Positions 1 through 64,000 of a stretch of 64,000 nucleotides of DNA are shown here, piece after piece. The stretch is from assembly GCA_021818335.1 (NCBI GenBank), contig JAKAEJ010000004.1, forward strand, positions 1 to 64,000, in the 5' to 3' direction. A program made the position numbers and the translations under genes. Every line of letters begins with the position of its first letter. Position 1 is the first letter of the stretch. The notes under the pieces were generated by a model, which was given only the letters and a program-made list of their open reading frames with translations, did no database searches and was not told the DNA's origin. Source of the DNA: Pseudomonadota bacterium. GTDB taxonomy: Bacteria > Pseudomonadota > Gammaproteobacteria > Xanthomonadales > Rhodanobacteraceae.

Positions 1-62
1 ACCTGACCCCGGCCAGTGGCGGTACCGTGCCGCCGTTGGGCACCGGTCCGGTCGGCCAGTAA
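1..62 (+). CDS. C-terminal end of a secreted-protein paralogue (partial)
   Basis: Reading from base 3 gives a short open frame ending LTPASGGTVPPLGTGPVGQ and a TAA stop; the rest lies outside the window. The tail resembles the C-terminus of the next gene, and both stops are followed by almost the same 48-nt module containing a terminator. I infer the last residues of a paralogue of the 327-2027 gene, arranged in tandem. No function can be given. Confidence 0.5.
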   Translation, partial: LTPASGGTVPPLGTGPVGQ

Positions 63-67
63 GTTTC

Positions 68-115
68 GAGGCAATTGCTGCAAGCAAGCACGGGCGGCCC
101 TCGGGCCGCCCGTTT
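68..115 (+). repeat. Direct repeat, copy 1 (3' end module of tandem paralogues)
   Basis: These 48 nt match 2050-2097 at 44 of 48 positions by eye. The block includes the shared run GCTGCAAGCAAGCACGGGCG and the terminator stem. Two of the four differences fall at the stem-loop junction. It marks the duplicated 3' boundary of two tandem genes. Confidence 0.8.
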
Positions 116-118
116 TTT
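92..118 (+). terminator. Rho-independent terminator, copy A
   Basis: A perfect 9-bp GC stem (GGGCGGCCC / GGGCCGCCC) with a 2-nt loop is followed by G and six T residues. It lies 30 nt after the TAA of the upstream partial gene and fits a classical intrinsic terminator. The surrounding 48 nt (68-115) recur after the next gene. Confidence 0.85.
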
Positions 119-326
119 GTTGGGGTCGGGCGAAGCCGGCGCGGAGGGGGACGGTGACGCACCGCCCGAGCTCCCTGCGGGAATGCGCTCGGAGATTACA
201 CTATCAATACAGATCGACCGATCGGCGTTCTTTCGGGTCGGGCGCTGCTTCCGAACCCTGATCGGCGCACGGTACGATCGCACCCGTGTGTTCCGTCACA
301 GTTTCACGCCTTTCAGGGGATCAGTC

Positions 327-2027
327 ATGGTGTTTCAGAAGCGGTTGTACGCTCGTTGGGCGCTGGCTGTGCTGGGGGGACTGGTGGCCTCCGGTGCGGC
401 GGCGGCGTTTACAGTTACTCCTGCCAGGGTAGTCAACAGCTTTCCTTTCTACGTCGGCAGCCTTGCTGCGAACACCAACACGGTCATCGTGCCGGTCGCA
501 CACAACGTGGTCATCGCCACCGACGGCTCCGACCTGATCCTCGGCCGGACCACCGGCTTCTCGGTGCGCATCAGCCTGTCCGGCGGCGCCACGTTCTACG
601 CCAATCCGGTGCTGAACAACCCAACCAATCCGAGCCCGTACGGGTTTACCGCGCTGCAGACCTGCACGGGCAACCCGGTGAGCTGCACGCAGGGGGGCTG
701 GTCGGTCAACCTCACGGCGGGCGGCGCTGGCCAGTCCTATGCCGTGTACTCGGTGCAGCCGACCGCGGCCGGCGCCACCATCACCACCGGCACGGTCCTT
801 TCGCTGGAGAATTATAGCGTCCGGCTCGTCGGCGTGGGCGCCCTGGGGACGCCGGGCAGTGCCATCAGCGGCACGTTCTCGTTCGTCGATCCCAACACCG
901 CGGCGCAGATCGAGACGCCGGTCACCACGAACCTGCTGGCCTCCCTGGACCCACTGACGTTCACCGTCGATCCCACCGGCGTGCCGGCAGTCCCCGGTGT
1001 GGCGGGTAACTACATCGATGTCGGATCCAATGCCAGCATTGCCAGCAAGACCTGGTTCGGCAGCAGCACCATCGGCTCGCTGCTCTCCGGCAGCTTCGGT
1101 GCCGGCCTGGTCAGCACGGGCGTCAATCCTGCCTTGTCGCCGCGATTCACCTTCCCTGGATTTGCCGTCGACGGGTCGAATGACCAGTACGGCCTGACAG
1201 TGACGGGCAATTTTGCGGCCTTCACCCAGCCCAATGCGATGGTGTACCTGGACCCGTCGGGCACCTGCGGCACCATGCCCAGCGCGCCCTCGCCGCTGAT
1301 TGCCACGGTGACGGCCAACTCGGCCACGTTCGCCGGCATGACCGCGGCTGACCTCGGCGGCAGCTCGTCTTTTATCATTGGTAAGGCTTGGCACGCCGCG
1401 CTGTGCTTTGCGGTGCCCAACGGCAACAGCATCGTCATTCCGCCCTCGCAGTACACGGCGCAGCTCAACTTCACCGGGGCCGGCACTTCCATCAACTTCC
1501 CCGTCACTGGCAACACCTTCCCATTTGCCACGGCTGGCGCCACCGAGACCACCGCTGCGCAGCCGCTGCTGACGATGAACTACAACGGTCCGGTGGTGAC
1601 GGTGGCGACGGTGAATCCGGCAGGCAATACCGCCGAGCAGAGCTTCGTGCGCATCAACAACACCGGTTCGCTGGGGGGTCTGGTGACCATCAGCGGGGTG
1701 GACGATGCGGGCAACCATTCGAGCGGCCAGGTGTCGTTCACGCTGCCGCCGGGCCAGTCGATCGACCTGAACTCGACGGTGCTGCAGAACGGTACCGCCT
1801 CGCCGGTCAACGGCATCGCGGTGAGTGGCGCGCTCGGTACGCCGGTCGGCAAGTGGGTGTTGACGGTGACGGGTCAGTTCCAGGGCATGGTGGTGACCAG
1901 CCTGAACCGCAACAACAGCAGTGGAACCGTCAGCAACTTGACCAGCAAGCGCAGGGGCGCGGTACTGCCCTTAGGGCCCTTGAACAACAGCAATATCATC
2001 GTGCCGCCTCACGGGGGGCCAGGCTAG
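327..2027 (+). CDS. Secreted protein of unknown function (566 aa)
   Basis: I placed the start at the ATG at 327 rather than the ORF-track start at 75, because this ATG has an AGGGGA-type ribosome site and opens directly into a signal peptide: basic MVFQKRLYAR, a hydrophobic stretch, then Ala-rich SGAAAAF for cleavage near residue 27. The mature protein is rich in Gly, Thr, Ser, Ala and Asn with alternating hydrophobic residues, which suggests extracellular beta structure, and it has few charges. I recognise no domain family. The C-terminus resembles the tail of the partial gene upstream, and both are followed by the same terminator block, so this is one member of a tandem family. Export to the periplasm or beyond is likely; the role is unknown. 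Confidence 0.75.
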   Translation: MVFQKRLYARWALAVLGGLVASGAAAAFTVTPARVVNSFPFYVGSLAANTNTVIVPVAHNVVIATDGSDLILGRTTGFSVRISLSGGATFYANPVLNNPTNPSPYGFTALQTCTGNPVSCTQGGWSVNLTAGGAGQSYAVYSVQPTAAGATITTGTVLSLENYSVRLVGVGALGTPGSAISGTFSFVDPNTAAQIETPVTTNLLASLDPLTFTVDPTGVPAVPGVAGNYIDVGSNASIASKTWFGSSTIGSLLSGSFGAGLVSTGVNPALSPRFTFPGFAVDGSNDQYGLTVTGNFAAFTQPNAMVYLDPSGTCGTMPSAPSPLIATVTANSATFAGMTAADLGGSSSFIIGKAWHAALCFAVPNGNSIVIPPSQYTAQLNFTGAGTSINFPVTGNTFPFATAGATETTAAQPLLTMNYNGPVVTVATVNPAGNTAEQSFVRINNTGSLGGLVTISGVDDAGNHSSGQVSFTLPPGQSIDLNSTVLQNGTASPVNGIAVSGALGTPVGKWVLTVTGQFQGMVVTSLNRNNSSGTVSNLTSKRRGAVLPLGPLNNSNIIVPPHGGPG

Positions 2028-2049
2028 TAGAGTTATAGCAGCGAGTACC

Positions 2050-2097
2050 GAGGCAGTCGCTGCAAGCAAGCACGGGCGGCCTCCGGGCCGCCCGTTT
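2050..2097 (+). repeat. Direct repeat, copy 2 (3' end module)
   Basis: Second copy of the 48-nt block at 68-115, starting 22 nt after the stop of the secreted-protein gene. Differences are AATTG versus AGTCG near the start and CCTC versus CTCC at the hairpin loop. Confidence 0.8.
2074..2097 (+). terminator. Rho-independent terminator, copy B
   Basis: GGGCGGCC / GGCCGCCC forms an 8-bp stem with a 4-nt loop, followed by GTTT. The T-tract is shorter than in copy A, so termination may be weaker. Confidence 0.7.
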
Positions 2098-2622
2098 CAT
2101 TTGCGGGATCCGCTGGGATCCGAGCGAGGCATCCCCTGTGCGTTGCCCGAAGGCAACGGCGTGGCGAAGTACAACGTGAACATCGCATCTGCTGCTACGC
2201 GTGCGGCAACCTGACAAAAGGATTGCGCTGTAATTACAGTTCTTGATTTCACCATGCTGGTCACAGTCGGTATGCTAAGCTCTCCGCGGCAAGCGACAAG
2301 GAATGAAAGTCGGCACAGCGGCATCCAAGTGACAGTCGCGCGGAGGGGAAGGAGATGTGTTCCGAGAGATTCATGCGCTCGGTGAGCGGACCGCAGCAGC
2401 AGGTCCAAGCGAGGTGGTGCAAACCCTTGAAGGTGCGCAGCAGCGGTCTTGCGCGCCGCAGCGCGGCAATGCTTGCGACATGATGGGGCCTCGGTTGCGT
2501 GCGATGGTACTTGCGAGATTTGGCCCGAGTCCGGGCGAGCCTCTGGCAGGCGCGCACAGTGCTGAGCGACGGGGCTAATATGCCTGCCGATGGACTGGCC
2601 GCCAGTCTCTCAGATGCTAGGG

Positions 2623-2650
2623 TTGACAATCGGCTCGATAACTTTCTGAT
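2623..2650 (+). promoter_or_regulatory. Possible sigma-70 promoter for the EXORDIUM-like gene
   Basis: A perfect TTGACA (2623-2628) is followed after 16 nt by TCTGAT (2645-2650), a 4-of-6 match to TATAAT. Transcription would start almost at the GGAGG ribosome site, so the leader would be very short. This is a pattern match only. Confidence 0.3.
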
Positions 2651-2669
2651 CACGATGGAGGACGAAAGT

Positions 2670-3983
2670 ATGAACAAGCTGTACAGGGGGGCGTTGGTTT
2701 GGGGTTTAATGCTGCTGGCGGGAGCCGCTTGCGCGTCGCCCCAATACGGACTCACAGCACCTTCTCAACAAACCTGGAAGCCTGGGCCGCAGGTCGAGCC
2801 GATCATGCCCAAAGGTTATTCGCTGACCAAAGGACATGTATTCGGTTTCGTTGCGCCTAACGTCCCATTGAGCGCGCAGAATTCACCGATGAATGACCCG
2901 TATGCGCCGCTGCAGATCGGCTACGAGAACATCTGGGGATGCGGCAATACTCTAGGGCAGTATTGCTTTACCAATGGAAGCTATTATGTGCCGCCGCAGC
3001 TCCAGCCATACGTGATGACGGGCATGCGCCGCATCTACATCATCTGGTACGGCAATTGGAGTGGGGATACGGCCACCACCATCATTCCACAGTTCATCAA
3101 CGCGCTCAACTACTCGCCGTATGAGAGCATGCTGACCACCTATACCTTCAACGGCATGCCGGTTTCGCCGGGCATTTTCGTCGCCGGCCAGTATACGGCG
3201 CCGATGACCTACGGCACGAATATCTCCGACGCAGACATTCAACTGATTGTGCAGAATGCGATCAGCGCGGGCGCGTTTCCTGTCGATCCGAACGGCATCT
3301 ATCTCGTGCTGACCGCAGCCAACGTGGCGGAGTCCGCAACTGGTAATCCGGCTAATGGTGGTGGCATGTGCACCGCCTACTGCGGCTGGCACAGCGACGG
3401 CTTGTATTCCGGCAGTGCCGACATCAAATATGCCTTCATCGGCAATGGCGAGTCCTGTGGCCAGGGCACCGTTGCTGGCCAGTCGGCACCAGGCTCATGG
3501 CCGGGCGCCTGCATCGCGCTGAAGTCAAACTATAACGGTCCATTCAGTCCGAGTGATTGGAACAGCCCCAACAGAAACCCCGGCGCGGACGGCATGGTCA
3601 GCGTCATCGCCCACGAGACTGAAGAGGCAGCGACCGACCCAGGCGTTAGTGGGGCTATACCAAGCGGCTATATCGGCTATGACTTCTTTGCTGACAACGG
3701 TTATGAAAACGGAGACCAGTGCGCATGGCGGTTTGGTGCCAATTCAGGCAACATGTTCATGAGCAACGGCAGCTATGCCAACATGGTCTTGGATGGCCGC
3801 ACGTACTTGATTCAGAAGAATGTCGTGTTGGCAAGCGCAACCGGCTATTCCAATTACGGCACCATGTCGAACGTTAATGGTCAGATCCTTCCGATCAACT
3901 GGGCGAACTGGTGGAACAACCACGCGACTGCGGTTGGCGGCAGTGCGGACTACTGCGGATTGGGCTTGAATAGCTGGCTCTGA
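2670..3983 (+). CDS. Secreted EXORDIUM/PHI-1-like protein (437 aa)
   Basis: The start ATG at 2670 has GGAGG eight bases upstream and begins a signal peptide (MNKLYRGALVW, hydrophobic core, cleavage near ACAS-P at about residue 24). The mature part follows the pattern of the plant phosphate-induced protein 1/EXORDIUM family (Pfam Phi_1): IYIIWYGNW with a following II..FI segment, an IYLVLTAANV strand, a Cys-containing MCTAYCGWH block, a Cys-containing GACIALK block, then DGMVSVIAHETEEAATDP, which matches the family's conserved region around its IAHELAE-type helix. The HETEE segment is reminiscent of a metal-site helix but is not a proven HExxH. In plants these are apoplastic proteins tied to growth and carbon status; the bacterial role is not known to me. 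It stands alone with its own terminator hairpin. Confidence 0.75.
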   Translation: MNKLYRGALVWGLMLLAGAACASPQYGLTAPSQQTWKPGPQVEPIMPKGYSLTKGHVFGFVAPNVPLSAQNSPMNDPYAPLQIGYENIWGCGNTLGQYCFTNGSYYVPPQLQPYVMTGMRRIYIIWYGNWSGDTATTIIPQFINALNYSPYESMLTTYTFNGMPVSPGIFVAGQYTAPMTYGTNISDADIQLIVQNAISAGAFPVDPNGIYLVLTAANVAESATGNPANGGGMCTAYCGWHSDGLYSGSADIKYAFIGNGESCGQGTVAGQSAPGSWPGACIALKSNYNGPFSPSDWNSPNRNPGADGMVSVIAHETEEAATDPGVSGAIPSGYIGYDFFADNGYENGDQCAWRFGANSGNMFMSNGSYANMVLDGRTYLIQKNVVLASATGYSNYGTMSNVNGQILPINWANWWNNHATAVGGSADYCGLGLNSWL

Positions 3984-4005
3984 GTTACGGATTTATTCAA
4001 GCAGT

Positions 4006-4035
4006 TGCCCGACTGCACGACGTTGCAGTCGGGCA
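4006..4035 (+). terminator. Hairpin after the EXORDIUM-like gene
   Basis: A perfect 12-bp inverted repeat (TGCCCGACTGCA / TGCAGTCGGGCA) with a 6-nt loop, 22 nt after the stop codon. There is no T-tract, so it may act as a transcript-end stabiliser or an imperfect terminator. Confidence 0.6.
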
Positions 4036-4624
4036 CTTCGCGCTGAAAGTGGGTTCCCAATTGCCGAGTACTCCGTTGTTGCGTCATGTGCGCCGCACGC
4101 TCGGATGCGGCTGACGAAGTTGCGATCGCTCCAGGGGCATGCACCAATCATCATTTCATTGCGGTTGCCGACGCCCGTTTTCGTTGCGCGATAGGGCAGT
4201 TTGGCTCCGGCGTTCTCCGATGCAAGCCGTCCGAGTGTGAGCGTTGGCGAAGGTACTGCGGTTACTCGTTGCCGGCATCAGCAGACTTGAATCGGGCCGA
4301 GTCGATGGTTCTGGTCAACGACGCCAACGAATGGGGCGCCACCGAGGTCTTTGCGGTGCGAGTCCATGCTGTCTCGAGCGCAGGCTTCGCGTGGTCAAGA
4401 GCGATCCGGAGGCCGCGCTCGCGGTTCGCCGTCTGCGCGGATGACTCCGCGTACGTGACCGATGGCATCGTGAATTGAACCACGCTAATGAGTCGGCACT
4501 GAAGAATTCCGCAAAGCCAATGCGGATGCAGTTTTCGTGACAGGCGGGGCATGGATGATTGTGTCCCGCTGTGTGGTGTAGCTTCCGGCACCCGGTAGCA
4601 GTCGGGTCGGGTCGGGCCGCGTGA
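4036..4624. other. Gene-free stretch next to IS remnants
   Basis: About 590 bases with only short overlapping ORFs on both strands (for example 4086-4478 plus and 4262-4591 minus). None has a convincing ribosome site or any motif I recognise. It borders the transposase scar at 4625 and probably includes decayed IS ends or former coding DNA, but I cannot show which. Confidence 0.5.
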
Positions 4625-5046
4625 TCAGTGTGCCATGGCGGAAAGCTCGGTGTGGGATGGGTCGACGGCCTCGGCCCGGGTGTCGCGCGGCATGTAGCGC
4701 GCACGCTGGACGGCCCATTCGTCGTTCTGCTCCAGGAGTACGGCGCCGACCAGCCGCCGGATGGCCGCTTCATTGGGGAAGATGCCGACGACATCGGCGC
4801 GCCGTTTGACCTCGTGGTCCAGCCGCTCGATGGGTTGGTGCTGTGCAGCTTGGTGCGATGCGCCAGCAGAATGGTCATGTAGGCCAGCACGTCAGCTTCG
4901 CTGGTGTCCATGAGCGTGGCGAGTTTGGGAACCGTGGGACGTGCCTGATCAGCGATGCGGCGCCACTGTTCCTGGGCCGTCTGGGCCGTGTCCTGCGCGA
5001 AGACGCAGACGATTGCGGCGGCGCAGGCGATGCAGGCCATTGCGCC
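4625..5046 (-). pseudogene. IS256-family transposase remnant (C-terminal part, frameshifted)
   Basis: On the minus strand the frame from about 5046 reads through [29 protein letters not shown] and [10 protein letters not shown], the conserved C-terminal part of IS256/Mutator-type transposases. At the last motif the frame breaks. Moving one base restores [20 protein letters not shown] and then [16 protein letters not shown], ending at the TGA at 4625-4627. A single-base indel therefore inactivated it, and the N-terminal two thirds with the first catalytic Asp residues are missing. The truncation point meets an IS5-type fragment on the opposite strand near 5046, which suggests nested insertion or recombination. 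It cannot encode an active transposase. Confidence 0.85.
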
Positions 5047-5218
5047 GCGCGAGCTGGAACGCGTGATCGTGGATACGACGGTGCAGGAGAAGGCGATGGC
5101 ATTCCCGACCGACAGCTGGCTGCTGGAGGTTGCGCGCCAGGAGCTGGTGGTGTTGGCCGGTCGTGAGATCGGCGCGACTATTCGCATGCAGTGCGAGCGT
5201 AAGCCTCTTCGATTGAGG
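5043..5218 (+). pseudogene. IS5-family transposase fragment
   Basis: In the frame of ORF 4955-5428 the segment RELERVIVDTTVQEKAMAFP, followed by TDSWLLEVARQELV, matches the region around the first catalytic Asp (VDTTVQ) of IS5-type DDE transposases. Similarity appears abruptly near 5045, where the oppositely oriented IS256 remnant ends, and fades after about 5218. Only some 60 residues remain, with no visible terminal inverted repeats, so this is a dead fragment. Its position just upstream of wzt suggests that IS activity reshaped the entry to the glycan locus. Confidence 0.7.
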
Positions 5219-5603
5219 ACGGTAGTCCATTGGCACGATTTCAACCGGCACGGCGGTCAACAGGCTGCGGTGATTCCTGCGCAAGTGCGCCAACCCATGG
5301 CGGCTGGCCGGAGGGGTAAAGCAGGCGCTTTGGAACAGGCGATTACCGATGTCGCTTCGCGTGGCATCAGATGTGAACGATGGGAGGGTCCTGGTCCGAC
5401 CGGTCCACTTTCAGCGATCGAGACCTGATACTGAGAAGCTGGCCGAAAGGACACAGTGGTTCATACGCAGTGTGAATGTACAGAGGACGGAGGTGGCGCA
5501 ACGAGCCGCCCGAGGCAGGCATTCTGCCGATCGCAGCAGGATGAGGACGTCGGCTCCGGATGACGGCATCGCCTACAATGAGGCAATCCCTGTAGGTGTC
5601 GAA
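5219..5603. other. Non-coding stretch upstream of wzt
   Basis: About 385 bases after the IS5 fragment. The ORF-track extension of wzt to 5349 runs through it, but it lacks a ribosome site and its translation looks random. A possible -10 hexamer lies at 5574-5579. No permease (wzm) coding sequence is detectable. Confidence 0.5.
5574..5579 (+). promoter_or_regulatory. Possible -10 element for wzt
   Basis: TACAAT lies 24 nt before the chosen wzt start and 12 nt before its AGGTG ribosome site. No clear -35 hexamer is visible at 16-18 nt, so this rests on one hexamer. Confidence 0.3.
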
Positions 5604-6926
5604 ATGAGTACAACCCAGAACGTCGCCATCCGCGTGCATGGCGTGAGCAAGACTTATCGCCTCTGGACGACACCTGCGAGCCGATTGACGGTGCCCGCGG
5701 TCCAGCATCTATCCACGCGGCTGGCGGCACAGTGGCCGTGGTTGCAAAACAAGTTGGAGGCCTGGGTATCTCGCCGCATGTCGCTACACCATGCGTTGAC
5801 GGACGTGAGCTTCGAGGTGCCTCGTGGGAGTGCGCTCGGCGTCATTGGCCTGAATGGTGCGGGCAAGAGTACGTTGTTGCAAATTGTCGCTGGTGTGTTG
5901 CAGCCCAGTTACGGGACCGTGCAGATATCTGGCCGCGTAGCCGCCTTGCTCGAACTGGGCTCAGGGTTCAATCTGGAGATGACTGGGCGCGAGAACGTTC
6001 TTTTGAATGCGGCGGTGATTGGCATGCCACGTGCGCGTGCGAACGCACTGATGGAGCAGATCTTGGAATTTGCCGACATTGGTGACTATGTCGATCAGCC
6101 CGTCAAGACGTACAGCACGGGCATGGCGTTGCGGCTTGCTTTCGCCGTCCAGGTGCACATCGAACCGGAGGTGCTGATTGTTGACGAGGCACTAGCGGTG
6201 GGTGACGCGGCTTTTCAGGCACGCGCGATGGCGCGCATCGAACAGATTCTCGCACGTGGAACGACGTTGCTATTCGTAGGTCACGACCTGAATGCGGTGC
6301 GGGCATTTTGCCATCGGGCGATTCTTCTGGAAAAGGGACGTGTCGTGCTGAACGGTTCGCCCGAGGATGTCGTGACCGAGTATCTGTATCGTGTCCATCA
6401 ACAGGCACGAATCGAGACAACGGCGGCGCGTCGAAGTGCTGATCTTCAGCGACTTAACGGTGGCTACGGCCACGCAGGTACAGGTATCCGTCATGCGCGC
6501 ATTAATGGAGTCGAGCCACATGTATCGGTAATGTTCGATTCCCCCATTTCTCTGGATCTGATAGCGTGGTTCGCTGACCCCGTTGCCCACCCAACATTGA
6601 TTGTCGATGTCATGGATGGGAAGGGTTTGCAGGTCACCGGTCGGCGCATATCCCTGCCGCCAGGCGCCCGCGGGGCCGTCGAAGTGGGCATCCGCCTGAG
6701 GGCAACCCTTCAGAAGGGCGTTTACCGGCTGCGCCTGCGTCTGGTCGACGCACCCACGCTTGAGCAGACCGAGACTTTGTCGCGCCAGGAGGGACTTCTG
6801 TCCTTTGACGTCGTGGACGACAGTCGTGCCCAGTTCACTGGACTTTTTCCGCTGCCCATGGATATTGAAGTGCGGCCGCAAGTGGCGTCCGCGCTCTCCT
6901 CGAGCGCGCCCGGGCTGATCACATGA
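5604..6926 (+). CDS. wzt: Polysaccharide ABC exporter ATP-binding protein, Wzt-like (440 aa)
   Basis: Nucleotide-binding subunit of an ABC exporter for O-antigen or another surface polysaccharide. Walker A GLNGAGKST (about residues 82-90), signature YSTGMALRLAF (about 170-180), Walker B LIVDEALAVGD (191-201) and the H-loop GHDL (226-229) are all intact. Residues after about 260 form a C-terminal extension like the carbohydrate-binding domain of Wzt proteins, which reads the finished chain's terminus. The start at 5604 has AGGTG five bases upstream; the longer ORF reading is not convincing. The stop overlaps the next start as ATGA, so it heads the operon. The partner permease Wzm, normally adjacent, is not found anywhere in the window. 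Confidence 0.9.
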   Translation: MSTTQNVAIRVHGVSKTYRLWTTPASRLTVPAVQHLSTRLAAQWPWLQNKLEAWVSRRMSLHHALTDVSFEVPRGSALGVIGLNGAGKSTLLQIVAGVLQPSYGTVQISGRVAALLELGSGFNLEMTGRENVLLNAAVIGMPRARANALMEQILEFADIGDYVDQPVKTYSTGMALRLAFAVQVHIEPEVLIVDEALAVGDAAFQARAMARIEQILARGTTLLFVGHDLNAVRAFCHRAILLEKGRVVLNGSPEDVVTEYLYRVHQQARIETTAARRSADLQRLNGGYGHAGTGIRHARINGVEPHVSVMFDSPISLDLIAWFADPVAHPTLIVDVMDGKGLQVTGRRISLPPGARGAVEVGIRLRATLQKGVYRLRLRLVDAPTLEQTETLSRQEGLLSFDVVDDSRAQFTGLFPLPMDIEVRPQVASALSSSAPGLIT

Positions 6927-7906
6927 CCGATCGTCGCATGCTTTTCGTTCGAGACTTCGTCGCATATTCCGGTGGCCACGGCAAGGTCTTCGATTGGTTC
7001 CGGCATATTGAAAATCATCCTGACTGGACCTGTTCCGTTTGGCTGACACCACGCTCGCGGCGCACTTCGGACAATCCTTGGGTTGCGGCCGGTATCGAGA
7101 CATTGTCGGACGACCGGTGTCCGGTGGAAGCGTTCGACGCCCTGTTTCTGGCCGGCTTGGATTGGAATTGGGCGGAGCCCATTCAGGGACAGCCCGTGAT
7201 CAATTTAATCCAGTCAATGCGCCATGCTGATTCACACGATCCTCGTTACCCATTCTTGAGCCGGCCGGCAATCCGAATCGCGGTGAGCAAGGAAATCGCG
7301 CGAGCCATAACAAATGTTGGCTGCGCTTCCTCATCGGTCATCGTGATACCGGCGGCAGTCGACGTCCCCGAACTCCAAGCAGCGGCCGCGCGCGCGCGCG
7401 CTGTGCCGGGACACTCGCCGATCTTGGTGGATGCCACCAAAGACATTGCCCTTGGACTTGAAGTCACGGATCTACTGCGGAGGGCGGGTGTGGCTTGTAA
7501 TTGTCTTGTCGAACCACTGCCGCGCGAAGAATATCTGCGCCAACTGGCACGGGCCACCGTCGCGGTCGTGCTCCCGGCAATGACGGAGGGTTTCTATTTG
7601 CCAGCACTCGAGGCAATGGCCATGGGTGTGCCGGTCGTCAGCTGCGATGCGGGCGGCAATCGAGAATACCTGCGGCCGGATGTAAATGCTCTGGTTGCCG
7701 CGCGCGAACCGCAAGCACTGGCAAATGCCGCGGCAATGCTTGCCGACTGCAAAAGTTTGTGCGGGTCGCTGGTTGGAGCGGGCGTTGCAACGGCGGCGCG
7801 CTTCGATCTGCCGAACGAGCGCCATCTAGTGCATAAAATGCTCGACCGTATTCTGTCCATTGAGGACGTTCCGCAGCCATGCCACAAATCCGCGAGCTCG
7901 CACTGA
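6923..7906 (+). CDS. Glycosyltransferase, GT4-like (327 aa)
   Basis: A GT-B-fold glycosyltransferase, probably cytoplasmic and using a nucleotide sugar. The C-terminal half carries PAMTEGFYLPALEAMAMGVP followed by VVSCDAGGNREYL, the conserved E-x7-E donor-binding block of GT4 enzymes. The N-terminal half is short and starts with LFVRDFVAYSGGHGKVF, where a Gly-rich acceptor-side loop is expected. At 327 residues it is a little short for the family but not broken. It overlaps wzt by four bases and the following sulfotransferase gene by 28 bases, so translation is likely coupled. Sugar and linkage cannot be predicted. Confidence 0.8.
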   Translation: MTDRRMLFVRDFVAYSGGHGKVFDWFRHIENHPDWTCSVWLTPRSRRTSDNPWVAAGIETLSDDRCPVEAFDALFLAGLDWNWAEPIQGQPVINLIQSMRHADSHDPRYPFLSRPAIRIAVSKEIARAITNVGCASSSVIVIPAAVDVPELQAAAARARAVPGHSPILVDATKDIALGLEVTDLLRRAGVACNCLVEPLPREEYLRQLARATVAVVLPAMTEGFYLPALEAMAMGVPVVSCDAGGNREYLRPDVNALVAAREPQALANAAAMLADCKSLCGSLVGAGVATAARFDLPNERHLVHKMLDRILSIEDVPQPCHKSASSH

Positions 7907-8727
7907 CCGGGATCCCGCGCAGCGGTACGACGTTGGCATGCACCATCATCAACCGGCACCCACACGCTTTGGCGTTGGCCGAGCCGCTTGACCCGAATGC
8001 TTGGCCGATCGATTTCGATGCGCAACTCAGCGTGGTGAGAAGCGAGTTCATTTTCTTGCGTGAACACTGCCTCCGTACCGGCCGAGCGCCTAGCAGGCAG
8101 CGGAACGGCGTGATCGTCGACAATTTCTTCTACAGCGTCGGCACGGAACGGCGGTCTTACGCGGCGGATGTGGCTGAGGTTGTTATCGGTAAGCCTCTGC
8201 ACCGCGACTTCCTGCTGGTCATCAAGCAGAATGCGGCGTTCCTGGCTTTGCTGCAGCGGCTATCTGAGCAAATGCATGTGATAGCAGTCGTACGTCATCC
8301 GCTTGCGGTGCTCGCATCCTGGTTGAACGTCGACTTGCCGGTGGCGCATGGTCGATTGCCAATGGCCGAACGAATGGATTCGAACTTACGTGCAACGCTC
8401 GATGCCGAAAATGACGTGCGTAACAGGCAACTACACGTGTTGGATTGGTGTTACCGGCGGATCGGTAGCCTGCGGGGGCAGGTCACGGTGGTGAGCTACG
8501 AGTCGATTCTCGCATCCCATGGGCGAGCGTTGCTGGCCGCTTGTGGGTTGCCGACCGATGATTTGCGTACGCCCCCACCAGACTGGCTGCGAGCACCAGC
8601 AATGGCGCCATCTGCACAGATAGAAGCCTTTGCGCGGTCGCTGCAAGCGATGCCTGACAATGCCGGCTGGCGGGAATTTTATGGTGAATCCGATCTGCGC
8701 CGGTATGTGGAGAGGCCGGGACCATGA
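7879..8727 (+). CDS. Sulfotransferase (282 aa)
   Basis: Predicted PAPS-dependent sulfotransferase that moves a sulfuryl group to an acceptor, here probably a sugar hydroxyl of the glycan made by the locus. The 5'-phosphosulfate loop is GIPRSGTTLACTIINRHP near the N-terminus (residues 11-28), and the 3'-phosphate site is VVRHPLAVLASWL in the middle. There is no signal peptide or membrane helix, so it should act in the cytoplasm before export. It overlaps the GT4 gene upstream and the second sulfotransferase gene downstream by four bases. The acceptor is unknown. A sulfotransferase-fold protein without this activity is possible but less likely given the intact motifs. Confidence 0.8.
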   Translation: MPQIRELALTGIPRSGTTLACTIINRHPHALALAEPLDPNAWPIDFDAQLSVVRSEFIFLREHCLRTGRAPSRQRNGVIVDNFFYSVGTERRSYAADVAEVVIGKPLHRDFLLVIKQNAAFLALLQRLSEQMHVIAVVRHPLAVLASWLNVDLPVAHGRLPMAERMDSNLRATLDAENDVRNRQLHVLDWCYRRIGSLRGQVTVVSYESILASHGRALLAACGLPTDDLRTPPPDWLRAPAMAPSAQIEAFARSLQAMPDNAGWREFYGESDLRRYVERPGP

Positions 8728-9482
8728 GTGGATCGCCGCGCATCGCCTTTATGATCGGTGGAGTTCAAAAGGCCGGCACCACGGCGTTGTATGAGGCGTT
8801 GCGCTTGCATCCACGGCTGCGCCTTCCATTCGCCAAGGAAGCGCACGTTTTCGATGCTGCAGACTATGATGATCTTGCTGCGCCAGATGATATTGACCGG
8901 CGATTTCAAGCTTTGTTCGCCGAGCCGTTCAGTGATGGTTTCCTACATGGCGATGCCACGCCAGTGACGCTGTTCCATCCGCTGGCAGTCGCGCGCGCAT
9001 GGCGTTACAACGCTGGAATGCGCTGGGTGATCCTACTGCGCGATCCGGAGGCGCGTGCGCGTTCGCAGTACGCCATGGAGCGCGCGCGGGGGGATGAGCG
9101 TCTGTCGTTTTGGAACGCGTTGCTCGTTGAGCCGTTGCGGTTGAGGCGGGCCGGATCTGACTGGAGTGAACCTTCAGCGTGGCGCCACCATAGCTATCTC
9201 GCGCGAGGGCGCTATTTGCCACAACTCCAACGCCTCTATGAGCTGTTCCCCGCAGCCCAGATTCTTTTGCTGACTCATGCCGAGTGGCGCGACCATCCCT
9301 CAGAGACGCTGCAGAGGATATACCGGCATTTGCAGATCGAAGATCCAACCCATCCCCCACCTGTTACCACGACGCCAGTTCAGCCACTCGGTAGCAGCAC
9401 CAGGCTCCTGCCGGTGCTGCGCCTTTGGTCGGTTTGGCAGCGTTGGCGCGTGCGGCGGCACTTTGGAATAGATCCACGCTGA
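8724..9482 (+). CDS. Sulfotransferase, heparan-sulfate (NDST/HS3ST)-like type (252 aa)
   Basis: A second, clearly different sulfotransferase. GVQKAGTTALYEALRLHP at residues 13-30 is the phosphosulfate loop in the form seen in heparan-sulfate N- and 3-O-sulfotransferases and their bacterial relatives (G-x-x-K-x-G-T-T). ILLRDPEARARSQYAMERARG is the 3'-phosphate site with the RDP..R..S pattern. A late HHSYLARGRYLPQLQRLYELF segment also fits this subfamily. It is coupled to the previous gene by an ATGA overlap, and 41 nt separate it from the metB-like gene. Two unlike sulfotransferases in series suggest sulfation at two positions or of two residues. Confidence 0.82.
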   Translation: MSGSPRIAFMIGGVQKAGTTALYEALRLHPRLRLPFAKEAHVFDAADYDDLAAPDDIDRRFQALFAEPFSDGFLHGDATPVTLFHPLAVARAWRYNAGMRWVILLRDPEARARSQYAMERARGDERLSFWNALLVEPLRLRRAGSDWSEPSAWRHHSYLARGRYLPQLQRLYELFPAAQILLLTHAEWRDHPSETLQRIYRHLQIEDPTHPPPVTTTPVQPLGSSTRLLPVLRLWSVWQRWRVRRHFGIDPR

Positions 9483-9523
9483 ACAATTAAACTAGGGTCC
9501 ATTCCTTGCGTTGGGAGATTGCG

Positions 9524-10690
9524 TTGGCCACTAGCACCCGAAATCTTGGATTGGCGCTCGCCACGCGAGCCATTCACGCTGGACAAATGCCCGACCCTTC
9601 CACGGGTGCCATCATGACGCCGATTTACGCGACGTCTACCTACGTGCAGGAAAGCCCAGGCAAGCATAAGGGTTACGAATATTCGCGCACGCAGAATCCC
9701 ACCCGGGCAGCTTACGAGCGCTGCGTAGCGGACCTCGAGGGAGGTGTGGCGGGTTTTGCGTTTGCTTCGGGGTTGGCTGCAGCCAGCACGGTGTTGGAAA
9801 TGCTCGATACCGGCAGCCATGTCATCGCCATGGATGATTTGTACGGTGGGACGTTCCGACTTTTCGAGGGAGTCCGTCGGCGTAGCGCTGGCCTCGACTT
9901 TGCGTTTGTTGATCTGAATGACGCCGATGCACTGAAGTTTGCGCTTAAGCCGAATACCAGGATGATCTGGGTAGAAACCCCAACCAATCCGATGCTCAAG
10001 CTGGTCGACCTGGAGCGGATCGCCAAGTTCGCACATAAGTTTGGCTTGATCTTGGCCGTGGATAACACGTTCAGTTCGCCAATCCTTCAGCGGCCACTTG
10101 AGTACGGGGCCGATCTGGTGCTGCATTCGGCAACCAAATACCTCAATGGTCATTCAGATATGGTTGGCGGTATCGTTGTCGCCGGCAATCGGGAACTGGC
10201 CGGACGTATGGCGTTCTTGCAGAATTCCGTGGGTGCCGTTGCCGGCCCGTTTGATAGCTTTCTCGCGTTGCGCGGCCTCAAGACGCTGCACTTGCGAGTG
10301 CGCGCGCATTGCGAAAACGCCCTGGAGTTGGCGCGATGGCTGGAGCGCCATCCAGCCATCGAGCGCGTGATCTATCCCGGCCTAAGGAGCCACCCGCAGT
10401 ATTTGCTAGCCAGACGCCAGATGCAGGGCTCCGGTGGCATCGTCGGCATTGAGGTGAAGGGTGGACTTAAGAAGGCTCGCCGGATGCTGGAGCGTTGTCA
10501 TCTTTTCGCGCTGGCGGAATCCCTTGGTGGTGTCGAAAGCCTGATTGAGCATCCTGCAACCATGACCCACGCATCCATTCCGCCGGCGCGGCGCAAACGG
10601 CTGGGGATCAGCGACGGGTTGGTCCGATTGTCGGTGGGGGTGGAGGCGATTGAAGACTTGCGCACAGAACTGACCAGAGCGTTGGTATGA
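9524..10690 (+). CDS. metB: Cystathionine gamma-synthase/gamma-lyase-type PLP enzyme (388 aa)
   Basis: A Cys/Met-metabolism PLP enzyme of the MetB/MetC family. [11 protein letters not shown], the PLP-stacking YGGTFR region, and the Schiff-base lysine K205 in [17 protein letters not shown] are all present, as is [17 protein letters not shown] near the C-terminus. I chose the TTG at 9524 because GGGAG precedes it by six bases; the ORF track uses a TTG 18 bases upstream. It resembles the cystathionine gamma-lyase-like protein of Xanthomonas. In that genus metB borders the O-antigen locus, so the gene is more likely a housekeeping anchor than a sulfation enzyme. Synthase and lyase cannot be told apart by eye. 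It ends in an ATGA overlap with the fusion gene. Confidence 0.85.
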
Positions 10691-13600
10691 GCGAGCGCGC
10701 AATGACGCGCTCGAGGTCAACTGGCGTGACATCTGGCAAATCCGGTTTGCGACGAGCGATTCTGGTGTTGGGGATGCATCGCAGTGGCACTTCTGCTGTC
10801 ACGCGGGTGCTTAATTTGCTTGGCGCAGAAATCGGGTTGCGATTGATGGAGCCTGCGCCCGACAATCCAACGGGCTTTTGGGAACATCTCGACGCGGTCA
10901 CGATTCATGATCGACTACTTGGTGATCTGGGGCGCAGCTGGGATGACTTTCGACCCCTGCCCGGGGGCTGGTTGCACTCCGCTGCGGCAGGACATGCCTA
11001 TGAGCAAATCCTGAATCTGGTCCGGAGCGATTTTTCCGATGCGCCCCTCTGGGCGATCAAGGACCCGCGATTGTGTGTGTTTCTGCCGTTGTGGGAGCGT
11101 GCACTGCGCAGTCTGGGCATCGTCCCCTGCCCGATCATTGTGCTGCGCGACCCAGCAGAGGTGGCGGATTCGCTGAAGCGGCGAAATGCTATTCCCGCTG
11201 CACTGGGCGAGGCTCTATGGTGCCGTTACACGGTCGAGGCCCTACGAGCCAGCGAGCGCCATGCGCGCGCAGGACTTCGTTTCAGGGACTTGTTACAAGA
11301 CTGGCGATCGGAGATGCATCGTCTCGATCTGGCCCTCGGTCTGGAGCTGGACTGGAGCGAACAGGCCACTGGCTGCGTGGATGACTTTCTGCACCCAATG
11401 GGCGCCGCGCCGGAACCAGCCTCCTTGGTCACGTCACCAGCCAGCGATCGTCTGCGTGGGTTACTCAATTCTGGAGCCCTGGATCTTCGGCTGCTGGCGG
11501 ATGCGGCGGATGCTGTCCTCGAGCATTTCGTGGGCGAGTCGCTTGCCTGTGCGGAGGCCGAATACTTGCGGGTCGAGCGAACTCGTTACGAAGAGGCAGC
11601 AAGTCGTGCGAAGGATCGCTTGGATGAACTGGTGCAGTGGGCCGAAGGGTGCGATCGGGATTTGGAGATCGCCCGTACGCGGCTGGTTGAATTGCAAGAC
11701 GAGCACGAACGCGTCGCTCGGTGGGGCAAGACGCTGGAAAGCGATCTACTCAGGGAGAGGGCAGATCGCGATACGCTGGTCGCGAGCTTGAGGTCGGAGC
11801 AAGAACGATTACGTGCACAAGCTGAGCGCGTTCGCGGTGAACTAATGACCGTTCAACGTGCACTTGCGCAAATCACCTCGTCACGATCATGGCGAATGAC
11901 TAGGCCGCTTAGAGTGATAGCTGGCGTCTTGCGTAGCGATGGGGATTACCTTCGCCGAGGTTTTGCAAACTGGCGGCGACGCCTTGGTGAGTCCGAAGTT
12001 CCGCTTGTGGACATGGGACAGCGGACGGCGTCGGGAACGAGGCTCAGGTCGGGTTCCCCAACTGCCTTGACAGCATCCGCCGACAACCCGGGCAGGGTAC
12101 CGGAGAAGCCCGAGTCGCCCGACATTTCCATGCTGGGATTCCCTTCTTACCACCAGATTAAAGTCTCGATAATCATCCCGACCTACGGCAATTTGCCGGT
12201 CACGGCTGCGTGCCTGAAGTCGATCGCAGCCAATCCACCGCAGATGCCCTATGAGGTCATCGTGGTCGAAGATGCGTCGGGCGATTCCGCAATCGATGTG
12301 CTTCGTCAGGTGGAGGGGCTTCGATTTGAGTTCAACCCAGAAAATCTCGGGTTCGTGCGTTCCTGCAATCGCGCCGCAGGTTTGGCGCGCGGCGAATACC
12401 TGCATTTCCTTAACAACGATACTGAGGTAACGCCCGGATGGCTGGATTCGCTATTGGGTGTTTTCCAAAGCAACGACGACTGCGGGTTGGCAGGTTCAAA
12501 ACTGGTTTATGCAGATGGCCGCCTGCAAGAGGCAGGCGGCATTGTGTTTCAGGACGGGAGTGCCTGGAACTACGGGCGTTTCGATGACCCAGGGCGCAGT
12601 GTCTATAATTTTCTGCGCGAGGTCGACTATGTATCCGGCGCTTCGCTGCTCATCCGAAGGGCATTATTTGAGGAATTAGGCCGGTTCGACGACCTCTATG
12701 CGCCAGCGTACTATGAGGATACGGATCTAGCCTTCAAAGTGCGCGCTGCTGGATACAGGGTTTACTACCAACCAGAGTCACTGGTTGTGCATCACGAGGG
12801 CGTTTCTCACGGCACCGACACAGGCAGCGGCATCAAGTCATACCAGATGCGCAACCAACGCATCTTTCGCGAACGTTGGCAGGCGACATTGCGGGATGAT
12901 CATTATCCGAACGCCGAGAATATTTTTCGCGCGCGCGGCCATGATAAAAAATCACGTCTCGCGCTTATCGTCGATCATTATGTCCCGCAGCCCGACAAGG
13001 ATGCGGGATCGCGGTCGATGCTGCACATTATCATGCGTTTTCTTGAACATGGTTACCGAGTTAAATTTTGGCCTGAGAACAATTATTACGACCCAACTTA
13101 CTCGCGGTGCCTAGAGCAATTAGGTGTGGAGGTCATGTACGGTAATGAGTATGTTGGCAGATTCGGTTCCTGGATCCAGGATCATGGCGCTGAATTCAAC
13201 GTGGTCTTATTAAGTCGTCCCGACGTGAGTGATAAGATAATCAAAGATATCCGTGCGTCCTGCCATGCGCCAATACTTTATTACGGCCATGACATCCATC
13301 ATCTACGCATCAAGGAACAACTGCGAGTCTCACCCACGCACGAATTGCGCCAACAAGAAAAGTCAATCAAGACGCTGGAAGAGAGGGTCTGGCGGAGCGT
13401 GGACGCCATATTCTATCCGTCAGACACTGAAGTCATGTATGTACAAGAGTGGGTCACGGAAAATGCGCAAAGGGCAACGGCTCACCTCATGCGGCTATAT
13501 GCGTACGACCCGGTCCACATAATGGACATCAATGACCTTGGTTCGAGAAATAGTCTAATTTTTGTTGCTGGTTTTTCACATCCGCCGAACATTGACGGCG

Positions 13601-14082
13601 CCTGTTGGTTTGCTCGAAGTGTGTTGCCGATTATAAGAAATCAAAGGCCCGATATCTGTCTCGACTTGGTTGGCTCGAATCCACCGGAACAGGTTCTTGC
13701 ACTATCTAGCGAGCATGTCAGAGTAATCGGCTTCGTCACCGATGATGAACTCGCACGCTGGTATGCAAGGGCGCGTGTTGCTGTCGCGCCGTTGAGGTTC
13801 GGTGCGGGTGTAAAGGGAAAGGTCATCGAGGCGATGGCATATGGAGTTCCTTGCGTTACGACTTCCATCGGTGCGCAGGGTCTTCAGCATTGTGATGCGC
13901 TATTCATTTCGGATGTTCCTGAAACGTATGCAAAAGCTGTCCTTGATTTGATGAGCAGTGACGATCTGTGGAAGGAGCATTCCCGACGCGGACAGCATTT
14001 CATTGCGCAACATTTCACCGCGGATGCGCAGTGGGGTGAGCTGGAAAAGGCGATTGTTGCGCACACCAAGCCCGTGGCGTAA
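10687..14082 (+). CDS. Sulfotransferase-GT2-GT4 trifunctional fusion (1131 aa)
   Basis: Three catalytic modules in one chain. Residues about 15-260 are sulfotransferase-like: the loop [21 protein letters not shown] is an apparent phosphosulfate site and [17 protein letters not shown] the 3'-phosphate site. About 285-400 is charged and heptad-like, probably coiled coil, ending in the [12 protein letters not shown] linker common in large glycosyltransferases. About 490-740 is a GT2 domain ([43 protein letters not shown]). About 755-1131 is GT-B/GT4-like, starting [18 protein letters not shown] and ending with [18 protein letters not shown]. The start overlaps the metB stop (ATGA). The last third is visibly richer in A and T than the first, suggesting separate origins. 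Predicted to build and sulfate the same glycan in the cytoplasm. Confidence 0.85.
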
Positions 14083-14188
14083 GGATGGGGACTGTTTCGG
14101 TTTCGATCCGCAAATTCGATGCGGGCGCTTCCTTGCGGGCTTACGATGCGTGTTCACCGTCATCGGGTTAAGGATGCGGTGGGCTGGC

Positions 14189-15130
14189 CTAGCTTGCCTC
14201 GTCGGCTGGCTGAATCGGGTACTTGAGATACATCAGCATGCGTAATTCCCGTCGACCACGAGTCACGGTATCGAGAATGAGCCCTGTCGTCAGAGTCAAT
14301 GCTGCGAGGACCATGATTCCCAATGCGAGGAACGCGGTTGGAAATCGCGGCACCAAGCCTGTCGCTAGGTAATGGGAAATGACCGGTGCAGCCAATGCCA
14401 GCGAGACCACCGCGAGCACCCCGGAAATTAGGCCGAAGAAGGGCATCGGGCGTTCATGGCGGATCATTCCGGCAATCAGCATTAGGATGCGCCAGCCATC
14501 GCGATAAGTCCGGAGCTTGCTTTTTGAACCTGCAGGTCGCCCTTTGTAGTCGCCTTCGACATGGGCCACTGGCATTGACAGTTCGAGTGCATGGATCGTG
14601 AGTTCCGCTTCGATGTCGAAGCCGCCCGCGAGCACCGGAAAGGATTTGACGAATCTACGCGAAAAAACTTTATAGCCGGATAGCATGTCGCGCACGCGGT
14701 CACCGAAAATGAACCGCACGGCATCCGTCAGCATGCGGTTGCCCCGCCGGTGTCCGCCGGGATACGCCGTCAGCGTCGTTTCGCGACGGATGCAGTTAAC
14801 CAAATCGAACGGCCCCTGCTGCGCCAACAACAGCATTTGTGGTGCGATCGTAGCGTCATAGGTGTCGTCGCCGTCAACCATCACGTACCAGTCAGCGTCG
14901 ATGTCGCGAAACATACGCCGGACCACGTGACCCTTGCCTTGCTGTGCTTCCTGGCGCACGATGGCGCCGGCTGCGCGCGCAAGCTCGGCCGTCCGGTCAC
15001 TGGAATTATTGTCGTACACGTAGATCCGCGCGCCGGGAAGCGCTTTGTGGAAGGCCGAGACGACACCGGCAATGGTGACCTCTTCGTCGTGGCAGGGAAT
15101 GAGCAGCGCAATAGAAGGACTCCGACCCAT
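14189..15130 (-). CDS. GT2 glycosyltransferase with C-terminal membrane helices, GtrB/DPM1-like (313 aa)
   Basis: Predicted to transfer a sugar from a nucleotide donor to undecaprenyl phosphate on the inner face of the membrane. The GT2 core has LLIPCHDEEVTI, VYDNNSSDRT and MVDGDDTYD (the DxD-type metal site) in the first 110 residues. Two or three hydrophobic helices follow after about residue 220. The ATG at 15130 is preceded by GGAGG at good spacing; the longer ORF upstream is not supported. It is convergent with the fusion gene and lies 285 nt downstream of a GT-C-like gene on the same strand, a plausible partner that would use the lipid-linked sugar on the outer face. Confidence 0.85.
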   Translation of the reverse strand: MGRSPSIALLIPCHDEEVTIAGVVSAFHKALPGARIYVYDNNSSDRTAELARAAGAIVRQEAQQGKGHVVRRMFRDIDADWYVMVDGDDTYDATIAPQMLLLAQQGPFDLVNCIRRETTLTAYPGGHRRGNRMLTDAVRFIFGDRVRDMLSGYKVFSRRFVKSFPVLAGGFDIEAELTIHALELSMPVAHVEGDYKGRPAGSKSKLRTYRDGWRILMLIAGMIRHERPMPFFGLISGVLAVVSLALAAPVISHYLATGLVPRFPTAFLALGIMVLAALTLTTGLILDTVTRGRRELRMLMYLKYPIQPADEAS

Positions 15131-15415
15131 TTCCAGCCTCCAGACCGCGTCGCCTGTCGGGTTACAAGCGAGCGGTAACGTGTCAAATGATCCGATCGGT
15201 GCCTGCCGGCAGGTCCCCCGCGCGGACGCGTGGGGCGGTGGAGCGTGCCTGGGCGGACAGTCCGGGGTCACTGTAACGGATTCGCACGGTGGTGGTTGGC
15301 ACTACGGGGGACAAACGGGGAAACTCGACGCAAGTGCGGGACGGCCGAAGCGCGGTCTACTCACTGCGCCGCTGCGGAATTCTGGTGTGAGAACAGTCGC
15401 GCAGCTTCGAGACGT

Positions 15416-17494
15416 CTACTGCCACGTAGCGACGAGATGTTGAGCCGCTCGGAGCTTGCCTGAGCTGCAAGACTGATGATGGCATGGCGTGGCCATGGTG
15501 GCGACAGCGCCGCGGCCGCCAGCAGGCGGTCGCGAATCTGCGTCCATGAGCTTGATCGACTCAAAGATAAACCCGAGCAATCGGTTGTCCGCATCGATCT
15601 GACGAACAAAGGGGGCGTGCGCATTAATACTCAATCTCACAACAAAGGTTTGCAAGGAGGGGCTGGCATCACAACGCAAAGGCATTCGGAACGAATTGAG
15701 ATTGGGTACGACGACAAAGCTTCGGTCAACGCAGTTCGGACTTGAAATATGGAACGTCGTGGACCCATCATGCGCCTCGATCACACTCCGGGGCACGAAG
15801 ATCGTAATGGCTAGCATTTGCTCATTCGTACGACCGAGAACAATCTCGCTCTCCGGTCTTGACCAGAAATCATGGTAAATGCCACGAGACAATGTGAAGT
15901 TGAACCCTCGCCGGTTCATGAATGAAGGTAGCGCCGACGCGCGAATAGTGGAACGCGATATTGCCGGGTAGGGATGAAACGCATTGATTCGATAAATTGC
16001 GACGGATGGGCTCGCTAGCAGTGCATTATGTGGAGAAGATTTAAGGACGAAATTCACTTGATTGCGACCCAGCACGCGCGCGTACCCATCGGTGACAAAG
16101 TAGGCTTCATGCAGATGTTGTAAATTATCAATCGTCCAGTGCTCATAGTTATAGAAGCGTCGATTGGAAAACAACGATAGCTGTGGAGCCTGCCACCAAC
16201 CAACGCCAAAAATCTTAGACTCCGGCGGCAAGTCGGCAAGCAAATGAGCGCCCTGTAGAACCTCTTGCGCTGATAGGCGACTGGCGGGTACTTGGACCGC
16301 AAAAACGATGATGCATCTTAAAATCGAGATGGCAGCGACCGGCAATACCACAGCGATGAAGACTCGATGAAGGGCTGGGGAGCGTTGCGCTTGCCTCAGT
16401 AGCAAGGCTCCAAGGATTCCATAGCATATGTACAACGCAAGGAGGCCGTCTTCTATCCTGCGCAACCACGCGCCCCTCGTCGGTAGCAAGACGATCCACC
16501 AAGCAAAGAAAAGAGCGGCCGTCAGCGCTATTAGATCAATCAGGAGTCGATCGGCTCGTTGTGCCAAAGTCTTCCTGGCAAAGTAGTAGCCGACAAACGC
16601 GGTCGCCAACAACATGCCCGAGGCTAACGCATTGACCTGCAATAAATGTCCTAGGATCGACAGATGCGACATTGCGCGTTGAAAAATCCGATTGATCGCC
16701 GTGTGATCGATGGCGCCAGCACCGGATTGATGTCGTATCTGATGGATTTGTAGGGACCACCATTGGCGATATCCATGGTATCCAAGCTGGGCCATTCGGA
16801 ATCCCTCCCACGCCGTCGGAAGTATGAGGCCACCCGCTGCTACTGCGGCCGCCGTCGAGATTGTTTTTCTCTCTTCGTAGCAATACAAAAATAGCAAGGA
16901 GACTGTCGGTACGATGAAGAACAGTCCGATGACCTTCGTGATAAATGCCGCGCCGAGAATTAAGCCCGCAAGGAATGCTAATTTCAGGTTGCGATCAAGC
17001 ATCGATCGGTGGAGTGCAATAAACGACCAAAGAGCAAACGTCAAGGTAGGTATCTCGCCATAACCACCTACAGCGAACCGAGTAAATCCAGGTACTACTA
17101 CGACGCTTGCTGCCACGAGCATTGAATACCAGGGCGTGGGGGTAAATTGTTTGATCGTGATCCGAATGCCGAAGATGAATAAGATATTGAAAATGAGATT
17201 GGGTAATTGGGCGGTGAAAATTCCCTCGCCGAATGCTTTGAAAATGATCGTGGCCAGTATGACGATAAGCCCGTCAGTTTGGGAAGGGAAGGAGAAGAAT
17301 TCGTTGTAGAAATAACCATACTTTCCAGTGTCGGAAAACGTTCTGGCGGTGTTTAGCATCATCGCCCCGTCAAAGCTAGGCAACTTGACGAGCGATGTGA
17401 TAATCAGCAACGACATGGTCAGGCCCATTAGGGTTATCGTCGTTGCAATCGGAAACCAGTCGTATCGGCTATGTTTTTGCGTGTCATCGAACAT
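15416..17494 (-). CDS. Polytopic glycosyltransferase, GT39/ArnT-like GT-C (692 aa)
   Basis: The first 400 residues carry about ten hydrophobic helices, beginning FPIATTITLMGLTMSLLIIT, with a first periplasmic loop SFDGAMMLNTARTFSDTGKY where GT-C enzymes keep their catalytic acidic residue. The last 290 residues form a soluble, probably periplasmic domain. This fits a GT-C transferase of the ArnT/PMT type using polyprenyl-phosphate sugars to modify an exported glycan or lipid. Donor and acceptor are not predictable. The gene is markedly richer in A and T than its neighbours and uses many AT-ending codons, a sign of horizontal acquisition. It probably works with the GtrB-like gene downstream. 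Confidence 0.7.
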   Translation of the reverse strand: MFDDTQKHSRYDWFPIATTITLMGLTMSLLIITSLVKLPSFDGAMMLNTARTFSDTGKYGYFYNEFFSFPSQTDGLIVILATIIFKAFGEGIFTAQLPNLIFNILFIFGIRITIKQFTPTPWYSMLVAASVVVVPGFTRFAVGGYGEIPTLTFALWSFIALHRSMLDRNLKLAFLAGLILGAAFITKVIGLFFIVPTVSLLFLYCYEERKTISTAAAVAAGGLILPTAWEGFRMAQLGYHGYRQWWSLQIHQIRHQSGAGAIDHTAINRIFQRAMSHLSILGHLLQVNALASGMLLATAFVGYYFARKTLAQRADRLLIDLIALTAALFFAWWIVLLPTRGAWLRRIEDGLLALYICYGILGALLLRQAQRSPALHRVFIAVVLPVAAISILRCIIVFAVQVPASRLSAQEVLQGAHLLADLPPESKIFGVGWWQAPQLSLFSNRRFYNYEHWTIDNLQHLHEAYFVTDGYARVLGRNQVNFVLKSSPHNALLASPSVAIYRINAFHPYPAISRSTIRASALPSFMNRRGFNFTLSRGIYHDFWSRPESEIVLGRTNEQMLAITIFVPRSVIEAHDGSTTFHISSPNCVDRSFVVVPNLNSFRMPLRCDASPSLQTFVVRLSINAHAPFVRQIDADNRLLGFIFESIKLMDADSRPPAGGRGAVATMATPCHHQSCSSGKLRAAQHLVATWQ

Positions 17495-17809
17495 AATAAG
17501 TTCGCGAGCCTTAGAGGTGTTGACGTTGTTTCGAGGCTTGGCAGTGACTGAAACGTGATATGGTTAGTGTAAGGGTTAGAAGCGCTTTAAGGGTTGGTCA
17601 CTTGCCAACCCTGCGTCCAGCAGCTGCCGCACGGCCAATCTGAAGGGAGTGGGGCCGGGGGACTGCTGTTTGCGCTTGCGTTGCCCAAGGTGGTCAGAAT
17701 TCGAGGGTCAGCAGTTGGGCAAAGGGAGTGGGGCCTGCTTGTGCATGTGTAGCGTGATGTGTGCGAGATTTAACAATGGCGTTGTCGTTGGGCCCGCTTG
17801 CACGTCCGT
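17495..17809. other. Divergent intergenic region with small repeats
   Basis: About 315 bases between two divergent glycan genes. It contains a 7-bp hairpin (GGGTTGG / CCAACCC, 17591-17611) and a 14-nt direct repeat AAGGGAGTGGGGCC at 17643 and 17722. It should hold promoters for both directions, but no convincing -35/-10 pair stands out. Confidence 0.5.
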
Positions 17810-19939
17810 ATGGATTTGATTCGCATGCGCATGTTTCGGAAGCTTTATCAGGCCCTGCCATTCGCTGAGTTCAGGCTGCGCGTGAAGCGTTGGTTGACTG
17901 CGCGTTCCAGGCTTGCGCGCCGGCTTGTGCTGGAAGCCCAGAGGGACGCTGCGTGCGAGCTGGAACAGACCGGTCAGGACGCTTTGGCCCCTTCCACCTG
18001 CGTCGATCACGCCGTGCGAGTGCTGTCGCGTTTGCATGCGGGAGGGCGTAGCGTTGGCTATGTCGGGGCTTCGCCAACGGGCGCGGCTGTGCGATCACCT
18101 GTCCGCCTCATCGCATTCTACCTGCCTCAGTATCATCGTGTAGCCGAAAATGATGCTTGGTGGGGCGCCGGATTCACCGAATGGACGCTCGTGGCGCGTG
18201 CCTTGCCTAAGGTCGAGGGTCAGATACAGCCCAAATTGCCGGGTGAGCTCGGCTTTTACGACCTGAGTCGTCCCGATGTAATTCGCGTGCAATCGCAGTT
18301 GGCGCGGAGCTATGGCTTGCACGGATTCTGCTTTTACTTCTACTGGTTCGGTGGACGCCGAATGCTGGAACAGCCGCTGCTGAATTTTTTGAGTGACCAA
18401 AGCAATGACATGCCTTTCTGTCTGTGCTGGGCGAATGAGCCATGGTCACGCCGCTGGGATGGGCGAGATGACGATGTGTTAATCGCACAACGGCACAGTG
18501 CGGAAGACGACCTGGAGTTCATTGATTACGTGGCCCTTTACTTGCGCGATCCACGGTCGATCAAGGTGGATGGAAAGCCAGTGCTGGTGGTGTACCGTCC
18601 GAGCTTGTTCCCCGATCCGAAGGCAACCGCTGCGCGATGGCGTGAGCGTTGCCGCGAGCTGGGAATTGGCGAGATCCATCTCGCATTCACGCTGGCGTTT
18701 GACAGTTTTGTGCCACGCGATATCGGTTTCGATGCAGCAATTGAGTTTCCGCCGAACAATGTCTCGGCCCGCGATGTTAGCGGGGAGGTCCGGCGGCTTG
18801 ATCCGAACTTTGCCGGGCGCATTTTCGACTGGCGTAGTCTGGCCACGGCGCCGCCGATGCTTCCCGATGACGCCGGTACGTTGCATCGCGGGGTCTGTCC
18901 GGCGTGGGACAACGAGCCGCGCAGGGCCGGTCGCGGCCGCGTGTTCCTGTACGCCGCGCCGCGCCGCTATCGCGATTGGCTAGTGGCTGCGATGCATGAC
19001 ACGCTTCGCCGTTCCTCGAATCGCGATTCGTCCCTTCTGTTTATCAACGCATGGAACGAATGGTCGGAGGGGGCCTATCTCGAGCCCGATGCGCAACTCG
19101 GATACGCGTGGCTTGAAGCCACACGCGCGGCCCAGCGGATCGTCGCGGCGAATGGGGTTGACAAAGCGCCGTCGCGACGCATGCGACCCCTTTGTGTTGT
19201 GCTCCATGCTTTTTATCCCGAACTACTCGACGAGTTCCTTCTACCGTTGTGTTCCATGGGCGTGCCGCACCGCTTGGTGTTGAGTACTGTCGACAGCTGC
19301 GAAAAAGCGGTGCGCGCGCGAATCGCCTCACTCGGCATGACCGCGGAGATCCACGTTTTCGAGAACCGCGGTCGCGACGTCCTACCTTTTTTGCAGCTGG
19401 CTTCGCGCTTGCTTGACGAGGACGAAGAATTGGTCCTGAAATTGCATACCAAGCGTTCGTTGCATCGTGGGGACGGCGAATTGTGGCGGCGGGATTTGCT
19501 GGCCAAGTTGTTGGCTCCGGATTCGTGCGGACGAATCCTCCAGGCATTTCAGGCGCAACCCGACTTGGGCATGGTGGTGCCCGATGGTCACTTGTTGAGT
19601 CTTCGCGCTTATTGGGGTGCGAACGCTAGCAACGTTCAGGCGCTATGCCGAAGAATGGGTCTCGGCGAAATTGATGTTGGTGCTGGCGCCTTTCCGGCAG
19701 GCTCGATGTTTTACGCACGCCTTGAGGCGCTGCGCCCGCTGCTTGATACACCCTTGGAGATTCTCGAGTTCGAGCCAGAAACTGGGCAGCGCGATGGTAC
19801 CCTGGCACATGGGATCGAACGCGTGCTAGGTGAATGCGTGCAAGCCGCTGGAATGCGTGTGACAACCGATAGGGCCCTCGACACAGACGGACGGGTTGTC
19901 ATCAACGATTATCCTTTCGCGGCGCGGTCTCGCGAATAG
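17810..19939 (+). CDS. WbsX-like and RgpF-like glycan biosynthesis fusion (709 aa)
   Basis: Residues about 95-450 match the WbsX family of polysaccharide enzymes (GH99-like): RLIAFYLPQYH, NDAWWGAGFTEW, FCFYFYWFGGRRMLE, CWANEPWSRRWDG and NAWNEWSEGAYLEPD are all family landmarks. Residues about 465-700 match the rhamnan-synthesis protein F domain (RgpF): VLHAFYPELLDEFL, FENRGRDVLPFL and LKLHTKRS. The latter domain occurs in rhamnose-polymer assembly and fits the GDP-D-rhamnose genes at the end of the locus. No signal peptide is seen, so it should be cytoplasmic. Several in-frame starts lie between 17798 and 17831 without a good ribosome site; I took the first ATG. Confidence 0.82.
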   Translation: MDLIRMRMFRKLYQALPFAEFRLRVKRWLTARSRLARRLVLEAQRDAACELEQTGQDALAPSTCVDHAVRVLSRLHAGGRSVGYVGASPTGAAVRSPVRLIAFYLPQYHRVAENDAWWGAGFTEWTLVARALPKVEGQIQPKLPGELGFYDLSRPDVIRVQSQLARSYGLHGFCFYFYWFGGRRMLEQPLLNFLSDQSNDMPFCLCWANEPWSRRWDGRDDDVLIAQRHSAEDDLEFIDYVALYLRDPRSIKVDGKPVLVVYRPSLFPDPKATAARWRERCRELGIGEIHLAFTLAFDSFVPRDIGFDAAIEFPPNNVSARDVSGEVRRLDPNFAGRIFDWRSLATAPPMLPDDAGTLHRGVCPAWDNEPRRAGRGRVFLYAAPRRYRDWLVAAMHDTLRRSSNRDSSLLFINAWNEWSEGAYLEPDAQLGYAWLEATRAAQRIVAANGVDKAPSRRMRPLCVVLHAFYPELLDEFLLPLCSMGVPHRLVLSTVDSCEKAVRARIASLGMTAEIHVFENRGRDVLPFLQLASRLLDEDEELVLKLHTKRSLHRGDGELWRRDLLAKLLAPDSCGRILQAFQAQPDLGMVVPDGHLLSLRAYWGANASNVQALCRRMGLGEIDVGAGAFPAGSMFYARLEALRPLLDTPLEILEFEPETGQRDGTLAHGIERVLGECVQAAGMRVTTDRALDTDGRVVINDYPFAARSRE

Positions 19940-19970
19940 GGTGCGTCTACCTGGACAATTCCGGTCGTCC

Positions 19971-22022
19971 TTACTGTGTTTGGCTCAGTGGGCGCAACGT
20001 CGGCAACCGACCCGACATTGGGCCTGCGTTGCAAGCAACGTAACTGAAGCCTAACTGCGCCAGCGTGCGATGTTGCGTGTCTGTAATGATCAAGCGTTGA
20101 GATGCGGTGACCCACGGCCCCGTCGTAGCTTCCCCGGTTTGTCGGCCGGACGTGAAAAGCATGCGTTTCGGTGACGGCGGCGAGCTCAAGTAGACATGGA
20201 CTCCACGCACCCTGGGCGGCATGGCCCAGCCGACCTGCAAGACTGCCGGCTTCGCAACGAGGGTGCACGGGTTCTCTTTCCATTTCGTCACAAGATGCAC
20301 GCCCGCGACAAATTCCTGGAAGCTGACGGCTAGATGGTAACGTTTGTTCCGCTGGGCAATGGTCGCGACCGTGGGCGCATAGTGCGCGGCGCATAGGTCG
20401 ACCTTTGGCGTGCGATTGGTGCGAATGACTCGACACCCATCACTGTCGAAAGTGATGCCAAATTCCTTGAGCTGCGGCATCGTGGGGATGCGGTCTGCGT
20501 AGTAGGCGACATAAATCGGTCCACGATGGGCAGCGATCTTTCGGCGCATCGCCTTTCCGATGCCCTCGTCGAGAAAGGTCGTGTTACACCACTGGCCTTT
20601 GGCAAAGCAACCGGGAATGCCGACAAATGTCGCATCAGGATTTCCTTTGACAATGAATGGCACGAGCATACCCATGGGCTGATTGCCCAGCACCACCAAA
20701 GGGGACTGACCCAGATTGGGGACCCTGACGTCGAAGGTACATCGCCCAAACCGGACGTAACCAATGTCAGGAACCGTCGCGAAACCAATCACTAGCAACG
20801 CTGTTCCGGCTGTGGCAACCAGTTGGGCTGCCGGCAGGGCTGGGCTGTCTCGCCAGAATCTGCCTGCCAGCTGCAAAAGAGCGCCCATATAAATGATCGT
20901 TGCGATCACTTCCAGCACGATGGCGTATCGCAGCATCGAGAACATCACGAGCCATGTGACATAACCCAGGAACCAGAACCCTGCAAGCGCAGTCAATGGC
21001 GCGTTTCGTAACGTGCGTTTGCGGCTCCAAGTGATAACCGACATCGCCAGCAGGCAGCAACTTGCAACGAGGCCAGCTGCGAAGCGAGCATCTCTGAATT
21101 CAAACGGCATGACCGTAAGCGTGTGGTCGTCGAGCCAGTAAAACGGAGCGAACATCCAGCCGATCCAGGTCTGAGGCAGATTCCGCACATCGCGGCCTAC
21201 GCCCGGCGCAGCGAGTCTGGAGTGGAAGATGTTGTTAAACATCGGGAAAAACGGATTGCCCGTTGCACCGTAAAGATGCAGAGCCCAAGGTCCGTAAGAA
21301 ATTAGGAAAAACGCTAGCCATCCAACAAAAAATGCTAAACCACATGAGAAAATCTGTTTCCAATTGCGGCAGGACGCGAGCACGATGATGCCGGCCGCTG
21401 GCGCGTAGACGGCTGCAGTCAGCTTCAGTCCCGGCGCCACGCCAATTAGTGCGCCAATCAAAGCGGCGCGCTTGATTTTCAGTGCAACCGTTTCGGGCGC
21501 CGCCTGATCTGGCGGTCCGAATTGGCGAATAAGTATTGCGACGCCGGCCAGTACAATGGCGCTGACGAAGACCTCGTTGGTGGTAGAAACTGCTTGGGAC
21601 CAGGTTGATGCGCCGGTGATTGCAGTGAGGGTGACGATGCCCAACACGACCCCGCGCAGTGGTTTCTCCTTTGGCAGCACCGAATTCAGAGCTGCTTGAG
21701 CAGTCGCAATGGTTGCAAAGATCAGCAAGCCGAAAGGTAGTCCTTCGAGGGCAGCGACAACACGGGGCTCGCGGGCGAACCACACCATCGACGCTAGATA
21801 AAAGGGAATATCGAGATACGGGTCAAAATAGCCCTGGATTCCGGCGGCAAAAATATCTTTGCGTCCGCGATCGTGAAACAGCGCCCACGGATTGTAGAGA
21901 TGGTAGTTGAGCAGATCCCAGAAGTTGCTCTGGCCCCGATCGAGGCCAATGATCGCACCGCCAATCAGGCAAACAGCGAGCGCCCAGACGTGGGGTCGGA
22001 TGTGATGCTTGGATTGCGTCAC
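19971..22022 (-). CDS. Polytopic membrane protein, GT-C-like (683 aa)
   Basis: The first 430 residues hold about ten hydrophobic helices. The first extracytoplasmic loop contains NFWDLLNYHLYNPWALFHDR, a pattern seen in uncharacterised bacterial GT-C-like membrane proteins, where an acidic residue in this loop is catalytic. The remaining 250 residues are soluble, with several Cys residues, and probably periplasmic. Start is GTG at 22022, without a clear ribosome site. It lies 115 nt downstream of a GtrB-like gene on the same strand, so the two probably form a lipid-linked-sugar pair. I do not recognise a closer family, and the sugar is unknown. Confidence 0.6.
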   Translation of the reverse strand: MTQSKHHIRPHVWALAVCLIGGAIIGLDRGQSNFWDLLNYHLYNPWALFHDRGRKDIFAAGIQGYFDPYLDIPFYLASMVWFAREPRVVAALEGLPFGLLIFATIATAQAALNSVLPKEKPLRGVVLGIVTLTAITGASTWSQAVSTTNEVFVSAIVLAGVAILIRQFGPPDQAAPETVALKIKRAALIGALIGVAPGLKLTAAVYAPAAGIIVLASCRNWKQIFSCGLAFFVGWLAFFLISYGPWALHLYGATGNPFFPMFNNIFHSRLAAPGVGRDVRNLPQTWIGWMFAPFYWLDDHTLTVMPFEFRDARFAAGLVASCCLLAMSVITWSRKRTLRNAPLTALAGFWFLGYVTWLVMFSMLRYAIVLEVIATIIYMGALLQLAGRFWRDSPALPAAQLVATAGTALLVIGFATVPDIGYVRFGRCTFDVRVPNLGQSPLVVLGNQPMGMLVPFIVKGNPDATFVGIPGCFAKGQWCNTTFLDEGIGKAMRRKIAAHRGPIYVAYYADRIPTMPQLKEFGITFDSDGCRVIRTNRTPKVDLCAAHYAPTVATIAQRNKRYHLAVSFQEFVAGVHLVTKWKENPCTLVAKPAVLQVGWAMPPRVRGVHVYLSSPPSPKRMLFTSGRQTGEATTGPWVTASQRLIITDTQHRTLAQLGFSYVACNAGPMSGRLPTLRPLSQTQ

Positions 22023-22137
22023 TTTTCTAGTGGAAGCTCATCGTTAGTGGCGAGTCTGTACCGGCGTGTCAGCTGGGTTATCCAGCGATCCCGTCGACGT
22101 GGATCCAGTGGGCGATTTCATCATGCCGCGGGGTTTC

Positions 22138-23094
22138 TCATTGCTCGATCCGAATGCGCTTGACATTCTCCAGAACCTCTTCGGTCAGCTGGCGATTGAT
22201 CCTAACGAGGTCGGCGATTATCCCGAGTGTAAAGGACATGAACGCGGTGACGAGCAGAACGCCCCCGATGACCAGCGAGCGCACGTGCTGTGGTCCGTGA
22301 TGCAGCCACGCGTTGTCGGTCGCCGCCTTCCATAGGAAGTAGCCGAACGGCGCCAGTCCGATGACCAGCAGGATGACCCCCATGGTGATGAATATCGTGT
22401 ACGGTTTGTACATGATGTAGGCACGCATGATCGTGACGCTCGAGCGCCTGACATGCTGCCAATTCGAATTGAACTGGCGAGACTCGCGCAGCTTTTCGTT
22501 AGTGCCGATCGGGACGATGGAGATAGCGTGGTGCTTGTGCGCCGCCTGGATTGTGGTCTCCGTGGCAAAGCTGTAGTCGGCGATGACATTAAGCTGCATG
22601 GCCGCTTTGCGACTGTAGGCGCGGAACCCGCTAGTTGCGTCGGGGACCGCCGTTCCTGCGGCCTTGTTGAGCACCCAGGTGCCGAGCTTCTGCAGGAATT
22701 TCTTCAAGGGCGAGAAGTGCTCGATCGTGTGGGTCTCACGATCCGCGATCACTGTGTCGGCGCTGCCGCGGAGTATCGGGGCGATAAGTTCAGGAATGCA
22801 CTGCTGCTTGTACTGGTTGTCACCGTCGGTGAGCACGATGATATCCGCGTCCAACTCCAGCGATCGCATAAGCCCATCGCGGAACGAGCGACTGAGACCT
22901 TGGTTGCGGATATGGTGGACGAAGTGTTGAACGCCCATCGAGCGGGCAACGTCGACGGTGCGGTCTGTGCAGCCATCATCGACGATCAATACTTCGATTG
23001 CATCGACGCCGTCAATCTGGGTCGGTATGCCCGCAAGGACCAAAGGAAGTGTGGCTTCTTCATTAAGGCAAGGGATCATGACGACCAATTTCAT
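22138..23094 (-). CDS. GT2 polyprenyl-phosphate glycosyltransferase, GtrB/DPM1-like (318 aa)
   Basis: Predicted undecaprenyl-phosphate sugar synthase. The GT2 core has VVMIPCLNEEATLPLVL, VLIVDDGCTDRT and IIVLTDGDNQY (metal-binding DGD), all in the first 100 residues. DATSGFRAYSRKAAMQLN and an acceptor-side segment follow, then two hydrophobic helices after about residue 225, facing the membrane. The last residues are charged. It is a second enzyme of the same type as 14189-15130 but clearly divergent in sequence. The gene sits upstream of a polytopic GT-C-like gene on the same strand and opposite a UPF0104-type membrane protein gene. Confidence 0.88.
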   Translation of the reverse strand: MKLVVMIPCLNEEATLPLVLAGIPTQIDGVDAIEVLIVDDGCTDRTVDVARSMGVQHFVHHIRNQGLSRSFRDGLMRSLELDADIIVLTDGDNQYKQQCIPELIAPILRGSADTVIADRETHTIEHFSPLKKFLQKLGTWVLNKAAGTAVPDATSGFRAYSRKAAMQLNVIADYSFATETTIQAAHKHHAISIVPIGTNEKLRESRQFNSNWQHVRRSSVTIMRAYIMYKPYTIFITMGVILLVIGLAPFGYFLWKAATDNAWLHHGPQHVRSLVIGGVLLVTAFMSFTLGIIADLVRINRQLTEEVLENVKRIRIEQ

Positions 23095-23466
23095 GGGCCT
23101 CTCCGGGCATTTCCGGACGTCTGAACACGCGGGCCCAGCAGCATCGGAGCCCGGCGGGATCCGGGTTCGTGGGCTTTCAAGTCAAATAGGCGTTGCATCG
23201 ATCCGATGAACGGGTGCTCAGTCAGTGTTGCGTGCCCTCAGGTTCGCACATGGAGGCCGGTACTTCCAAGTAGGGCCGATCGCCTTCGATTGCGCGGCCA
23301 TGGGTGCTAAATTCCATTGACATTCGTATCGTAACGGTGCGTGAGCGATGGAATCCGTGTGGGGAGCTGGCGCGGCGTATTTGCGGGAGGCCTGCCTCGA
23401 GTTGAGAGGCTGGAGCGGCAACCCTCGAGCAAGTCCTGCACATCGCGTTGCTTGAGGCGGCCGAGC
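23095..23466. other. Divergent intergenic region
   Basis: About 370 bases between the GtrB-like gene and the UPF0104-like gene. The ORF track runs the latter back to 23341, but no ribosome site supports that. I see no repeat, hairpin or clear promoter. Confidence 0.5.
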
Positions 23467-24342
23467 ATGGCGATAAGGCCCGCGTATCTCGCTATGCTGC
23501 GCTTGTCGCTGGTCGCCGCGACTGTCGCGTGGTTCACCTATTACCTCTCAAACCATGGCGAATTGCTGCGTCAGCTCGTCAGTACGCCACCGCGTGTCAT
23601 CCTCATACTCTTGGTCATTTACTGGGTGTGGTTTGCAGCATTGGCGCTGACCATTCATGCGACCCTTCACTTCTGCCGAAGCACTTTGCCTGTCGGTGAA
23701 CACCTGCTGCTCAGCGCGTATTCGACGCTGGTGAACTTTTTTGTTCCGGGGCAGGGCGGTCTAGCGATACGTGGCCTTTACCTCAAGCGCCGGCATGGCC
23801 TCACCATGCGCACCTATGTGTACGCATCGCTGGTTTACTACGCATGCTACGCGGTCGTCAGCGTTGTCTTGTTGCTGAGCTCCTCAACACCTTGGTGGCA
23901 AACGCTTGGCGCATCGGCCGTTGTCGCGCTGCTGAGTCTTCTGACCCTCCGCTCTTTCTTTCGGCGCGCGGGACTGCCGGCATCACCCTTCAGATCAACT
24001 GTTGCGAAGGCAACATGCCTGATGACCGCGACGGTGCTGCAGGCGGCTGTGCAAGCGCTCGTGTATGGTTACGAGTTGCGTACGATTGATCCCGGAGTGC
24101 GTTGGTCCCAGGTAATTTCGTACACAGGCGCGGCAAATTTTTCGCTCTTTGTCGCGGTCACACCCGGGGCAATTGGAATCCGCGAGTCATTCCTGGTCTT
24201 CAGCGAGCGGCTACATCACATATCCACCGCCACGATCGTCGCTGCAAGCCTGATTGACCGATCGGTCTTCATGCTTTTACTGGCATCCCTCGCATCGCTG
24301 GCCTTTGTGTTTCATGCGCAGCGCATATTCCGCTCTCGATAG
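23467..24342 (+). CDS. UPF0104 / LPG_synthase_TM-type membrane protein (291 aa)
   Basis: About seven hydrophobic helices, with NFFVPGQGGLAIRGLYLKRR near residue 85-105 and VTPGAIGIRESFLVFSERL near residue 230, the conserved Gly-rich loops of the lysylphosphatidylglycerol synthase TM-region family (UPF0104). Stand-alone members occur often in glycan clusters, where they are suspected to move lipid-linked substrates across the membrane; this is not settled. The ATG at 23467 opens straight into the first helix, so I chose it over the ORF-track start. Beside a GtrB-like and a GT-C-like gene it could be the flippase of that module. Confidence 0.75.
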   Translation: MAIRPAYLAMLRLSLVAATVAWFTYYLSNHGELLRQLVSTPPRVILILLVIYWVWFAALALTIHATLHFCRSTLPVGEHLLLSAYSTLVNFFVPGQGGLAIRGLYLKRRHGLTMRTYVYASLVYYACYAVVSVVLLLSSSTPWWQTLGASAVVALLSLLTLRSFFRRAGLPASPFRSTVAKATCLMTATVLQAAVQALVYGYELRTIDPGVRWSQVISYTGAANFSLFVAVTPGAIGIRESFLVFSERLHHISTATIVAASLIDRSVFMLLLASLASLAFVFHAQRIFRSR

Positions 24343-24380
24343 CGTATTGCCTGCTTGACACTCAGGATGGGCGAGCCAAT

Positions 24381-25601
24381 TCACTTCGGGGAATGATCGT
24401 CAGCGTTCTTTGGCAGACTCTGTAGCACATCCCGTCGTTCGTTGTTCCAGATTGATACGCAGGGGATCTTGCTTCGGTCGCAGCGACTTGCGTACTTGAT
24501 CGAGATCTCCGTGACCTCTTCCATCAATCCTTCGTTTAACGTAATTGGATCGAGGCCGAGCTGCAAAAACCGGTCATTGGTGACGTGGAGTTCGTTCTCA
24601 TCTGCTTCGTCGCGAGGATTGGGAAGGCTCTGCAGGGTGGCGCCAGTACGGTCGGCAACCATCCGCGCCAAGTCGCGCACGCGGTGCGTCTCTGTCATTT
24701 GATTGAATATGTGCACGCGATCATTGCGTTTCGGTGGATTTTCCAGCGCGAGCTGGATGCACTTGACGGTGTCCTGAATGTGGATGAAGGCACGCGTTTG
24801 TCCTCCGCTGCCGTGGACGGTTAGCGGATAGCCAATGGCCGCCTGCATGAGGAACCGGTTGAGGACCGTGCCATAGTCCCCGTCGTAGTCAAAGCGATTG
24901 ATCAGACGCTCATCGAGTCGGGTTTGATCCGTCTGAGTGCCCCACACGATTCCTTGGTGCAAGTCGGTGATCCGGACCTTGTCGTTCTTGTTGTAGAAAT
25001 GAAACATTAACTGATCCTGCGTCTTGGTCATGTGGTAGATGCTGCCCGGATTGGCCGGATAGAGAATTTCATTTTGGACAAGTTCGCCGTCATCGGTTTC
25101 GACCTTGACAGTGAGATAACCTTCGGGAATCTTGAGGGAGGCCGTGCCGTAACCGTAGACACCCATCGTACCGAGGTGTGTCACATGGATGTCGAGGCCG
25201 CTCTCAACAACTGCTGCCAGAAGGTTATTGGTAGCGTTGAGATTGTTGTTGACCGTGTAGCGCTTGTGCCAACTGCTTTTCATCGAATAAGGCGCGGCGC
25301 GCTGTTCCGCGAAGTGCACGACGGCATGGGGCTGATAATGCTTCAGAAGGTCGAGCAAACGCTGGTAGTTCGCCGCGACATCAAAATTGTAGAATTCCAT
25401 CTTCCTGCCCGTGACGCCCTGCCACGCAAGAAGGCGTTCGCTCATCGGCTTGATTGGAGTCAGCGATTCGCACTCGAGTTCGATATCGATGCAGCGACGT
25501 GAAAGATTGTCGACGATCAACACATCGTGTCCTTCCGCCGAGAGATGGAGTGCTGTTGGCCACCCGCAGAATCCATCACCGCCGAGTACTAGAATTTTCA
25601 T
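24381..25601 (-). CDS. sqdB: UDP-sulfoquinovose synthase, SQD1/SqdB-like (406 aa)
   Basis: Makes UDP-sulfoquinovose from UDP-glucose and sulfite, putting a C6 sulfonate on glucose. It is a short-chain dehydrogenase-fold enzyme. The N-terminal NAD loop GGDGFCGWPTALHLSAEGHD matches SQD1 closely, then VDNLSRRCIDIELECESLTP, VVHFAEQRAAPYSM, the LGTMGVYG block with catalytic Thr, and YHMTK with catalytic Tyr and Lys. TDLHQGIVWGTQTD, RFDYDGDYGTVLNRF and LTVHGSGGQTRAFIHIQDTV also match and are diagnostic against ordinary UDP-glucose epimerases. I chose the ATG at 25601 over a GTG 12 bases upstream. It is transcribed away from gmd. Members usually serve sulfolipid or sulfonated-glycan synthesis; here the glycan locus argues for the latter. 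Confidence 0.9.
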   Translation of the reverse strand: MKILVLGGDGFCGWPTALHLSAEGHDVLIVDNLSRRCIDIELECESLTPIKPMSERLLAWQGVTGRKMEFYNFDVAANYQRLLDLLKHYQPHAVVHFAEQRAAPYSMKSSWHKRYTVNNNLNATNNLLAAVVESGLDIHVTHLGTMGVYGYGTASLKIPEGYLTVKVETDDGELVQNEILYPANPGSIYHMTKTQDQLMFHFYNKNDKVRITDLHQGIVWGTQTDQTRLDERLINRFDYDGDYGTVLNRFLMQAAIGYPLTVHGSGGQTRAFIHIQDTVKCIQLALENPPKRNDRVHIFNQMTETHRVRDLARMVADRTGATLQSLPNPRDEADENELHVTNDRFLQLGLDPITLNEGLMEEVTEISIKYASRCDRSKIPCVSIWNNERRDVLQSLPKNADDHSPK

Positions 25602-26016
25602 CGTGGGCGTCACCTCAACGATAGAGGGTGCGTTGCTGAGCCATGGCGCACTGGCCGTGTCGGAGTCTGGATCATTTCGTCAAGTACAGAATAGCCAGAA
25701 CACAGGCCAATTCCTAAAAGTAGTCCGATTGCCCAGTGGCAGCTGGCGCGCGAGCTGATCGGAACAAATCGATCATGATCCCATTGGGAATCAGCTTGCG
25801 TCGAAATCAATGGATAAGCTTAGCTGGGATCGGGGATCCTCCCGTCGACGCCAATCGTCCTTGTAGGGATTCGGATGGACCAACACTGAATCACGGGGCC
25901 CGCGCAAGCGTTATGGCCACTTGCGTCGCGAGTGGACGATTGGCTCGAGCTCGACGTTACTCCCCGCGCAGTCAGTTGTGCCAACATTCAACCGTCGAAC
26001 ACCACGGAAGCATCAC
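25602..26016. other. Divergent sqdB-gmd intergenic region
   Basis: About 415 bases expected to hold promoters for sqdB (minus) and gmd (plus). A GGAAG ribosome site for gmd lies at 26006-26010. I see no convincing operator, attenuator or hairpin. Confidence 0.5.
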
Positions 26017-27048
26017 GTGAAGACTGCAGTCATCACCGGCATCACCGGTCAGGATGGTGCCTATCTAGCGCAGTTGCTACTTGGCAAGGGCTACAAGGTG
26101 TTTGGTACCTATCGCCGCACCAGTTCGGTCAATCAGTGGCGCATCCAGGAACTTGGCATTGCTGAGCACCCCAGGCTGGAGCTGGTCGAGTACGACCTGA
26201 CCGATCAGGGCACCAGCATTCGCCTGATCGAGCAGGCGAAACCGGACGAGGTCTACAACCTCGCTGCCCAGAGTTTTGTAGGCGTGTCGTTCGATCAGCC
26301 GGCAACAACCGCGCAGATTACCGGCGTGGGCGCTCTTTTCTTGCTGGAAGCGATCCGCATGGTCAATCCCGGGATTCGCTATTACCAGGCATCGACATCA
26401 GAGATGTTCGGAAAGGTCCAAGCTGTCCCGCAGGGTGAAGGTACGCCATTCTGGCCCCGGAGCCCTTACGGCGTGGCAAAACTCTATGCCCACTGGATGA
26501 CCGTCAATTATCGTGAGAGCTACTTGATTTTCGGCGCAAGTGGCATCCTGTTCAATCACGAATCACCGCTCCGTGGCCGAGAATTTGTAACCCGGAAGAT
26601 CACCGATGGCGCAGCGCGTATTGCGCGCGGCAAGCTAGAAGTCCTGGAGCTGGGCAATTTGGATGCGCGGCGCGACTGGGGTTTCGCGCCGGAATATGTC
26701 GAAGGCATGTGGCGGATGCTTCAAGCTGAACATCCGGATAGCTACGTGCTTGCCACAGGTCGAACGGAGTCCGTGCGCGACTTCGTCAACCTAGCGTTTT
26801 CGGCGGTGGATCTGCCGCTGCGCTGGCAAGGGCAGGGCGTCGATGAGGTGGGCGTTGATGCGCGTGGCCAGGTGCGGGTTCGGGTCAATCCGCGTTACTA
26901 CCGGCCTGCCGAAGTGGACTTGCTGATTGGCGATCCATCCAAGGCGCGCCGAGAGCTGGGCTGGGAGGCGCGTACCTCGCTCGAAGAATTGTGCCGATTG
27001 ATGGTGCAGGCCGACCTAGCGCGTGTGGAGCATGACCGCTCGTTCTGA
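26017..27048 (+). CDS. gmd: GDP-mannose 4,6-dehydratase (343 aa)
   Basis: Converts GDP-D-mannose to GDP-4-dehydro-6-deoxy-D-mannose, the precursor of GDP-D-rhamnose or GDP-L-fucose. Visible landmarks are the Rossmann loop [19 protein letters not shown], the [14 protein letters not shown] segment, [15 protein letters not shown], the catalytic STSEMFG and YGVAK motifs, [16 protein letters not shown], and the [15 protein letters not shown] block. All fit Gmd rather than dTDP-glucose dehydratase. The start is GTG at 26017 with GGAAG six bases upstream; the upstream ORF extension has no support. It overlaps the next gene, the reductase rmd, so the two form one operon making one sugar nucleotide. 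Confidence 0.93.
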
Positions 27049-27937
27049 TCAACCGCTCGCTCTGGTGACCGGTGCGCGCGGATTCACGGGTCGTTACGTG
27101 CGTGCCGAACTGGAGCGATCGGGCTATCGGGTGATGGGTGTCGTCCAGGAGGTCGCCCTGAACGATGAGATCACGCTGGACTTGCGTGATCGAGCTGTCG
27201 TCCTCGGTACATTGGCGCCAATGGCGCCTGATGTGGTGGTGCACCTCGCGGGAATCCCTCTTGTGGCGCATGGGGACGCCGCGGCGCTTTATCAGACTAA
27301 TCTTGTGGCCACACGAAATCTTCTGGAGGCGCTTGCGCAATGCTCGGGGCCACCGCGTTCAGTGCTGCTGGCCAGCAGTGGTAACGTCTACGGGAACATT
27401 GGCGCGGAAGTGCTCGACGAGTCGATGGCCCCAAGGCCAGCCAATGACTACGCCGTCAGCAAGCTGGCCATGGAGCACATGGCGAGGCTTTGGATGGAAC
27501 GACTGCCGATCGTTATCGCGAGACCTTTCAATTACACGGGTGTTGGGCAGAGCGAGGATTTCCTGCTGCCGAAGATCGTGGGTCATTTTCGCCGTGGTGC
27601 GCGCGTGATCGAGCTTGGCAATACCCAAGTCGCACGTGACTTCAGCGATGTGCGCGAGGTTGCCCGCTGCTATCGCGGGCTGTTAGAAGTGCCAGCGGCC
27701 GCAGGTCGCACGTTCAACGTGTGTTCGGGCAGCGTCACGGTGCTGGACGACGTTCTGGACATGATGCGTGCGTTGGCGGGCTATGCCATCGAAGTGCGTA
27801 TCAATCCGGCGTTCGTTCGTGGCCAGGAGATTGCCCGCCTGCGTGGCAGCAACGCACTCCTGCATGGCGTGCTTGGCGATGCACCAGGCACCATTCCCCT
27901 TGAAGCAACCCTGCGCTGGATGTACACGTCAATTTGA
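27032..27937 (+). CDS. rmd: GDP-6-deoxy-D-mannose reductase, Rmd-like (301 aa)
   Basis: Short-chain-dehydrogenase-fold enzyme expected to reduce the Gmd product to GDP-D-rhamnose. The N-terminus has [25 protein letters not shown], the SSGNVYG serine block and the catalytic YAVSK motif, then [10 protein letters not shown] and [14 protein letters not shown]. Assignment to Rmd rests on overlap with gmd (17 bases) and on the short, 4-reductase-like sequence. GDP-fucose synthase (fcl) is the main alternative, but its additional epimerase signature is not evident. I took the ATG at 27032; a GTG at 27023 is also in frame. The RgpF-domain protein in the locus supports a rhamnose product. Confidence 0.8.
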
Positions 27938-27991
27938 GGCGCGGCGCCCCGGAGATCCGCATCGTGTGTCGGCACCGCAGCGCAATGCCGA

Positions 27992-29641
27992 TCATGGACT
28001 GGGTAGATCGCGCTCCTCGTCGGGATGCAGGGCGCGCTGATCCCAAGGGATCCCGAGCTCATCCTCGACCGCCGGAGTGCGCCAGCCACTTCGAACACCC
28101 CAGAGGTAAAAGACCATACCGACGCAAGCAACCACCACGAGATCCCATCCATAGGGAATGTAGCCCTTGCCGCCGAACCGCGTGCTGCCGAGCCATGACA
28201 GCATCGCCATGACCGGAAGGTAGGCCAGCAGCCACGACGCGCCGCGCAGGTGTCGTCGGAATCCGAACCAGCCGCCTCGCACTTGGTAATACGCGTACAC
28301 GGGTAGGGCAACGACCATGAGCAGGATGATCTGCCCGGTGAGCGGCCAGCGGGCCCAGTACAGGAGTTCCGTCGACATGACGAAGGCAATGCCGGCGAGG
28401 ACGGGCAATGCGGCAATGCGAAGGGGACGCGCGAGGTCGGGTGCAGTCCGACGCAGCGTCATCGCGCTCACGGGCCCCGTGAGATAACTGATGATCGTCG
28501 CCACGGAGATGACTGCCGCCAGCGTGCCCCATCCGCGGAAGAAAAACAGGAACAGGTAGGCAACCGCGAGGTCCAGCCACATGGCTGGCCGCGGGATGCC
28601 CCAGCGCGGATGGATGCGGCCGAACAGGCGCGGGAGGGTCCCATTCCGTTGCATGCCGACCAACATGCGCGCAGTCGTGGCCGTATAGGTGATGCCGGTT
28701 CCGCTAGGGCTGACGAACGCATCTGCGTACAGAAGCAGTGCCAGCCAGTTGAGGTTGACGAGCAGCGCAAGCTCGGCAAACGGTGACCGAAGATTGATGC
28801 CGTGCCAGCCGGCCCGGGCCAGCATGGCTGGCGGCACCGCCCCGATGTACGCGACCTGCAGGATGATGTAAATGACCGTGGCCAGCGCAATCGACGCGAG
28901 TATGGCGAACGGGATGCTGCGTCCGGGGTTGCGCGCCTCGCCCGCCAGGTTGACTGGACTCTGGAAACCGTTGAAAGAGAAGACGATACCAGCCGTGGCG
29001 ACGGCCGTAAGGATCGACGCAAAGTTGAACGCATGCGGGCCGCCATGGACGCCGACACTGAAATTCCCGCCGTGGAAGCCACTGGCGATGAGCGCAACGC
29101 CGGTGGTCGCCGGTATGACGAGCTTGACCCACGTGATCGCGGTATTCGAGCGTGCGAAAAGCTTGACGCTCCAGAAGTTCAACAGGAAGTACACAAGGAC
29201 CAGAAGTGCAGCGATGATGAGGCCGGGCGGGGTCAATTGCCCGCTGCCACCCGGGTGGTGCACGAACAGGCCCTGCGCCCATGTGAATGGCCAGGAGGCC
29301 ATGTACTGGACCGAAGCTTCGGCTTCCACGGGAATCACCGAAACGATCGCAATCCAATTGGCCCATGCAGCGATGAAACCCACGAGGGATCCGTGCGAAT
29401 AGTGGCCATAACGGACCATCCCCCCGGATTCGGGAAACATCGCGCCCAGCTCTGCGTAGGTCAGCGCGATGCTCGTGATGATCGCCGCGCCAAGAACCCA
29501 TGCCCACACGGCCCCGGGGCCTGCGAGGCCAGCCGCGCGCCAAGCACCGAACAGCCAGCCAGAACCAATGATGGAGCCAAGTCCAGTGAACATGAGGGCC
29601 AGCGCGCCGACATTCCGGCGTGGCGTCGGATCATTCTGCAT
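27992..29641 (-). CDS. APC-family amino acid permease (549 aa)
   Basis: An inner-membrane amino acid transporter with about twelve hydrophobic helices. The N-terminal GLGSIIGSGWLFGAW is the unwound TM1 substrate-binding segment of the APC superfamily, and TYAELGAMFPESGGMVRYGHYSHG is the conserved TM2-3 region. FSFNGFQSPVNLAGEARNPGRS in the middle is the TM6 region. The tail ends with a short charged cytoplasmic segment. The gene is convergent with rmd, marking the end of the glycan locus, and lies 173 nt downstream of the L-serine dehydratase gene on the same strand. A serine or related substrate is possible but not shown by sequence. Confidence 0.88.
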   Translation of the reverse strand: MQNDPTPRRNVGALALMFTGLGSIIGSGWLFGAWRAAGLAGPGAVWAWVLGAAIITSIALTYAELGAMFPESGGMVRYGHYSHGSLVGFIAAWANWIAIVSVIPVEAEASVQYMASWPFTWAQGLFVHHPGGSGQLTPPGLIIAALLVLVYFLLNFWSVKLFARSNTAITWVKLVIPATTGVALIASGFHGGNFSVGVHGGPHAFNFASILTAVATAGIVFSFNGFQSPVNLAGEARNPGRSIPFAILASIALATVIYIILQVAYIGAVPPAMLARAGWHGINLRSPFAELALLVNLNWLALLLYADAFVSPSGTGITYTATTARMLVGMQRNGTLPRLFGRIHPRWGIPRPAMWLDLAVAYLFLFFFRGWGTLAAVISVATIISYLTGPVSAMTLRRTAPDLARPLRIAALPVLAGIAFVMSTELLYWARWPLTGQIILLMVVALPVYAYYQVRGGWFGFRRHLRGASWLLAYLPVMAMLSWLGSTRFGGKGYIPYGWDLVVVACVGMVFYLWGVRSGWRTPAVEDELGIPWDQRALHPDEERDLPSP

Positions 29642-29814
29642 TGGGTGCTCCCAAGTCGCACGCTCGGAGGAAACCGGCGCATCGCTATCGGGACATTGTC
29701 GCAGCAGCGGTCCGGACTGTCAGTGGTCCGGTTCGGATTGTCGATCTGTGCGTGCTGTCGGATGTGGAACGATGGGATGTCCCGATATCGTCGGGTGTCT
29801 CGCCCCTTGGCTAT

Positions 29815-31197
<1,383 letters not shown>

Positions 31198-31257
31198 AGG
31201 CGTTTGTCACAGGGAATTCGCGTATTGTAGGCGCCAGGCTTTCCTCGGTGCCCCGCA

Positions 31258-31506
31258 ATGCAGCAGCTCACGCTCTTTCGTCGCGAAGCCTGCTTGCTGT
31301 GTGCACTGGCAGAGGAGTTGCTGCGCGATCAAGACCTGTCCTACGCGACCCGCGATGTCGAATCCGATCCCGACCTCGAGACCCGCTATGGCGCCCGGAT
31401 ACCGGTCGTCATGCGCGCCGACGGGGCGGAGTTGGGTTGGCCGTTTGACACTGCGGCCCTACGGAACTTCGTGGCGGTCCAGCGGATCGGGGATCCGGCT
31501 GGCTGA
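31258..31506 (+). CDS. Glutaredoxin-like protein (82 aa)
   Basis: A small thioredoxin-fold protein. LTLFRREACLLCALAEELL carries a CxxC-type motif (CLLC) at the end of the first strand, followed by a conserved DVESDPDLETRYGARIPVV segment with the cis-Pro (IPVV) of glutaredoxin-like proteins. It lacks the classic CPYC site of glutaredoxin 1 and is closer to the small DUF836-type group. A role in thiol redox is inferred. It stands alone, divergent from sdaA, with the ATG at 31258. Confidence 0.75.
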   Translation: MQQLTLFRREACLLCALAEELLRDQDLSYATRDVESDPDLETRYGARIPVVMRADGAELGWPFDTAALRNFVAVQRIGDPAG

Positions 31507-31741
31507 GTCGCCCCGCGAGTACCGGGGATCGGGCGTGGCGATGGATGGATGGCGTTCGGGTCGGCCCGGAGCTTGGCAATGGTCCGTGGCCAGCGCCGAC
31601 TCCTGCGACGAGGCGCCAAGCCCTGCGCGATTTCGATGGCCACGATAGTTGCGGTCGGGCGATGGAGGGTGCCCCGGGGCCTGCTGTGCGCGGAGGGGCG
31701 GTAGCCGGGGTTTTGCGGGGATGCGCCGCTACACTGTGGGC

Positions 31742-32710
31742 ATGGGTGAACGTGATGTATTGATGCGCCTCGCAGCTGGTGAGACTTGTTCAGGCGCCTT
31801 GCTGGCTCGGGAACTCGGCGTGAGCCGGGCCGCGGTCTGGAAGCAGATCCAGGCGCTGCGTGCGGATGGCGTGCCGATCGAGGCCCATGCCGGTTCCGGC
31901 TATCGATTGGCCCACCCGCTGAAGCTGCTCGATTTGGCCGCGCTGCGTGGCGCACTGACTCCGACGTTGGCATCTCGTTGGCCGCATATCGAGGTGCATT
32001 GGCAGTTGGATTCGACGTCGAGCGAGTTGCAGCGGCGCGAGCCCGAGTTGCCGTCCGGGAGCGTGATCCTGGCCGAGCGGCAGACGGCTGGGCGTGGTCG
32101 GCGTGGCCGGAAGTGGTTGGCACCGCCAGCCATGGGCCTGACGTTTTCGTTGCTCTGGCGCTTTGAGAAGGGTTTCGCGGCCTTGGCGGGATTGTCCCTC
32201 GTCGTGGGCATTGCCCTGGCCGAGACCCTGCGTGCCATGGGGGCGCATGCGGTCGCATTGAAGTGGCCCAATGACGTGCAACATGATGGCCGCAAGCTGG
32301 CAGGCATTCTGGTGGAGCTTGGTGGCGATTTCCTCGGACCCTGCTTTGCCGTAATCGGCATGGGCCTCAACGTGTGGCTGCCGCAGGAGGTGCGGATCCA
32401 GGCTGGCCAGGCGGTCGCCGATATGGTCGAAGCCTGCGATGGGACCGTGCCTGATCGCAACCGGCTGGCCGGCGCGTTGCTCGTCGCGCTGGCTGAGGCG
32501 CTGGAACTCTTCGCTCGCGAGGGGTTTGCCCCTTTCCAAGCGCGCTATGTCGAGCTTGATGTGCTTGCCGGACGGGAGCTGACCGTGCACAAGGACAGCG
32601 AGTCGTTCCGGGCGTTGGCATGTGGCGTCGATTCGCGTGGTGCGCTGCGTGTGCGGCGTGGCATGGATGCGCTAGTGCTCGATAGCGCCGAAGTGTCGGT
32701 GCGGCCATGA
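31742..32710 (+). CDS. birA: Bifunctional biotin-protein ligase and biotin operon repressor (322 aa)
   Basis: Activates biotin to biotinyl-AMP, attaches it to carboxylase carrier proteins, and can act as a biotin-sensing repressor. Residues 1-65 form the winged-helix region (LLARELGVSRAAVWKQIQAL). The ligase core has GRGRRGRKWLAPPAMGLTFS for the biotinyl-AMP loop and KWPNDVQHDGRKLAGILVEL for the catalytic lysine. A C-terminal domain of about 50 residues follows. I chose the ATG at 31742, which yields the usual length of about 320; a TACACT hexamer ends 6 nt before it and no Shine-Dalgarno is visible. It overlaps coaX by four bases. Confidence 0.93.
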   Translation: MGERDVLMRLAAGETCSGALLARELGVSRAAVWKQIQALRADGVPIEAHAGSGYRLAHPLKLLDLAALRGALTPTLASRWPHIEVHWQLDSTSSELQRREPELPSGSVILAERQTAGRGRRGRKWLAPPAMGLTFSLLWRFEKGFAALAGLSLVVGIALAETLRAMGAHAVALKWPNDVQHDGRKLAGILVELGGDFLGPCFAVIGMGLNVWLPQEVRIQAGQAVADMVEACDGTVPDRNRLAGALLVALAEALELFAREGFAPFQARYVELDVLAGRELTVHKDSESFRALACGVDSRGALRVRRGMDALVLDSAEVSVRP

Positions 32711-33462
32711 GGCTTCTTGTTGATCTCGGCAACACGCGTCTTAAATGGATGCTGGCAGATGGCACCGCGGTGCGTGGCCGATCCGTTTCCATGGCTTGGG
32801 ATGAGGCGGATTTCGAGGCCCGACTAGAGGCGTTGCTGGCCGTGGTGCCTCCCGTCGTGTCGATCTGGATCGCCAGTGTCGCTGGGCCGGCGCGAGAAGC
32901 TCGGGTTTGCGAGGCGCTGCGCCGGCGGTTCGGGATCGAGCCACGGATGGCGGTCGCTGCGTCCGAACTGTGTGGCATCCGGCTTGCCTACCGCGAACCG
33001 GAGCGAATGGGCATCGACCGCGTGCTGGCGCTGGTGGCGGTCCAGGCGTCAGGCTATGCGCCCTGTGTTTTGGCTGGTCTTGGAACCGCGTTGACCCTCG
33101 ATGCGTTGGCGAGCAATGGACAGCATCTGGGCGGGTTGATCGTTGCGGGTCCGGAATTGATGCAAAAGGCGCTCGTTGATGCGGCTGGCCGCGTGACGAT
33201 TCGGCGAGAAGGTCGGGTTGGCTGGTTTGCCGACAACACCGACGATGCGATCGCAGGTGGTTCCTGGCTAGCGACTGCAGCCCTTGTCGAGCGCTTTTAT
33301 GAGGAGTCAGCGAAGACTCTGGGACTGGTGCCACGGCTAATCCTGACCGGTGGCGCCGCGCCGCGATTGCAGCCGCTGCTTCGAATCGCGGCCATTGAAA
33401 TGCCTGATGGCGTCTTGCGCGGGCTGGCAATCCTTGCCCAACGCCCCACTCAAAAGGCCTGA
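32707..33462 (+). CDS. coaX: Type III pantothenate kinase (251 aa)
   Basis: Catalyses the first step of coenzyme A synthesis, phosphorylating pantothenate, without feedback inhibition by CoA. It belongs to the ASKHA fold: DLGNTRLKWML at the N-terminus is the phosphate-1 loop, RMGIDRVLALV is the substrate region, and LAGLGTALTLDAL the second phosphate loop, where the family usually has GTA. GGLIVAGPELM and NTDDAIAGGSW follow. Its start overlaps the birA stop (ATGA), the usual birA-coaX pairing in this bacterial group, and the length is typical. Confidence 0.92.
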   Translation: MRLLVDLGNTRLKWMLADGTAVRGRSVSMAWDEADFEARLEALLAVVPPVVSIWIASVAGPAREARVCEALRRRFGIEPRMAVAASELCGIRLAYREPERMGIDRVLALVAVQASGYAPCVLAGLGTALTLDALASNGQHLGGLIVAGPELMQKALVDAAGRVTIRREGRVGWFADNTDDAIAGGSWLATAALVERFYEESAKTLGLVPRLILTGGAAPRLQPLLRIAAIEMPDGVLRGLAILAQRPTQKA

Positions 33463-33657
33463 GGGTTATCGCTAGCTGCGGGCCCCTGCGCCATGATCGG
33501 CCGGTCCAGTCGGCGGCGGCATGTGCGCGGAAGCTTGATTCAAGTGCCGGTTGCAGCTGCGACGTTCAACGGCCGGGAGAGACTTCGCGCCCGCAGGCAC
33601 CGGACGCGCTGGTGAGGGCATGCCTGGGCCTTCGGCGGACTTAGCTAGAATGCGCCG

Positions 33658-34311
33658 GTGACCGGCCTGCGCCTGACCGTGCTGATCTTGTTCGTGGCCA
33701 ATGTTGCGGCGGCAGCGCTGATTGTCTTGCGCATGCATGTTCCGCAGCCGCCATTGGCTGTTCGCGTGCCCGGTGTTCCGGCATTGCGCCTCCTTCAGGA
33801 TGCACCGGATGGACGCGCGTCCACGCCAACTCCGCGGCTCTTGGCGCCGCAGGTCGCCGTGCGTTGCCTGAAGGTAGGTCCTTTCACGACGCAGGCTGAA
33901 ATGCGGCTGGCCTTTGCGGCGCTTAGCCCGCACGTCGGACAAATACAGTATACGGTCGCCGATTCGGCCGTGTCGCGCGGCTGGTGGGTGTATTTGAGTG
34001 CACCCAATCGCGCGGAGGCGTTGTCGAAGGCCCGAGCGCTTTCCACGCACGGCGTGCGCGATTACTACGTGATCACGGCGGGGGAGCAGCAGAACAGCAT
34101 TTCGCTGGGGCTGTTCCAGGATCCTGCGAATGCACGAAGAAGGCTGATGCAGATCCGCGCCCTGGGCTTTGCAGCGCAGTTGCGCCAGCGCGTCGAGCAG
34201 GTTCCACAGTACTACATTGAATTTGCGCTTCCGTCGCAGCCTGGATTCACCTGGCAGCGTTACGTTGCCCATCCCGATATATTGGTGGCGCGGAGCCTCG
34301 CTTGTGGGTGA
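33658..34311 (+). CDS. SPOR-domain membrane protein (217 aa)
   Basis: An N-terminal hydrophobic helix (LRLTVLILFVANVAAAALIVL) anchors the protein, followed by a Pro-rich linker and two segments with the SPOR-like pattern: VGPFTTQAEMRLAFAAL and LGLFQDPANARRRLMQIRALG. SPOR domains bind denuded peptidoglycan glycan strands at the division site. The start is GTG at 33658, with TAGAAT ending 6 nt upstream and no ribosome site. It follows coaX by 195 nt and may be expressed separately. A role in cell-envelope maintenance is inferred from the domain only. Confidence 0.8.
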   Translation: MTGLRLTVLILFVANVAAAALIVLRMHVPQPPLAVRVPGVPALRLLQDAPDGRASTPTPRLLAPQVAVRCLKVGPFTTQAEMRLAFAALSPHVGQIQYTVADSAVSRGWWVYLSAPNRAEALSKARALSTHGVRDYYVITAGEQQNSISLGLFQDPANARRRLMQIRALGFAAQLRQRVEQVPQYYIEFALPSQPGFTWQRYVAHPDILVARSLACG

Positions 34312-34374
34312 GGGTCTTCCGTTTCTGGCTGGCGAGCATGATGAACGCGCTGAGCTCGTTACAATGCACGGCAT

Positions 34375-34450
34375 GCCGGCATAGCTCAGTTGGTAGAGCA
34401 ACCGCCTTGTAAGCGGTAGGTCGCGTGTTCGAGTCACGCTGCCGGCACCA
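34375..34450 (+). tRNA. tRNA-Thr (anticodon TGT)
   Basis: A 76-nt cloverleaf with 7-bp acceptor stem GCCGGCA/TGCCGGC, D-arm AGCTCAGTTGGTAGAGCA, anticodon stem ACCGC/GCGGT with loop CTTGTAA (anticodon TGT at 34408-34410), T-arm GTGTTCGAGTCAC and encoded CCA. A TACAAT hexamer at 34360-34365 is a good -10 candidate just upstream. It reads ACA/ACG threonine codons. Confidence 0.97.
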
Positions 34451-34581
34451 AAGACGGTCGATCGCCGACCCAGAGGGATCGACTCGTCTTGCGGCAGCGG
34501 GGCGTGATCCCAGCAGCGGCAGCGGTCATGGCTTTCGCGAGCCGCGCGAGCCGGCTAAACCCGGTCGTTGGTCGAGGGTGG

Positions 34582-34845
34582 CTACTTCAGATAGCTGCGC
34601 AGAACGGTCATTACCGGGGCAATTTCACTCTCTCTCTGACCGTCGAGGTCGATATGTGAGCGGATGTGGCCTTCGAGCACCTCGAGCATGAGACCGTTGA
34701 TGGCGCCCCGCACGGCGGCCAGCTGTTGAAGGACGTCGCTGCATTCCGGCGTGCCGGCAGCCAACGTGCGTTCAAGGGAGGCGATCTGGCCGCCAATGCG
34801 TCTGACCCGAGCGAGGAGCCTTTTGTCTTGGGCAACGTGCGACAT
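34582..34845 (-). CDS. dmeR: RcnR/DmeR-type metal-responsive repressor (87 aa)
   Basis: A small all-helical CsoR/RcnR/FrmR-family repressor that leaves DNA when it binds its metal. The RcnR nickel/cobalt ligand set is visible with RcnR numbering: His3 (MSH), Cys35 (PECSDVLQQ), His60 and His64 (EGHIRSH). FrmR lacks His64, so Ni/Co sensing is favoured over formaldehyde. The ATG at 34845 was chosen because it gives the typical length and keeps His3. It is divergent from a CDF exporter gene with a 53-nt gap holding a perfect palindrome, the layout expected for autoregulated control. The dmeR name is by analogy with dmeRF systems. Confidence 0.85.
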   Translation of the reverse strand: MSHVAQDKRLLARVRRIGGQIASLERTLAAGTPECSDVLQQLAAVRGAINGLMLEVLEGHIRSHIDLDGQRESEIAPVMTVLRSYLK

Positions 34846-34860
34846 GATTGAGCCGTTGGG

Positions 34861-34879
34861 TATACTGGTACCCAGTATA
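34861..34879. promoter_or_regulatory. Palindromic operator in the dmeR-dmeF intergenic region
   Basis: TATACTGG-TAC-CCAGTATA is a perfect inverted repeat (8-bp arms, 3-nt centre), located 15 nt upstream of the dmeR start and 19 nt upstream of the dmeF start. The TACT/AGTA ends resemble known RcnR/FrmR-family sites. It probably represses both genes until metal binds. Confidence 0.8.
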
Positions 34880-34898
34880 TGATCCGGCGAGGACATCC

Positions 34899-35834
34899 GT
34901 GGCCGTGACGACGTCATCCGCTGCCGGACATAGCCATGCGTTCCATGCGGGAAACGCGAGGGGCGAGCGGCGAACGCGCATCGTCGTCGCAATTACGGCG
35001 ATCATGATGGTGGTCGAGATCGTCGGAGGCTATGCACTTAATTCGATGGCGCTGCTGGCGGATGGCTGGCACATGAGCTCGCACACCCTGGCGATGGGAT
35101 TGTCCTTGCTGGCCTATGTGGCAGCTCGGCGCTACGCGACCGATCCGCGTTTGGCTTTTGGAACTTGGAAGATCGAGATATTGGGTGGCTTCAGTAGCGC
35201 CATCCTGCTGGCGGTCGTGGCCGCGCTCATGCTGTTCCAGTCGCTTGATCGACTCTTGACGCCGTCCCCAATCCATTATAGCGAAGCCATACCGATCGCC
35301 GTCTTGGGTCTTGTCGTCAATGCCGTTTGTGCGTGGCTACTTCGCGACGGCGATCATCACCACGCGCATGCGCATGCGCGTGGTGATGCGCACCATCATC
35401 ACGATGTGAACCTGCGGTCGGCTTATGTCCATGTCATCGCCGACGCCGCGACGTCCCTGCTTGCGATAGGCGCACTCCTGGGTGGGAAGTATCTGGGCGC
35501 CTTTTGGCTGGATCCTGCGATGGGGGTTCTGGGGGCGATTCTTGTCGCTCGTTGGTCATTCGCGCTGATGCGTGAATCCGGGCGAATCCTGCTCGATGCG
35601 GAAATGGATGCACCCGTCGTGCAGGAAATTCGCGATGTTGTCCATGAGTCCTTGCCGGACGCGCGGATCACCGACCTCCATGTCTGGCGCGTGGCACACG
35701 ACGGCTACGCGTGCATTCTGGGTCTTTCGGTTACCGAAGAACTATCACCCGATGATGTGCGTCGGCATCTTTCGGTTCACGACGAGCTGGTTCATGTGAC
35801 GGTTGAGGTGACCTTGACGGGCAAGTCAGCATGA
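34899..35834 (+). CDS. dmeF: CDF metal efflux transporter, DmeF-like (311 aa)
   Basis: A cation-diffusion-facilitator proton antiporter of the inner membrane. Six hydrophobic helices are visible; the metal sites fall in HMSSHTLAMG-type residues of TM2 (SMALLADGWHMSSHTLA) and in YVHVIADAATSLLAIG of TM5. The loop between TM4 and TM5 is His-rich (DGDHHHAHAHARGDAHHHHD), as in cobalt/nickel exporters of the DmeF type. A short His-bearing N-terminus (GHSHAFH) adds to this. The start is GTG at 34899, five bases after GAGGA. Divergence from the RcnR-like gene supports cobalt/nickel export, with zinc a weaker alternative. Confidence 0.88.
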   Translation: MAVTTSSAAGHSHAFHAGNARGERRTRIVVAITAIMMVVEIVGGYALNSMALLADGWHMSSHTLAMGLSLLAYVAARRYATDPRLAFGTWKIEILGGFSSAILLAVVAALMLFQSLDRLLTPSPIHYSEAIPIAVLGLVVNAVCAWLLRDGDHHHAHAHARGDAHHHHDVNLRSAYVHVIADAATSLLAIGALLGGKYLGAFWLDPAMGVLGAILVARWSFALMRESGRILLDAEMDAPVVQEIRDVVHESLPDARITDLHVWRVAHDGYACILGLSVTEELSPDDVRRHLSVHDELVHVTVEVTLTGKSA

Positions 35835-36211
35835 GTTGATCGCCCCAGGCAACGTACCAAATCCATGGTTGGGACTTTTCGCAAACTGATACGAATCGAC
35901 TCGATGATGAAGCTCTGCCTCGTCGAAATGGAAATCACTTGCAGCCTGCGCGCGTCGATGGAATGAACGGAAGCCGGCAGCGCTGAATTCGGGGCAGCGT
36001 CCGGCACCGAGGCGTTGAACAGCGGTCCATGCGGCGATTCGTCGGAGCCTGATCGACGGGCTGAATGGATCGGGTGGCTGGACCTGCCCAAAGTAGACGT
36101 CAAGTTGGTGGCAGGACGGCGAATGGGCCATCATGGGCAACACGAGCGTGAGCGTGGCCAGGGCTGCGATGGCTGTTGATTGCTCTGCCGACGACCAAAC
36201 GGGCCGAATCG
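35835..36211. other. Intergenic region without recognisable genes
   Basis: About 375 bases. The 35826-36755 and 35792-36103 minus-strand ORFs here have no ribosome site or motif. I see no hairpin, repeat or clear promoter. Confidence 0.5.
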
Positions 36212-36538
36212 ATGGTTCATGACGATGGCGAGGACTACGAGGCGCGTTTCGCGGCGCTGGCGAACGAGTTTGCGCGGACATTGCCGGGCAAACATGCCGC
36301 CTTGGCGGCCGAATGGAACGACTGGCGGCGTGGTAATCCGGAGGCTCGCGCGCGGCTGCAGGCGATGGTGCATCGGCTTGGCGGAGCAGCGGATAATTAC
36401 GGCTACGTGGCCGTCGGGGAAGCGGCGCGGCGTCTGGATGCGCTGCTGATCCCGCGACTGGGTGCATTGCCGGATGCGGTCGAACCGGCCTTGGCGGCAC
36501 TTCTGCATGCGTTCGGGCTACCGCCTGAACCCATCTGA
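36212..36538 (+). CDS. Stand-alone Hpt-domain protein (108 aa)
   Basis: A small helical protein whose segment MVHRLGGAADNYGYVAVGEAARRLD has the histidine-phosphotransfer signature (phospho-accepting His in H-x-L-x-G-x-A/S, then a YGY where FG-A is common). It could relay phosphate between a hybrid kinase and a response regulator; no such partners lie beside it. The ATG at 36212 was chosen over a TTG at 36176; ribosome-site support is weak. It ends 35 nt before the arginase gene, so the two may be cotranscribed. Confidence 0.7.
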   Translation: MVHDDGEDYEARFAALANEFARTLPGKHAALAAEWNDWRRGNPEARARLQAMVHRLGGAADNYGYVAVGEAARRLDALLIPRLGALPDAVEPALAALLHAFGLPPEPI

Positions 36539-36573
36539 TTGCTTGGTGCGCAGCATTTTGCAAAGGAGTTCGT

Positions 36574-37524
36574 TTGACGATGGAGTCCCAATTAGCCCAG
36601 GCTGACCCGTCTTTGCCGCGCATCAGCCTGATCGGCGCACCGACAGATGTCGGAGCAGGCCATCGTGGCGCGTCGATGGGGCCAGAGGCCTTGCGCGTCG
36701 CGGGTTTGGCCGAGGCGCTTCGCGCGCGCGGCCTGGAGGTGGTCGATTGCGGCAACCTGGCTGGCCCGGTGAATCCCTGGTTGCCGCCCGAGGACGGCTA
36801 TCGTCACTTGGGGCAGGTCGTGGCTTGGAACCGCAGCGTTGCCGATGCAGTCGACACCCAGCTTGCGCAGGGCCGATTGCCGATCCTCCTTGGGGGGGAC
36901 CACAGCCTGGCGATCGGGTCGATTGGTGCAGTGGCGCGCCATTGCCGTCGGCACCACCGGCGGCTGGTCGTCCTCTGGCTGGATGCCCACGCGGATTTCA
37001 ATACCCATCGCATCACGCCCTCCGGCAACATCCATGGCATGCCGGTGGCCTGCCTGTGCGGCCAGGGCCCTCAGGTGCTGACCACGCTCACCGGCGCTTC
37101 GCCAACCATTCGCGCCGAGGAAATCCGCCAGATCGGCATCCGCTCGGTCGATCCTGGCGAGCGCCGGCTTGTCCATGACGCGGGATTGGCGATCTACGAC
37201 ATGCGATACGTCGACGAGGTGGGGATGAAACGGGTCATGGAGGAGGCGCTGAATGGCGTGGACGCCACGACCCATCTTCATGTCAGCTTTGACGTCGATT
37301 TTCTTGATCCAGGCATCGCGCCGGGTGTTGGCACAACGGTCCAGGGAGGGCCCAATTACCGGGAAGCCCAGTTGGTGATGGAGATGATCGCTGATAGTGG
37401 ACGGTTGTCCTCGCTCGACATCATGGAGCTCAACCCGGCATTTGATGACCACAACCGTACGGCACGCCTGGCCGTCGACCTAGTCGAGAGCCTGTTCGGC
37501 AAATCCACACTCATGCGGGGCTGA
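36574..37524 (+). CDS. rocF: Arginase (316 aa)
   Basis: Ureohydrolase that cleaves L-arginine to ornithine and urea with a binuclear manganese centre. The metal ligands are present in GGDHSLAIGS, LWLDAHADFNTH and HVSFDVDFLDPGIAPGVGT, and the TPSGNIHGMPVACL loop favours arginase over agmatinase, as does the late SSLDIMELNP. The N-terminal IGAPTDVGAGHRGASMGPEALR also fits arginase. The TTG at 36574 has AGGAG six bases upstream and is preferred; an ATG two codons later is possible. Ornithine made here could feed polyamines or proline, but nothing in the neighbourhood settles this. Confidence 0.92.
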   Translation: MTMESQLAQADPSLPRISLIGAPTDVGAGHRGASMGPEALRVAGLAEALRARGLEVVDCGNLAGPVNPWLPPEDGYRHLGQVVAWNRSVADAVDTQLAQGRLPILLGGDHSLAIGSIGAVARHCRRHHRRLVVLWLDAHADFNTHRITPSGNIHGMPVACLCGQGPQVLTTLTGASPTIRAEEIRQIGIRSVDPGERRLVHDAGLAIYDMRYVDEVGMKRVMEEALNGVDATTHLHVSFDVDFLDPGIAPGVGTTVQGGPNYREAQLVMEMIADSGRLSSLDIMELNPAFDDHNRTARLAVDLVESLFGKSTLMRG

Positions 37525-37715
37525 TTGACGGTGGGACGTCCCGGCGCGCGCGGAGCGTCAAAATGTGATGCAATTCACATCTCGTGAGCGTGGCCATCCG
37601 CAACGGTAACGATTTGTCTCGGCATGCCCGTCGGGTGCAGGCCGCGCATGATTCGTGCTTCGGGGAACACGAACGGTCGCGGGTGGTGACCGAGCGAGGA
37701 AGGGCGGGAAGGCCC

Positions 37716-39494
37716 ATGCTCAAGCACCTGGATGGCGTCGCGGAGCGGTCTGGCAGCGCCTTGGACGGCGTGGCGCCGGGTTCGGCGCGTGCGCGGCGCG
37801 GCCAGCTGTTAATGGCTTGGGTCCCTTGGCTGGCCGTAACCGCTGTCCTGCTGGCTGCATTCGCGACTTGGCTCTGGGCTTGGTTGCCGATGGCTGGCGT
37901 GGTGGCGACCGGAGGTGTCGTGGCGACCTTGCTCGCGACGGTTTACGGCAGCGTGCTCCGCCAGCGGCGACTGCGGCGGGCCGAGGCACTCCTGCAGGCA
38001 CTGGCGTCCGAGCTGCGCGAGCCGGTCAGTTTGCGGGATGCCGAAGGGCGCTTCCTGTTTGCATCACGCCCGGCAGCGGCGCTGCTGGGTGCCGAGCCAG
38101 AGGATGTGCTGGGACATACCGAGAGCGATTTTCTGGACGCGGAGGCCGCGGCGAACCGAGCCGCCGAGACCGCGGCACTGCTGGCGGAGCCCGGAAGGCT
38201 GACGTTGCGACGTCGAGGTCCGGATCCGGAAGGCCGCATGCGGGAATATCTCGTCAGCAAGCTCGCACTCGCACTGCCTCGGCGACGACCCTTCGGACTG
38301 CTGGAGGTCGGCCGCGAGATCGGTGGTGAACGGGCGTGGCGCCAGTTCCAGGAACAACGTGACAGCGAGTGGCGGGCCCTGTTCGAAGATCATCCGCTGC
38401 CCGCCTTGGTCATGGCGCAGGACGGTGCACTCCTGGCGGCAAATGCCGCGGCCGAGCGATTTTATGGCTATGCAGCCGAGGATCTCCTGGCGCTGGGTGC
38501 CAATGCCGTCGCCGTCGAACCCGGGAACGACCCTGCGTTGAGCCTGTTGCGAGGTCCGTCGCATAGGCGTCGAGATGGTCGGCTGATGCCGGTCCAGGTC
38601 AGCTCCAGTCCCTTGCTGTACGCCCGGCGTGACGCGCGACTGTTGCTCGTACGGCCTCGCGAAGGCGTCGCGAGCGAGGGTGAACTCTACGAGCGCCGTT
38701 ATCGTGATCTGATTGATTCGGGCATCTGGCTGGTCTGGAGCGTCGACCATGAGGGACGCATCCTGCAGGCCAACGGCGCCATGGCGGCGGCGTTGGGTGT
38801 GGAGGCCAGCGATCTCGATGGTCGACTGCTGACGGACTTCGTAGCGCCTGAGGACCACGAAGCGGCGGTGGCCATGCTGGAGCGCAGCACGACGCGGCGG
38901 CGAGACACAGGCGTCGTGACCTTGCGCGGACGTGGCGGCGAGCGCCGCACATGGCAGTACCACAGCCTTGCCTATCCCGAGGACAAGCCTCCGCAAACCT
39001 TGCTTCTGGCGCAGGACATCACGTTGCGGCAGAGCTACGACCGCAAGCTGCGCGAGCGCGTCCTGATCGATCCGCTTACCGGTGTGTACAACCGCCGCTA
39101 CATCGAAGATTTCGGGCAGCGAGTGGAAAACGGCCAGCGCTTTGGCTGCATCGTCGTGGATGTGGTGGGGTTCAAGCGCTACAACGACACCTACGGCCAT
39201 GCCCGGGGGGATGCCATGCTTCGCAAGCTTGCGCAATTCCTCCGCGTGGCCTGCCGCAGCCAGGATGCCGTGATGCGACTCGGCGGCGACGAGTTCGTCT
39301 TGGTGCTCCCGGATACAAGCGAAGCGGCGTTGCACGACATCGCCCAGAGGCTCGAGCAGCGATCCGAAGTCGAGCTCGGCTTCGCGCTGTCGGCGGGATG
39401 GGCACTTCGCCAGGGCGATGAGCGTTTCGAAGCCACCATGAAGCGCGCCGATCTCGAGCTGTTGTCCCGCCGAGCAGCGGCCCGCAGTCGCTAG
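37716..39494 (+). CDS. Membrane PAS-GGDEF diguanylate cyclase (592 aa)
   Basis: Predicted to make cyclic di-GMP. Two N-terminal hydrophobic helices (WVPWLAVTAVLLAAFATWLW and a second around VVATGGVVATLLATVYG) anchor it. Two or three PAS-like segments follow: SLRDAEGRFLFASRPAAALLG, LPALVMAQDGALLAANAAAERFYGY and LVWSVDHEGRILQANGAMAAALGV. The C-terminal GGDEF domain has DPLTGVYNRRYIEDF, the metal-binding Asp region and RLGGDEFVLVLPD with an intact GGDEF. No RxxD inhibitory site could be identified with confidence. The ATG at 37716 with a GGAAGG site was chosen over a GTG at 37584. It follows arginase by 191 nt and is probably separate. Confidence 0.87.
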   Translation: MLKHLDGVAERSGSALDGVAPGSARARRGQLLMAWVPWLAVTAVLLAAFATWLWAWLPMAGVVATGGVVATLLATVYGSVLRQRRLRRAEALLQALASELREPVSLRDAEGRFLFASRPAAALLGAEPEDVLGHTESDFLDAEAAANRAAETAALLAEPGRLTLRRRGPDPEGRMREYLVSKLALALPRRRPFGLLEVGREIGGERAWRQFQEQRDSEWRALFEDHPLPALVMAQDGALLAANAAAERFYGYAAEDLLALGANAVAVEPGNDPALSLLRGPSHRRRDGRLMPVQVSSSPLLYARRDARLLLVRPREGVASEGELYERRYRDLIDSGIWLVWSVDHEGRILQANGAMAAALGVEASDLDGRLLTDFVAPEDHEAAVAMLERSTTRRRDTGVVTLRGRGGERRTWQYHSLAYPEDKPPQTLLLAQDITLRQSYDRKLRERVLIDPLTGVYNRRYIEDFGQRVENGQRFGCIVVDVVGFKRYNDTYGHARGDAMLRKLAQFLRVACRSQDAVMRLGGDEFVLVLPDTSEAALHDIAQRLEQRSEVELGFALSAGWALRQGDERFEATMKRADLELLSRRAAARSR

Positions 39495-39640
39495 AGGCTC
39501 CAGCGACCGGCTCGCGCCACCGGCAGGGACTTATCGCTGGCGCCGTCTGATCGTGGATTCGGGCCGGTTGACTAAACCATTTGGACAACAGACGCATCCA
39601 AAGCGGCATGATGGATGGATTGCCGCTACAACGGATCCGC

Positions 39641-40177
39641 ATGAGGGTGGCTGCAGGCGTTGTCAGTGATGCCGACTCCGACGTGGTGGCCGCCGCGGTT
39701 GCCGGCTCTCGCGCGGCGTTTGCCACGCTGTACCGGCGCCATGCAGCGCGGGTGCACGGCGCGGTGCTGCGACTTTGTGGTTACGACCCTGTCCAGGCCG
39801 AAGACGTCACCCAGGAAGCATTCATGGCGGCCTGGCGTTCGCTGCCGTCGTTTCGCGGCGACAGTGCATTCGCGACCTGGTTGTATCGGATCGCGGTGAA
39901 CCAGGCGCTGGCGGCGTTGCGCACCAAGGCCATCGTGGTTGCCGATGGCTGCTTGGATGAAGAAGTGCCCTCCGAACCGGCAGCCTGCCCGGCTGAGCGC
40001 GGCGAGCTGGAGCGTGCGGTCGCGGCTTTGCCGCCGCGCGCCCGCAGCGTGCTGGTGCTGCATGACGTTGAGGGGTGGACGCATGACGACATAGGCCGGT
40101 CCCTGGGCATTACCGCTGGCGCCTGCAAGGCCCACCTGCATCGCGCGCGCGCGCTGCTGCGCGCGCGCTTGGAGTAA
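39641..40177 (+). CDS. ECF-type RNA polymerase sigma factor (178 aa)
   Basis: A sigma-70-family factor with only regions 2 and 4. Region 2 is visible as LYRRHAARVHGAVLRLCG and DVTQEAFMAAWRSLPSFRGDSAFATWLYRIAVNQAL, and region 4 as LPPRARSVLVLHDVEGWTHDDIGRSLGITAGACKAHLHRARALL. Several starts are possible (39608, 39611 or 39641) and none has a strong ribosome site; I took the last ATG before the conserved region. A one-helix membrane protein gene follows after four bases and a DUF4097 protein gene after that, the usual arrangement for a sigma factor held by a cognate anti-sigma factor. The signal is unknown. Confidence 0.87.
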   Translation: MRVAAGVVSDADSDVVAAAVAGSRAAFATLYRRHAARVHGAVLRLCGYDPVQAEDVTQEAFMAAWRSLPSFRGDSAFATWLYRIAVNQALAALRTKAIVVADGCLDEEVPSEPAACPAERGELERAVAALPPRARSVLVLHDVEGWTHDDIGRSLGITAGACKAHLHRARALLRARLE

Positions 40178-40181
40178 GACG

Positions 40182-40580
40182 ATGATTGACGACTCGACGA
40201 GTTCCTATCTTGGCCTTCAAAACGCGCTGAGGCAGCTGGCTCGCGACGAGCCGCCGCCGTGGGCGCTGTGGCCACGTATTGCTCGATCGCTGCCGCCACG
40301 GCGGTCGCCATGGCTGCTTGGCAGCGCCTTGGCCCCTGCACTGGCCGCCGCGGTGCTGGTCACCTGCGGCCTCGGGTTGCTGCTGCCGATTGCACTGGCG
40401 CAGGCCGCGACGGCACCCGGTGCCGCGACATTGCGCGAGGCAATGCTGCAACTGGATGGCGCGCAGGTCCGTGTCGCGGCTGCTCAGCGGTTGCAACCGC
40501 AGGCCACCTACCTGACCGAATTGCGCGTGCACTACAGCCTGCAGCGGGCCGAGCTTGAACGGCGGCTGCAGGGCAGTTGA
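40182..40580 (+). CDS. Membrane protein, candidate anti-sigma factor (132 aa)
   Basis: A short protein with one hydrophobic helix (about residues 45-75) between a charged N-terminal part of about 40 residues (ALRQLARDEPPPWALWPRIARSLPP) and a soluble C-terminal part of about 55 residues. It follows the ECF sigma gene by four bases, the position typical of cognate anti-sigma factors. I see no zinc-binding HxxxCxxC motif, so it is not a ZAS-type protein. The anti-sigma role is inferred from context. A GGAG ribosome site precedes the ATG. Confidence 0.6.
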   Translation: MIDDSTSSYLGLQNALRQLARDEPPPWALWPRIARSLPPRRSPWLLGSALAPALAAAVLVTCGLGLLLPIALAQAATAPGAATLREAMLQLDGAQVRVAAAQRLQPQATYLTELRVHYSLQRAELERRLQGS

Positions 40581-40634
40581 ACGTGTTGGCCAGGGCATGA
40601 CGCCCTGCCTCCTATCCACCCAGAGGGCACCACC

Positions 40635-41681
40635 ATGAGACTCCCACGTCGCAGTTACGCCACGATCACGCGCATGCTTTTGCCGGGCATGTTCATTGTT
40701 GCCAGCGCCGCGTGCGCGGCCCACGCGCCGCCACCCGCAGCACCGTTGGCACCGGCAGCGCCACCGGCGCCGGCCGCCACGATGCCTCCCGCGCCGCCCC
40801 CCGCGCCTGTTCAGCCTGCAGCGCGTGGAAAGGGTGCGATGACACCGATTTCCATCATGCGGCCGTTGGCCAGCCGCGGCGACGTGCGCATCGACGACGG
40901 CGCCGGCAGCATTCGCGTCGTGGCGTGGGACAAAGCCGCGGTCCAAGTAACAGGGGATCAGCCATCGGCAGCCAAGGCCCCGGTCGTGGACAGCAGTCCT
41001 GATCGATTCTCCTTGCGTATCCGTGCCAAGGTGCAACATTGCTGGTTCATTTTCGCCTGCTCGCAATCGCTGCTGCCTGTCCATTTGACGGTCTACGTGC
41101 CCCGCGCCGCGAGCGTCACGCTGAGGTCCATCAGCGCAGGCCAATCCGTGCAGGGCGTACAGGGGTCACGCGTTGACCTGGATAGCGTGAGCGGCGCACT
41201 AGAGCTGCTGCAGTCCGACTTTGCAACGGCGAGGATGCACTCGATCAGCGGCACCATCCGGGTTGACGGACGCGTAGGGCGCCTGGCCGCGGATGACGTC
41301 TCAGGCGACGTGCGCGCCCCACTCAGCGACTGTTCGCAGGCGCAGGTGACGACCATTTCCGGGGAAATCAACTTGGGCTGCGGGAGCGTCAGCGACCTTG
41401 AGATCAAGAGTGTCTCGGGCGACGCGACGCTGGCAGTGGCGGGATTGCTGCGCGGCGGAAGGATCGCGATCAATACCGTGAGCGGCGACGCGCATCTCGT
41501 GGTGCCTTCGGACGTTTCTGCTCGTCTGGATCTGGGAAGCGTGAGCGGTAGCGTTGGCGGGGCATTGCCAGCGAACGTGACGGTGCACGGGCACCACGTG
41601 ACCGGTCGTTTCGGGACCGGCGACGGCTCGATTCACGCGGGAACCGTGTCGGGAGACATCCAGTTGCAGCAAAGGCGTTGA
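40635..41681 (+). CDS. Secreted DUF4097-type beta-repeat protein (348 aa)
   Basis: An N-terminal signal-like helix (LLPGMFIVASAACAAHA, possibly a lipoprotein at the SAAC-type site) is followed by a Pro/Ala-rich linker and then a repetitive beta domain in which short strands end in SVSG, SISG or VSGD about every 20 residues. This is the pattern of DUF4097, a family annotated as putative adhesin and often encoded near ECF sigma or PspC-like genes. I infer an envelope-associated beta-solenoid. It sits 54 nt after the anti-sigma-like gene and is probably cotranscribed. A strong hairpin follows. Confidence 0.8.
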   Translation: MRLPRRSYATITRMLLPGMFIVASAACAAHAPPPAAPLAPAAPPAPAATMPPAPPPAPVQPAARGKGAMTPISIMRPLASRGDVRIDDGAGSIRVVAWDKAAVQVTGDQPSAAKAPVVDSSPDRFSLRIRAKVQHCWFIFACSQSLLPVHLTVYVPRAASVTLRSISAGQSVQGVQGSRVDLDSVSGALELLQSDFATARMHSISGTIRVDGRVGRLAADDVSGDVRAPLSDCSQAQVTTISGEINLGCGSVSDLEIKSVSGDATLAVAGLLRGGRIAINTVSGDAHLVVPSDVSARLDLGSVSGSVGGALPANVTVHGHHVTGRFGTGDGSIHAGTVSGDIQLQQRR

Positions 41682-41687
41682 GCCTCA

Positions 41688-41714
41688 GGCCGCGTGCCCG
41701 AGGGGCACGCGGCC
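41688..41714. terminator. Bidirectional hairpin between convergent genes
   Basis: A perfect 12-bp stem (GGCCGCGTGCCC / GGGCACGCGGCC) with a 3-nt loop, starting 7 nt after the DUF4097 stop and ending 9 nt before the TonB-receptor stop. No T-run follows on either strand, but position and strength fit a shared terminator. Confidence 0.7.
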
Positions 41715-41723
41715 GTGCCGTTG

Positions 41724-43880
41724 TTAGAGACTCAGCTTGAAGCCTGCGTACCACATCCGGCCCAGTGCGGGTTCGATGCCATAGGTCCACACGCGCGAGT
41801 AGTACGACCGATCGAAGACGTTGGAGACGCCGCCCAGCAGCTCGACGTGCGGCGTGAGCGTCCAGTTCGCAGCTAGATCCCAGACAGCGTAGGGCGGGAT
41901 GCGCGCGGGCAGCACGGTTCTGCCGCCCGTGCCCGGCTGATCCTGGTCGCTGTCCTGCCAGTATTGCGAGCCTGAAAGCACGCCGGTCAACGCGACCCGG
42001 TAGTGGCCGTCGCGACGCCACGTGATGCCTGCCTTGTAAAGATGCCTTGGTGAATAGGCGGGGGCCTTGCCGATCTGGCCCGGGATGGCGCTTGCGACGA
42101 AGCGAGCATGGAGGAATTGCACGTTGGCAAACGCCTCCAGGTGTGCGCCGTCGGCACTTCCGTGGAGAAAATCGTACGCCACTTGTCCCTCGAGCCCTTC
42201 GTTGTGCGTATCGCCCGAATTTTGTTCAATGGAGACAAGGGGGCTGAGCTTGATCGTCTCGATGCGGTTATGGAAATTCATCCAGAAGACGCTGACGTCA
42301 TAGAACAATCCATCGGCTGGCGTGCCATGGACGCCCAGTTCATAGGACAGCACCTTCTGGACCGCCGGTGCCGTGCCCGGAATGATGTTTGCGTGCGGCG
42401 AGCCAATGTCGAAGTAGCGCACCGGACGCCAGCCTGTCGAGACATTGAAGTAGGTTTCGTTGAGGTGCCCGTTGTTGAAGAAGTCGTTTCCGATACCCAG
42501 TCCGAAAAGGGGTTCCGTGCGGGAAACCGTGGTGTCCAGGAGGGGCCTCGAAAGATTGGGCGGCCGAACCGTTTCGAATACGCTGACCTTCTCATGGTCC
42601 AGACGTACTGACGGCACGACATGCCAGTGATGGCCTTGTCCGAAGCGAAACAGACTGCTGGCGAAGACCGATGCGTAGTCCGAGTGGCGTCCCTGCACGA
42701 GCGTGGGCACGCCTCCGGTCGCGTCTCGCGGTGCCAGCAGGTCCGGGTAGTTCGCGCCGCGCAGCGGCGCGTCCGAGTGGTACAGGACGGTGCCGACGGT
42801 GAACGCATTCCCCTGCCCGAAATCATGGCGGAGTCGCAAGTCGGCACCCGCGAAGCGAAACCGAGCGTCCTGGATGTTCGTGACGGTGGGCTGAGGTTGG
42901 GGCGGAACCGCGGGATTCGCCACGCGCTGGGTCAGTTCGGAGTTGCCGACCCATGCCTTGCCGTAGAGGCGCCACTGGTTGCCGAACCGCTCCTCGTGGC
43001 TCAGCACCATCACGTTGCGGTTGGCCCATTCGCGATTGGCTTGCGTGGTCGTGAGGTTCGGGTTGGCATTCCACTGGGCCCAGGTGAGTCGACCTGCATC
43101 ATTGGAAGAGGCGTCGTACCAATGCAGCGCAAGACCCCATCGCGAGGTTGCGCTAGGGGTCCACAGCAGGTCCGCATCGATGCCCTTCACGTTGTAGCCA
43201 CTGTTTGCACGCGGGCCATTACTTCGGTTGATCCAGCCGGCCACGCGCCACGCAACATCGCCCGAGCTGCCCTTGAGGACGTTGTAGGTTTGCCAGCCGC
43301 CATCGCTGCCGATTATCTGTTCGGTGCTCGCCCCGAAAGGCTGGCCCGCCACAGCCCCTTTGGACACGAAGTCAATGACGGGCGCGGGTTCTGGCCCGTA
43401 CAACAGGCTGTTGCCGCCGCGAATGACCCTGACTTCGCGAATACCCTGGAGCGGTGGCTGGTAGTACAGGGTGGGAAAGCCAATCCAGTCCAGCTCTAGC
43501 GGGATGCCGTCCTGCAGCACCAGGACGTATTCGGACTCTTGTGGGTTGCCAAGGCCGCGGTATGCGAGGTTGACCCGCAGAGGGTCTTGTTCCTGCGAGA
43601 CGATGACGCCCGGTGTGCGCACGAACAGTTGCGTCAGGTTGTCCTGGGCTACGGTCGGTATCTGCGCCATGTGGGTGACGGTGGCCTTGGTGGTCACCGT
43701 GATCAAGGCACCCGACACCTCGGGCATCAGGTACTGCAGTTTGGGCTTCCAGAACGGCTCTTCATGATGCAGCACCTCGACCTTGGGAAGGGTCAGTGGA
43801 GGCTGGTCATTGGGGGGCAGGGTCGCTGCACCTGCGCCGGCCTGGGTGCTGGCCAGGAGAAAGGGGAGGGCGGCAAGCAT
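41724..43880 (-). CDS. TonB-dependent outer-membrane receptor (718 aa)
   Basis: An outer-membrane beta-barrel with an N-terminal plug. The ATG at 43880 opens a signal peptide (MLAALPFLLASTQAGAGAA). A TonB-box-like LPKVEVL segment follows, then plug motifs LFVRTPGVIVSQEQDPLRVN, NLAYRGLGNPQESEYVLVLQDGIP and VRVIRGGNSLLYGPEPAPVIDFVSKG. The rest shows alternating barrel strands; a long loop contains AYRVAL-type strands near the end. The plug resembles FecA-type iron receptors, but the substrate cannot be told. There is no adjacent FecIR pair; the ECF operon next door is convergent and lacks a FecR-like protein. Confidence 0.87.
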   Translation of the reverse strand: MLAALPFLLASTQAGAGAATLPPNDQPPLTLPKVEVLHHEEPFWKPKLQYLMPEVSGALITVTTKATVTHMAQIPTVAQDNLTQLFVRTPGVIVSQEQDPLRVNLAYRGLGNPQESEYVLVLQDGIPLELDWIGFPTLYYQPPLQGIREVRVIRGGNSLLYGPEPAPVIDFVSKGAVAGQPFGASTEQIIGSDGGWQTYNVLKGSSGDVAWRVAGWINRSNGPRANSGYNVKGIDADLLWTPSATSRWGLALHWYDASSNDAGRLTWAQWNANPNLTTTQANREWANRNVMVLSHEERFGNQWRLYGKAWVGNSELTQRVANPAVPPQPQPTVTNIQDARFRFAGADLRLRHDFGQGNAFTVGTVLYHSDAPLRGANYPDLLAPRDATGGVPTLVQGRHSDYASVFASSLFRFGQGHHWHVVPSVRLDHEKVSVFETVRPPNLSRPLLDTTVSRTEPLFGLGIGNDFFNNGHLNETYFNVSTGWRPVRYFDIGSPHANIIPGTAPAVQKVLSYELGVHGTPADGLFYDVSVFWMNFHNRIETIKLSPLVSIEQNSGDTHNEGLEGQVAYDFLHGSADGAHLEAFANVQFLHARFVASAIPGQIGKAPAYSPRHLYKAGITWRRDGHYRVALTGVLSGSQYWQDSDQDQPGTGGRTVLPARIPPYAVWDLAANWTLTPHVELLGGVSNVFDRSYYSRVWTYGIEPALGRMWYAGFKLSL

Positions 43881-44130
43881 GGACGACGGGATCTCGGGGG
43901 GGGGCGTGTGCGTCGCGCAGCGTGGCGAGGACGCGTCGTAACGCTGGGCGTGCGTAGGGTATCCGAACCGGGTCCCAGGGGGCAGCAGATGTCGCCTTCG
44001 CGCTTCCGTGGCATCACCGGTTGCGGCTCCGCCATCGGCGCGCACGGATTCGGAACCCTGCCCCTTTGTGGCCTACGCCGCCCGTGTGGGCGCCGGTACA
44101 CTGCATGGCTGGAACAATGGCGAGTCCCCC

Positions 44131-45537
44131 ATGAGCATCCGCACCCGCGTCCTCACTGGCATCACCACCAGCGGCACATCGCACCTGGGCAACTACGTTG
44201 GTGCGATCCGTCCTGCGTTGCGGCTGGCGCAGGATCCCGGCACCGATGCCTTCTTCTTCCTCGCCGACTACCACGCGCTCATCAAGTGCGATGATCCGGA
44301 ACGCGTAGCGCGCTCCCGGATGGAGATCGCGGCCACTTGGCTGGCCTGCGGACTCGATCCGGCGCGGGTCACCTTTTACCGGCAGTCGGACATACCCGAG
44401 ATACCGGAACTGACGTGGCTTTTGACCTGCGTGACCTCCAAGGGCCTGATGAATCGCGCGCACGCCTACAAGGCTGCGGTCGACGCCAACCAGGCGAGGG
44501 GAGAGGATGCGGATGCCGGCATCACGATGGGTCTGTACAGCTATCCGGTGCTGATGGCCGCGGACATCCTGATGTTCGGTGCGCGGCGGGTACCCGTTGG
44601 ACGCGACCAGGTACAGCACATCGAAATGGCGCGCGATATCGCGATGCGGTTCAATCATCTTTATGGCGAGGGCTTGCTCGTCCTGCCGGAGGCGGCCGTG
44701 GATGAGGATGTGGCCACGCTTCCCGGTCTCGATGGTCGCAAGATGTCCAAGAGCTACGACAACATCATCCCGCTGTTTGCCGGTGGTGCCCGGGCGCAGC
44801 AGGAAGCCATTGCGCGGATCGTCACCGACTCGCGCGCACCGGGCGAACCCAAGGATCCCGACAGCAATGCGCTGCTTGCCCTGTACCGGGCTTTTGCGAC
44901 CCGTGCGCAGGCGGATGCCTTTGCCGTTGATCTGCGCGGCGGACTCGCGTGGGGAGATGCCAAGCGACGTCTGGCTGAGCGAATCGACGCGGAAGTTGGC
45001 CCCTTGCGCGCGCGCTATGAGGCATTGCTGGCAGATCCCGATCAAATCGAAGAGGTTCTTCGGCACGGTGCCGCCAAGGCACGTACCCTTGCGGCACCGC
45101 TGGTTGCGAAACTGCGCACGGCGGTGGGCTTGCGTTCGCCGCAGGCAATCCAGGCGGCACCTGCCACGCGGCCACGTCAGCCGGTGGCGGGCGGGCGTTT
45201 CGTGACCTTCCGCGCCGCCGACGGGCGATTCCATTTCCGCTTCGTGGGTGCCGACGGCTCGGACTTGCTGCTCTCGATTCCCTTTGACAGTCCCCGGGCG
45301 GCGGCCGACTGGGTGAAGGTTCTTGACAAGTCGGGTGGGCAGGCCAGCTTTGTCTGGGGGCCCGGCGCGCTGCACCTTGAACCGGAAGACACCGTGGCAG
45401 GCCCGATCACGGTCCTCTGGTTCGCCGAAGAACGATTGGCGGCGACGGCGCCCCAGGCGGCTGCCGATGAACGCGATGCGCTGGCCAGGCGACTGGTCGC
45501 CGAGTTTGAGGTTCGCTGGCGCTCGCAGCAGGTCTGA
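44131..45537 (+). CDS. trpS: Tryptophanyl-tRNA synthetase with long C-terminal extension (468 aa)
   Basis: Charges tRNA-Trp. The class I signatures are present: [18 protein letters not shown] carries the HIGH-type motif (SHLG), and [13 protein letters not shown] carries KMSKS. The core ends near residue 335, where the E. coli enzyme stops. About 130 further residues follow, with a beta-rich segment [29 protein letters not shown] resembling the YegP/DUF1508 fold pattern, then a helical tail. Long TrpRS forms are known in Pseudomonas and Xanthomonas relatives. The ATG at 44131 was chosen by alignment of the HIGH region to the family; a TACACT hexamer at 44097 is a possible -10. Confidence 0.93.
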
Positions 45538-45749
45538 TCGGTCGGCGGCGAGTGACAACCCAGTCCGCCTGGTGACGGAGCGAGGTCGCCAGCCGCGTCA
45601 GCGTGCCGCCGGGGGAGGACGCGGGATGATCTGGGAAATGCGGATCAGGCTGGGCGCGCCGTGGCTCGCCGCGCCGCCCGCGTTGGGGTCCGATGCGCCT
45701 GTCCGGAAGGATTACGCGGATAGGGGTGGATTCCGTCCCGGACGCATGT

Positions 45750-48182
45750 TCATTGATGAGACCGCATGGGCAGGAGGTGGAGAGTGTGCTGCGGTGCACC
45801 CGGTAGCAACGGCGCCGCCGAACCTTGGGCCCACGCTTTCCAGCCAGCGAGGTAATAGGGCGACAACGGGTTGTCACTTTGCCCTCCAGGCATGTGCAGG
45901 TCGCTTTCCGCAGGATGGCCAGGCATGATCTCGAAGCGCTCGGATGCGCCAAAGGCTGGTGCCTGGACGCGAGGCATGTTCGTGTCTCCGGGCATGGGTC
46001 TGGCCGGCTGGTCCAGAAACCAGCGAAGTGGCGCGGGCAGCGCGGCTGCGAGGGGGTGGTCGATGCGCGTGGTATTGCGTCGTCCCCAGCTCTGCGCGGC
46101 GATGCCTCCCGGCGCGGCCCGGAAGCTTGCCGCGACCTGCCGTGCACAATGGACGAGCAACTGGCCCCAGTCGTGATAGCGCGGATCGAGCAGGTAGACC
46201 GGGCGCTGCGTGGCCAAGGTCCAGACTGCGTACTCGCTCGTATCGCCGCTCGGCCACGCGAACCGGGGGTATCGCGCGTGGATGCGGGCAACGAAGGGCG
46301 CCAATACGGCCATGCGGACTTCATGGCGAAATGCTTGCGCGGCATGGTACGAGACGCTGTCGATGCCGGCGCGACCGCTCCAGCGGCCTGTAGCGTGGGC
46401 GAGCGCATCCAAGAGCGCATCGCCAGGATGGGCCTGGAGGGTCGAACGCAGGAGCGCATACCACGGTTGCATGAAGATCGCACGGTCGTCCAGTTGGATG
46501 GCCAGAAGGTCTCGCGGCGCGAAGCGTCGACGCGCCGTGAGGTCATCGCGGATCTGCTGCGCGCGTGCGCCCAGGTCATACCCGCCATTGCCGAGCATGG
46601 TCAACCAAGCGCCGTCGACCACGCGATTGTTGGCCGTCCACAGGCGCCCGCCTGGCGGATCGACCATGCGTGGGTAGTCTTTGGGATCCACCCAACCGGC
46701 CCATCCCGATCCGGCCGTGGAAAAGTCGGCTGGCAGCGTCGGGTCGAAATGCTTCCGGATCGGTATGGCATCCCCGGCAATGGTCCAGCCGATATGGCCC
46801 GTGGCATCGCCAACGATGAAGTTCTGAGGCGGTATGCCCAGCGTGGCGGCAATCGCCAACGCTTGCGTCGCATTCATCGCCGTCTCAAGATGAACCAGGT
46901 TGACGTTGACAGCGCGCGGGTGCAGGGCGATCCAGTCCATGGCGAGCGGCGTGCCGTCCGCATCGTGCGCCAGGATGGGTCCCCAAATGGTGTCGCGGAC
47001 GGTCAGTTCGACGGGCTTCCCGCCTGCAACGCGAATGACCTCGCGATGCGTGCGGATCGGCGCCCACCCGCCCGGGACCCGGTAGCGCGTCGGATCATGC
47101 GGATCGCGCAGCACGCGGACCCAGTCGCGCCACTTTCCGTAGCTGTCGGTGAACGCCCAGGCGATGGCACCATTGGTGCCGGCCACCAGCACGGGCACGC
47201 CGGGCAACGTCAGGCCGTCGAGCTGAACGATGCGCGCAGGATCGCTAGGGTTCGGATAGCGCAGTTCCGCGCGGAACCAGATATTGGGGACGCGCAGCGC
47301 CAGGTGCATGTCATTGGCCACGATCGCAGCCCCGGTTGCCGTGAAGCGGCCAGCGACGGCAAAGCCGTTGCTGCCGATCACTCGGGGCTGGCTCAGTATT
47401 TTTGCGAGAGCGGTGCTTCGCAGCGCTGTTGCTGGCGGTACGGCTCGCAGGTTGAGTTCACTTGCCGGTGGCATGGGCACCGGCACGTCCGGTGGCCCGG
47501 TCATGGGCGCCTGCCAGCGCGGGTCGGGGGCAGTGAGAAATTCGACTACGGCCTTGGGCAGGACCGCACGCATGCGCGCGCGCTGCACGCTGTCAAACCG
47601 TGGCGTCACCAGATCGAGGTACATGGCGTCGACGACCAGGATGCTGTCAGCCGCAGTCCATGGTCGCGGCCTCCTGCGAAGCAGCAGGTACTCCCAGGGC
47701 CTCACTTCAAGTGCCGACAGACCGGTATTGACCCCGCGGGCGTAGGCATCGAGCAGCGCGCGTTGCGAGGGCGGCAATCGTCCAAGGATTTTCTTTGCCA
47801 GTGCGGCGAATCGATAGGGGCGGTTCGCACGGTCAGCCGGCAATGCCGCGGGACCCAGCAGCGCGGAGAGCGTGCCCGCGGCGTCCCTGCGGAGCAGGTC
47901 CATCTGGAAGAATCGTTCCTGCGCGTGGACGAAGCCCAAGGCGTACGCGAGATCGATGCGGTTGCGCGCGTCCAGCGTGGGGATGCCCAGGGCATCGCGT
48001 GTCACGGTGACAGGTGCGCTCAGCCCCGGCAACGATTGACGTCCGTCGAGACGCGGTCGGCTTCCCGCCAGCAGAAGCCAACCTGTGATGAGCGAAGCCG
48101 CAAACAGCAGGAGCAGGCCGCCGACACCCCAGCGAAGGGCGCCCCGTGTGCGCTCGCGTATCGACACCGTTGCCTTGCCCAT
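45750..48182 (-). CDS. Penicillin acylase-family Ntn hydrolase (810 aa)
   Basis: An autoprocessed N-terminal-nucleophile amidase. After a membrane-anchor-like or signal helix (WGVGGLLLLFAASLITGWLLLAG), the alpha-chain region has VTVTRDALGIPTLDARNRIDLAYALGFVHAQERFFQMDLLRR. The processing site and nucleophile are G270-Ser271 in RVIGSNGFAVAG, followed by NDMHLALRVPNIWF, all conserved in penicillin/AHL acylases. Such enzymes cleave beta-lactam side chains or acyl-homoserine lactones; which substrate applies here cannot be told by eye. The ATG at 48182 was chosen over the ORF-track start because it begins the helix region. It lies downstream of parC on the same strand. Confidence 0.9.
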   Translation of the reverse strand: MGKATVSIRERTRGALRWGVGGLLLLFAASLITGWLLLAGSRPRLDGRQSLPGLSAPVTVTRDALGIPTLDARNRIDLAYALGFVHAQERFFQMDLLRRDAAGTLSALLGPAALPADRANRPYRFAALAKKILGRLPPSQRALLDAYARGVNTGLSALEVRPWEYLLLRRRPRPWTAADSILVVDAMYLDLVTPRFDSVQRARMRAVLPKAVVEFLTAPDPRWQAPMTGPPDVPVPMPPASELNLRAVPPATALRSTALAKILSQPRVIGSNGFAVAGRFTATGAAIVANDMHLALRVPNIWFRAELRYPNPSDPARIVQLDGLTLPGVPVLVAGTNGAIAWAFTDSYGKWRDWVRVLRDPHDPTRYRVPGGWAPIRTHREVIRVAGGKPVELTVRDTIWGPILAHDADGTPLAMDWIALHPRAVNVNLVHLETAMNATQALAIAATLGIPPQNFIVGDATGHIGWTIAGDAIPIRKHFDPTLPADFSTAGSGWAGWVDPKDYPRMVDPPGGRLWTANNRVVDGAWLTMLGNGGYDLGARAQQIRDDLTARRRFAPRDLLAIQLDDRAIFMQPWYALLRSTLQAHPGDALLDALAHATGRWSGRAGIDSVSYHAAQAFRHEVRMAVLAPFVARIHARYPRFAWPSGDTSEYAVWTLATQRPVYLLDPRYHDWGQLLVHCARQVAASFRAAPGGIAAQSWGRRNTTRIDHPLAAALPAPLRWFLDQPARPMPGDTNMPRVQAPAFGASERFEIMPGHPAESDLHMPGGQSDNPLSPYYLAGWKAWAQGSAAPLLPGAPQHTLHLLPMRSHQ

Positions 48183-48302
48183 GCCCGGTCCCCAAGCCGT
48201 CAGGCGATCACTGCGTGCGGAAGTGTGGCATGCATGCGCTGACCAGTGCATGCCTGCTGCCCGTCTCGCACGCGCCGCTGGATTCCGCGGGCAATCCCTG
48301 CG

Positions 48303-50543
48303 CTAGCTTTGCGTCACCTCGATGCGATCGACGCCGCGCAGTCCCCGCGGCAGGAGGCCGCCGCGGCTGGCGCGTACGCCGCCGAAGGCGACCAGGTCCG
48401 ACCATCTGAGGCCCAACTTGCGCTGGCCTGCGTGGAGCGTGACGGCGCCGCCTTCGGGCACGACCGCGACGCCGACGACGAACTCGCCCTCGGTGCCGCG
48501 CTTGGCGCGTGGAATATCAACCAACTTGAGGCCCTTTCCGCGGTCGAGTTCCGGTAGTTCGGCAGCCGAGAACATCAGAAGATGGCCGGCGCTGGTGACT
48601 ACGACCAGGCGGTCTCGGGCGACGTCGTGCACGGGTGCGGGGATCAGGACGCGTGCCCCCCGGTCGAGGTTCATGACCTGCTTGCCTGCCTTGTTGCGGC
48701 CACTGATCGCCTCCAGGCGGGCGATGAACCCATATCCGGCGGAACTCGCCAGAACCACGCGCTGCTCGGCGTCGCCAATTGCAAGGGCTTGCACCTCGGC
48801 GTCAGGCGGCAGCGCGAATCGGCCCGTGAGCGGTTCGCCGTTGCCTCGCGCGGAGGGAAGGGTATGCGCGGGCGTGCTGTACGCACGGCCGCCACTATCG
48901 AGGAACACCACTTGATGGGTACTGCGCCCGCGCGCTGCGGAGAGGAATCCGTCGCCCTCGCGGTACCCGAGGGCGGTGGCATCGACGTCATGGCCCTTCG
49001 CAGCACGCACCCAGCCCTTGGCGCTCAGCACGATGGTCACGGGCTCTGCCGCGATCAGCGCCCGTTCGTCCAAGGCCTGGGCCGCCTCGCGCTCGACCAA
49101 CGGGCTGCGGCGCGGGTCGCCGTACTGGTCGGCGTCGTCGCGGAGCTCGTCTCGAATCAGGCCGCGCAGTTTGGCAGGCGACTTCAGCAGCACGTTGATG
49201 CGCGCCCGATCCTGTTCAAGCTGGTCTCGTTCGGCATTGATTTTCATTTCCTCGAGTCGGGCCAGCTGGCGAAGGCGGGTCTCCAGGATGTAATCGGCCT
49301 GGCTTTCACTGAGTGAAAATCGCTGCATCAGGGCGGGCCTGGGCTCGTCTTCGAATCGAACGATGCGGATGACCTCGTCGAGGTTGAGGAAGGCGATGCG
49401 AAGGCCGTCAAGCAAATGCAGCCGGCGCTCGATCTTTTCCAGCCGATGGCGCAGGCGCCGGGTGACCGTATCGATGCGGAAGCGCAGCCACTCCAGCAAC
49501 AAGCTGCGCAGGTCCTTGACCTGTGGCTTGCCGTCAAGCCCGATGACGTTGAGGTTGACGCGGAAGCTTTTCTCGAGATCAGTGGTCGCGAAAAGATGCT
49601 GCATCAATTCATCCGCGTCGATGCGGCCGGAACGGGGGACGAGCACCAGTCGAACCGGCGTCTCATGGTCGGATTCGTCCCGCAAATCCTCCAGCAGTGG
49701 CAGCTTCTTGGCCCGCATTTGCGCCGCGATCTGCTCCATGACCTTCGCGGGGGAGACCTGATAGGGCAGGGCGGTGATGACGATGTTGCCTTCCTCGCGT
49801 TCGTAAAGGGCGCGCGCGCGCACCGAACCGTTGCCGCTGGCGTACAGCGCGCGCAATTCACGCGCCGGGGTGATGATCTCGGCCGCGGTCGGGAAGTCCG
49901 GTCCGCGGACGTGTTCGCACAGCTCCTCCAGCGTGGCATCCGGATGCTCCAGCACGCGAATGCAGGCGCTGGCGACTTCGCGCAAGTTGTGCGGCGGGAT
50001 GTCCGTCGCCATGCCAACGGCGATGCCCATGGCCCCATTGAGCAGGATGTGGGGCACGCGTGCCGGCAGCCATGAAGGCTCCTGCAACGTCCCGTCGAAG
50101 TTGGCGACCCACTCCACGGTGCCTTGCCCCAGTTCATCAAGCAGCAGCTTGGCAACTGGCGTCAGGCGCGACTCCGTGTAGCGCATGGCGGCAAAGCTCT
50201 TGGGATCATCCGGGGAACCGAAGTTGCCTTGGCCGTCGACCAATGGGTAGCGGTACGAGAAAGGCTGCGCCATGAGCACCAGCGCCTCGTAGCAGGCGGA
50301 ATCGCCATGCGGGTGGAATTTGCCGATGACGTCGCCGACGGTACGAGCGGACTTCTTCGGCTTGGCCGTGGCATCCAGGCCGAGCTCGCTCATGGCGTAG
50401 ACGATCCTTCGCTGCACCGGCTTGAGTCCGTCGCCGATGAACGGCAGGGCGCGGTCGAGCACGACGTACATCGAATAATCGAGGTAGGCCCGTTCGGCGT
50501 ACTCCCGCAGGGGGATCTGTTCGAAGTTGACCTGGGTGCTCAT
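48303..50543 (-). CDS. parC: DNA topoisomerase IV subunit A (746 aa)
   Basis: Subunit A of the type II topoisomerase that decatenates replicated chromosomes with ParE. The active tyrosine lies in [34 protein letters not shown] is the quinolone-resistance region, with Ser and Glu at the positions equivalent to E. coli 80 and 84, so no common resistance substitution is seen. Length 746 against 752 in E. coli, and the lower Arg-rich C-terminal repeats indicate ParC rather than GyrA (no GyrA-box QRRGG-type motif noted). It is divergent from uvrB with an 84-nt gap. Confidence 0.93.
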
Positions 50544-50572
50544 GGGAGGTGGAGCGGATCGGGGGGTGGCGC

Positions 50573-50578
50573 ATTATA
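50573..50578 (-). promoter_or_regulatory. Possible -10 element for parC
   Basis: On the minus strand this reads TATAAT, a perfect hexamer, 29 nt before the parC start. No good -35 is visible at standard spacing, and no Shine-Dalgarno precedes the ATG. Single-hexamer evidence only. Confidence 0.35.
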
Positions 50579-50627
50579 GGTGCGCGCGTTCACCGGCCCC
50601 TGACCGGCCCCGCGTACACTCGCTCTC

Positions 50628-52658
50628 ATGACCGAGCGTTTCGAACTTGTCGCCCCTTACGCGCCCGCAGGTGATCAGCCGGAAGCCATACGACGCCTTG
50701 CGGAAGGATTTGAGGCGGGGCTCGCCCATCAAACGCTGTTGGGCGTCACCGGTTCGGGCAAGACCTTCACCATTGCCAATGTCGTCGCGCGCGTGCAGAA
50801 GCCCACCTTGGTCCTCGCCCATAACAAGACGCTTGCAGCGCAACTGTATGGCGAGTTCAAGGCGTTTTTCCCGCGTAACGCGGTCGAGTATTTCGTGAGT
50901 TACTACGACTATTACCAGCCGGAGGCCTACGTACCGGCCTCGGACACCTACATCGAAAAGGATGCAAGCCGTAACGAGCACATCGAGCAGATGCGACTGT
51001 CGGCAACCAAGGCGCTCCTGGAGCGGCGGGATGCCCTGATCGTGGCGACCGTGTCGTCGATCTACGGCTTGGGCGATCCGACCGAATACTTCAGGATGGT
51101 GTTGCACCTCGTGCGTGGCGACCGCATCGACCAGCGCGAGTTGATCCAGCGCCTCACGGGGATGCAGTACGTGCGCAACGAGATGACCCTGGAGCGGGGG
51201 ACCTACAGGGTGCGCGGCGAGGTGGTTGATGTCTTTCCCGCGGAAAACGAGAGCGAGGCGATCCGCATCGAGTTGTTCGATGGCGAGGTCGAGAATCTTG
51301 CTCTATTCGATCCCCTGACGGGCGCTGTATCGCGCAGGGTTCCCCGATACACGGTCTACCCCGGCTCGCATTACGTCAGCACGCGGCGCACCGTGTTGCA
51401 AGCGATCGACACAATCAAGGACGAATTGCGTGAACGACTGGAGCAGTTGCGGACTGCCGGGCATCTCGTCGAGGCACAACGCTTGCAGCAGCGAACGCAA
51501 TACGACCTCGAGATGCTGGCCGAGGTGGGCTACTGCCAGGGCGTGGAGAATTACTCGCGGCATCTCACGGGGCACATGCCGGGGGAACCGCCACCCTGCC
51601 TCTATGACTATCTCCCGCCGGACGCCCTGCTGGTGGTCGACGAATCGCATGTCACCATCCCCCAGTTAGGTGCCATGTACAAGGGTGATCGCTCTCGGAA
51701 GGAGACGCTTGTGCAGTTCGGATTCCGCCTGCCTTCGGCGCTCGACAACCGGCCGCTGAAATTCGAGGAGTGGGAGAGGCGGGCCCCGAGAACCATTTTC
51801 GTGTCGGCGACGCCCGGCCGATACGAGCTTGAGCATTCGCGCGGCGAAGTCATCGAATTGGTGGTGCGGCCCACCGGATTGGTCGATCCCGAGGTCGAGG
51901 TACGCCCTGCCCGTACCCAGGTAGAGGACCTTCTAGGCGAAATCCGCGCCCGCGTGACGATGGGAGATCGCGTGCTGGTCACGACGCTGACCAAGCGCAT
52001 GGCCGAAAACCTGACGGAATTCCTCGAAGAACACGGTGTGCGCGTACGCTACCTGCACTCGGACGTCGAAACCGTGGAACGGGTCGAAATCATCCGTGAT
52101 CTGCGGCTCGGCGCGTTTGACGTCCTTGTCGGCATCAACCTGCTTCGTGAAGGCCTGGACATGCCCGAGGTCTCATTGGTTGCGGTCCTGGATGCCGACA
52201 AGGAGGGATTTCTCCGTTCGAGCACCTCCCTGGTGCAGACGATCGGCCGTGCTGCGCGAAACCTGCGCGGGAAGGCGATCCTCTACGCGGATACGATCAC
52301 GGCGTCGATGCAGGCCGCGATGGACGAAACCGAACGTCGCCGGCGCCGGCAGACCGAACACAACGTCGCGCACGGCATCAGGCCGCGTGGAATCGAAAGT
52401 GCCGTCCGCGACATCATGGAGGGCGCGCGCGAGGCCAGTACGGCGAAGGCTCGGCGCGGTCGTGGCCAAGCCGGAGACGCGCAGTCTAGGCAGGCCGGAC
52501 GAGCCACGGGACAGCCGGTGGCCGCCGTTCAACGTGCTGGAGAAATCCGCCGCCTCGAAGCCGAGATGATGCTGCATGCCGAAAACCTGGAATTCGAGGA
52601 GGCAGCGCGGTTGCGCGACGAAATCGAGCATCTGCGATCGCTGCCGATTGAATCGTGA
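50628..52658 (+). CDS. uvrB: UvrABC excinuclease subunit B (676 aa)
   Basis: Damage-verifying helicase-like subunit of nucleotide excision repair, working with UvrA and UvrC. The Walker A is [13 protein letters not shown], the beta-hairpin is [21 protein letters not shown], and the helicase motifs include [21 protein letters not shown] and [22 protein letters not shown]. The C-terminal UVR motif ([28 protein letters not shown]) needed for UvrC is intact, so the protein is full length (676, near the usual 673). The ATG at 50628 has a TACACT hexamer ending seven bases upstream and no ribosome site. I see no clear LexA box in the 84-nt gap. Confidence 0.96.
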
Positions 52659-52688
52659 GCTGGTCCTGATGCGTCGCGCGCGGGGAAT

Positions 52689-53249
52689 CTAGCTGAGGCC
52701 CGTGAGACGCTGCAGGGGAACGGCCGCCAGGATCCGGTCCCAGGGGAAGCGGGGGCCCGGGTCGCGTTTGCGCGGGACGGTCTGGTTCGCGTCGTCCGTG
52801 GCGGGGACCCGTGCACGGTCGAGATCCTCGTGGCCGGCAACATGACGTAGGTTCGGCAGACGACGCGCCAACTCTCGGAGCAAATCTTCCAGCGCGTCCA
52901 GCTGGGCCTCCGGGTAGTCCTCGTCCATACGCTGGCATCGGCTGTCGAGCCAATGCGGCCACCGGCCTCGGTTGACGAGTTCGATGCCGACCGAGCGTTC
53001 GTTGTAGCCCCGGGTGTGATGGGCCATGCGCGATTCAGGCACGAAGCGGAAGCTGCTTCCGTCGCGGTCAATGTAGAAGTGCCCGCTGTTGCCAGTCCCG
53101 CCGTCATAGAGACGGCGCTCTCCGTACTCGCGAGCGGTTGCCAGATCAGGTAGTTCGGTGCAGTGGATCACGACGAGGTCGATGGCTGCCGCAGGCCGGG
53201 TGGCCAAGTGCTCCACGTACGGCAGTAACCAGTCGATGATCGTGCCCAT
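52689..53249 (-). CDS. N-acetylmuramoyl-L-alanine amidase, AmpD-like (186 aa)
   Basis: A zinc amidase of the Amidase_2 family that cleaves the bond between muramic acid and L-alanine in peptidoglycan fragments. LVVIHCTE has the first zinc His, RMAHHTRGYNERSVGIELVN the conserved region, and HVAGHEDLDRARVPATDDAN the late His/Asp block. No signal peptide is evident, so an AmpD-like cytoplasmic recycling role is plausible; the sequence is close to, but not clearly, canonical AmpD. The ATG at 53249 was chosen over the longer ORF start. It is convergent with uvrB. Confidence 0.8.
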   Translation of the reverse strand: MGTIIDWLLPYVEHLATRPAAAIDLVVIHCTELPDLATAREYGERRLYDGGTGNSGHFYIDRDGSSFRFVPESRMAHHTRGYNERSVGIELVNRGRWPHWLDSRCQRMDEDYPEAQLDALEDLLRELARRLPNLRHVAGHEDLDRARVPATDDANQTVPRKRDPGPRFPWDRILAAVPLQRLTGLS

Positions 53250-53374
53250 GATTCGATTCTCGCATGGGTGCGGCAGGTGCACGGATGAATGGGGCGGGCG
53301 CACTGCTACCATCGGCGGATGCAAACGTCGCTTCGGGTGCCCTTTCGCGCCCCCTTCATGCTTGGTGCACCGCA

Positions 53375-53905
53375 ATGAGCCCGGTGAGTGGAGTCGTCCT
53401 GCTCTCTCACGGGCTGGATAGTGGACCCGATGCGGCCAAGACGGGCGCGCTGGCGGTTGTTGCCGAGGACCTGGGCTGGACTGCGAGGCGCCTCGATTAC
53501 CGTGACCTCGACATGCATGGCATGGCGGACGCGGCGGAGCCGCGCATTCAGCGGCTGGTCGATGCGATCCCGGGCGACGGCACGCCCTGCGTTTTGGCCG
53601 GGTCTAGTTTCGGCGCCTTCACATCGGGCCGTGCGTCGATCCAGCGCGCGGTTCATGGCTTGTTCCTCATGGCTACGCCGCCGCGGATTCCCGGATTTCC
53701 GCAACCGTTTGCGATGCGTGAGGGGGCACGCACCTGTTTCGTCCATGGCTGGCACGACGCCTTGTGTCCCGTCGACGCGGCGATTGCCTTCGCCCGCGGT
53801 CATCGATCCGACATGCTTCTGCTGGATGACGATCACCGCCTGGCCAACCATGTGGCTGCGATCGCCCATCATTTTGGGTGGTTCCTGAGCCACATCGTGG
53901 CATGA
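53375..53905 (+). CDS. Small alpha/beta hydrolase (176 aa)
   Basis: A short protein with VVLLSHGLDSGPDAAKTG near the N-terminus (oxyanion-hole region), the nucleophile elbow AGSSFGAF (G-x-S-x-G type, GSSFG), and a late DDDHRL segment with the catalytic His region. At 176 residues it is small for the fold but similar in size to YqiA/RBBP9-like hydrolases. Substrate unknown. The ATG at 53375 was chosen over 53264, which lacks a ribosome site. Its TGA overlaps the rlmKL ATG, so translation of the next gene is coupled. Confidence 0.75.
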   Translation: MSPVSGVVLLSHGLDSGPDAAKTGALAVVAEDLGWTARRLDYRDLDMHGMADAAEPRIQRLVDAIPGDGTPCVLAGSSFGAFTSGRASIQRAVHGLFLMATPPRIPGFPQPFAMREGARTCFVHGWHDALCPVDAAIAFARGHRSDMLLLDDDHRLANHVAAIAHHFGWFLSHIVA

Positions 53906-56076
53906 CCGCGGTTTTCGTCACTTGCGCGAAGGGCCTCGAGGAGTTGCTGCGTGACGAGATCGCAGCGCTGGGCATTGCGGTTCGTGCGGGCGTAGCGGGT
54001 GTCCGCGTCGAAGCGGGCCTCGCGGAGGCCTACCGCATTTGCCTGCATTCGCGGCTCGCGAGCCGCGTGCTGTGGCCTTTGGCCGAATTTGCGGCGGCGG
54101 ATGCGCCCGCACTCTACGCCGGCGTGCAGACAGTCGACTGGTCAACCGTGCTTGCCGCCGATGGTAGCCTGGCTGTCGATGCCAATCTCGTTCAGAGTGC
54201 ATTGACGCACAGCCAGTTTGCCGCGCAGACGGTCAAGGATGCGATCGTGGATCAGTTCAGGTCCGAGACTGGCGCGCGGCCGCGGGTCGATCGCGACGAT
54301 CCCGACGCCCGCATCAACCTGCACGTGCGCCACGATCGCGCCACATTGACGCTGGATCTCTCCGGCGCACCGCTGCATCGCCGTGGCTGGCGCCAGGCGC
54401 AAGGCGCGGCATCGCTCAAGGAAAACCTGGCCGCGGCGCTGCTGATTCGTGCGCGATGGCCCGAAGTGCATGCCCGGGGAGGCGTGCTCTTCGATCCCAT
54501 GTGTGGCGCGGGCACCTTGCTGATCGAGGGTGCGCTGATGGTTGCGGGTGTTGCGCCGGGACTTGGCCGGACCCGCTTCGGATTCGAGCGCTGGCCGGGA
54601 CATGATGCAGCGCTGTGGCAAAGGCTCCGGGGAGAGGCCGAGCAAGTTGCTCGCGAGGGTCTTGCCGTCCTGCAGCCGGTCTTTCATGGCCGCGATCGCG
54701 ATCCGGAGATGCTGGCCGCCGCCCGTGCCAACGCGCAGCGTGCGGGAGTCGCGGGATTCCTCCGACTGGAGCGCGGCGATGTCGCGCATATGCTGCCGCC
54801 GGTTGCGGGTTTGACTGGGTTGCTGGTGAGCAATCCGCCTTATGGAGAAAGACTCGGGAGTCTCCCCGAGGCGCTGAGCCTTTACCGTTCCATTGGGGAG
54901 CGTCTGCGCGAACACTTCGCGGGCTGGCGCGCCGCGATGCTGTTCGGTGAGCAGGGTGACGGTCATCAGATGGGTTTGAAGCCCGAGCGCAGCCATCGCT
55001 TGTACAACGGTGCATTGCCCTGCACGCTGCTGCAATTCCAGGTACATGCCGAACGAAGCCAACGAGAGCCCGCGCCGCTCCCAGAAGCAGTCCAGATGGT
55101 GGCAAACCGCCTGCACAAGCGCATGCAGCATCTGCGCAAGCGATTGCAGCGGGAAGGAATCGATTGCTTCCGTCTTTACGATGCGGACCTGCCTGAATAT
55201 TCCGCGGCGATTGATGTGTACAGCGGGCGTGCCCTGGATCCGGATGCGTCGGCAGCGGATCCCTCGGCGCCGGTGCAGCGGTGGTTGCATGTGCAGGAAT
55301 ACCAGGCGCCCGCCACGATCGATGCTGCCGTTGCCGCACGACGCCTTCAGGAGCTCTTGCGTGCGGCGGGACGTGAGCTGGACGTGCCGCGCGTGCGGAT
55401 CGCGGTGAAGACCCGCGCCCGCGGCCGCGGCGGCGAGCGTTACGGTCGCATGGATCAGCGCGCGCAATGGCTGGAGGTTCAGGAGGGCGGGCTGTATTTC
55501 CGGGTCAACTTGTTCGATTACCTCGATACGGGGCTGTTCCTCGACCATCGCGCCGTACGCGCGCGGCTCCGGGCGCTCGCGCGTGGTCGTCCCATGCTGA
55601 ATCTCTTTGCCTACACGGGCACTGGCAGCGTCTTTGCCGCTGCGGGTGACGCAGTGAGCACCACCAGCGTGGATCTCTCGGCCACCTATTTGGAATGGGC
55701 TGGGTGGAATTTGCTCCGGAACGGCTACCGGGGCGCATCGCATCGGCTGGTTCAGGCCGACGCGCGCGCGTTCCTCCGTGCCGAGACCCAGCGCTACGGG
55801 CTGGTCTATGTCGATCCACCGACGTTTTCCAATTCCAAGCGTGCGGAGGACTTCGACGTTCAGCGCGAACACGTCGATCTCCTCAGGGCCTGCGCCAGTC
55901 GGCTGGCGTCTGGCGGCGTGATCGTCTTCTCCAACAATTTCCGGCGATTCCAGCTTGATGCGGACGCGCTGCTGGAGGCGGGCCTCGCCATCGAGGATTG
56001 GAGCGCGCCCAGCGTGCCGTTCGATTTTGCGCGACGCGGCAATATTCACGGATGCTGGCTGCTGCGCGCCCGCTGA
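53902..56076 (+). CDS. rlmKL: Bifunctional 23S rRNA methyltransferase RlmKL (724 aa)
   Basis: Methylates G2445 (m2G) and G2069 (m7G) of 23S rRNA, by two fused methyltransferase halves. Residues about 45-160 match the THUMP domain. The first half (RlmL) has LFDPMCGAGTLLIEGAL and VSNPPYGERLG, the NPPY motif. The second half (RlmK) has the SAM loop NLFAYTGTGSVFAAAGDA and VYVDPPTFSNSKRAEDFDV with the DPPxF motif. The length of 724 is near the E. coli 702. The start at the ATG in the GCATGACC overlap was chosen over the ORF-track start because it gives the conserved N-terminal VFVTCAKGLEELL. Confidence 0.93.
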   Translation: MTAVFVTCAKGLEELLRDEIAALGIAVRAGVAGVRVEAGLAEAYRICLHSRLASRVLWPLAEFAAADAPALYAGVQTVDWSTVLAADGSLAVDANLVQSALTHSQFAAQTVKDAIVDQFRSETGARPRVDRDDPDARINLHVRHDRATLTLDLSGAPLHRRGWRQAQGAASLKENLAAALLIRARWPEVHARGGVLFDPMCGAGTLLIEGALMVAGVAPGLGRTRFGFERWPGHDAALWQRLRGEAEQVAREGLAVLQPVFHGRDRDPEMLAAARANAQRAGVAGFLRLERGDVAHMLPPVAGLTGLLVSNPPYGERLGSLPEALSLYRSIGERLREHFAGWRAAMLFGEQGDGHQMGLKPERSHRLYNGALPCTLLQFQVHAERSQREPAPLPEAVQMVANRLHKRMQHLRKRLQREGIDCFRLYDADLPEYSAAIDVYSGRALDPDASAADPSAPVQRWLHVQEYQAPATIDAAVAARRLQELLRAAGRELDVPRVRIAVKTRARGRGGERYGRMDQRAQWLEVQEGGLYFRVNLFDYLDTGLFLDHRAVRARLRALARGRPMLNLFAYTGTGSVFAAAGDAVSTTSVDLSATYLEWAGWNLLRNGYRGASHRLVQADARAFLRAETQRYGLVYVDPPTFSNSKRAEDFDVQREHVDLLRACASRLASGGVIVFSNNFRRFQLDADALLEAGLAIEDWSAPSVPFDFARRGNIHGCWLLRAR

Positions 56077-56158
56077 ACGCGCCCCCCTGCCCAAGCGCCG
56101 GTTCAATGCGCGTTCATGGCAACCGTAGAAGCATGAGGCCGCAACCGGAGGACGTCAC

Positions 56159-56707
56159 ATGAACACATCTTTGCAAAGCAGGCGTGGCTGGGTGATGGGA
56201 GCCGTGGCGGCGATTGCCTTGTTGTCGGCTCCATTGGCTATGGCTGACCCGCTCGGATTCAGTCTGGGCCTTTTCGCCCCTGGTTTTGGCGTCAGCTATT
56301 CGGGCTGCAGTGGACATTGGTGCGGCGGCCGGGGTTTCGTGAGCGCCTACGTGAATTCGGGCTGGGGATGGGGTGATGACGACGAGGGCGGCCGCGTCTA
56401 CTACGCTCCCTCGTATTACGAGGAGCCTGCTCCGGTCTACTACTCGCGCGTGGTCTATCGCGAGCCGGTGGAGGGCGTTTATTACCGTGAAGATGGGCGT
56501 GGTGACTACTGGCGGGGTCGCGACGGCGGCTGGCGCGGCAATGAGGGCTGGCGCGGCCGCGAGGGCTGGACGCGTGACCGCGAGGGCGGCTGGCGGCGCG
56601 AAGGCGACCGCGGGTACCGGCATGACGGACCCCGCGGCGACCAGCGCCATGGCGGCGGCGACGGTGGGCACGGCTATTGGGGTCATGACGGCGGTCGCGG
56701 GCGCTGA
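56159..56707 (+). CDS. Secreted Gly/Tyr/Arg-rich hypothetical protein (182 aa)
   Basis: A signal peptide is clear (MNTSLQSRRGWVMGAVAAIALLSAPLAMA). The mature part has a Gly-rich middle with two Cys residues (SGCSGHWCGG), then a Tyr-rich stretch YYAPSYYEEPAPVYYSRVVY and a long low-complexity tail of Gly, Arg, Asp and Trp with repeating GWRG/GGWR units. The ATG has GGAGG at good spacing, which supports a real gene. I recognise no family. Arg/Gly-rich secreted tails often bind nucleic acid or polyanions, but this is only suggestive. It is convergent with rnhB. Confidence 0.7.
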   Translation: MNTSLQSRRGWVMGAVAAIALLSAPLAMADPLGFSLGLFAPGFGVSYSGCSGHWCGGRGFVSAYVNSGWGWGDDDEGGRVYYAPSYYEEPAPVYYSRVVYREPVEGVYYREDGRGDYWRGRDGGWRGNEGWRGREGWTRDREGGWRREGDRGYRHDGPRGDQRHGGGDGGHGYWGHDGGRGR

Positions 56708-56745
56708 GGACTAGCGGCCGCTTCGGGCGTTGCTGAGCCGCGTTC

Positions 56746-57393
56746 TCAGGCGCAGTCGCCTTGCGAGTGTTGCCCGATGGATTCGCGCACCGGCGAGAAG
56801 GAGCGCCGGTGTTCCGGGCACGGTCCGAGCGTGCGTAGCGCTGCGAGATGCGCAGGGACCGGATAGCCTTTGTGCACCGCAAAGCCATAGCCGGGATAGC
56901 GGGAGTCCAGTTCACGCATGTGGCGGTCCCGCGCGACCTTGGCGAGGATCGATGCGGCGCTGATGGCAGGCTCCAGTGCGTCCCCGCGGACGATGGCGCG
57001 CGCCGGGCACGGCAGTGAGCGGGGCACGCGGTTCCCGTCGACCAGGACCATTTCGGGTGTCGGTGACAGGGCGAGGATCGCCCGCCGCATGCCCGCCAGC
57101 GTTGCCTCGAGGACGTTCAGTTCGTCAACTTCTGCGGCGCTGACGAATTCGACGTGCCAGGCCAGCGCCTGTGCCCGGATGATGGCCGAGAGGCTCTCAC
57201 GTCGCGGGGCGGACAGGGCCTTGGAGTCGCCCAGGCCGGTGATCGGCCGCGCCGGGTCGAGGATGACGGCTGCCACTGCGACCGGCCCTGCCAGCGGACC
57301 ACGGCCGGCTTCATCGACGCCGGCCAACCGGCGCGTGGGGTCGGTTCCTACCTGTGCGAACAGGTCATCCGCGCCGTGATCACGGTGCTTCAA
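56746..57393 (-). CDS. rnhB: Ribonuclease HII (215 aa)
   Basis: Removes ribonucleotides and RNA from RNA:DNA hybrids. The metal-site motifs are present: [18 protein letters not shown] (Asp-Glu pair) and [15 protein letters not shown], with the later [16 protein letters not shown]. The start is a TTG at 57393, whose TTGA overlaps the lpxB stop, a coupled start; no in-frame ATG gives a better protein, and the ORF-track start inside lpxB is not real. Length 215 is normal. It ends the lpx operon; the dnaE gene often found next in this group does not follow within the window. Confidence 0.9.
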
Positions 57394-58577
57394 GGCGCGG
57401 GTCCGACGAGGTCCGACATTGCTTGCGCTGCGGTGACGGCGGCACCGCAGCCAAGCGGCGCGCGCAGGGCCGCATGCAGGGCGGGGAATGCGTCGCGCTG
57501 CGCCGCCGCGGCACCGGGCTCGTACAGCAGGGTTGCCAAGGCACTGGCCAATCGCTCCCCGGTGCATGCGTCCTGCATCAATTCGGGAACCAGATCCCGG
57601 TCCGCGAGGATGTTCGGAAGGCTGTACCGCGTCGTTTGCAGCAATCCAAGGCGCGTCACGATGAAGTGGGTCAGCGGTGCGATCCGATAGCCGACCACCA
57701 TGGGGCATCGCGCCAGCGCGGCTTCCAGCGTGGCGGTACCGGAAGCGAGCAAGGCGGCATCGGCAGCCTGCAGCAGCGTGTCGGCCTGGCGGTCGATGAT
57801 CCTGGCCTGGACGGGCCAGTTGGCCAGTGATTGCTCGATCTGTGTTCGTAGCGAGGCGCTGGCCGCCGGAATCACGACTTGCAGCGCGTCGTCGCGTGCG
57901 CGCAGGCGCATCGCGGCATCCAGGAACGACGGCAACAGCTGCTTCAGCTCGCCATGGCGGCTACCGGGCAACAGGGCGAGTAGCCGGGCCGAATCCGCGA
58001 TGTCGAGCTGCCGCCGAGCGGACGCGCGGTCCAGCGGCCGATGGTCGAACCGGTCGGCGAGGGGATGCCCGACGAAGCGCGCGTCGACGCCATGGCGAGC
58101 GTAGATGCCGGGCTCCATGGGGAACAGGCACAAGACCCGGTCGGCGCAATGGCCGATCTGGGCTGCGCGCTTCTCGCGCCAGGCCCAGATGGATGGACTG
58201 ACGTAGTGGACGGTGCGCAGTCCGGCGCGTTTGAGCTGTCGCTCCAGACCGAGGTTGAAATCCGGTGCGTCGATGCCGATGGTCAGGTCGGGGCGCTGCT
58301 TCAGCAGGCGGGTGATCAGGCTGCGTCGCAAATGGAGCAGGCGCGGCAGGTGGTACAACACCTCGGCAAGCCCCATCACCGACAGTTCGCCGACGTCGTG
58401 CCAGCACTCCAGGCCTTGCGCGCGCATGCGAGCGCCACCGATGCCGGCAAAGCGGGCCGTGGGCCATTGTGCTCGCAGCGCCTCGAGCAGGGCGCCACCG
58501 AGGAGGTCGCCGGAGGCTTCGCCGGCGACCAGTACGATCAGCGGCTTCCCATGCCCCTTGGCAGCGGCAGTCGCCAT
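57390..58577 (-). CDS. lpxB: Lipid-A-disaccharide synthase (395 aa)
   Basis: Condenses UDP-2,3-diacylglucosamine with lipid X to the lipid A disaccharide backbone on the inner face of the membrane. [20 protein letters not shown] at the N-terminus, [42 protein letters not shown] and [15 protein letters not shown] are all family landmarks, and [19 protein letters not shown] follows. Length 395 is slightly above the E. coli 382. It lies 11 nt after lpxA and overlaps rnhB by four bases, as one operon. Confidence 0.95.
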
Positions 58578-58588
58578 GGCGGCGTCGC

Positions 58589-59362
58589 TCAGCGAACCAG
58601 CGGGCGTTGGCTTGATTCGATGAAGCGCAGCATGTCCGCCACATCGCCGCTGGCTTCCGACAGGGTGGCAAGGCGCTCGCGCGCGTCGGCGACGGCGAGG
58701 CCGGACATGTAGAGGGCACGGTAAGCCCGCTTGATGGCGGCAATCCGTTCAGCGCCGAATCCCCGGCGCTTCAGGCCTTCGATATTCACGCCACGAGCCT
58801 CCGCGAACTGGCCCGCCACATAGCAGAACGGAGGAACGTCGCGGTTGATCGCCGCGTACATCGCTGCGAAGGCATGCGCGCCGATGCGGCAGAACTGGTG
58901 CATGCCCGCGAAGCCTCCCATGATCACGTGGTCACCCACCTCGACATGGCCTGCCAAGGTCACGTTGTTGGCAAGCACCGTGTGGCTGCCGACCTGGCAG
59001 TCATGCGCAATATGCACGTAGGCCATGATCCAGTTGTCGTCGCCCACCCGGGTCATGCCACCGCCATCCCGGGTGCCGCGGTTGATGGTGACGTATTCAC
59101 GGATGGTGTTGCCGGCGCCGATGACCAGTTCCGTCCGTTCGCCTGCGTGCTTCTTGTCCTGCGGATCACCGCCAATCGCGGCAAATGCGGCGACGCGGTT
59201 TCCGGGGCCAATGCGCGTGGGGCCATCGATGACCACGTGCGGACCAATCCGGGTGCCCGCACCGATCTCGACCTCGGCACCGATGACGCTGTAGGGACCG
59301 ACCTCGACGCCGGGCGCCAACCGTGCCGATGGATCGACGATCGCGGTCGGGTGGATCCTCAC
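58589..59362 (-). CDS. lpxA: UDP-N-acetylglucosamine acyltransferase LpxA (257 aa)
   Basis: First acyltransferase of lipid A synthesis. The left-handed beta-helix hexapeptide repeats are visible from [16 protein letters not shown] through [45 protein letters not shown] contains the catalytic His, and the helical C-terminus begins [12 protein letters not shown]. Length 257 is close to the usual 262. I placed the start at the GTG at 59362, whose GTGA overlaps the fabZ stop; the long ORF-track reading upstream runs through fabZ in another frame and is not real. Confidence 0.95.
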
Positions 59363-59826
59363 GCCGCCCGGCCCGCGCACATGAGTTCGCAGCTGGCCAC
59401 CTCGAAGCCATCCACCAGGGCTCGCGCGTCGAAGAGGCCCATGCCACGCAGCATGCGTTTCATGGATACATGCAGGTCGAGTCGGTCGCCTGGGCCGACA
59501 ATGCGGTTGAAGCGTGCCTTGTCGACCTTGACCAGGTAGTAGAGGTCGTCGCCACGGCCGCCGTCTCCGCCGCCGCGAGAAAGGCCTACGAGCAACCCGG
59601 AGGCCTGAGCGAGCGCCTCGATGATCAATACGCCGGGCATGACCGGGTGGCCCGGAAAATGGCCCTGGAAGTAAGGCTCGTTGCAGGTGACGTTCTTGCA
59701 CGCATGGATGCTGAGATCCGGTTGCAGCGCCACCACGCGGTCGACCAGGAGGAATGGGTAGCGATGGGGGAGCAGGCGCTGGATTGTCTCGATGCCGATG
59801 GGCAATTCGGGGATGGGGTTCGTCAT
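59359..59826 (-). CDS. fabZ: 3-hydroxyacyl-ACP dehydratase (155 aa)
   Basis: Dehydrates 3-hydroxyacyl-ACP in fatty-acid elongation, competing with LpxA/LpxD for the hydroxyacyl pool. [15 protein letters not shown] and [22 protein letters not shown] (catalytic His) are intact, as is the later [17 protein letters not shown]. The length of 155 fits. The ATG at 59826 overlaps the lpxD stop by four bases, so it is translationally coupled within the lpx operon. Confidence 0.95.
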
Positions 59827-60857
59827 CGCGGCATTCCTTTTTCCAGCGCGGCAAGACGCCGCGCGATGTCGTCGAGTTGCTTGCTGCGCACGGCGTTGCG
59901 GCGCCACTGGCGGTTCTCCTGGAGCGGCGTGCCGGAGGAGTACTCGCCGGGCTCGTGGATCGAGTGCGTCACCAGGCTCATTGCCGTGATGGTAACCCGA
60001 TCGCAAACTTGCAGGTGCCCCAGCACGCCGGCCCCGCCCCCGATCAGGCAATGGCGCCCGATGCGGGCGCTGCCGGCAACGGCTGCGCAGCCCGCCATCG
60101 CCGTGTGAGCCCCGATATGGACGTTGTGCGCAATCTGGATCTGATTGTCCAGGCGCACGTCCTCTTCGATCACCGTGTCCTCCAGGGCGCCGCGATCAAT
60201 GGTCGTATTGGCCCCGATTTCGCAATCGTCGCCAACGCGAACGCCGCCCAGTTGCGGGACCTTCTCCCACTGCTGGCCGCCCCACGCCAGGCCGAAGCCA
60301 TCACCGCCCAGCACGGCCCCGGGATGAATCAGCACGCGCGCACCAATGCGGACGCGCGTCACCATGGTCACGCGAGCCACGAGCCTTGACTGCGCGCCGA
60401 TATCGCAGCCGTCGCCAACGACGCACTGGGGGCCGATGACGGCGCCGGGGCCGATTCGGGTGTTCGCCGCGACGAAGCACAGGGGGCCAATGCTCGCACT
60501 GGCGTCAATGGCGGCGCCTGGTTCAATGACGGCACTGGGATGGATGCCGGGCGTTGCTCCAGGCAGTTGTTCAAATAGCCGGGCAATGCGCGCGAAGGCG
60601 AGGTAGGGGTCGGCTGCAATCAATGCCGGGACAGGGCAGTCAGCAGCCATGCTGCCGTCCAGCACCACTGCCGCGGCGCGCGTGCCGGCCAACTGCGCCG
60701 CGTAGCGCGCGTTGGCAAGGAAGGCCAGCTGGTCCGGCTCGGCCTGCGCGAGCGTGCCCACGCCCCGGATGCTTCGCCCCTCCCCACGTACGAGGGTCAG
60801 GCCAAAGCGCTGCGCCAGATCATCCAGCCGATAGCTGCTGTGCACATCCGCCGGCAT
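59823..60857 (-). CDS. lpxD: UDP-3-O-(3-hydroxyacyl)glucosamine N-acyltransferase (344 aa)
   Basis: Third lipid A step, adding the N-linked hydroxyacyl chain. An N-terminal uridine-binding domain (about residues 1-100) precedes a long hexapeptide-repeat beta-helix: [20 protein letters not shown] through [41 protein letters not shown] carries the catalytic His region, and a short C-terminal helix ends the chain. The ATG at 60857 has AGGTGG seven bases upstream and was chosen over a TTG two codons earlier. It follows bamA by only 12 nt, with no skp (ompH) gene between. Confidence 0.94.
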
Positions 60858-60869
60858 GACCAAGCCACC

Positions 60870-63179
60870 TCAGAATGCGGTTCCGAAGGTGAATTGCAGA
60901 TGCGAGATGTAGGGCGCATCGGCTGCGCTGTAGCGAATCGGGAAGGCGTAGCTGATGTTGATTGGCCCGATCGGTGCGCGCCACTGCAATCCGATGCCTG
61001 CGGAGGAAGCCAGTTGGCCCCAGTTGAACTGGTGATAGGTCGCGAAGACGTTGCCCATGTCGTAGAAGAGTGCCACGCGCGCGGTATTGGTGTCTTTGAG
61101 GAAGGGAAGCGGGAGGAACAGGTTCGCGCTGCCCAGCACCTTGAACGCGCCGCCGACCGGTTGCAGGTTGTAGTAGCCGGGTACGGACTCCTTGGGGCCG
61201 AGGGTGTTGTCCTGGAACCCGCGCACGTCGGTGACGCCGCCCGCGTAGTAGTTCTGCCAGAAGGGAAAGGCGAGGTTGGAGCTCTTGCCATAGGTATTGC
61301 CGTAGCCGAGGCTGCCCGACAGGCCCAGCACGAAGCCCTTCGGAAGAGGGAAATAGTTGCTGGTCTGTGCCGACAACTTGTAGTACTCGACCGTGGAACC
61401 GGGCATGGCGATTTCGGCGCCGATGTACTGCAGCCCGCCGCTGCTGGGCGTGAAGTATTCGTTGCGGGTGTCGTGGGCGTAGGAGATCGTGGTGGTCCAG
61501 GCATGGATCGTGCGGTGGCCGACCTGGTTCTGGTAGTCGATCAGCGACTGCGGCGTGATGCTGGGGAAGACGTTGATGTAGTTGCTGCTGATCCCGACGC
61601 CCAGGTTGACGGTGTCCGTTTCGCTGATCGGGATGCCGATGTAGGTGCTGAACGCCTTGGTGTTGTAAAGGTAGGAGGCGATGTTGGCCTGGCCCTGGTT
61701 GAGCTTGGTGTAGCTCAGGTTGTAGCCGAGGCTGATGCCGTTTTCGGTGAAGTAGGGATCGAGGTAGCTGAAGACGTAGGACTTCAGGTAGCTGCTCTGC
61801 TGGATCTGCGCGGAAACCTGCTTGCCCGTTCCCAGGAAGTTGCGCTCGGAAACCGACACGCTGCCGATGACGCCGGTGACCTGGGCATAGCCCAAGCCGA
61901 ACTGCAGGGCGCCGGATGGCTCTTCCTTGACCTTGACCCTGAGGTCGACCTGATCGGTGCTGCCGGGAACGCGTTCGTTCTTGATATCGACCTTGGAGAA
62001 GAAGCCTAGCCGCTCCAGTCGAATCTTGGAACGGTCGATGGCCGCCTGCGAATACCAGCCGCCCTCGAACTGCCGCATCTCGCGGCGCAGGACCAGATCC
62101 TCGGTGCTCGTGTTGCCCACGAACACGATGCGGCGGACATAGACGCGCTGGCCCGGCTGGACGAAGAAGGTGAGGGCGACGGTATGGTTTTCCCGGTCCA
62201 GCTTGGGCACGGGGGTGACCTTGGCGAAGGCGTAGCCGACGTTCGCGAGAAGCGCGGTGATGGCCTTGCTGGTGTATTCGGCGCGAGCGCGCGAGAAGGT
62301 GTCGCCGGGCTTCAGCAGCACCAGCTTCATCAGCGAGTCTTCGGGGAGGACCAGCTTGCCCAGCAGCTTGATCGAGGAGACCTTGTACAGGTGGCCTTCG
62401 GTCATATTGGCCGTGATGTACATGCTTTCCTTGTTGGGACTGATGCTGACCTGCGCAGAATTGATCTGGAAGTTCGCATAGCCACGATCAAGGTAGAAGT
62501 TCTGGAGGCGATCCAGGTCGCCCGACAGCTTCTCGCGCGAATACTGGTCGTTGTTCGTGTACCACGAGTTCCAGGTGGGCGTGCCCAACTCCCAGTTCTG
62601 GCGCACTTGCGCGGAGGTGAAGGCATGGTTGCCAACGAGATTGATCTGCTGGATGCGAGCCGCCTTGCCTTCGCGGATCGCGATGTCGATTGCGACGCGA
62701 TTGCGATCCAGGTGTGTGACGTGGGGTTCGATGCTGACGTTGTACTTGCCGCGGTTGTAGTACTGGCGTGTCAGTTCCTGCTGGACCCGGTCGAGTGCGA
62801 GGCGGTCGAAGGTATCGCCCTGGGCCAGCCCGATCTCCTTGAGGCCCTTCAGCAGTTCCTCGGTTTTGATGTCCTTGTTGCCGCGGATGTCCAGTTTCGC
62901 GATGGTGGGCCGTTCGACGACCCGGATCACGAGCACCCCGCCTTGCCGATCGAGCGTGACGTCGCTGAAGAAGCCGGTCGCGAACAGGGCCTTGATGGTC
63001 TCCTTGGCGCGCTCGGGCGTTAGCGTCGTGCCCTTTTCGACGGGCAGGTAACTGAAGACCGTACCGGGCGCGATGCGCTGCAGGCCGTCGACGCGGATCC
63101 CGGAAACCACGAAGGGCTCGAAGGCGCGGGCCTTGGCCGCGAAGCAGGCAAGCAGGATCAGGGCGGCGATACGCTTCAT
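60870..63179 (-). CDS. bamA: Outer-membrane protein assembly factor BamA (769 aa)
   Basis: Central component of the BAM machine that folds and inserts beta-barrel proteins. A signal peptide (MKRIAALILLACFAAKARA) is followed by five POTRA domains to about residue 420, starting FVVSGIRVDGLQRIAPGTVFSYLPV. The 16-strand barrel contains the conserved VRGF loop motif (VTDVRGFQDNTLGP) and ends with an aromatic residue (FTFGTAF). The ATG at 63179 was chosen because it gives the signal peptide. It lies 67 nt downstream of rseP and 12 nt upstream of lpxD on the same strand. Confidence 0.95.
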   Translation of the reverse strand: MKRIAALILLACFAAKARAFEPFVVSGIRVDGLQRIAPGTVFSYLPVEKGTTLTPERAKETIKALFATGFFSDVTLDRQGGVLVIRVVERPTIAKLDIRGNKDIKTEELLKGLKEIGLAQGDTFDRLALDRVQQELTRQYYNRGKYNVSIEPHVTHLDRNRVAIDIAIREGKAARIQQINLVGNHAFTSAQVRQNWELGTPTWNSWYTNNDQYSREKLSGDLDRLQNFYLDRGYANFQINSAQVSISPNKESMYITANMTEGHLYKVSSIKLLGKLVLPEDSLMKLVLLKPGDTFSRARAEYTSKAITALLANVGYAFAKVTPVPKLDRENHTVALTFFVQPGQRVYVRRIVFVGNTSTEDLVLRREMRQFEGGWYSQAAIDRSKIRLERLGFFSKVDIKNERVPGSTDQVDLRVKVKEEPSGALQFGLGYAQVTGVIGSVSVSERNFLGTGKQVSAQIQQSSYLKSYVFSYLDPYFTENGISLGYNLSYTKLNQGQANIASYLYNTKAFSTYIGIPISETDTVNLGVGISSNYINVFPSITPQSLIDYQNQVGHRTIHAWTTTISYAHDTRNEYFTPSSGGLQYIGAEIAMPGSTVEYYKLSAQTSNYFPLPKGFVLGLSGSLGYGNTYGKSSNLAFPFWQNYYAGGVTDVRGFQDNTLGPKESVPGYYNLQPVGGAFKVLGSANLFLPLPFLKDTNTARVALFYDMGNVFATYHQFNWGQLASSAGIGLQWRAPIGPINISYAFPIRYSAADAPYISHLQFTFGTAF

Positions 63180-63246
63180 AGGGGTTCCGGTGGTGGTGCG
63201 GACGCCCAATGCAGGCGCCGCACGGGTGGGGCAGGTCGTCGAACGA

Positions 63247-64000
63247 TCAGGAAAACAGGCGCAACAGGTCGTTATAGAAAGCGATCCCCATCAGCGCGAC
63301 TAGCAAGGCCATGCCCAAGTACTGCCCTGCCGCCATCACCTTCGTGCTGACCGGACTGCCCTTGGCCAGCTCGATAAGGTAATACACGAGGTGGCCGCCG
63401 TCCAAGATCGGGATGGGAAGGAGGTTCATCACGGCCAGGCTGAGCGAGATGATTCCAAGGAAATAGAGGAACCATGCCGGCCCCAGATCGGCGGACGTGT
63501 TGGCATATTGGGCGATGGAAATCGGGCCGGAGATGTTCTTCAATGAGGATTGGCCGGTGAGCATTCGGCCCAGCATCGCGACGGTCTGCGCGGTGAGCCG
63601 CCATGTTTCCGCGAATGCTGCCGGGATGGCTTGTAGCGGACCGGCACGCTGCACGGTGTCGTAGCGCGCCGAGAACGGCGCGGGACTCACACCGAGGAGC
63701 CACGTGGGCTTGCCATCGGTTCCCTTCTGGAGTCGCGGGTGCGTGGCGAAGGCCAGCCGCTTGCCGTCGCGCACGACCTCGACATCCAGCGTGCGGCCGG
63801 GCCCGGCGTCCGCGTGTACCCGTGTGACGATGTCATTCCAGTCTGCCACGGGGGCGCCATTGATCGCCGTGATGCGGTCGCCCGGGCGAAGTCCGGCCGC
63901 CGCCGCGCCGCTGTCGGGCAGGATGGTCCCCAGTACGGGAGGAAGCATCATCTGCCGCGGCACGAGGCCGAGCGCCTGCAGCGACTGATCCTCGCCCCGA
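63247..64000 (-). CDS. rseP: Site-2 membrane protease RseP, C-terminal part (partial)
   Basis: C-terminal part of the intramembrane metalloprotease that releases the sigma-E stress response by cutting RseA. The frame stays open to the window edge (reading RGEDQSLQALGLVPRQ upstream of the ORF-track Met), so the start and the HExxH zinc motif lie outside. A PDZ domain is visible (LPDSGAAAAGLRPGDRITAING), then the second active-site segment NLLPIPILDGGHLVYYLIE with the conserved LDG, and the last membrane helix. It precedes bamA, as is usual. Confidence 0.93.
   Translation of the reverse strand, partial: RGEDQSLQALGLVPRQMMLPPVLGTILPDSGAAAAGLRPGDRITAINGAPVADWNDIVTRVHADAGPGRTLDVEVVRDGKRLAFATHPRLQKGTDGKPTWLLGVSPAPFSARYDTVQRAGPLQAIPAAFAETWRLTAQTVAMLGRMLTGQSSLKNISGPISIAQYANTSADLGPAWFLYFLGIISLSLAVMNLLPIPILDGGHLVYYLIELAKGSPVSTKVMAAGQYLGMALLVALMGIAFYNDLLRLFS

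Follow-up and report, generated by a model that had tools for sequence, protein, structure and literature searches.

Work on sulfoquinovose has mostly concerned its role in the membranes of plants and algae, and this sugar is best known from photosynthetic membrane lipids. The enzymes of the SQD1/SqdB and Agl3 family serve membrane lipid and archaeal N-glycans, and Agl3 of the Sulfolobus N-glycan pathway illustrates how a surface glycan can draw on UDP-sulfoquinovose (PMC8987622). Sulfated capsule clusters with sulfotransferases have been published for Vibrio sp. KMM 8419 (PMC11641403) and Cobetia marina KMM 1449 (PMC11766843), with PAPS-based O-sulfation of the surface glycan and ABC export. 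A further point of reference is provided by the Wzm–Wzt rhamnan-type O-antigen loci.

The locus analyzed here lies in a window of 64,000 nucleotides (the whole stretch of DNA under study) and combines elements of all these systems. It shares with the Vibrio and Cobetia clusters the placement of sulfotransferases within a polysaccharide cluster and genes for ABC export, and with the Vibrio cluster, in which three sulfotransferase genes are present, also RgpF (PMC11641403). By contrast, those clusters include PAPS genes as well as a complete ABC exporter, neither of which the window has, they use dTDP-rhamnose instead of GDP-D-rhamnose, and a term search of the two papers returned no mention of sulfoquinovose (PMC11641403, PMC11766843), whereas the window encodes SqdB. 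Common to the window and the Wzm–Wzt rhamnan-type loci are Wzt with a Wzt_C-like domain, gmd–rmd, WbsX–RgpF and glycosyltransferases; unlike them, the window lacks Wzm and has SqdB and sulfotransferases in addition. Its SqdB has the enzyme family and catalytic motifs of SQD1/SqdB and Agl3, but is encoded in a bacterial polysaccharide locus together with sulfotransferases. We weigh whether this variable locus of a gammaproteobacterium directs a GDP-D-rhamnose-containing surface glycan, be it O-antigen, capsule or EPS, bearing both sulfonate and sulfate, a proposal that we consider evenly balanced between right and wrong; the substrates, the order of steps, the presence of both groups on one glycan and its export are all inferred.

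The cluster spans positions 5604–27937 and displays a surface-polysaccharide-type gene set (table 1), in agreement with the initial annotation, whose named families were all recovered at their positions by profile searches, PDB matches and motifs. This locus type is supported by sequence comparison with congeners, two of which (G002 and G011) hold polysaccharide loci at the same chromosomal site, both with a full Wzm–Wzt pair and gmd, along with rmd in G002 and WbsX–RgpF in G011. The sqdB segment of the window occupies the place of the congeners' wzm–wzt. Beyond the right boundary, the genes sampled at 31.6–56 kb are mostly housekeeping. The transposase remnant at the left edge consists of short broken ORFs on both strands, and the contig starts beyond it, about 5–5.6 kb upstream of wzt. 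At 77% completeness, the genome of the host is an incomplete metagenome-assembled genome (MAG). Gene orientation is mixed across the locus.

Table 1. Features of the locus and of its borders, with positions in the window.
Feature	Position	Strand	Evidence
Mutator/IS256-type transposase remnant, fragmentary; left edge of locus	4315..5428	.	PF00872 21.7 bits on - ORF 4315-5244
wzt-like ABC exporter ATPase, C-terminal Wzt_C-like domain	5604..6926	+	PF00005 72 bits; Wzt_C 26.8 bits (cut-off 30.4)
GT4 glycosyltransferase	6923..7906	+	PF13692 54 bits
Sulfotransferase 1	7879..8727	+	PF13469 30.9 bits (cut-off 27); PAPS motifs GIPRSGTT, RHPLAVLAS
Sulfotransferase 2	8724..9482	+	PF00685 34.2 bits (cut-off 22); PAPS motifs GVQKAGTT, RDPEARARS
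Cys/Met-metabolism PLP enzyme, cystathionine gamma-synthase/lyase type	9506..10690	+	PF01053 495 bits
Three-domain protein: sulfotransferase-like N-terminus, GT2, GT4	10687..14082	+	GT2, GT4 clear; N-terminus PF13469 22.1 bits (cut-off 27)
GT2, two C-terminal hydrophobic segments (hydropathy), probably polyprenyl-phosphate type	14189..15271	-	PF00535; 76% and 68% homologues in congeners
Large membrane protein, weak PMT_2 match	15416..17494	-	PF13231 22.4 bits, below cut-off; 54% homologue in G011
WbsX-RgpF fused two-domain glycosyltransferase, rhamnan type	17798..19939	+	PF14307 400 bits, PF05045 130 bits; 80% homologue in G011
683-aa multi-span membrane protein	19971..22022	-	~9 hydrophobic segments
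GT2, dolichol/undecaprenyl-phosphate sugar synthase type	22138..23094	-	PF00535 71 bits
LPG_synthase_TM family membrane protein	23341..24342	+	PF03706 61.7 bits
sqdB, UDP-sulfoquinovose synthase	24381..25613	-	1qrr match, catalytic motifs, relatives, tree
gmd, GDP-mannose 4,6-dehydratase	25921..27048	+	TIGR01472 462.8 bits (equivalog cut-off 415); 92% in G002
rmd, GDP-6-deoxy-D-lyxo-4-hexulose reductase (GDP-D-rhamnose)	27023..27937	+	6x3b E 8e-40, 2pk3 E 1e-33
Right boundary: amino-acid permease and L-serine dehydratase	27992..31197	-	Conserved in congeners

The exporter ATPase, with its start set at ATG 5604, matches the Wzt structures 8dku/6amx (E 3e-64). That part of the annotated ABC exporter stood, but its partner was not seen: no wzm lies beside wzt, and none like those of the congeners occurs among the fetched pieces of the 77%-complete host genome. 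The transporter, incomplete in the window, may thus be partial or have been broken by the IS remnant. If an IS insertion had removed wzm, glycan export would have been lost and the locus would be in decay, in line with the remnant next to wzt, the lack of wzm in view and the contig end 5.6 kb away. The glycan ORFs are nevertheless full length, the motifs of SqdB and the sulfotransferases are intact and wzm may sit in an unassembled part of the genome; we regard such decay as very unlikely.

The assembly genes bore out the annotation. The adjacent gmd and rmd genes provide the GDP-D-rhamnose pathway, gmd scoring over its equivalog cut-off and rmd finding its best matches among named structures in GDP-6-deoxy-D-mannose reductases; a homologue of rmd (85%) likewise adjoins gmd in G002. 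The WbsX and RgpF domains were both detected in one gene, and the GT2 and GT4 assembly enzymes were present by Pfam match. The GT2 upstream of the LPG_synthase_TM gene in the window's numbering (22138–23094) also matches the structures of dolichol-P-mannose synthase (5mlz, E 3e-10) and ArnC (9bhc, E 4e-7). Searches of Pfam and NCBIfam returned no match for the 683-aa protein, the hydrophobic segments of which suggest a topology like that of GT-C transferases; its structure model (pLDDT 38) was unusable. By its sequence, the large membrane protein at 15416–17494 is a putative GT-C enzyme as well.

The claim of a UDP-sulfoquinovose synthase gene was confirmed by full-length similarity to a proven enzyme, Arabidopsis SQD1 (PDB 1qrr/1i24; E 2e-98, residues 6–389), and by an intact catalytic signature. 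This signature, [ST]MG...YxxxK (PMC8987622), appears as LGTMG at 147 and SIYHMTK at 191. The probable start codon is the ATG at 25601. The best NCBIfam model, UDPsulfquin_syn (NF041015), scored 334.6 bits, below an equivalog cut-off (575 bits) that is a curated naming rule and no biochemical feature. The window protein thus belongs to a subfamily outside NF041015, and its name therefore rests on the SQD1 similarity, the motifs and its relatives (60–82%). In the tree, it clusters with the SqdB proteins of L046 and L122 (SH-aLRT 86), within a 12-row group in which 8 rows, counting that of the window, derive from loci labelled as polysaccharide clusters. None of 12 congeners encodes SqdB, and judged by this absence it is a newly added element at the chromosomal site.

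The best known use of SqdB is in sulfolipid synthesis, and the window enzyme could feed SQDG through a glycosyltransferase elsewhere or in the locus, its position among polysaccharide genes being a matter of chance or convenience. Under rule-based labelling, only 14 of 102 fetched SqdB stretches were polysaccharide clusters and 88 were not, some of the latter with one GT4 adjoining sqdB, and a distant SqdX-like GT4 (37%) is found in the host at C56. That GT4, the only strong SqdX-like match, lies however on a contig other than that of the locus and is kept at 65–95% in nine congeners without SqdB. No dedicated SqdX adjoins sqdB or was found in the 77%-complete host genome, and the closest SqdB relatives in the tree are located in polysaccharide loci. 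A sulfolipid destination is in our assessment unlikely; the SqdB tree group, the CysH–SqdB fusions presented below and the lack of a dedicated SqdX favour a glycan.

(P)APS reductase is the enzyme that makes sulfite. CysH–SqdB fusions were detected in L122, L043, L045 and L039, four relatives within the tree group of the window SqdB. A (P)APS reductase occurs in 5/14 SqdB polysaccharide loci as compared with 0/29 control clusters, and the fusions fit a scenario in which UDP-sulfoquinovose would be made on site for a glycan; they also lend indirect support to the predicted synthesis of UDP-sulfoquinovose from UDP-glucose and sulfite by the window enzyme. Sulfotransferases are also frequent in these loci (8–10 of 14, against 5–6 of 29 controls; p about 0.002–0.02), with 10/14 against 6/29 in the broader count (p=0.002) and 8/14 against 5/29 when only Pfam-confirmed sulfotransferases are considered (p=0.011), in a small test that ignores kinship. 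The combination is not unique to the window, as four loci from elsewhere illustrate. L046 contains Wzz, a sugar-phosphate transferase, SqdB, Wzx and a sulfotransferase; L081 contains Wzt, Wzm, SqdB, PAPS reductase, sulfotransferases and GDP-mannose dehydratase-type genes; and L125 and L129 likewise hold SqdB and sulfotransferases within polysaccharide loci. Additionally, an O-antigen ligase, APS kinase and SqdB occur together in L123.

Two of the three sulfotransferase domains annotated in three genes exceed their Pfam cut-offs, while the third remains sub-threshold, although PAPS motifs are present in all three. Sulfotransferase 2 additionally matches the sulfotransferase 3rnl (E 8e-11) and heparan 3-O-sulfotransferases. 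The third domain, at the N-terminus of the three-domain protein, has the motifs GMHRSGTS and RDPAEVADS; the best fold match of its low-confidence model is a sulfotransferase at E 0.05, with none below E 0.001. A 34% homologue of the protein is encoded in L045, an SqdB locus. Overall, the interpretation was partly supported: it held for the locus type and for the SqdB–sulfotransferase pairing, which is recurrent, and less well for the exporter and this third domain. As for sulfate supply, no cysH or PAPS genes lie within the locus, and searches of the 77%-complete MAG recovered neither APS kinase nor ATP sulfurylase; the missing APS kinase was rejected as proof against sulfation, because this enzyme is present in 7/7 near-complete congeners. 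Six further sulfotransferase matches occur in the host outside the locus, which is thus not the sole candidate site of sulfation functions. The PLP enzyme was considered as a sulfur supplier for the glycan and rejected, because its homologue (87%) borders the polysaccharide locus of G002 on the left, and that locus is without sqdB; it is probably a flanking gene outside the glycan pathway. This point, like the missing wzm, the IS remnant and the nearby contig end, had not been noted in the initial annotation.

In the proposed mechanism, SqdB would convert UDP-glucose and sulfite into UDP-sulfoquinovose, a glycosyltransferase would incorporate this sugar, and with it a carbon-bound sulfonate, into the glycan, and the sulfotransferases would use PAPS to form O-sulfate esters on hydroxyls. 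A likely route for the sulfoquinovose would be a lipid-carried side module at the position of the congeners' wzm–wzt. The DPM/ArnC-like GT2 (22138–23094) is a candidate for loading sulfoquinovose onto undecaprenyl phosphate, the LPG_synthase_TM protein a candidate flippase-like partner that would aid membrane crossing of the lipid-linked sugar, and a GT-C-like membrane protein (19971–22022 or 15416–17494) would add it outside; transfer and flipping are assigned here by family. The same module might instead deliver sulfoquinovose to a protein or a lipid-linked oligosaccharide, while the rhamnan or other molecules would be the substrates of the sulfotransferases. Such a division into two products would accord with the left block (wzt, GT4 and two sulfotransferases) being set apart by the gene that flanks the G002 locus, with the sqdB segment lying at the wzm–wzt position and with the mixed orientation. 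We nonetheless find it distinctly improbable, as L046, L125, L129 and L081 each have sulfotransferases in the same cluster as sqdB, at a distance of 1.4–5 kb.

Related gene sets were found repeatedly across unrelated bacteria, and surface polysaccharides of bacteria may therefore also be built in part from sulfoquinovose. We tentatively suggest, at somewhat less than even confidence, that several bacterial phyla produce surface polysaccharides with sulfoquinovose and sulfate esters, the sulfonated sugar being supplied on site by an SqdB branch that is partly fused to (P)APS reductase, and that the window represents one member of this undescribed class. Among open-access papers on O-antigens, capsules, EPS and LPS, none was found to describe a surface glycan of bacteria that contains sulfoquinovose or carries sulfonate plus sulfate, nor was any found to pair UDP-sulfoquinovose synthase with a sulfotransferase in a gene cluster; being confined to that literature, this is not proof of absence. 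If true, the proposal would add a second source of organosulfonate, one bound in glycan. It would also point to a new kind of surface coat, highly acidic and bearing charges both stable and labile to acid, and would give the CysH–SqdB fusions a role. Parts of it are testable in cultured strains that carry SqdB in or beside glycan genes, such as Rhodanobacter sp. DHG33 (L044) and Roseovarius halotolerans (L079).

The window spans 64 kb at the start of a 91-kb contig, part of a 2.19-Mb host MAG that is 77% complete. Domain, family and structure matches recovered all of the SqdB, gmd, rmd, WbsX-RgpF, GT2, GT4 and Wzt components claimed in the initial annotation. Comparison with structure-database sequences matched SqdB to Arabidopsis SQD1 (E 2e-98), and motif inspection found intact TMG and YxxxK residues, the catalytic signature of UDP-sulfoquinovose synthase (PMC8987622). 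Its score fell below the NCBIfam equivalog cut-off, which places it on a side branch of the SqdB family. Three sulfotransferase domains had also been claimed; two exceeded the Pfam cut-offs and carry both PAPS motifs, and the third gave a weaker match. Judging from these families, SqdB would make UDP-sulfoquinovose, a DPM/ArnC-like GT2 may load the sulfoquinovose on undecaprenyl phosphate, an LPG_TM protein together with a GT-C-like one may transport it and attach it, and the sulfotransferases would add O-sulfate, with both sulfur groups predicted to reside on one polymer. UDP-sulfoquinovose has known uses in glycoconjugates and in archaeal N-glycans (PMC8987622). Published clusters for sulfated capsules in Vibrio (PMC11641403) and Cobetia (PMC11766843) combine sulfotransferases with PAPS genes and ABC export. 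Searches of open-access literature turned up no surface polysaccharide of bacteria described as containing sulfoquinovose, or both sulfur groups.

The same chromosomal site holds a polysaccharide locus in two congeners. In the closest, G002 (serine dehydratase 98% identical), it comprises a PLP-enzyme gene (87%), glycosyltransferases, Wzt-Wzm, gmd (92%), rmd (85%), a permease (94%) and the dehydratase, and in G011 PMT-like, GT2 and WbsX-RgpF relatives (54-80%), Wzt-Wzm, gmd and the permease. This gene content indicates that 14.2-27.9 kb of the window corresponds to a polysaccharide locus that varies within the genus. Here, the place of the congeners' Wzm-Wzt is taken by a segment including sqdB, and SqdB was absent from the host congeners (0/12). 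The PLP-enzyme gene at 9.5 kb probably flanks the locus, and the 5.6-9.5 kb block (Wzt, GT4 and two sulfotransferases) lies outside the part common to the window and G002. No Wzm was seen adjoining the window Wzt, a point the initial annotation did not raise; just upstream come a transposase remnant and then the start of the contig. Further features near the left end and in the G002 locus are included in the table.

Features of the window and of fetched DNA stretches (L-handles, mostly around SqdB relatives)
Feature	Stretch	Coordinates
ORF bounded by a 59-bp direct repeat (86%; 57-115 and 2039-2097)	window	75-2027
Secreted-looking bacterial protein with a Phi_1 (EXORDIUM-type) domain, best known from plants	window	2499-3983
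Broken Mutator-type transposase remnant, left edge of glycan locus	window	4315-5428
Unknown membrane protein, GT2, LPG_TM protein, sqdB	window	19971-25613
698-aa protein, sulfotransferase-like P-loop HSMFRTGSTW, no Pfam sulfotransferase match	L184 (G002 polysaccharide locus)	1350-3446
(P)APS-reductase-SqdB natural fusion	L039	8237-11212
(P)APS-reductase-SqdB natural fusion	L122	607-2643
(P)APS-reductase-SqdB natural fusion	L043	4311-6419
(P)APS-reductase-SqdB natural fusion	L045	9086-11209
Two distinct SqdB-type genes (identity to the window SqdB 73% and 44%)	L125	6984-8162; 18548-19900
O-antigen ligase, APS kinase, UDP-glucose/GDP-mannose dehydrogenase, SqdB, consecutive to contig end	L123	5884-10771

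The association recurs elsewhere. As controls for 102 SqdB stretches, some adjoining, we took 40 Wzx loci of the same class whose genomes lack SqdB, counting only loci with at least three assembly genes and leaving out the window (14 SqdB loci, 29 controls). Sulfotransferases were present in 10/14 versus 6/29 (one-sided Fisher p=0.002), in 8/14 versus 5/29 when Pfam-confirmed (p=0.011), and, again Pfam-confirmed, in 4/6 gammaproteobacterial SqdB loci versus 5/29 (p=0.027), all small samples with kinship ignored; a harsher count, removing unconfirmed matches on the SqdB side alone, gave p=0.056. The profile used was seeded in part from SqdB loci, and, once iterated, one seeded solely from sulfotransferases elsewhere in the host genome found these loci again. 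Clear polysaccharide loci with both functions are L046, L081, L125 and L129. The L125 locus, which also has Wzx and an O-antigen-ligase-type protein, carries a second SqdB-type gene that may serve another sulfonated sugar.

In the SqdB phylogeny, L046 and L122 grouped with the window (SH-aLRT 86), and the next group (84) has 12 rows, 8 of which, counting the window, derive from loci labelled polysaccharide. Locus labels clustered (12 changes against a shuffled mean of 16.9; 0/500 shuffles as low), several labels (L043, L122) being assigned by hand and near copies favouring clustering. SqdBs of Brevundimonas, Maricaulis and cyanobacteria, which we presume to be lipid-type, fell elsewhere, outside polysaccharide loci. 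The SqdB of genome G336, which shares the host's class, was sister to a Salinisphaera MAG sequence, from which the host is inferred to be gammaproteobacterial. The host's best SqdX-like GT4, on another contig, is retained in congeners without SqdB and is therefore probably not a dedicated SQDG enzyme.

The host MAG yielded no PAPS synthesis genes, a gap most simply explained by incompleteness, since APS kinase occurs in 7/7 near-complete congeners. The window glycan locus contains no sulfite-making gene. Other loci tie sulfite supply directly to SqdB: four relatives sharing 76-81% identity with the window SqdB, in proteobacteria and Nocardioidaceae, are fused to a PAPS-reductase-family domain; such fusions would link sulfite production to sulfite use. 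Stand-alone CysH adjoins sqdB in L051, L052, L059, L070, L080, L081, L097 and L116, and L123 places an APS kinase near SqdB.

Follow-up and report, generated by a model that had tools for sequence, protein, structure and literature searches.

A recurrent GT4 glycosyltransferase and sulfotransferase trio beside wzt, a putative paired sulfation module for an exported bacterial surface polysaccharide

Polymerase-terminator ABC systems, such as those of E. coli O9a (WbdD) and Klebsiella O12 (WbbB), O4 and O7, combine a Wzt carrying a C-terminal sugar-binding domain with a multi-module protein, in which an N-terminal modifying domain is joined to a coiled coil and two glycosyltransferase (GT) modules. 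Their modification genes adjoin wzt. The N-terminal module of Klebsiella O12 WbbB caps the chain, the coiled coils are rulers, and the Wzt binding domains pass capped chains only (PMC11231755). In Aeromonas salmonicida, Wzt, a sulfotransferase-domain protein (ORF19) and WbbB are encoded in series in the wbsalmo cluster, which has S-layer genes alongside; sulfate in the O-antigen is not reported (PMC4483657). A sulfated polysaccharide is described for Vibrio sp. KMM 8419, whose capsule has sulfated repeat units and whose cluster carries cysDNC for this polymer, several sulfotransferase genes and ABC export (PMC11641403). In xanthomonads, metB borders the variable LPS locus (PMC524487, PMC2238763), and neither of these papers mentions a sulfotransferase for the metB-etfA locus of Xanthomonas and Stenotrophomonas. 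Searching open-access full text, we found no literature on sulfotransferases in O-polysaccharide termination or on their connection with Wzt binding domains.

Here we analyzed a stretch of 64,000 nucleotides from a member of the Rhodanobacteraceae (hereafter the window), in which an operon-like series of genes on the plus strand resembles all of these systems in part. It opens with wzt (5604..6926; PF00005, 72 bits; start assigned at MSTTQNV), encoding an ABC-2 polysaccharide exporter ATPase with a C-terminal sugar-binding domain. The wzt stop overlaps the start of a GT4 glycosyltransferase gene (ATGA at 6923; 6923..7906; PF13692, 54.4 bits), which in turn overlaps the sulfotransferase gene ST1 (7879..8727) by 28 bases. 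The second sulfotransferase gene, ST2 (8724..9482), is followed by a gene for a metB-type PLP enzyme of the cystathionine gamma-synthase/lyase family (9506..10690; PF01053, 494.9 bits). The next gene, for a large fusion protein (10687..14082), overlaps the metB stop with its start. A genome of the same genus (G005; L055/L069) keeps the full order from wzt to the fusion, with protein identities of 87, 66, 67, 76, 84 and 48%, respectively.

Like the polymerase-terminator systems, this locus has a Wzt with a sugar-binding domain, a multi-module protein of the corresponding layout and modification genes adjoining wzt. Its modifying domains are, however, predicted sulfotransferases and not a methyltransferase, kinase or Kdo transferase. 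The series of Wzt, sulfotransferase-domain gene and WbbB-type enzyme recalls wbsalmo, and here too a surface-protein gene lies nearby, but two small sulfotransferases replace the single one of A. salmonicida. ABC export and sulfotransferases are shared with the Vibrio cluster, whereas the product there is a capsule of known repeat-unit structure and the available part of that report does not describe a GT4-ST1-ST2 trio. As in the metB-etfA locus, variable LPS genes including wzt adjoin metB; here, wzm is not next to wzt, and sulfotransferase genes, which the two papers do not mention for that locus, are present. Seven ABC-2 membrane genes were found elsewhere in the host assembly, none of which resembles the wzm of locus L070. 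In the window metB lies among LPS-type genes, and it is also present in L069, L070, L080, L136 and L059. We regard it as a marker of the xanthomonad LPS locus and as a housekeeping gene that stands outside the sulfation step.

The original prediction of two adjacent, overlapping sulfotransferase genes at 7879-9482 with unlike phosphosulfate loops held in full. Both open reading frames are intact, the ST1 stop and the ST2 start share four bases (ATGA, 8724-8727), and Pfam places the two proteins in different families. ST1 (282 aa) belongs to Sulfotransfer_3 (PF13469; 30.9 bits, cut-off 27), a family matched at E<=1e-3 by only 16 of its 36 aligned homologs. Its 5′-phosphosulfate loop, GIPRSGTT (7909..7932; residues 11-18), lies in the stretch LTGIPRSGTTL, and Arg14, Glu35, Arg139 and Ser147 are invariant across the 36-homolog alignment. 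Loop, Arg...Ser 3′-phosphate site and Glu base thus correspond to those of PAPS-dependent P-loop sulfotransferases, with fold matches at low TM only. The structure model (pLDDT 92.7) has the tyrosylprotein sulfotransferases TPST2 and TPST1 as its top solved matches (E 6e-5, TM 0.41-0.44, 14-15% identity). ST1 shares with them the GxPRSGTTL loop, to which the sequence match is restricted, but the remainder of the protein is dissimilar, and by overall fold and sequence similarity ST1 does not group with the TPSTs. By the spacing in TPST2, Glu35 presumably occupies the position of the catalytic Glu99 of that enzyme. A phmmer search of the PDB with ST1 gave no meaningful match, a scan of IMG/VR returned no viral relatives, and NCBIfam and PHROGs assigned a family to neither ST1 nor ST2. 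Because fold matches are this low and so few homologs reach PF13469, sequence and model together indicate that ST1 is a predicted sulfotransferase of a clade that is divergent and uncharacterised, and for which we found no description; the TPSTs are its nearest, though distant, neighbours.

PF13469 covers enzymes of diverse acceptors, NodH among them (PMC11625862), and with TPSTs as the nearest solved folds to ST1, the pair could act on an acceptor other than the exported polysaccharide, for example tyrosine in a protein, the LPS core, a small molecule or an intermediate linked to lipid. The fold similarity to TPSTs is low, however, and ST1 is coupled with GT4, Wzt and polysaccharide genes across many genera, so that we consider such acceptors improbable.

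ST2 (252 aa) was assigned to Sulfotransfer_1 (PF00685; 34.2 bits, cut-off 22). Its 5′-phosphosulfate loop, GVQKAGTT (8760..8783; residues 13-20), lies within GGVQKAGTTAL, and Lys16, Glu39, His41, Arg106 and Ser114 are invariant in an alignment of 28 homologs. The model (pLDDT 91.0) and these residues agree with a PAPS-dependent P-loop sulfotransferase in loop, Arg...Ser pair, catalytic base and fold. The original prediction had described ST2 as being of heparan-sulfate type, and this description proved right for loop and fold but overstated as regards heparan. The loop and fold are those of the heparan N- and 3-O-sulfotransferases (NDST/3-OST), including the loop Lys and the catalytic Glu and His; for the ST2 profile, E was about 1e-28 with human 3-OSTs and 5e-24 with NDST1. 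A bacterial structure, 3rnl, with the same fold, P-loop Lys and catalytic pair, is nearer both in sequence (E 1e-42) and by Foldseek (TM 0.76, against 0.69-0.73 for 3-OSTs). Because this closest solved structure is a bacterial sulfotransferase, the NDST/3-OST form of the loop is not specific to heparan, and ST2 is best placed in an NDST/3-OST-like, 3rnl-like bacterial branch.

Residues important for 3-OST-3 activity include Lys162, Arg166, Glu184, His186, Asp189, Lys215 and Gln255 (PMC8341778). Lys162, Glu184, His186 and Asp189 are kept in ST2 as Lys16, Glu39, His41 and Asp44, whereas our alignments show Arg166, Lys215 and Gln255 replaced by Thr20, Ala78 and Met118. The heparan reading of ST2 was rejected on the loss of these residues, with which 3-OSTs bind heparan. 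In addition, the sugar-nucleotide genes annotated nearby, a GMD gene (25921-27048) and an epimerase gene (27023-27937), are of the GDP-mannose type and do not make up a heparosan set. Despite the 3-OST/NDST fold and the catalytic Glu39 and His41, it is therefore hardly conceivable that ST2 is a genuine heparan or heparosan sulfotransferase producing a glycosaminoglycan-like surface polymer. Judged by sequence and model, its mechanism is probably similar to that of the NDST/3-OST class, though we do not class it as a heparan enzyme.

Next to each other as they are, the two genes are not recent duplicates, since hhalign of their profiles aligned the P-loop region alone, with 7.5% probability. 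Compared with the G005 orthologs, dN and dS were 0.22 and 1.00 for ST1 (67% protein identity) and 0.15 and 1.33 for ST2 (76%), with dS near saturation in both cases. As far as such comparisons go, both reading frames are under purifying selection. Scanned once with the ST1 profile, 84,980 species genomes yielded 42 loci, and the resulting counts are valid for the two peptide patterns used. An ST2 relative lies within 3 kb of ST1 on the same strand in 29 of these 42 loci and a GT4 homolog within 2.5 kb, likewise on the same strand, in 26; in the 36 loci with sufficient flank the numbers are 25 and 23. Elsewhere in the 42 loci there is no ST2-like gene. Carriers of the module include Lysobacter, Luteimonas, Pseudoxanthomonas, Arenimonas, a Rhodanobacteraceae MAG, Cellvibrio and uncultured Pseudomonadales; Luteimonas marina (L075), Pseudoxanthomonas broegbernensis (L078) and Lysobacter ruishenii (L071) have it in full.

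The arrangement varies in detail. Some loci have the order ST1-GT4-ST2, two Pseudomonadales genomes (L088 and L108) encode ST1 and ST2 as one open reading frame of 602 residues, and in L089 ST1 is fused with a different Sulfotransfer_1 domain. In 12 of 20 loci checked, ST2 has an available start codon with a four-base overlap with the ST1 stop (ATGA, GTGA or TTGA). Distances among ST1 proteins correlate with those among their ST2 partners (r 0.79, n=24, 0/2000 permutations), a correlation that common ancestry can also give. Nearly all loci of the Xanthomonadales type show the order wzt-GT4-ST1-ST2, with wzt on the opposite strand in L074, whereas several marine and Pseudomonadales loci have GT4-ST1-ST2 without wzt in the flanks, which at 8 kb per locus miss remote wzt genes. 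These gene-content comparisons indicate that GT4-ST1-ST2 is a recurrent, conserved trio across many bacteria and no local oddity.

The recurrent trio, the natural ST1-ST2 fusions, the correlated distances and the Xanthomonadales gene order argue for ST1 and ST2 working as a pair. We are fairly confident that their acceptor is a surface glycan that is exported, most likely the O-polysaccharide of LPS. For the more complete proposal, that ST1 and ST2 with GT4 form a paired sulfation module of a Wzm/Wzt-exported polysaccharide, preferably acting at the terminal position, the balance tips slightly in favour. In this proposal ST1 and ST2 would be two cytoplasmic PAPS-dependent sulfotransferases paired with the neighbouring GT4. 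GT4 would add one sugar, and ST1 and ST2 would each sulfate a different position of this sugar or of its neighbour, leaving an anionic sulfated group at or near the non-reducing end of the chain.

A possible reader of such a group is the C-terminal domain of Wzt (6462..6923), an arginine-rich domain of the carbohydrate-binding module type. As in polymerase-terminator Wzt proteins, a sugar-binding domain is found at this end, though its Wzt_C score (PF14524; 26.8 bits in wzt, 29.0 bits for the domain) is slightly below the cut-off of 30.4; the L071 copy scored 30.5 bits. Across 16 loci, Arg62, 89, 91, 93, 108 and 122 (domain numbering) are invariant, and from Xanthomonadales to Cellvibrio the domain is kept with 42-62% identity to the window, the close G005 copy excluded. 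When 398 genomes of Xanthomonadales were searched with a profile of the domain, six proved to carry this subtype. In all six, ST2 lies beside wzt, and in five GT4 and ST1 are present as well. The exception, G209, has wzt-ST2 alone and the most divergent Wzt domain (125 bits, against 210-225). Four of the six genomes were among those used to build the profile, which weakens the association and leaves G036 and G209 as its independent cases.

The arginine-rich domain may thus read the sulfated end as an export signal, in the way methyl, phosphomethyl and Kdo caps are read in E. coli and Klebsiella. That the sulfate occupies a terminal position and is read by Wzt is, in our view, a realistic possibility rather than an expectation. 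It draws on a rare Wzt domain that is always beside ST2 and has invariant arginines, and is weakened by the marine and Pseudomonadales trios without nearby wzt. The strictest form of the idea, a sulfate-capped O-polysaccharide in which the sulfotransferases terminate an ABC-dependent chain and the Wzt domain exports sulfated ends only, appears rather doubtful. The A. salmonicida series counts against the paired-sulfation proposal, its O-antigen having no reported sulfate, although a single terminal group could escape notice.

The fusion protein (1131 residues) bears on the same question, as its modules are arranged in the manner of Klebsiella WbbB (PMC11231755). Its N-terminal sulfotransferase-like domain (10750..11400; loop GMHRSGTS) is followed by a predicted coiled coil of ~122 residues (11539..11904; fusion residues 285-406), a GT2 module (12166..12672; PF00535, 76.6 bits) and a GT4 module (13549..13956; PF13692, 91.6 bits). 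The coiled coil was called with a simple, uncalibrated heptad script that flagged about 48 residues in shuffled sequences. The same layout occurs in homologs from L069, L070, L071, L075 and L078, and in Xanthomonadales the wzt-GT4-ST1-ST2 series often has metB and such a fusion gene in its vicinity. The fusion protein may accordingly act as a length-setting polymerase. The original prediction counted it as contributing a third sulfotransferase domain within about 4 kb, and we agree with this count, the third domain being less certain at 17.4-23 bits against the Sulfotransfer_3 cut-off of 27. Sulfotransfer_3 matched 9 of 11 homologous domains at E<=0.01, the P-loop and the positions of Glu66, Arg154 and Ser162 are invariant among the homologs, and hhalign against the ST1 profile gave 73%. 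Against the PDB, phmmer returned no meaningful match for this domain.

Three unlike sulfotransferase domains in such proximity could also mean patterned sulfation, with ST1, ST2 and the fusion domain each modifying a different position of every repeat unit to give a polyanionic polysaccharide. The marine Vibrio capsule, with its sulfated repeats, cysDNC and ABC export (PMC11641403), is a precedent, and trios without a nearby wzt would agree with it. Sequence is equally compatible with sulfate in the repeat and at the terminus; sulfation of repeat units alone, however, does not predict that a rare Wzt domain follows ST2. We consider patterning possible but on the unlikely side; a mark at the chain end is no less compatible with the link to Wzt and the sugar-binding domain of this protein.

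Any sulfation by the module would draw on PAPS, for which the original prediction looked to the rest of the genome, and here the outcome was divided. At 2.19 Mb and 77% completeness, the host assembly contains no APS kinase, CysD, CysH or manC ortholog. Taken formally, this is the outcome that the original prediction named as refuting it, and it speaks against a sulfation module; a genome of the same genus at 89% completeness (G002) likewise lacks the APS kinase, CysD/CysH and manC block. One could conclude that PAPS cannot be made and that the module is idle in its host. On the other hand, 10 of 12 same-genus genomes do encode APS kinase, and G036 also has PAPS synthesis. In the genus cysD-cysNC adjoins manC, with sapC on the other flank in some genomes, and the host assembly lacks all of these sapC-manC-cysD-cysNC genes. 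The contig of G005, which has the orthologous locus, ends within cysD beside manC. As relatives carry the lacking genes side by side in a single block, their absence is probably an assembly gap, with real loss, in view of G002, as a less likely alternative. We give little credence to an idle module, given also the purifying selection on both sulfotransferase genes. The linkage of manC with cysDNC suggests that PAPS supply is tied to the synthesis of a GDP-mannose-type polysaccharide, in line with a sulfation module.

Little is understood about the sulfated surface polysaccharides of bacteria, and the role of each sulfotransferase is almost never known. The GT4-ST1-ST2 trio, together with a matching exporter domain, would define an undescribed clade of ST1 enzymes, and the trio would serve as a genomic marker of sulfated O-polysaccharides. 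If the terminal position is correct, sulfate would be a new chemical export mark besides methyl, phosphomethyl and Kdo.

In four loci of the window's genus relatives (L064-L067) the gene order is manC-cysD-cysNC, which places GDP-mannose synthesis directly beside PAPS synthesis. A GHMP kinase, an SIS isomerase and a nucleotidyltransferase were detected downstream of the fusion protein in the orthologous same-genus locus L055 (11906-14279) and in two further loci, L070 (10338-12893) and L071 (12924-15347), and this set is possibly a GDP-heptose pathway.

The overlapping sulfotransferase genes of the window, ST1 and ST2, have relatives that are joined into one protein in two uncultured Pseudomonadales (locus L088, 7983-9791; locus L108, 7995-9803). 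In locus L089 (7971-9806), which comes from a MAG labelled Desulfatirhabdium, a different Sulfotransfer_1 domain is joined to the ST1 relative. The host assembly of the window carries further sulfotransferases outside this locus: three on C17, a contig of 8.7 kb, and one each on contigs C31, C56 and C84, and most of these lie in long reading frames (450-610 aa).

The same cluster as ST1 and ST2 encodes a two-domain WbsX-RgpF glycosyltransferase (17798-19939), and another gene product of the window (2499-3983) contains a Phi_1 (phosphate-induced protein 1) domain. The Phi_1 family is known mainly from plants. A homolog of the Phi_1 protein sits before ST2 in L059, a locus of genome G011. The same region occurs twice in this genome, closing one contig and opening another (C1 and C2; L059 and L060). 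One copy has an intact ST2, and in the other ST2 is broken into two pieces; the repeat reflects either an assembly overlap or a recent duplication.

Upstream of wzt, the window encodes a protein with a signal-peptide-like start and no Pfam family (327-2027). Its homologs likewise lie upstream of wzt in loci L069, L070, L071, L073, L075, L078, L080 and L106, and L136 has one too, although its locus is the minimal wzt-ST2 form. In A. salmonicida, S-layer genes occupy a position comparable to that of this protein and its homologs. It could be a surface protein attached to the polysaccharide of this locus.
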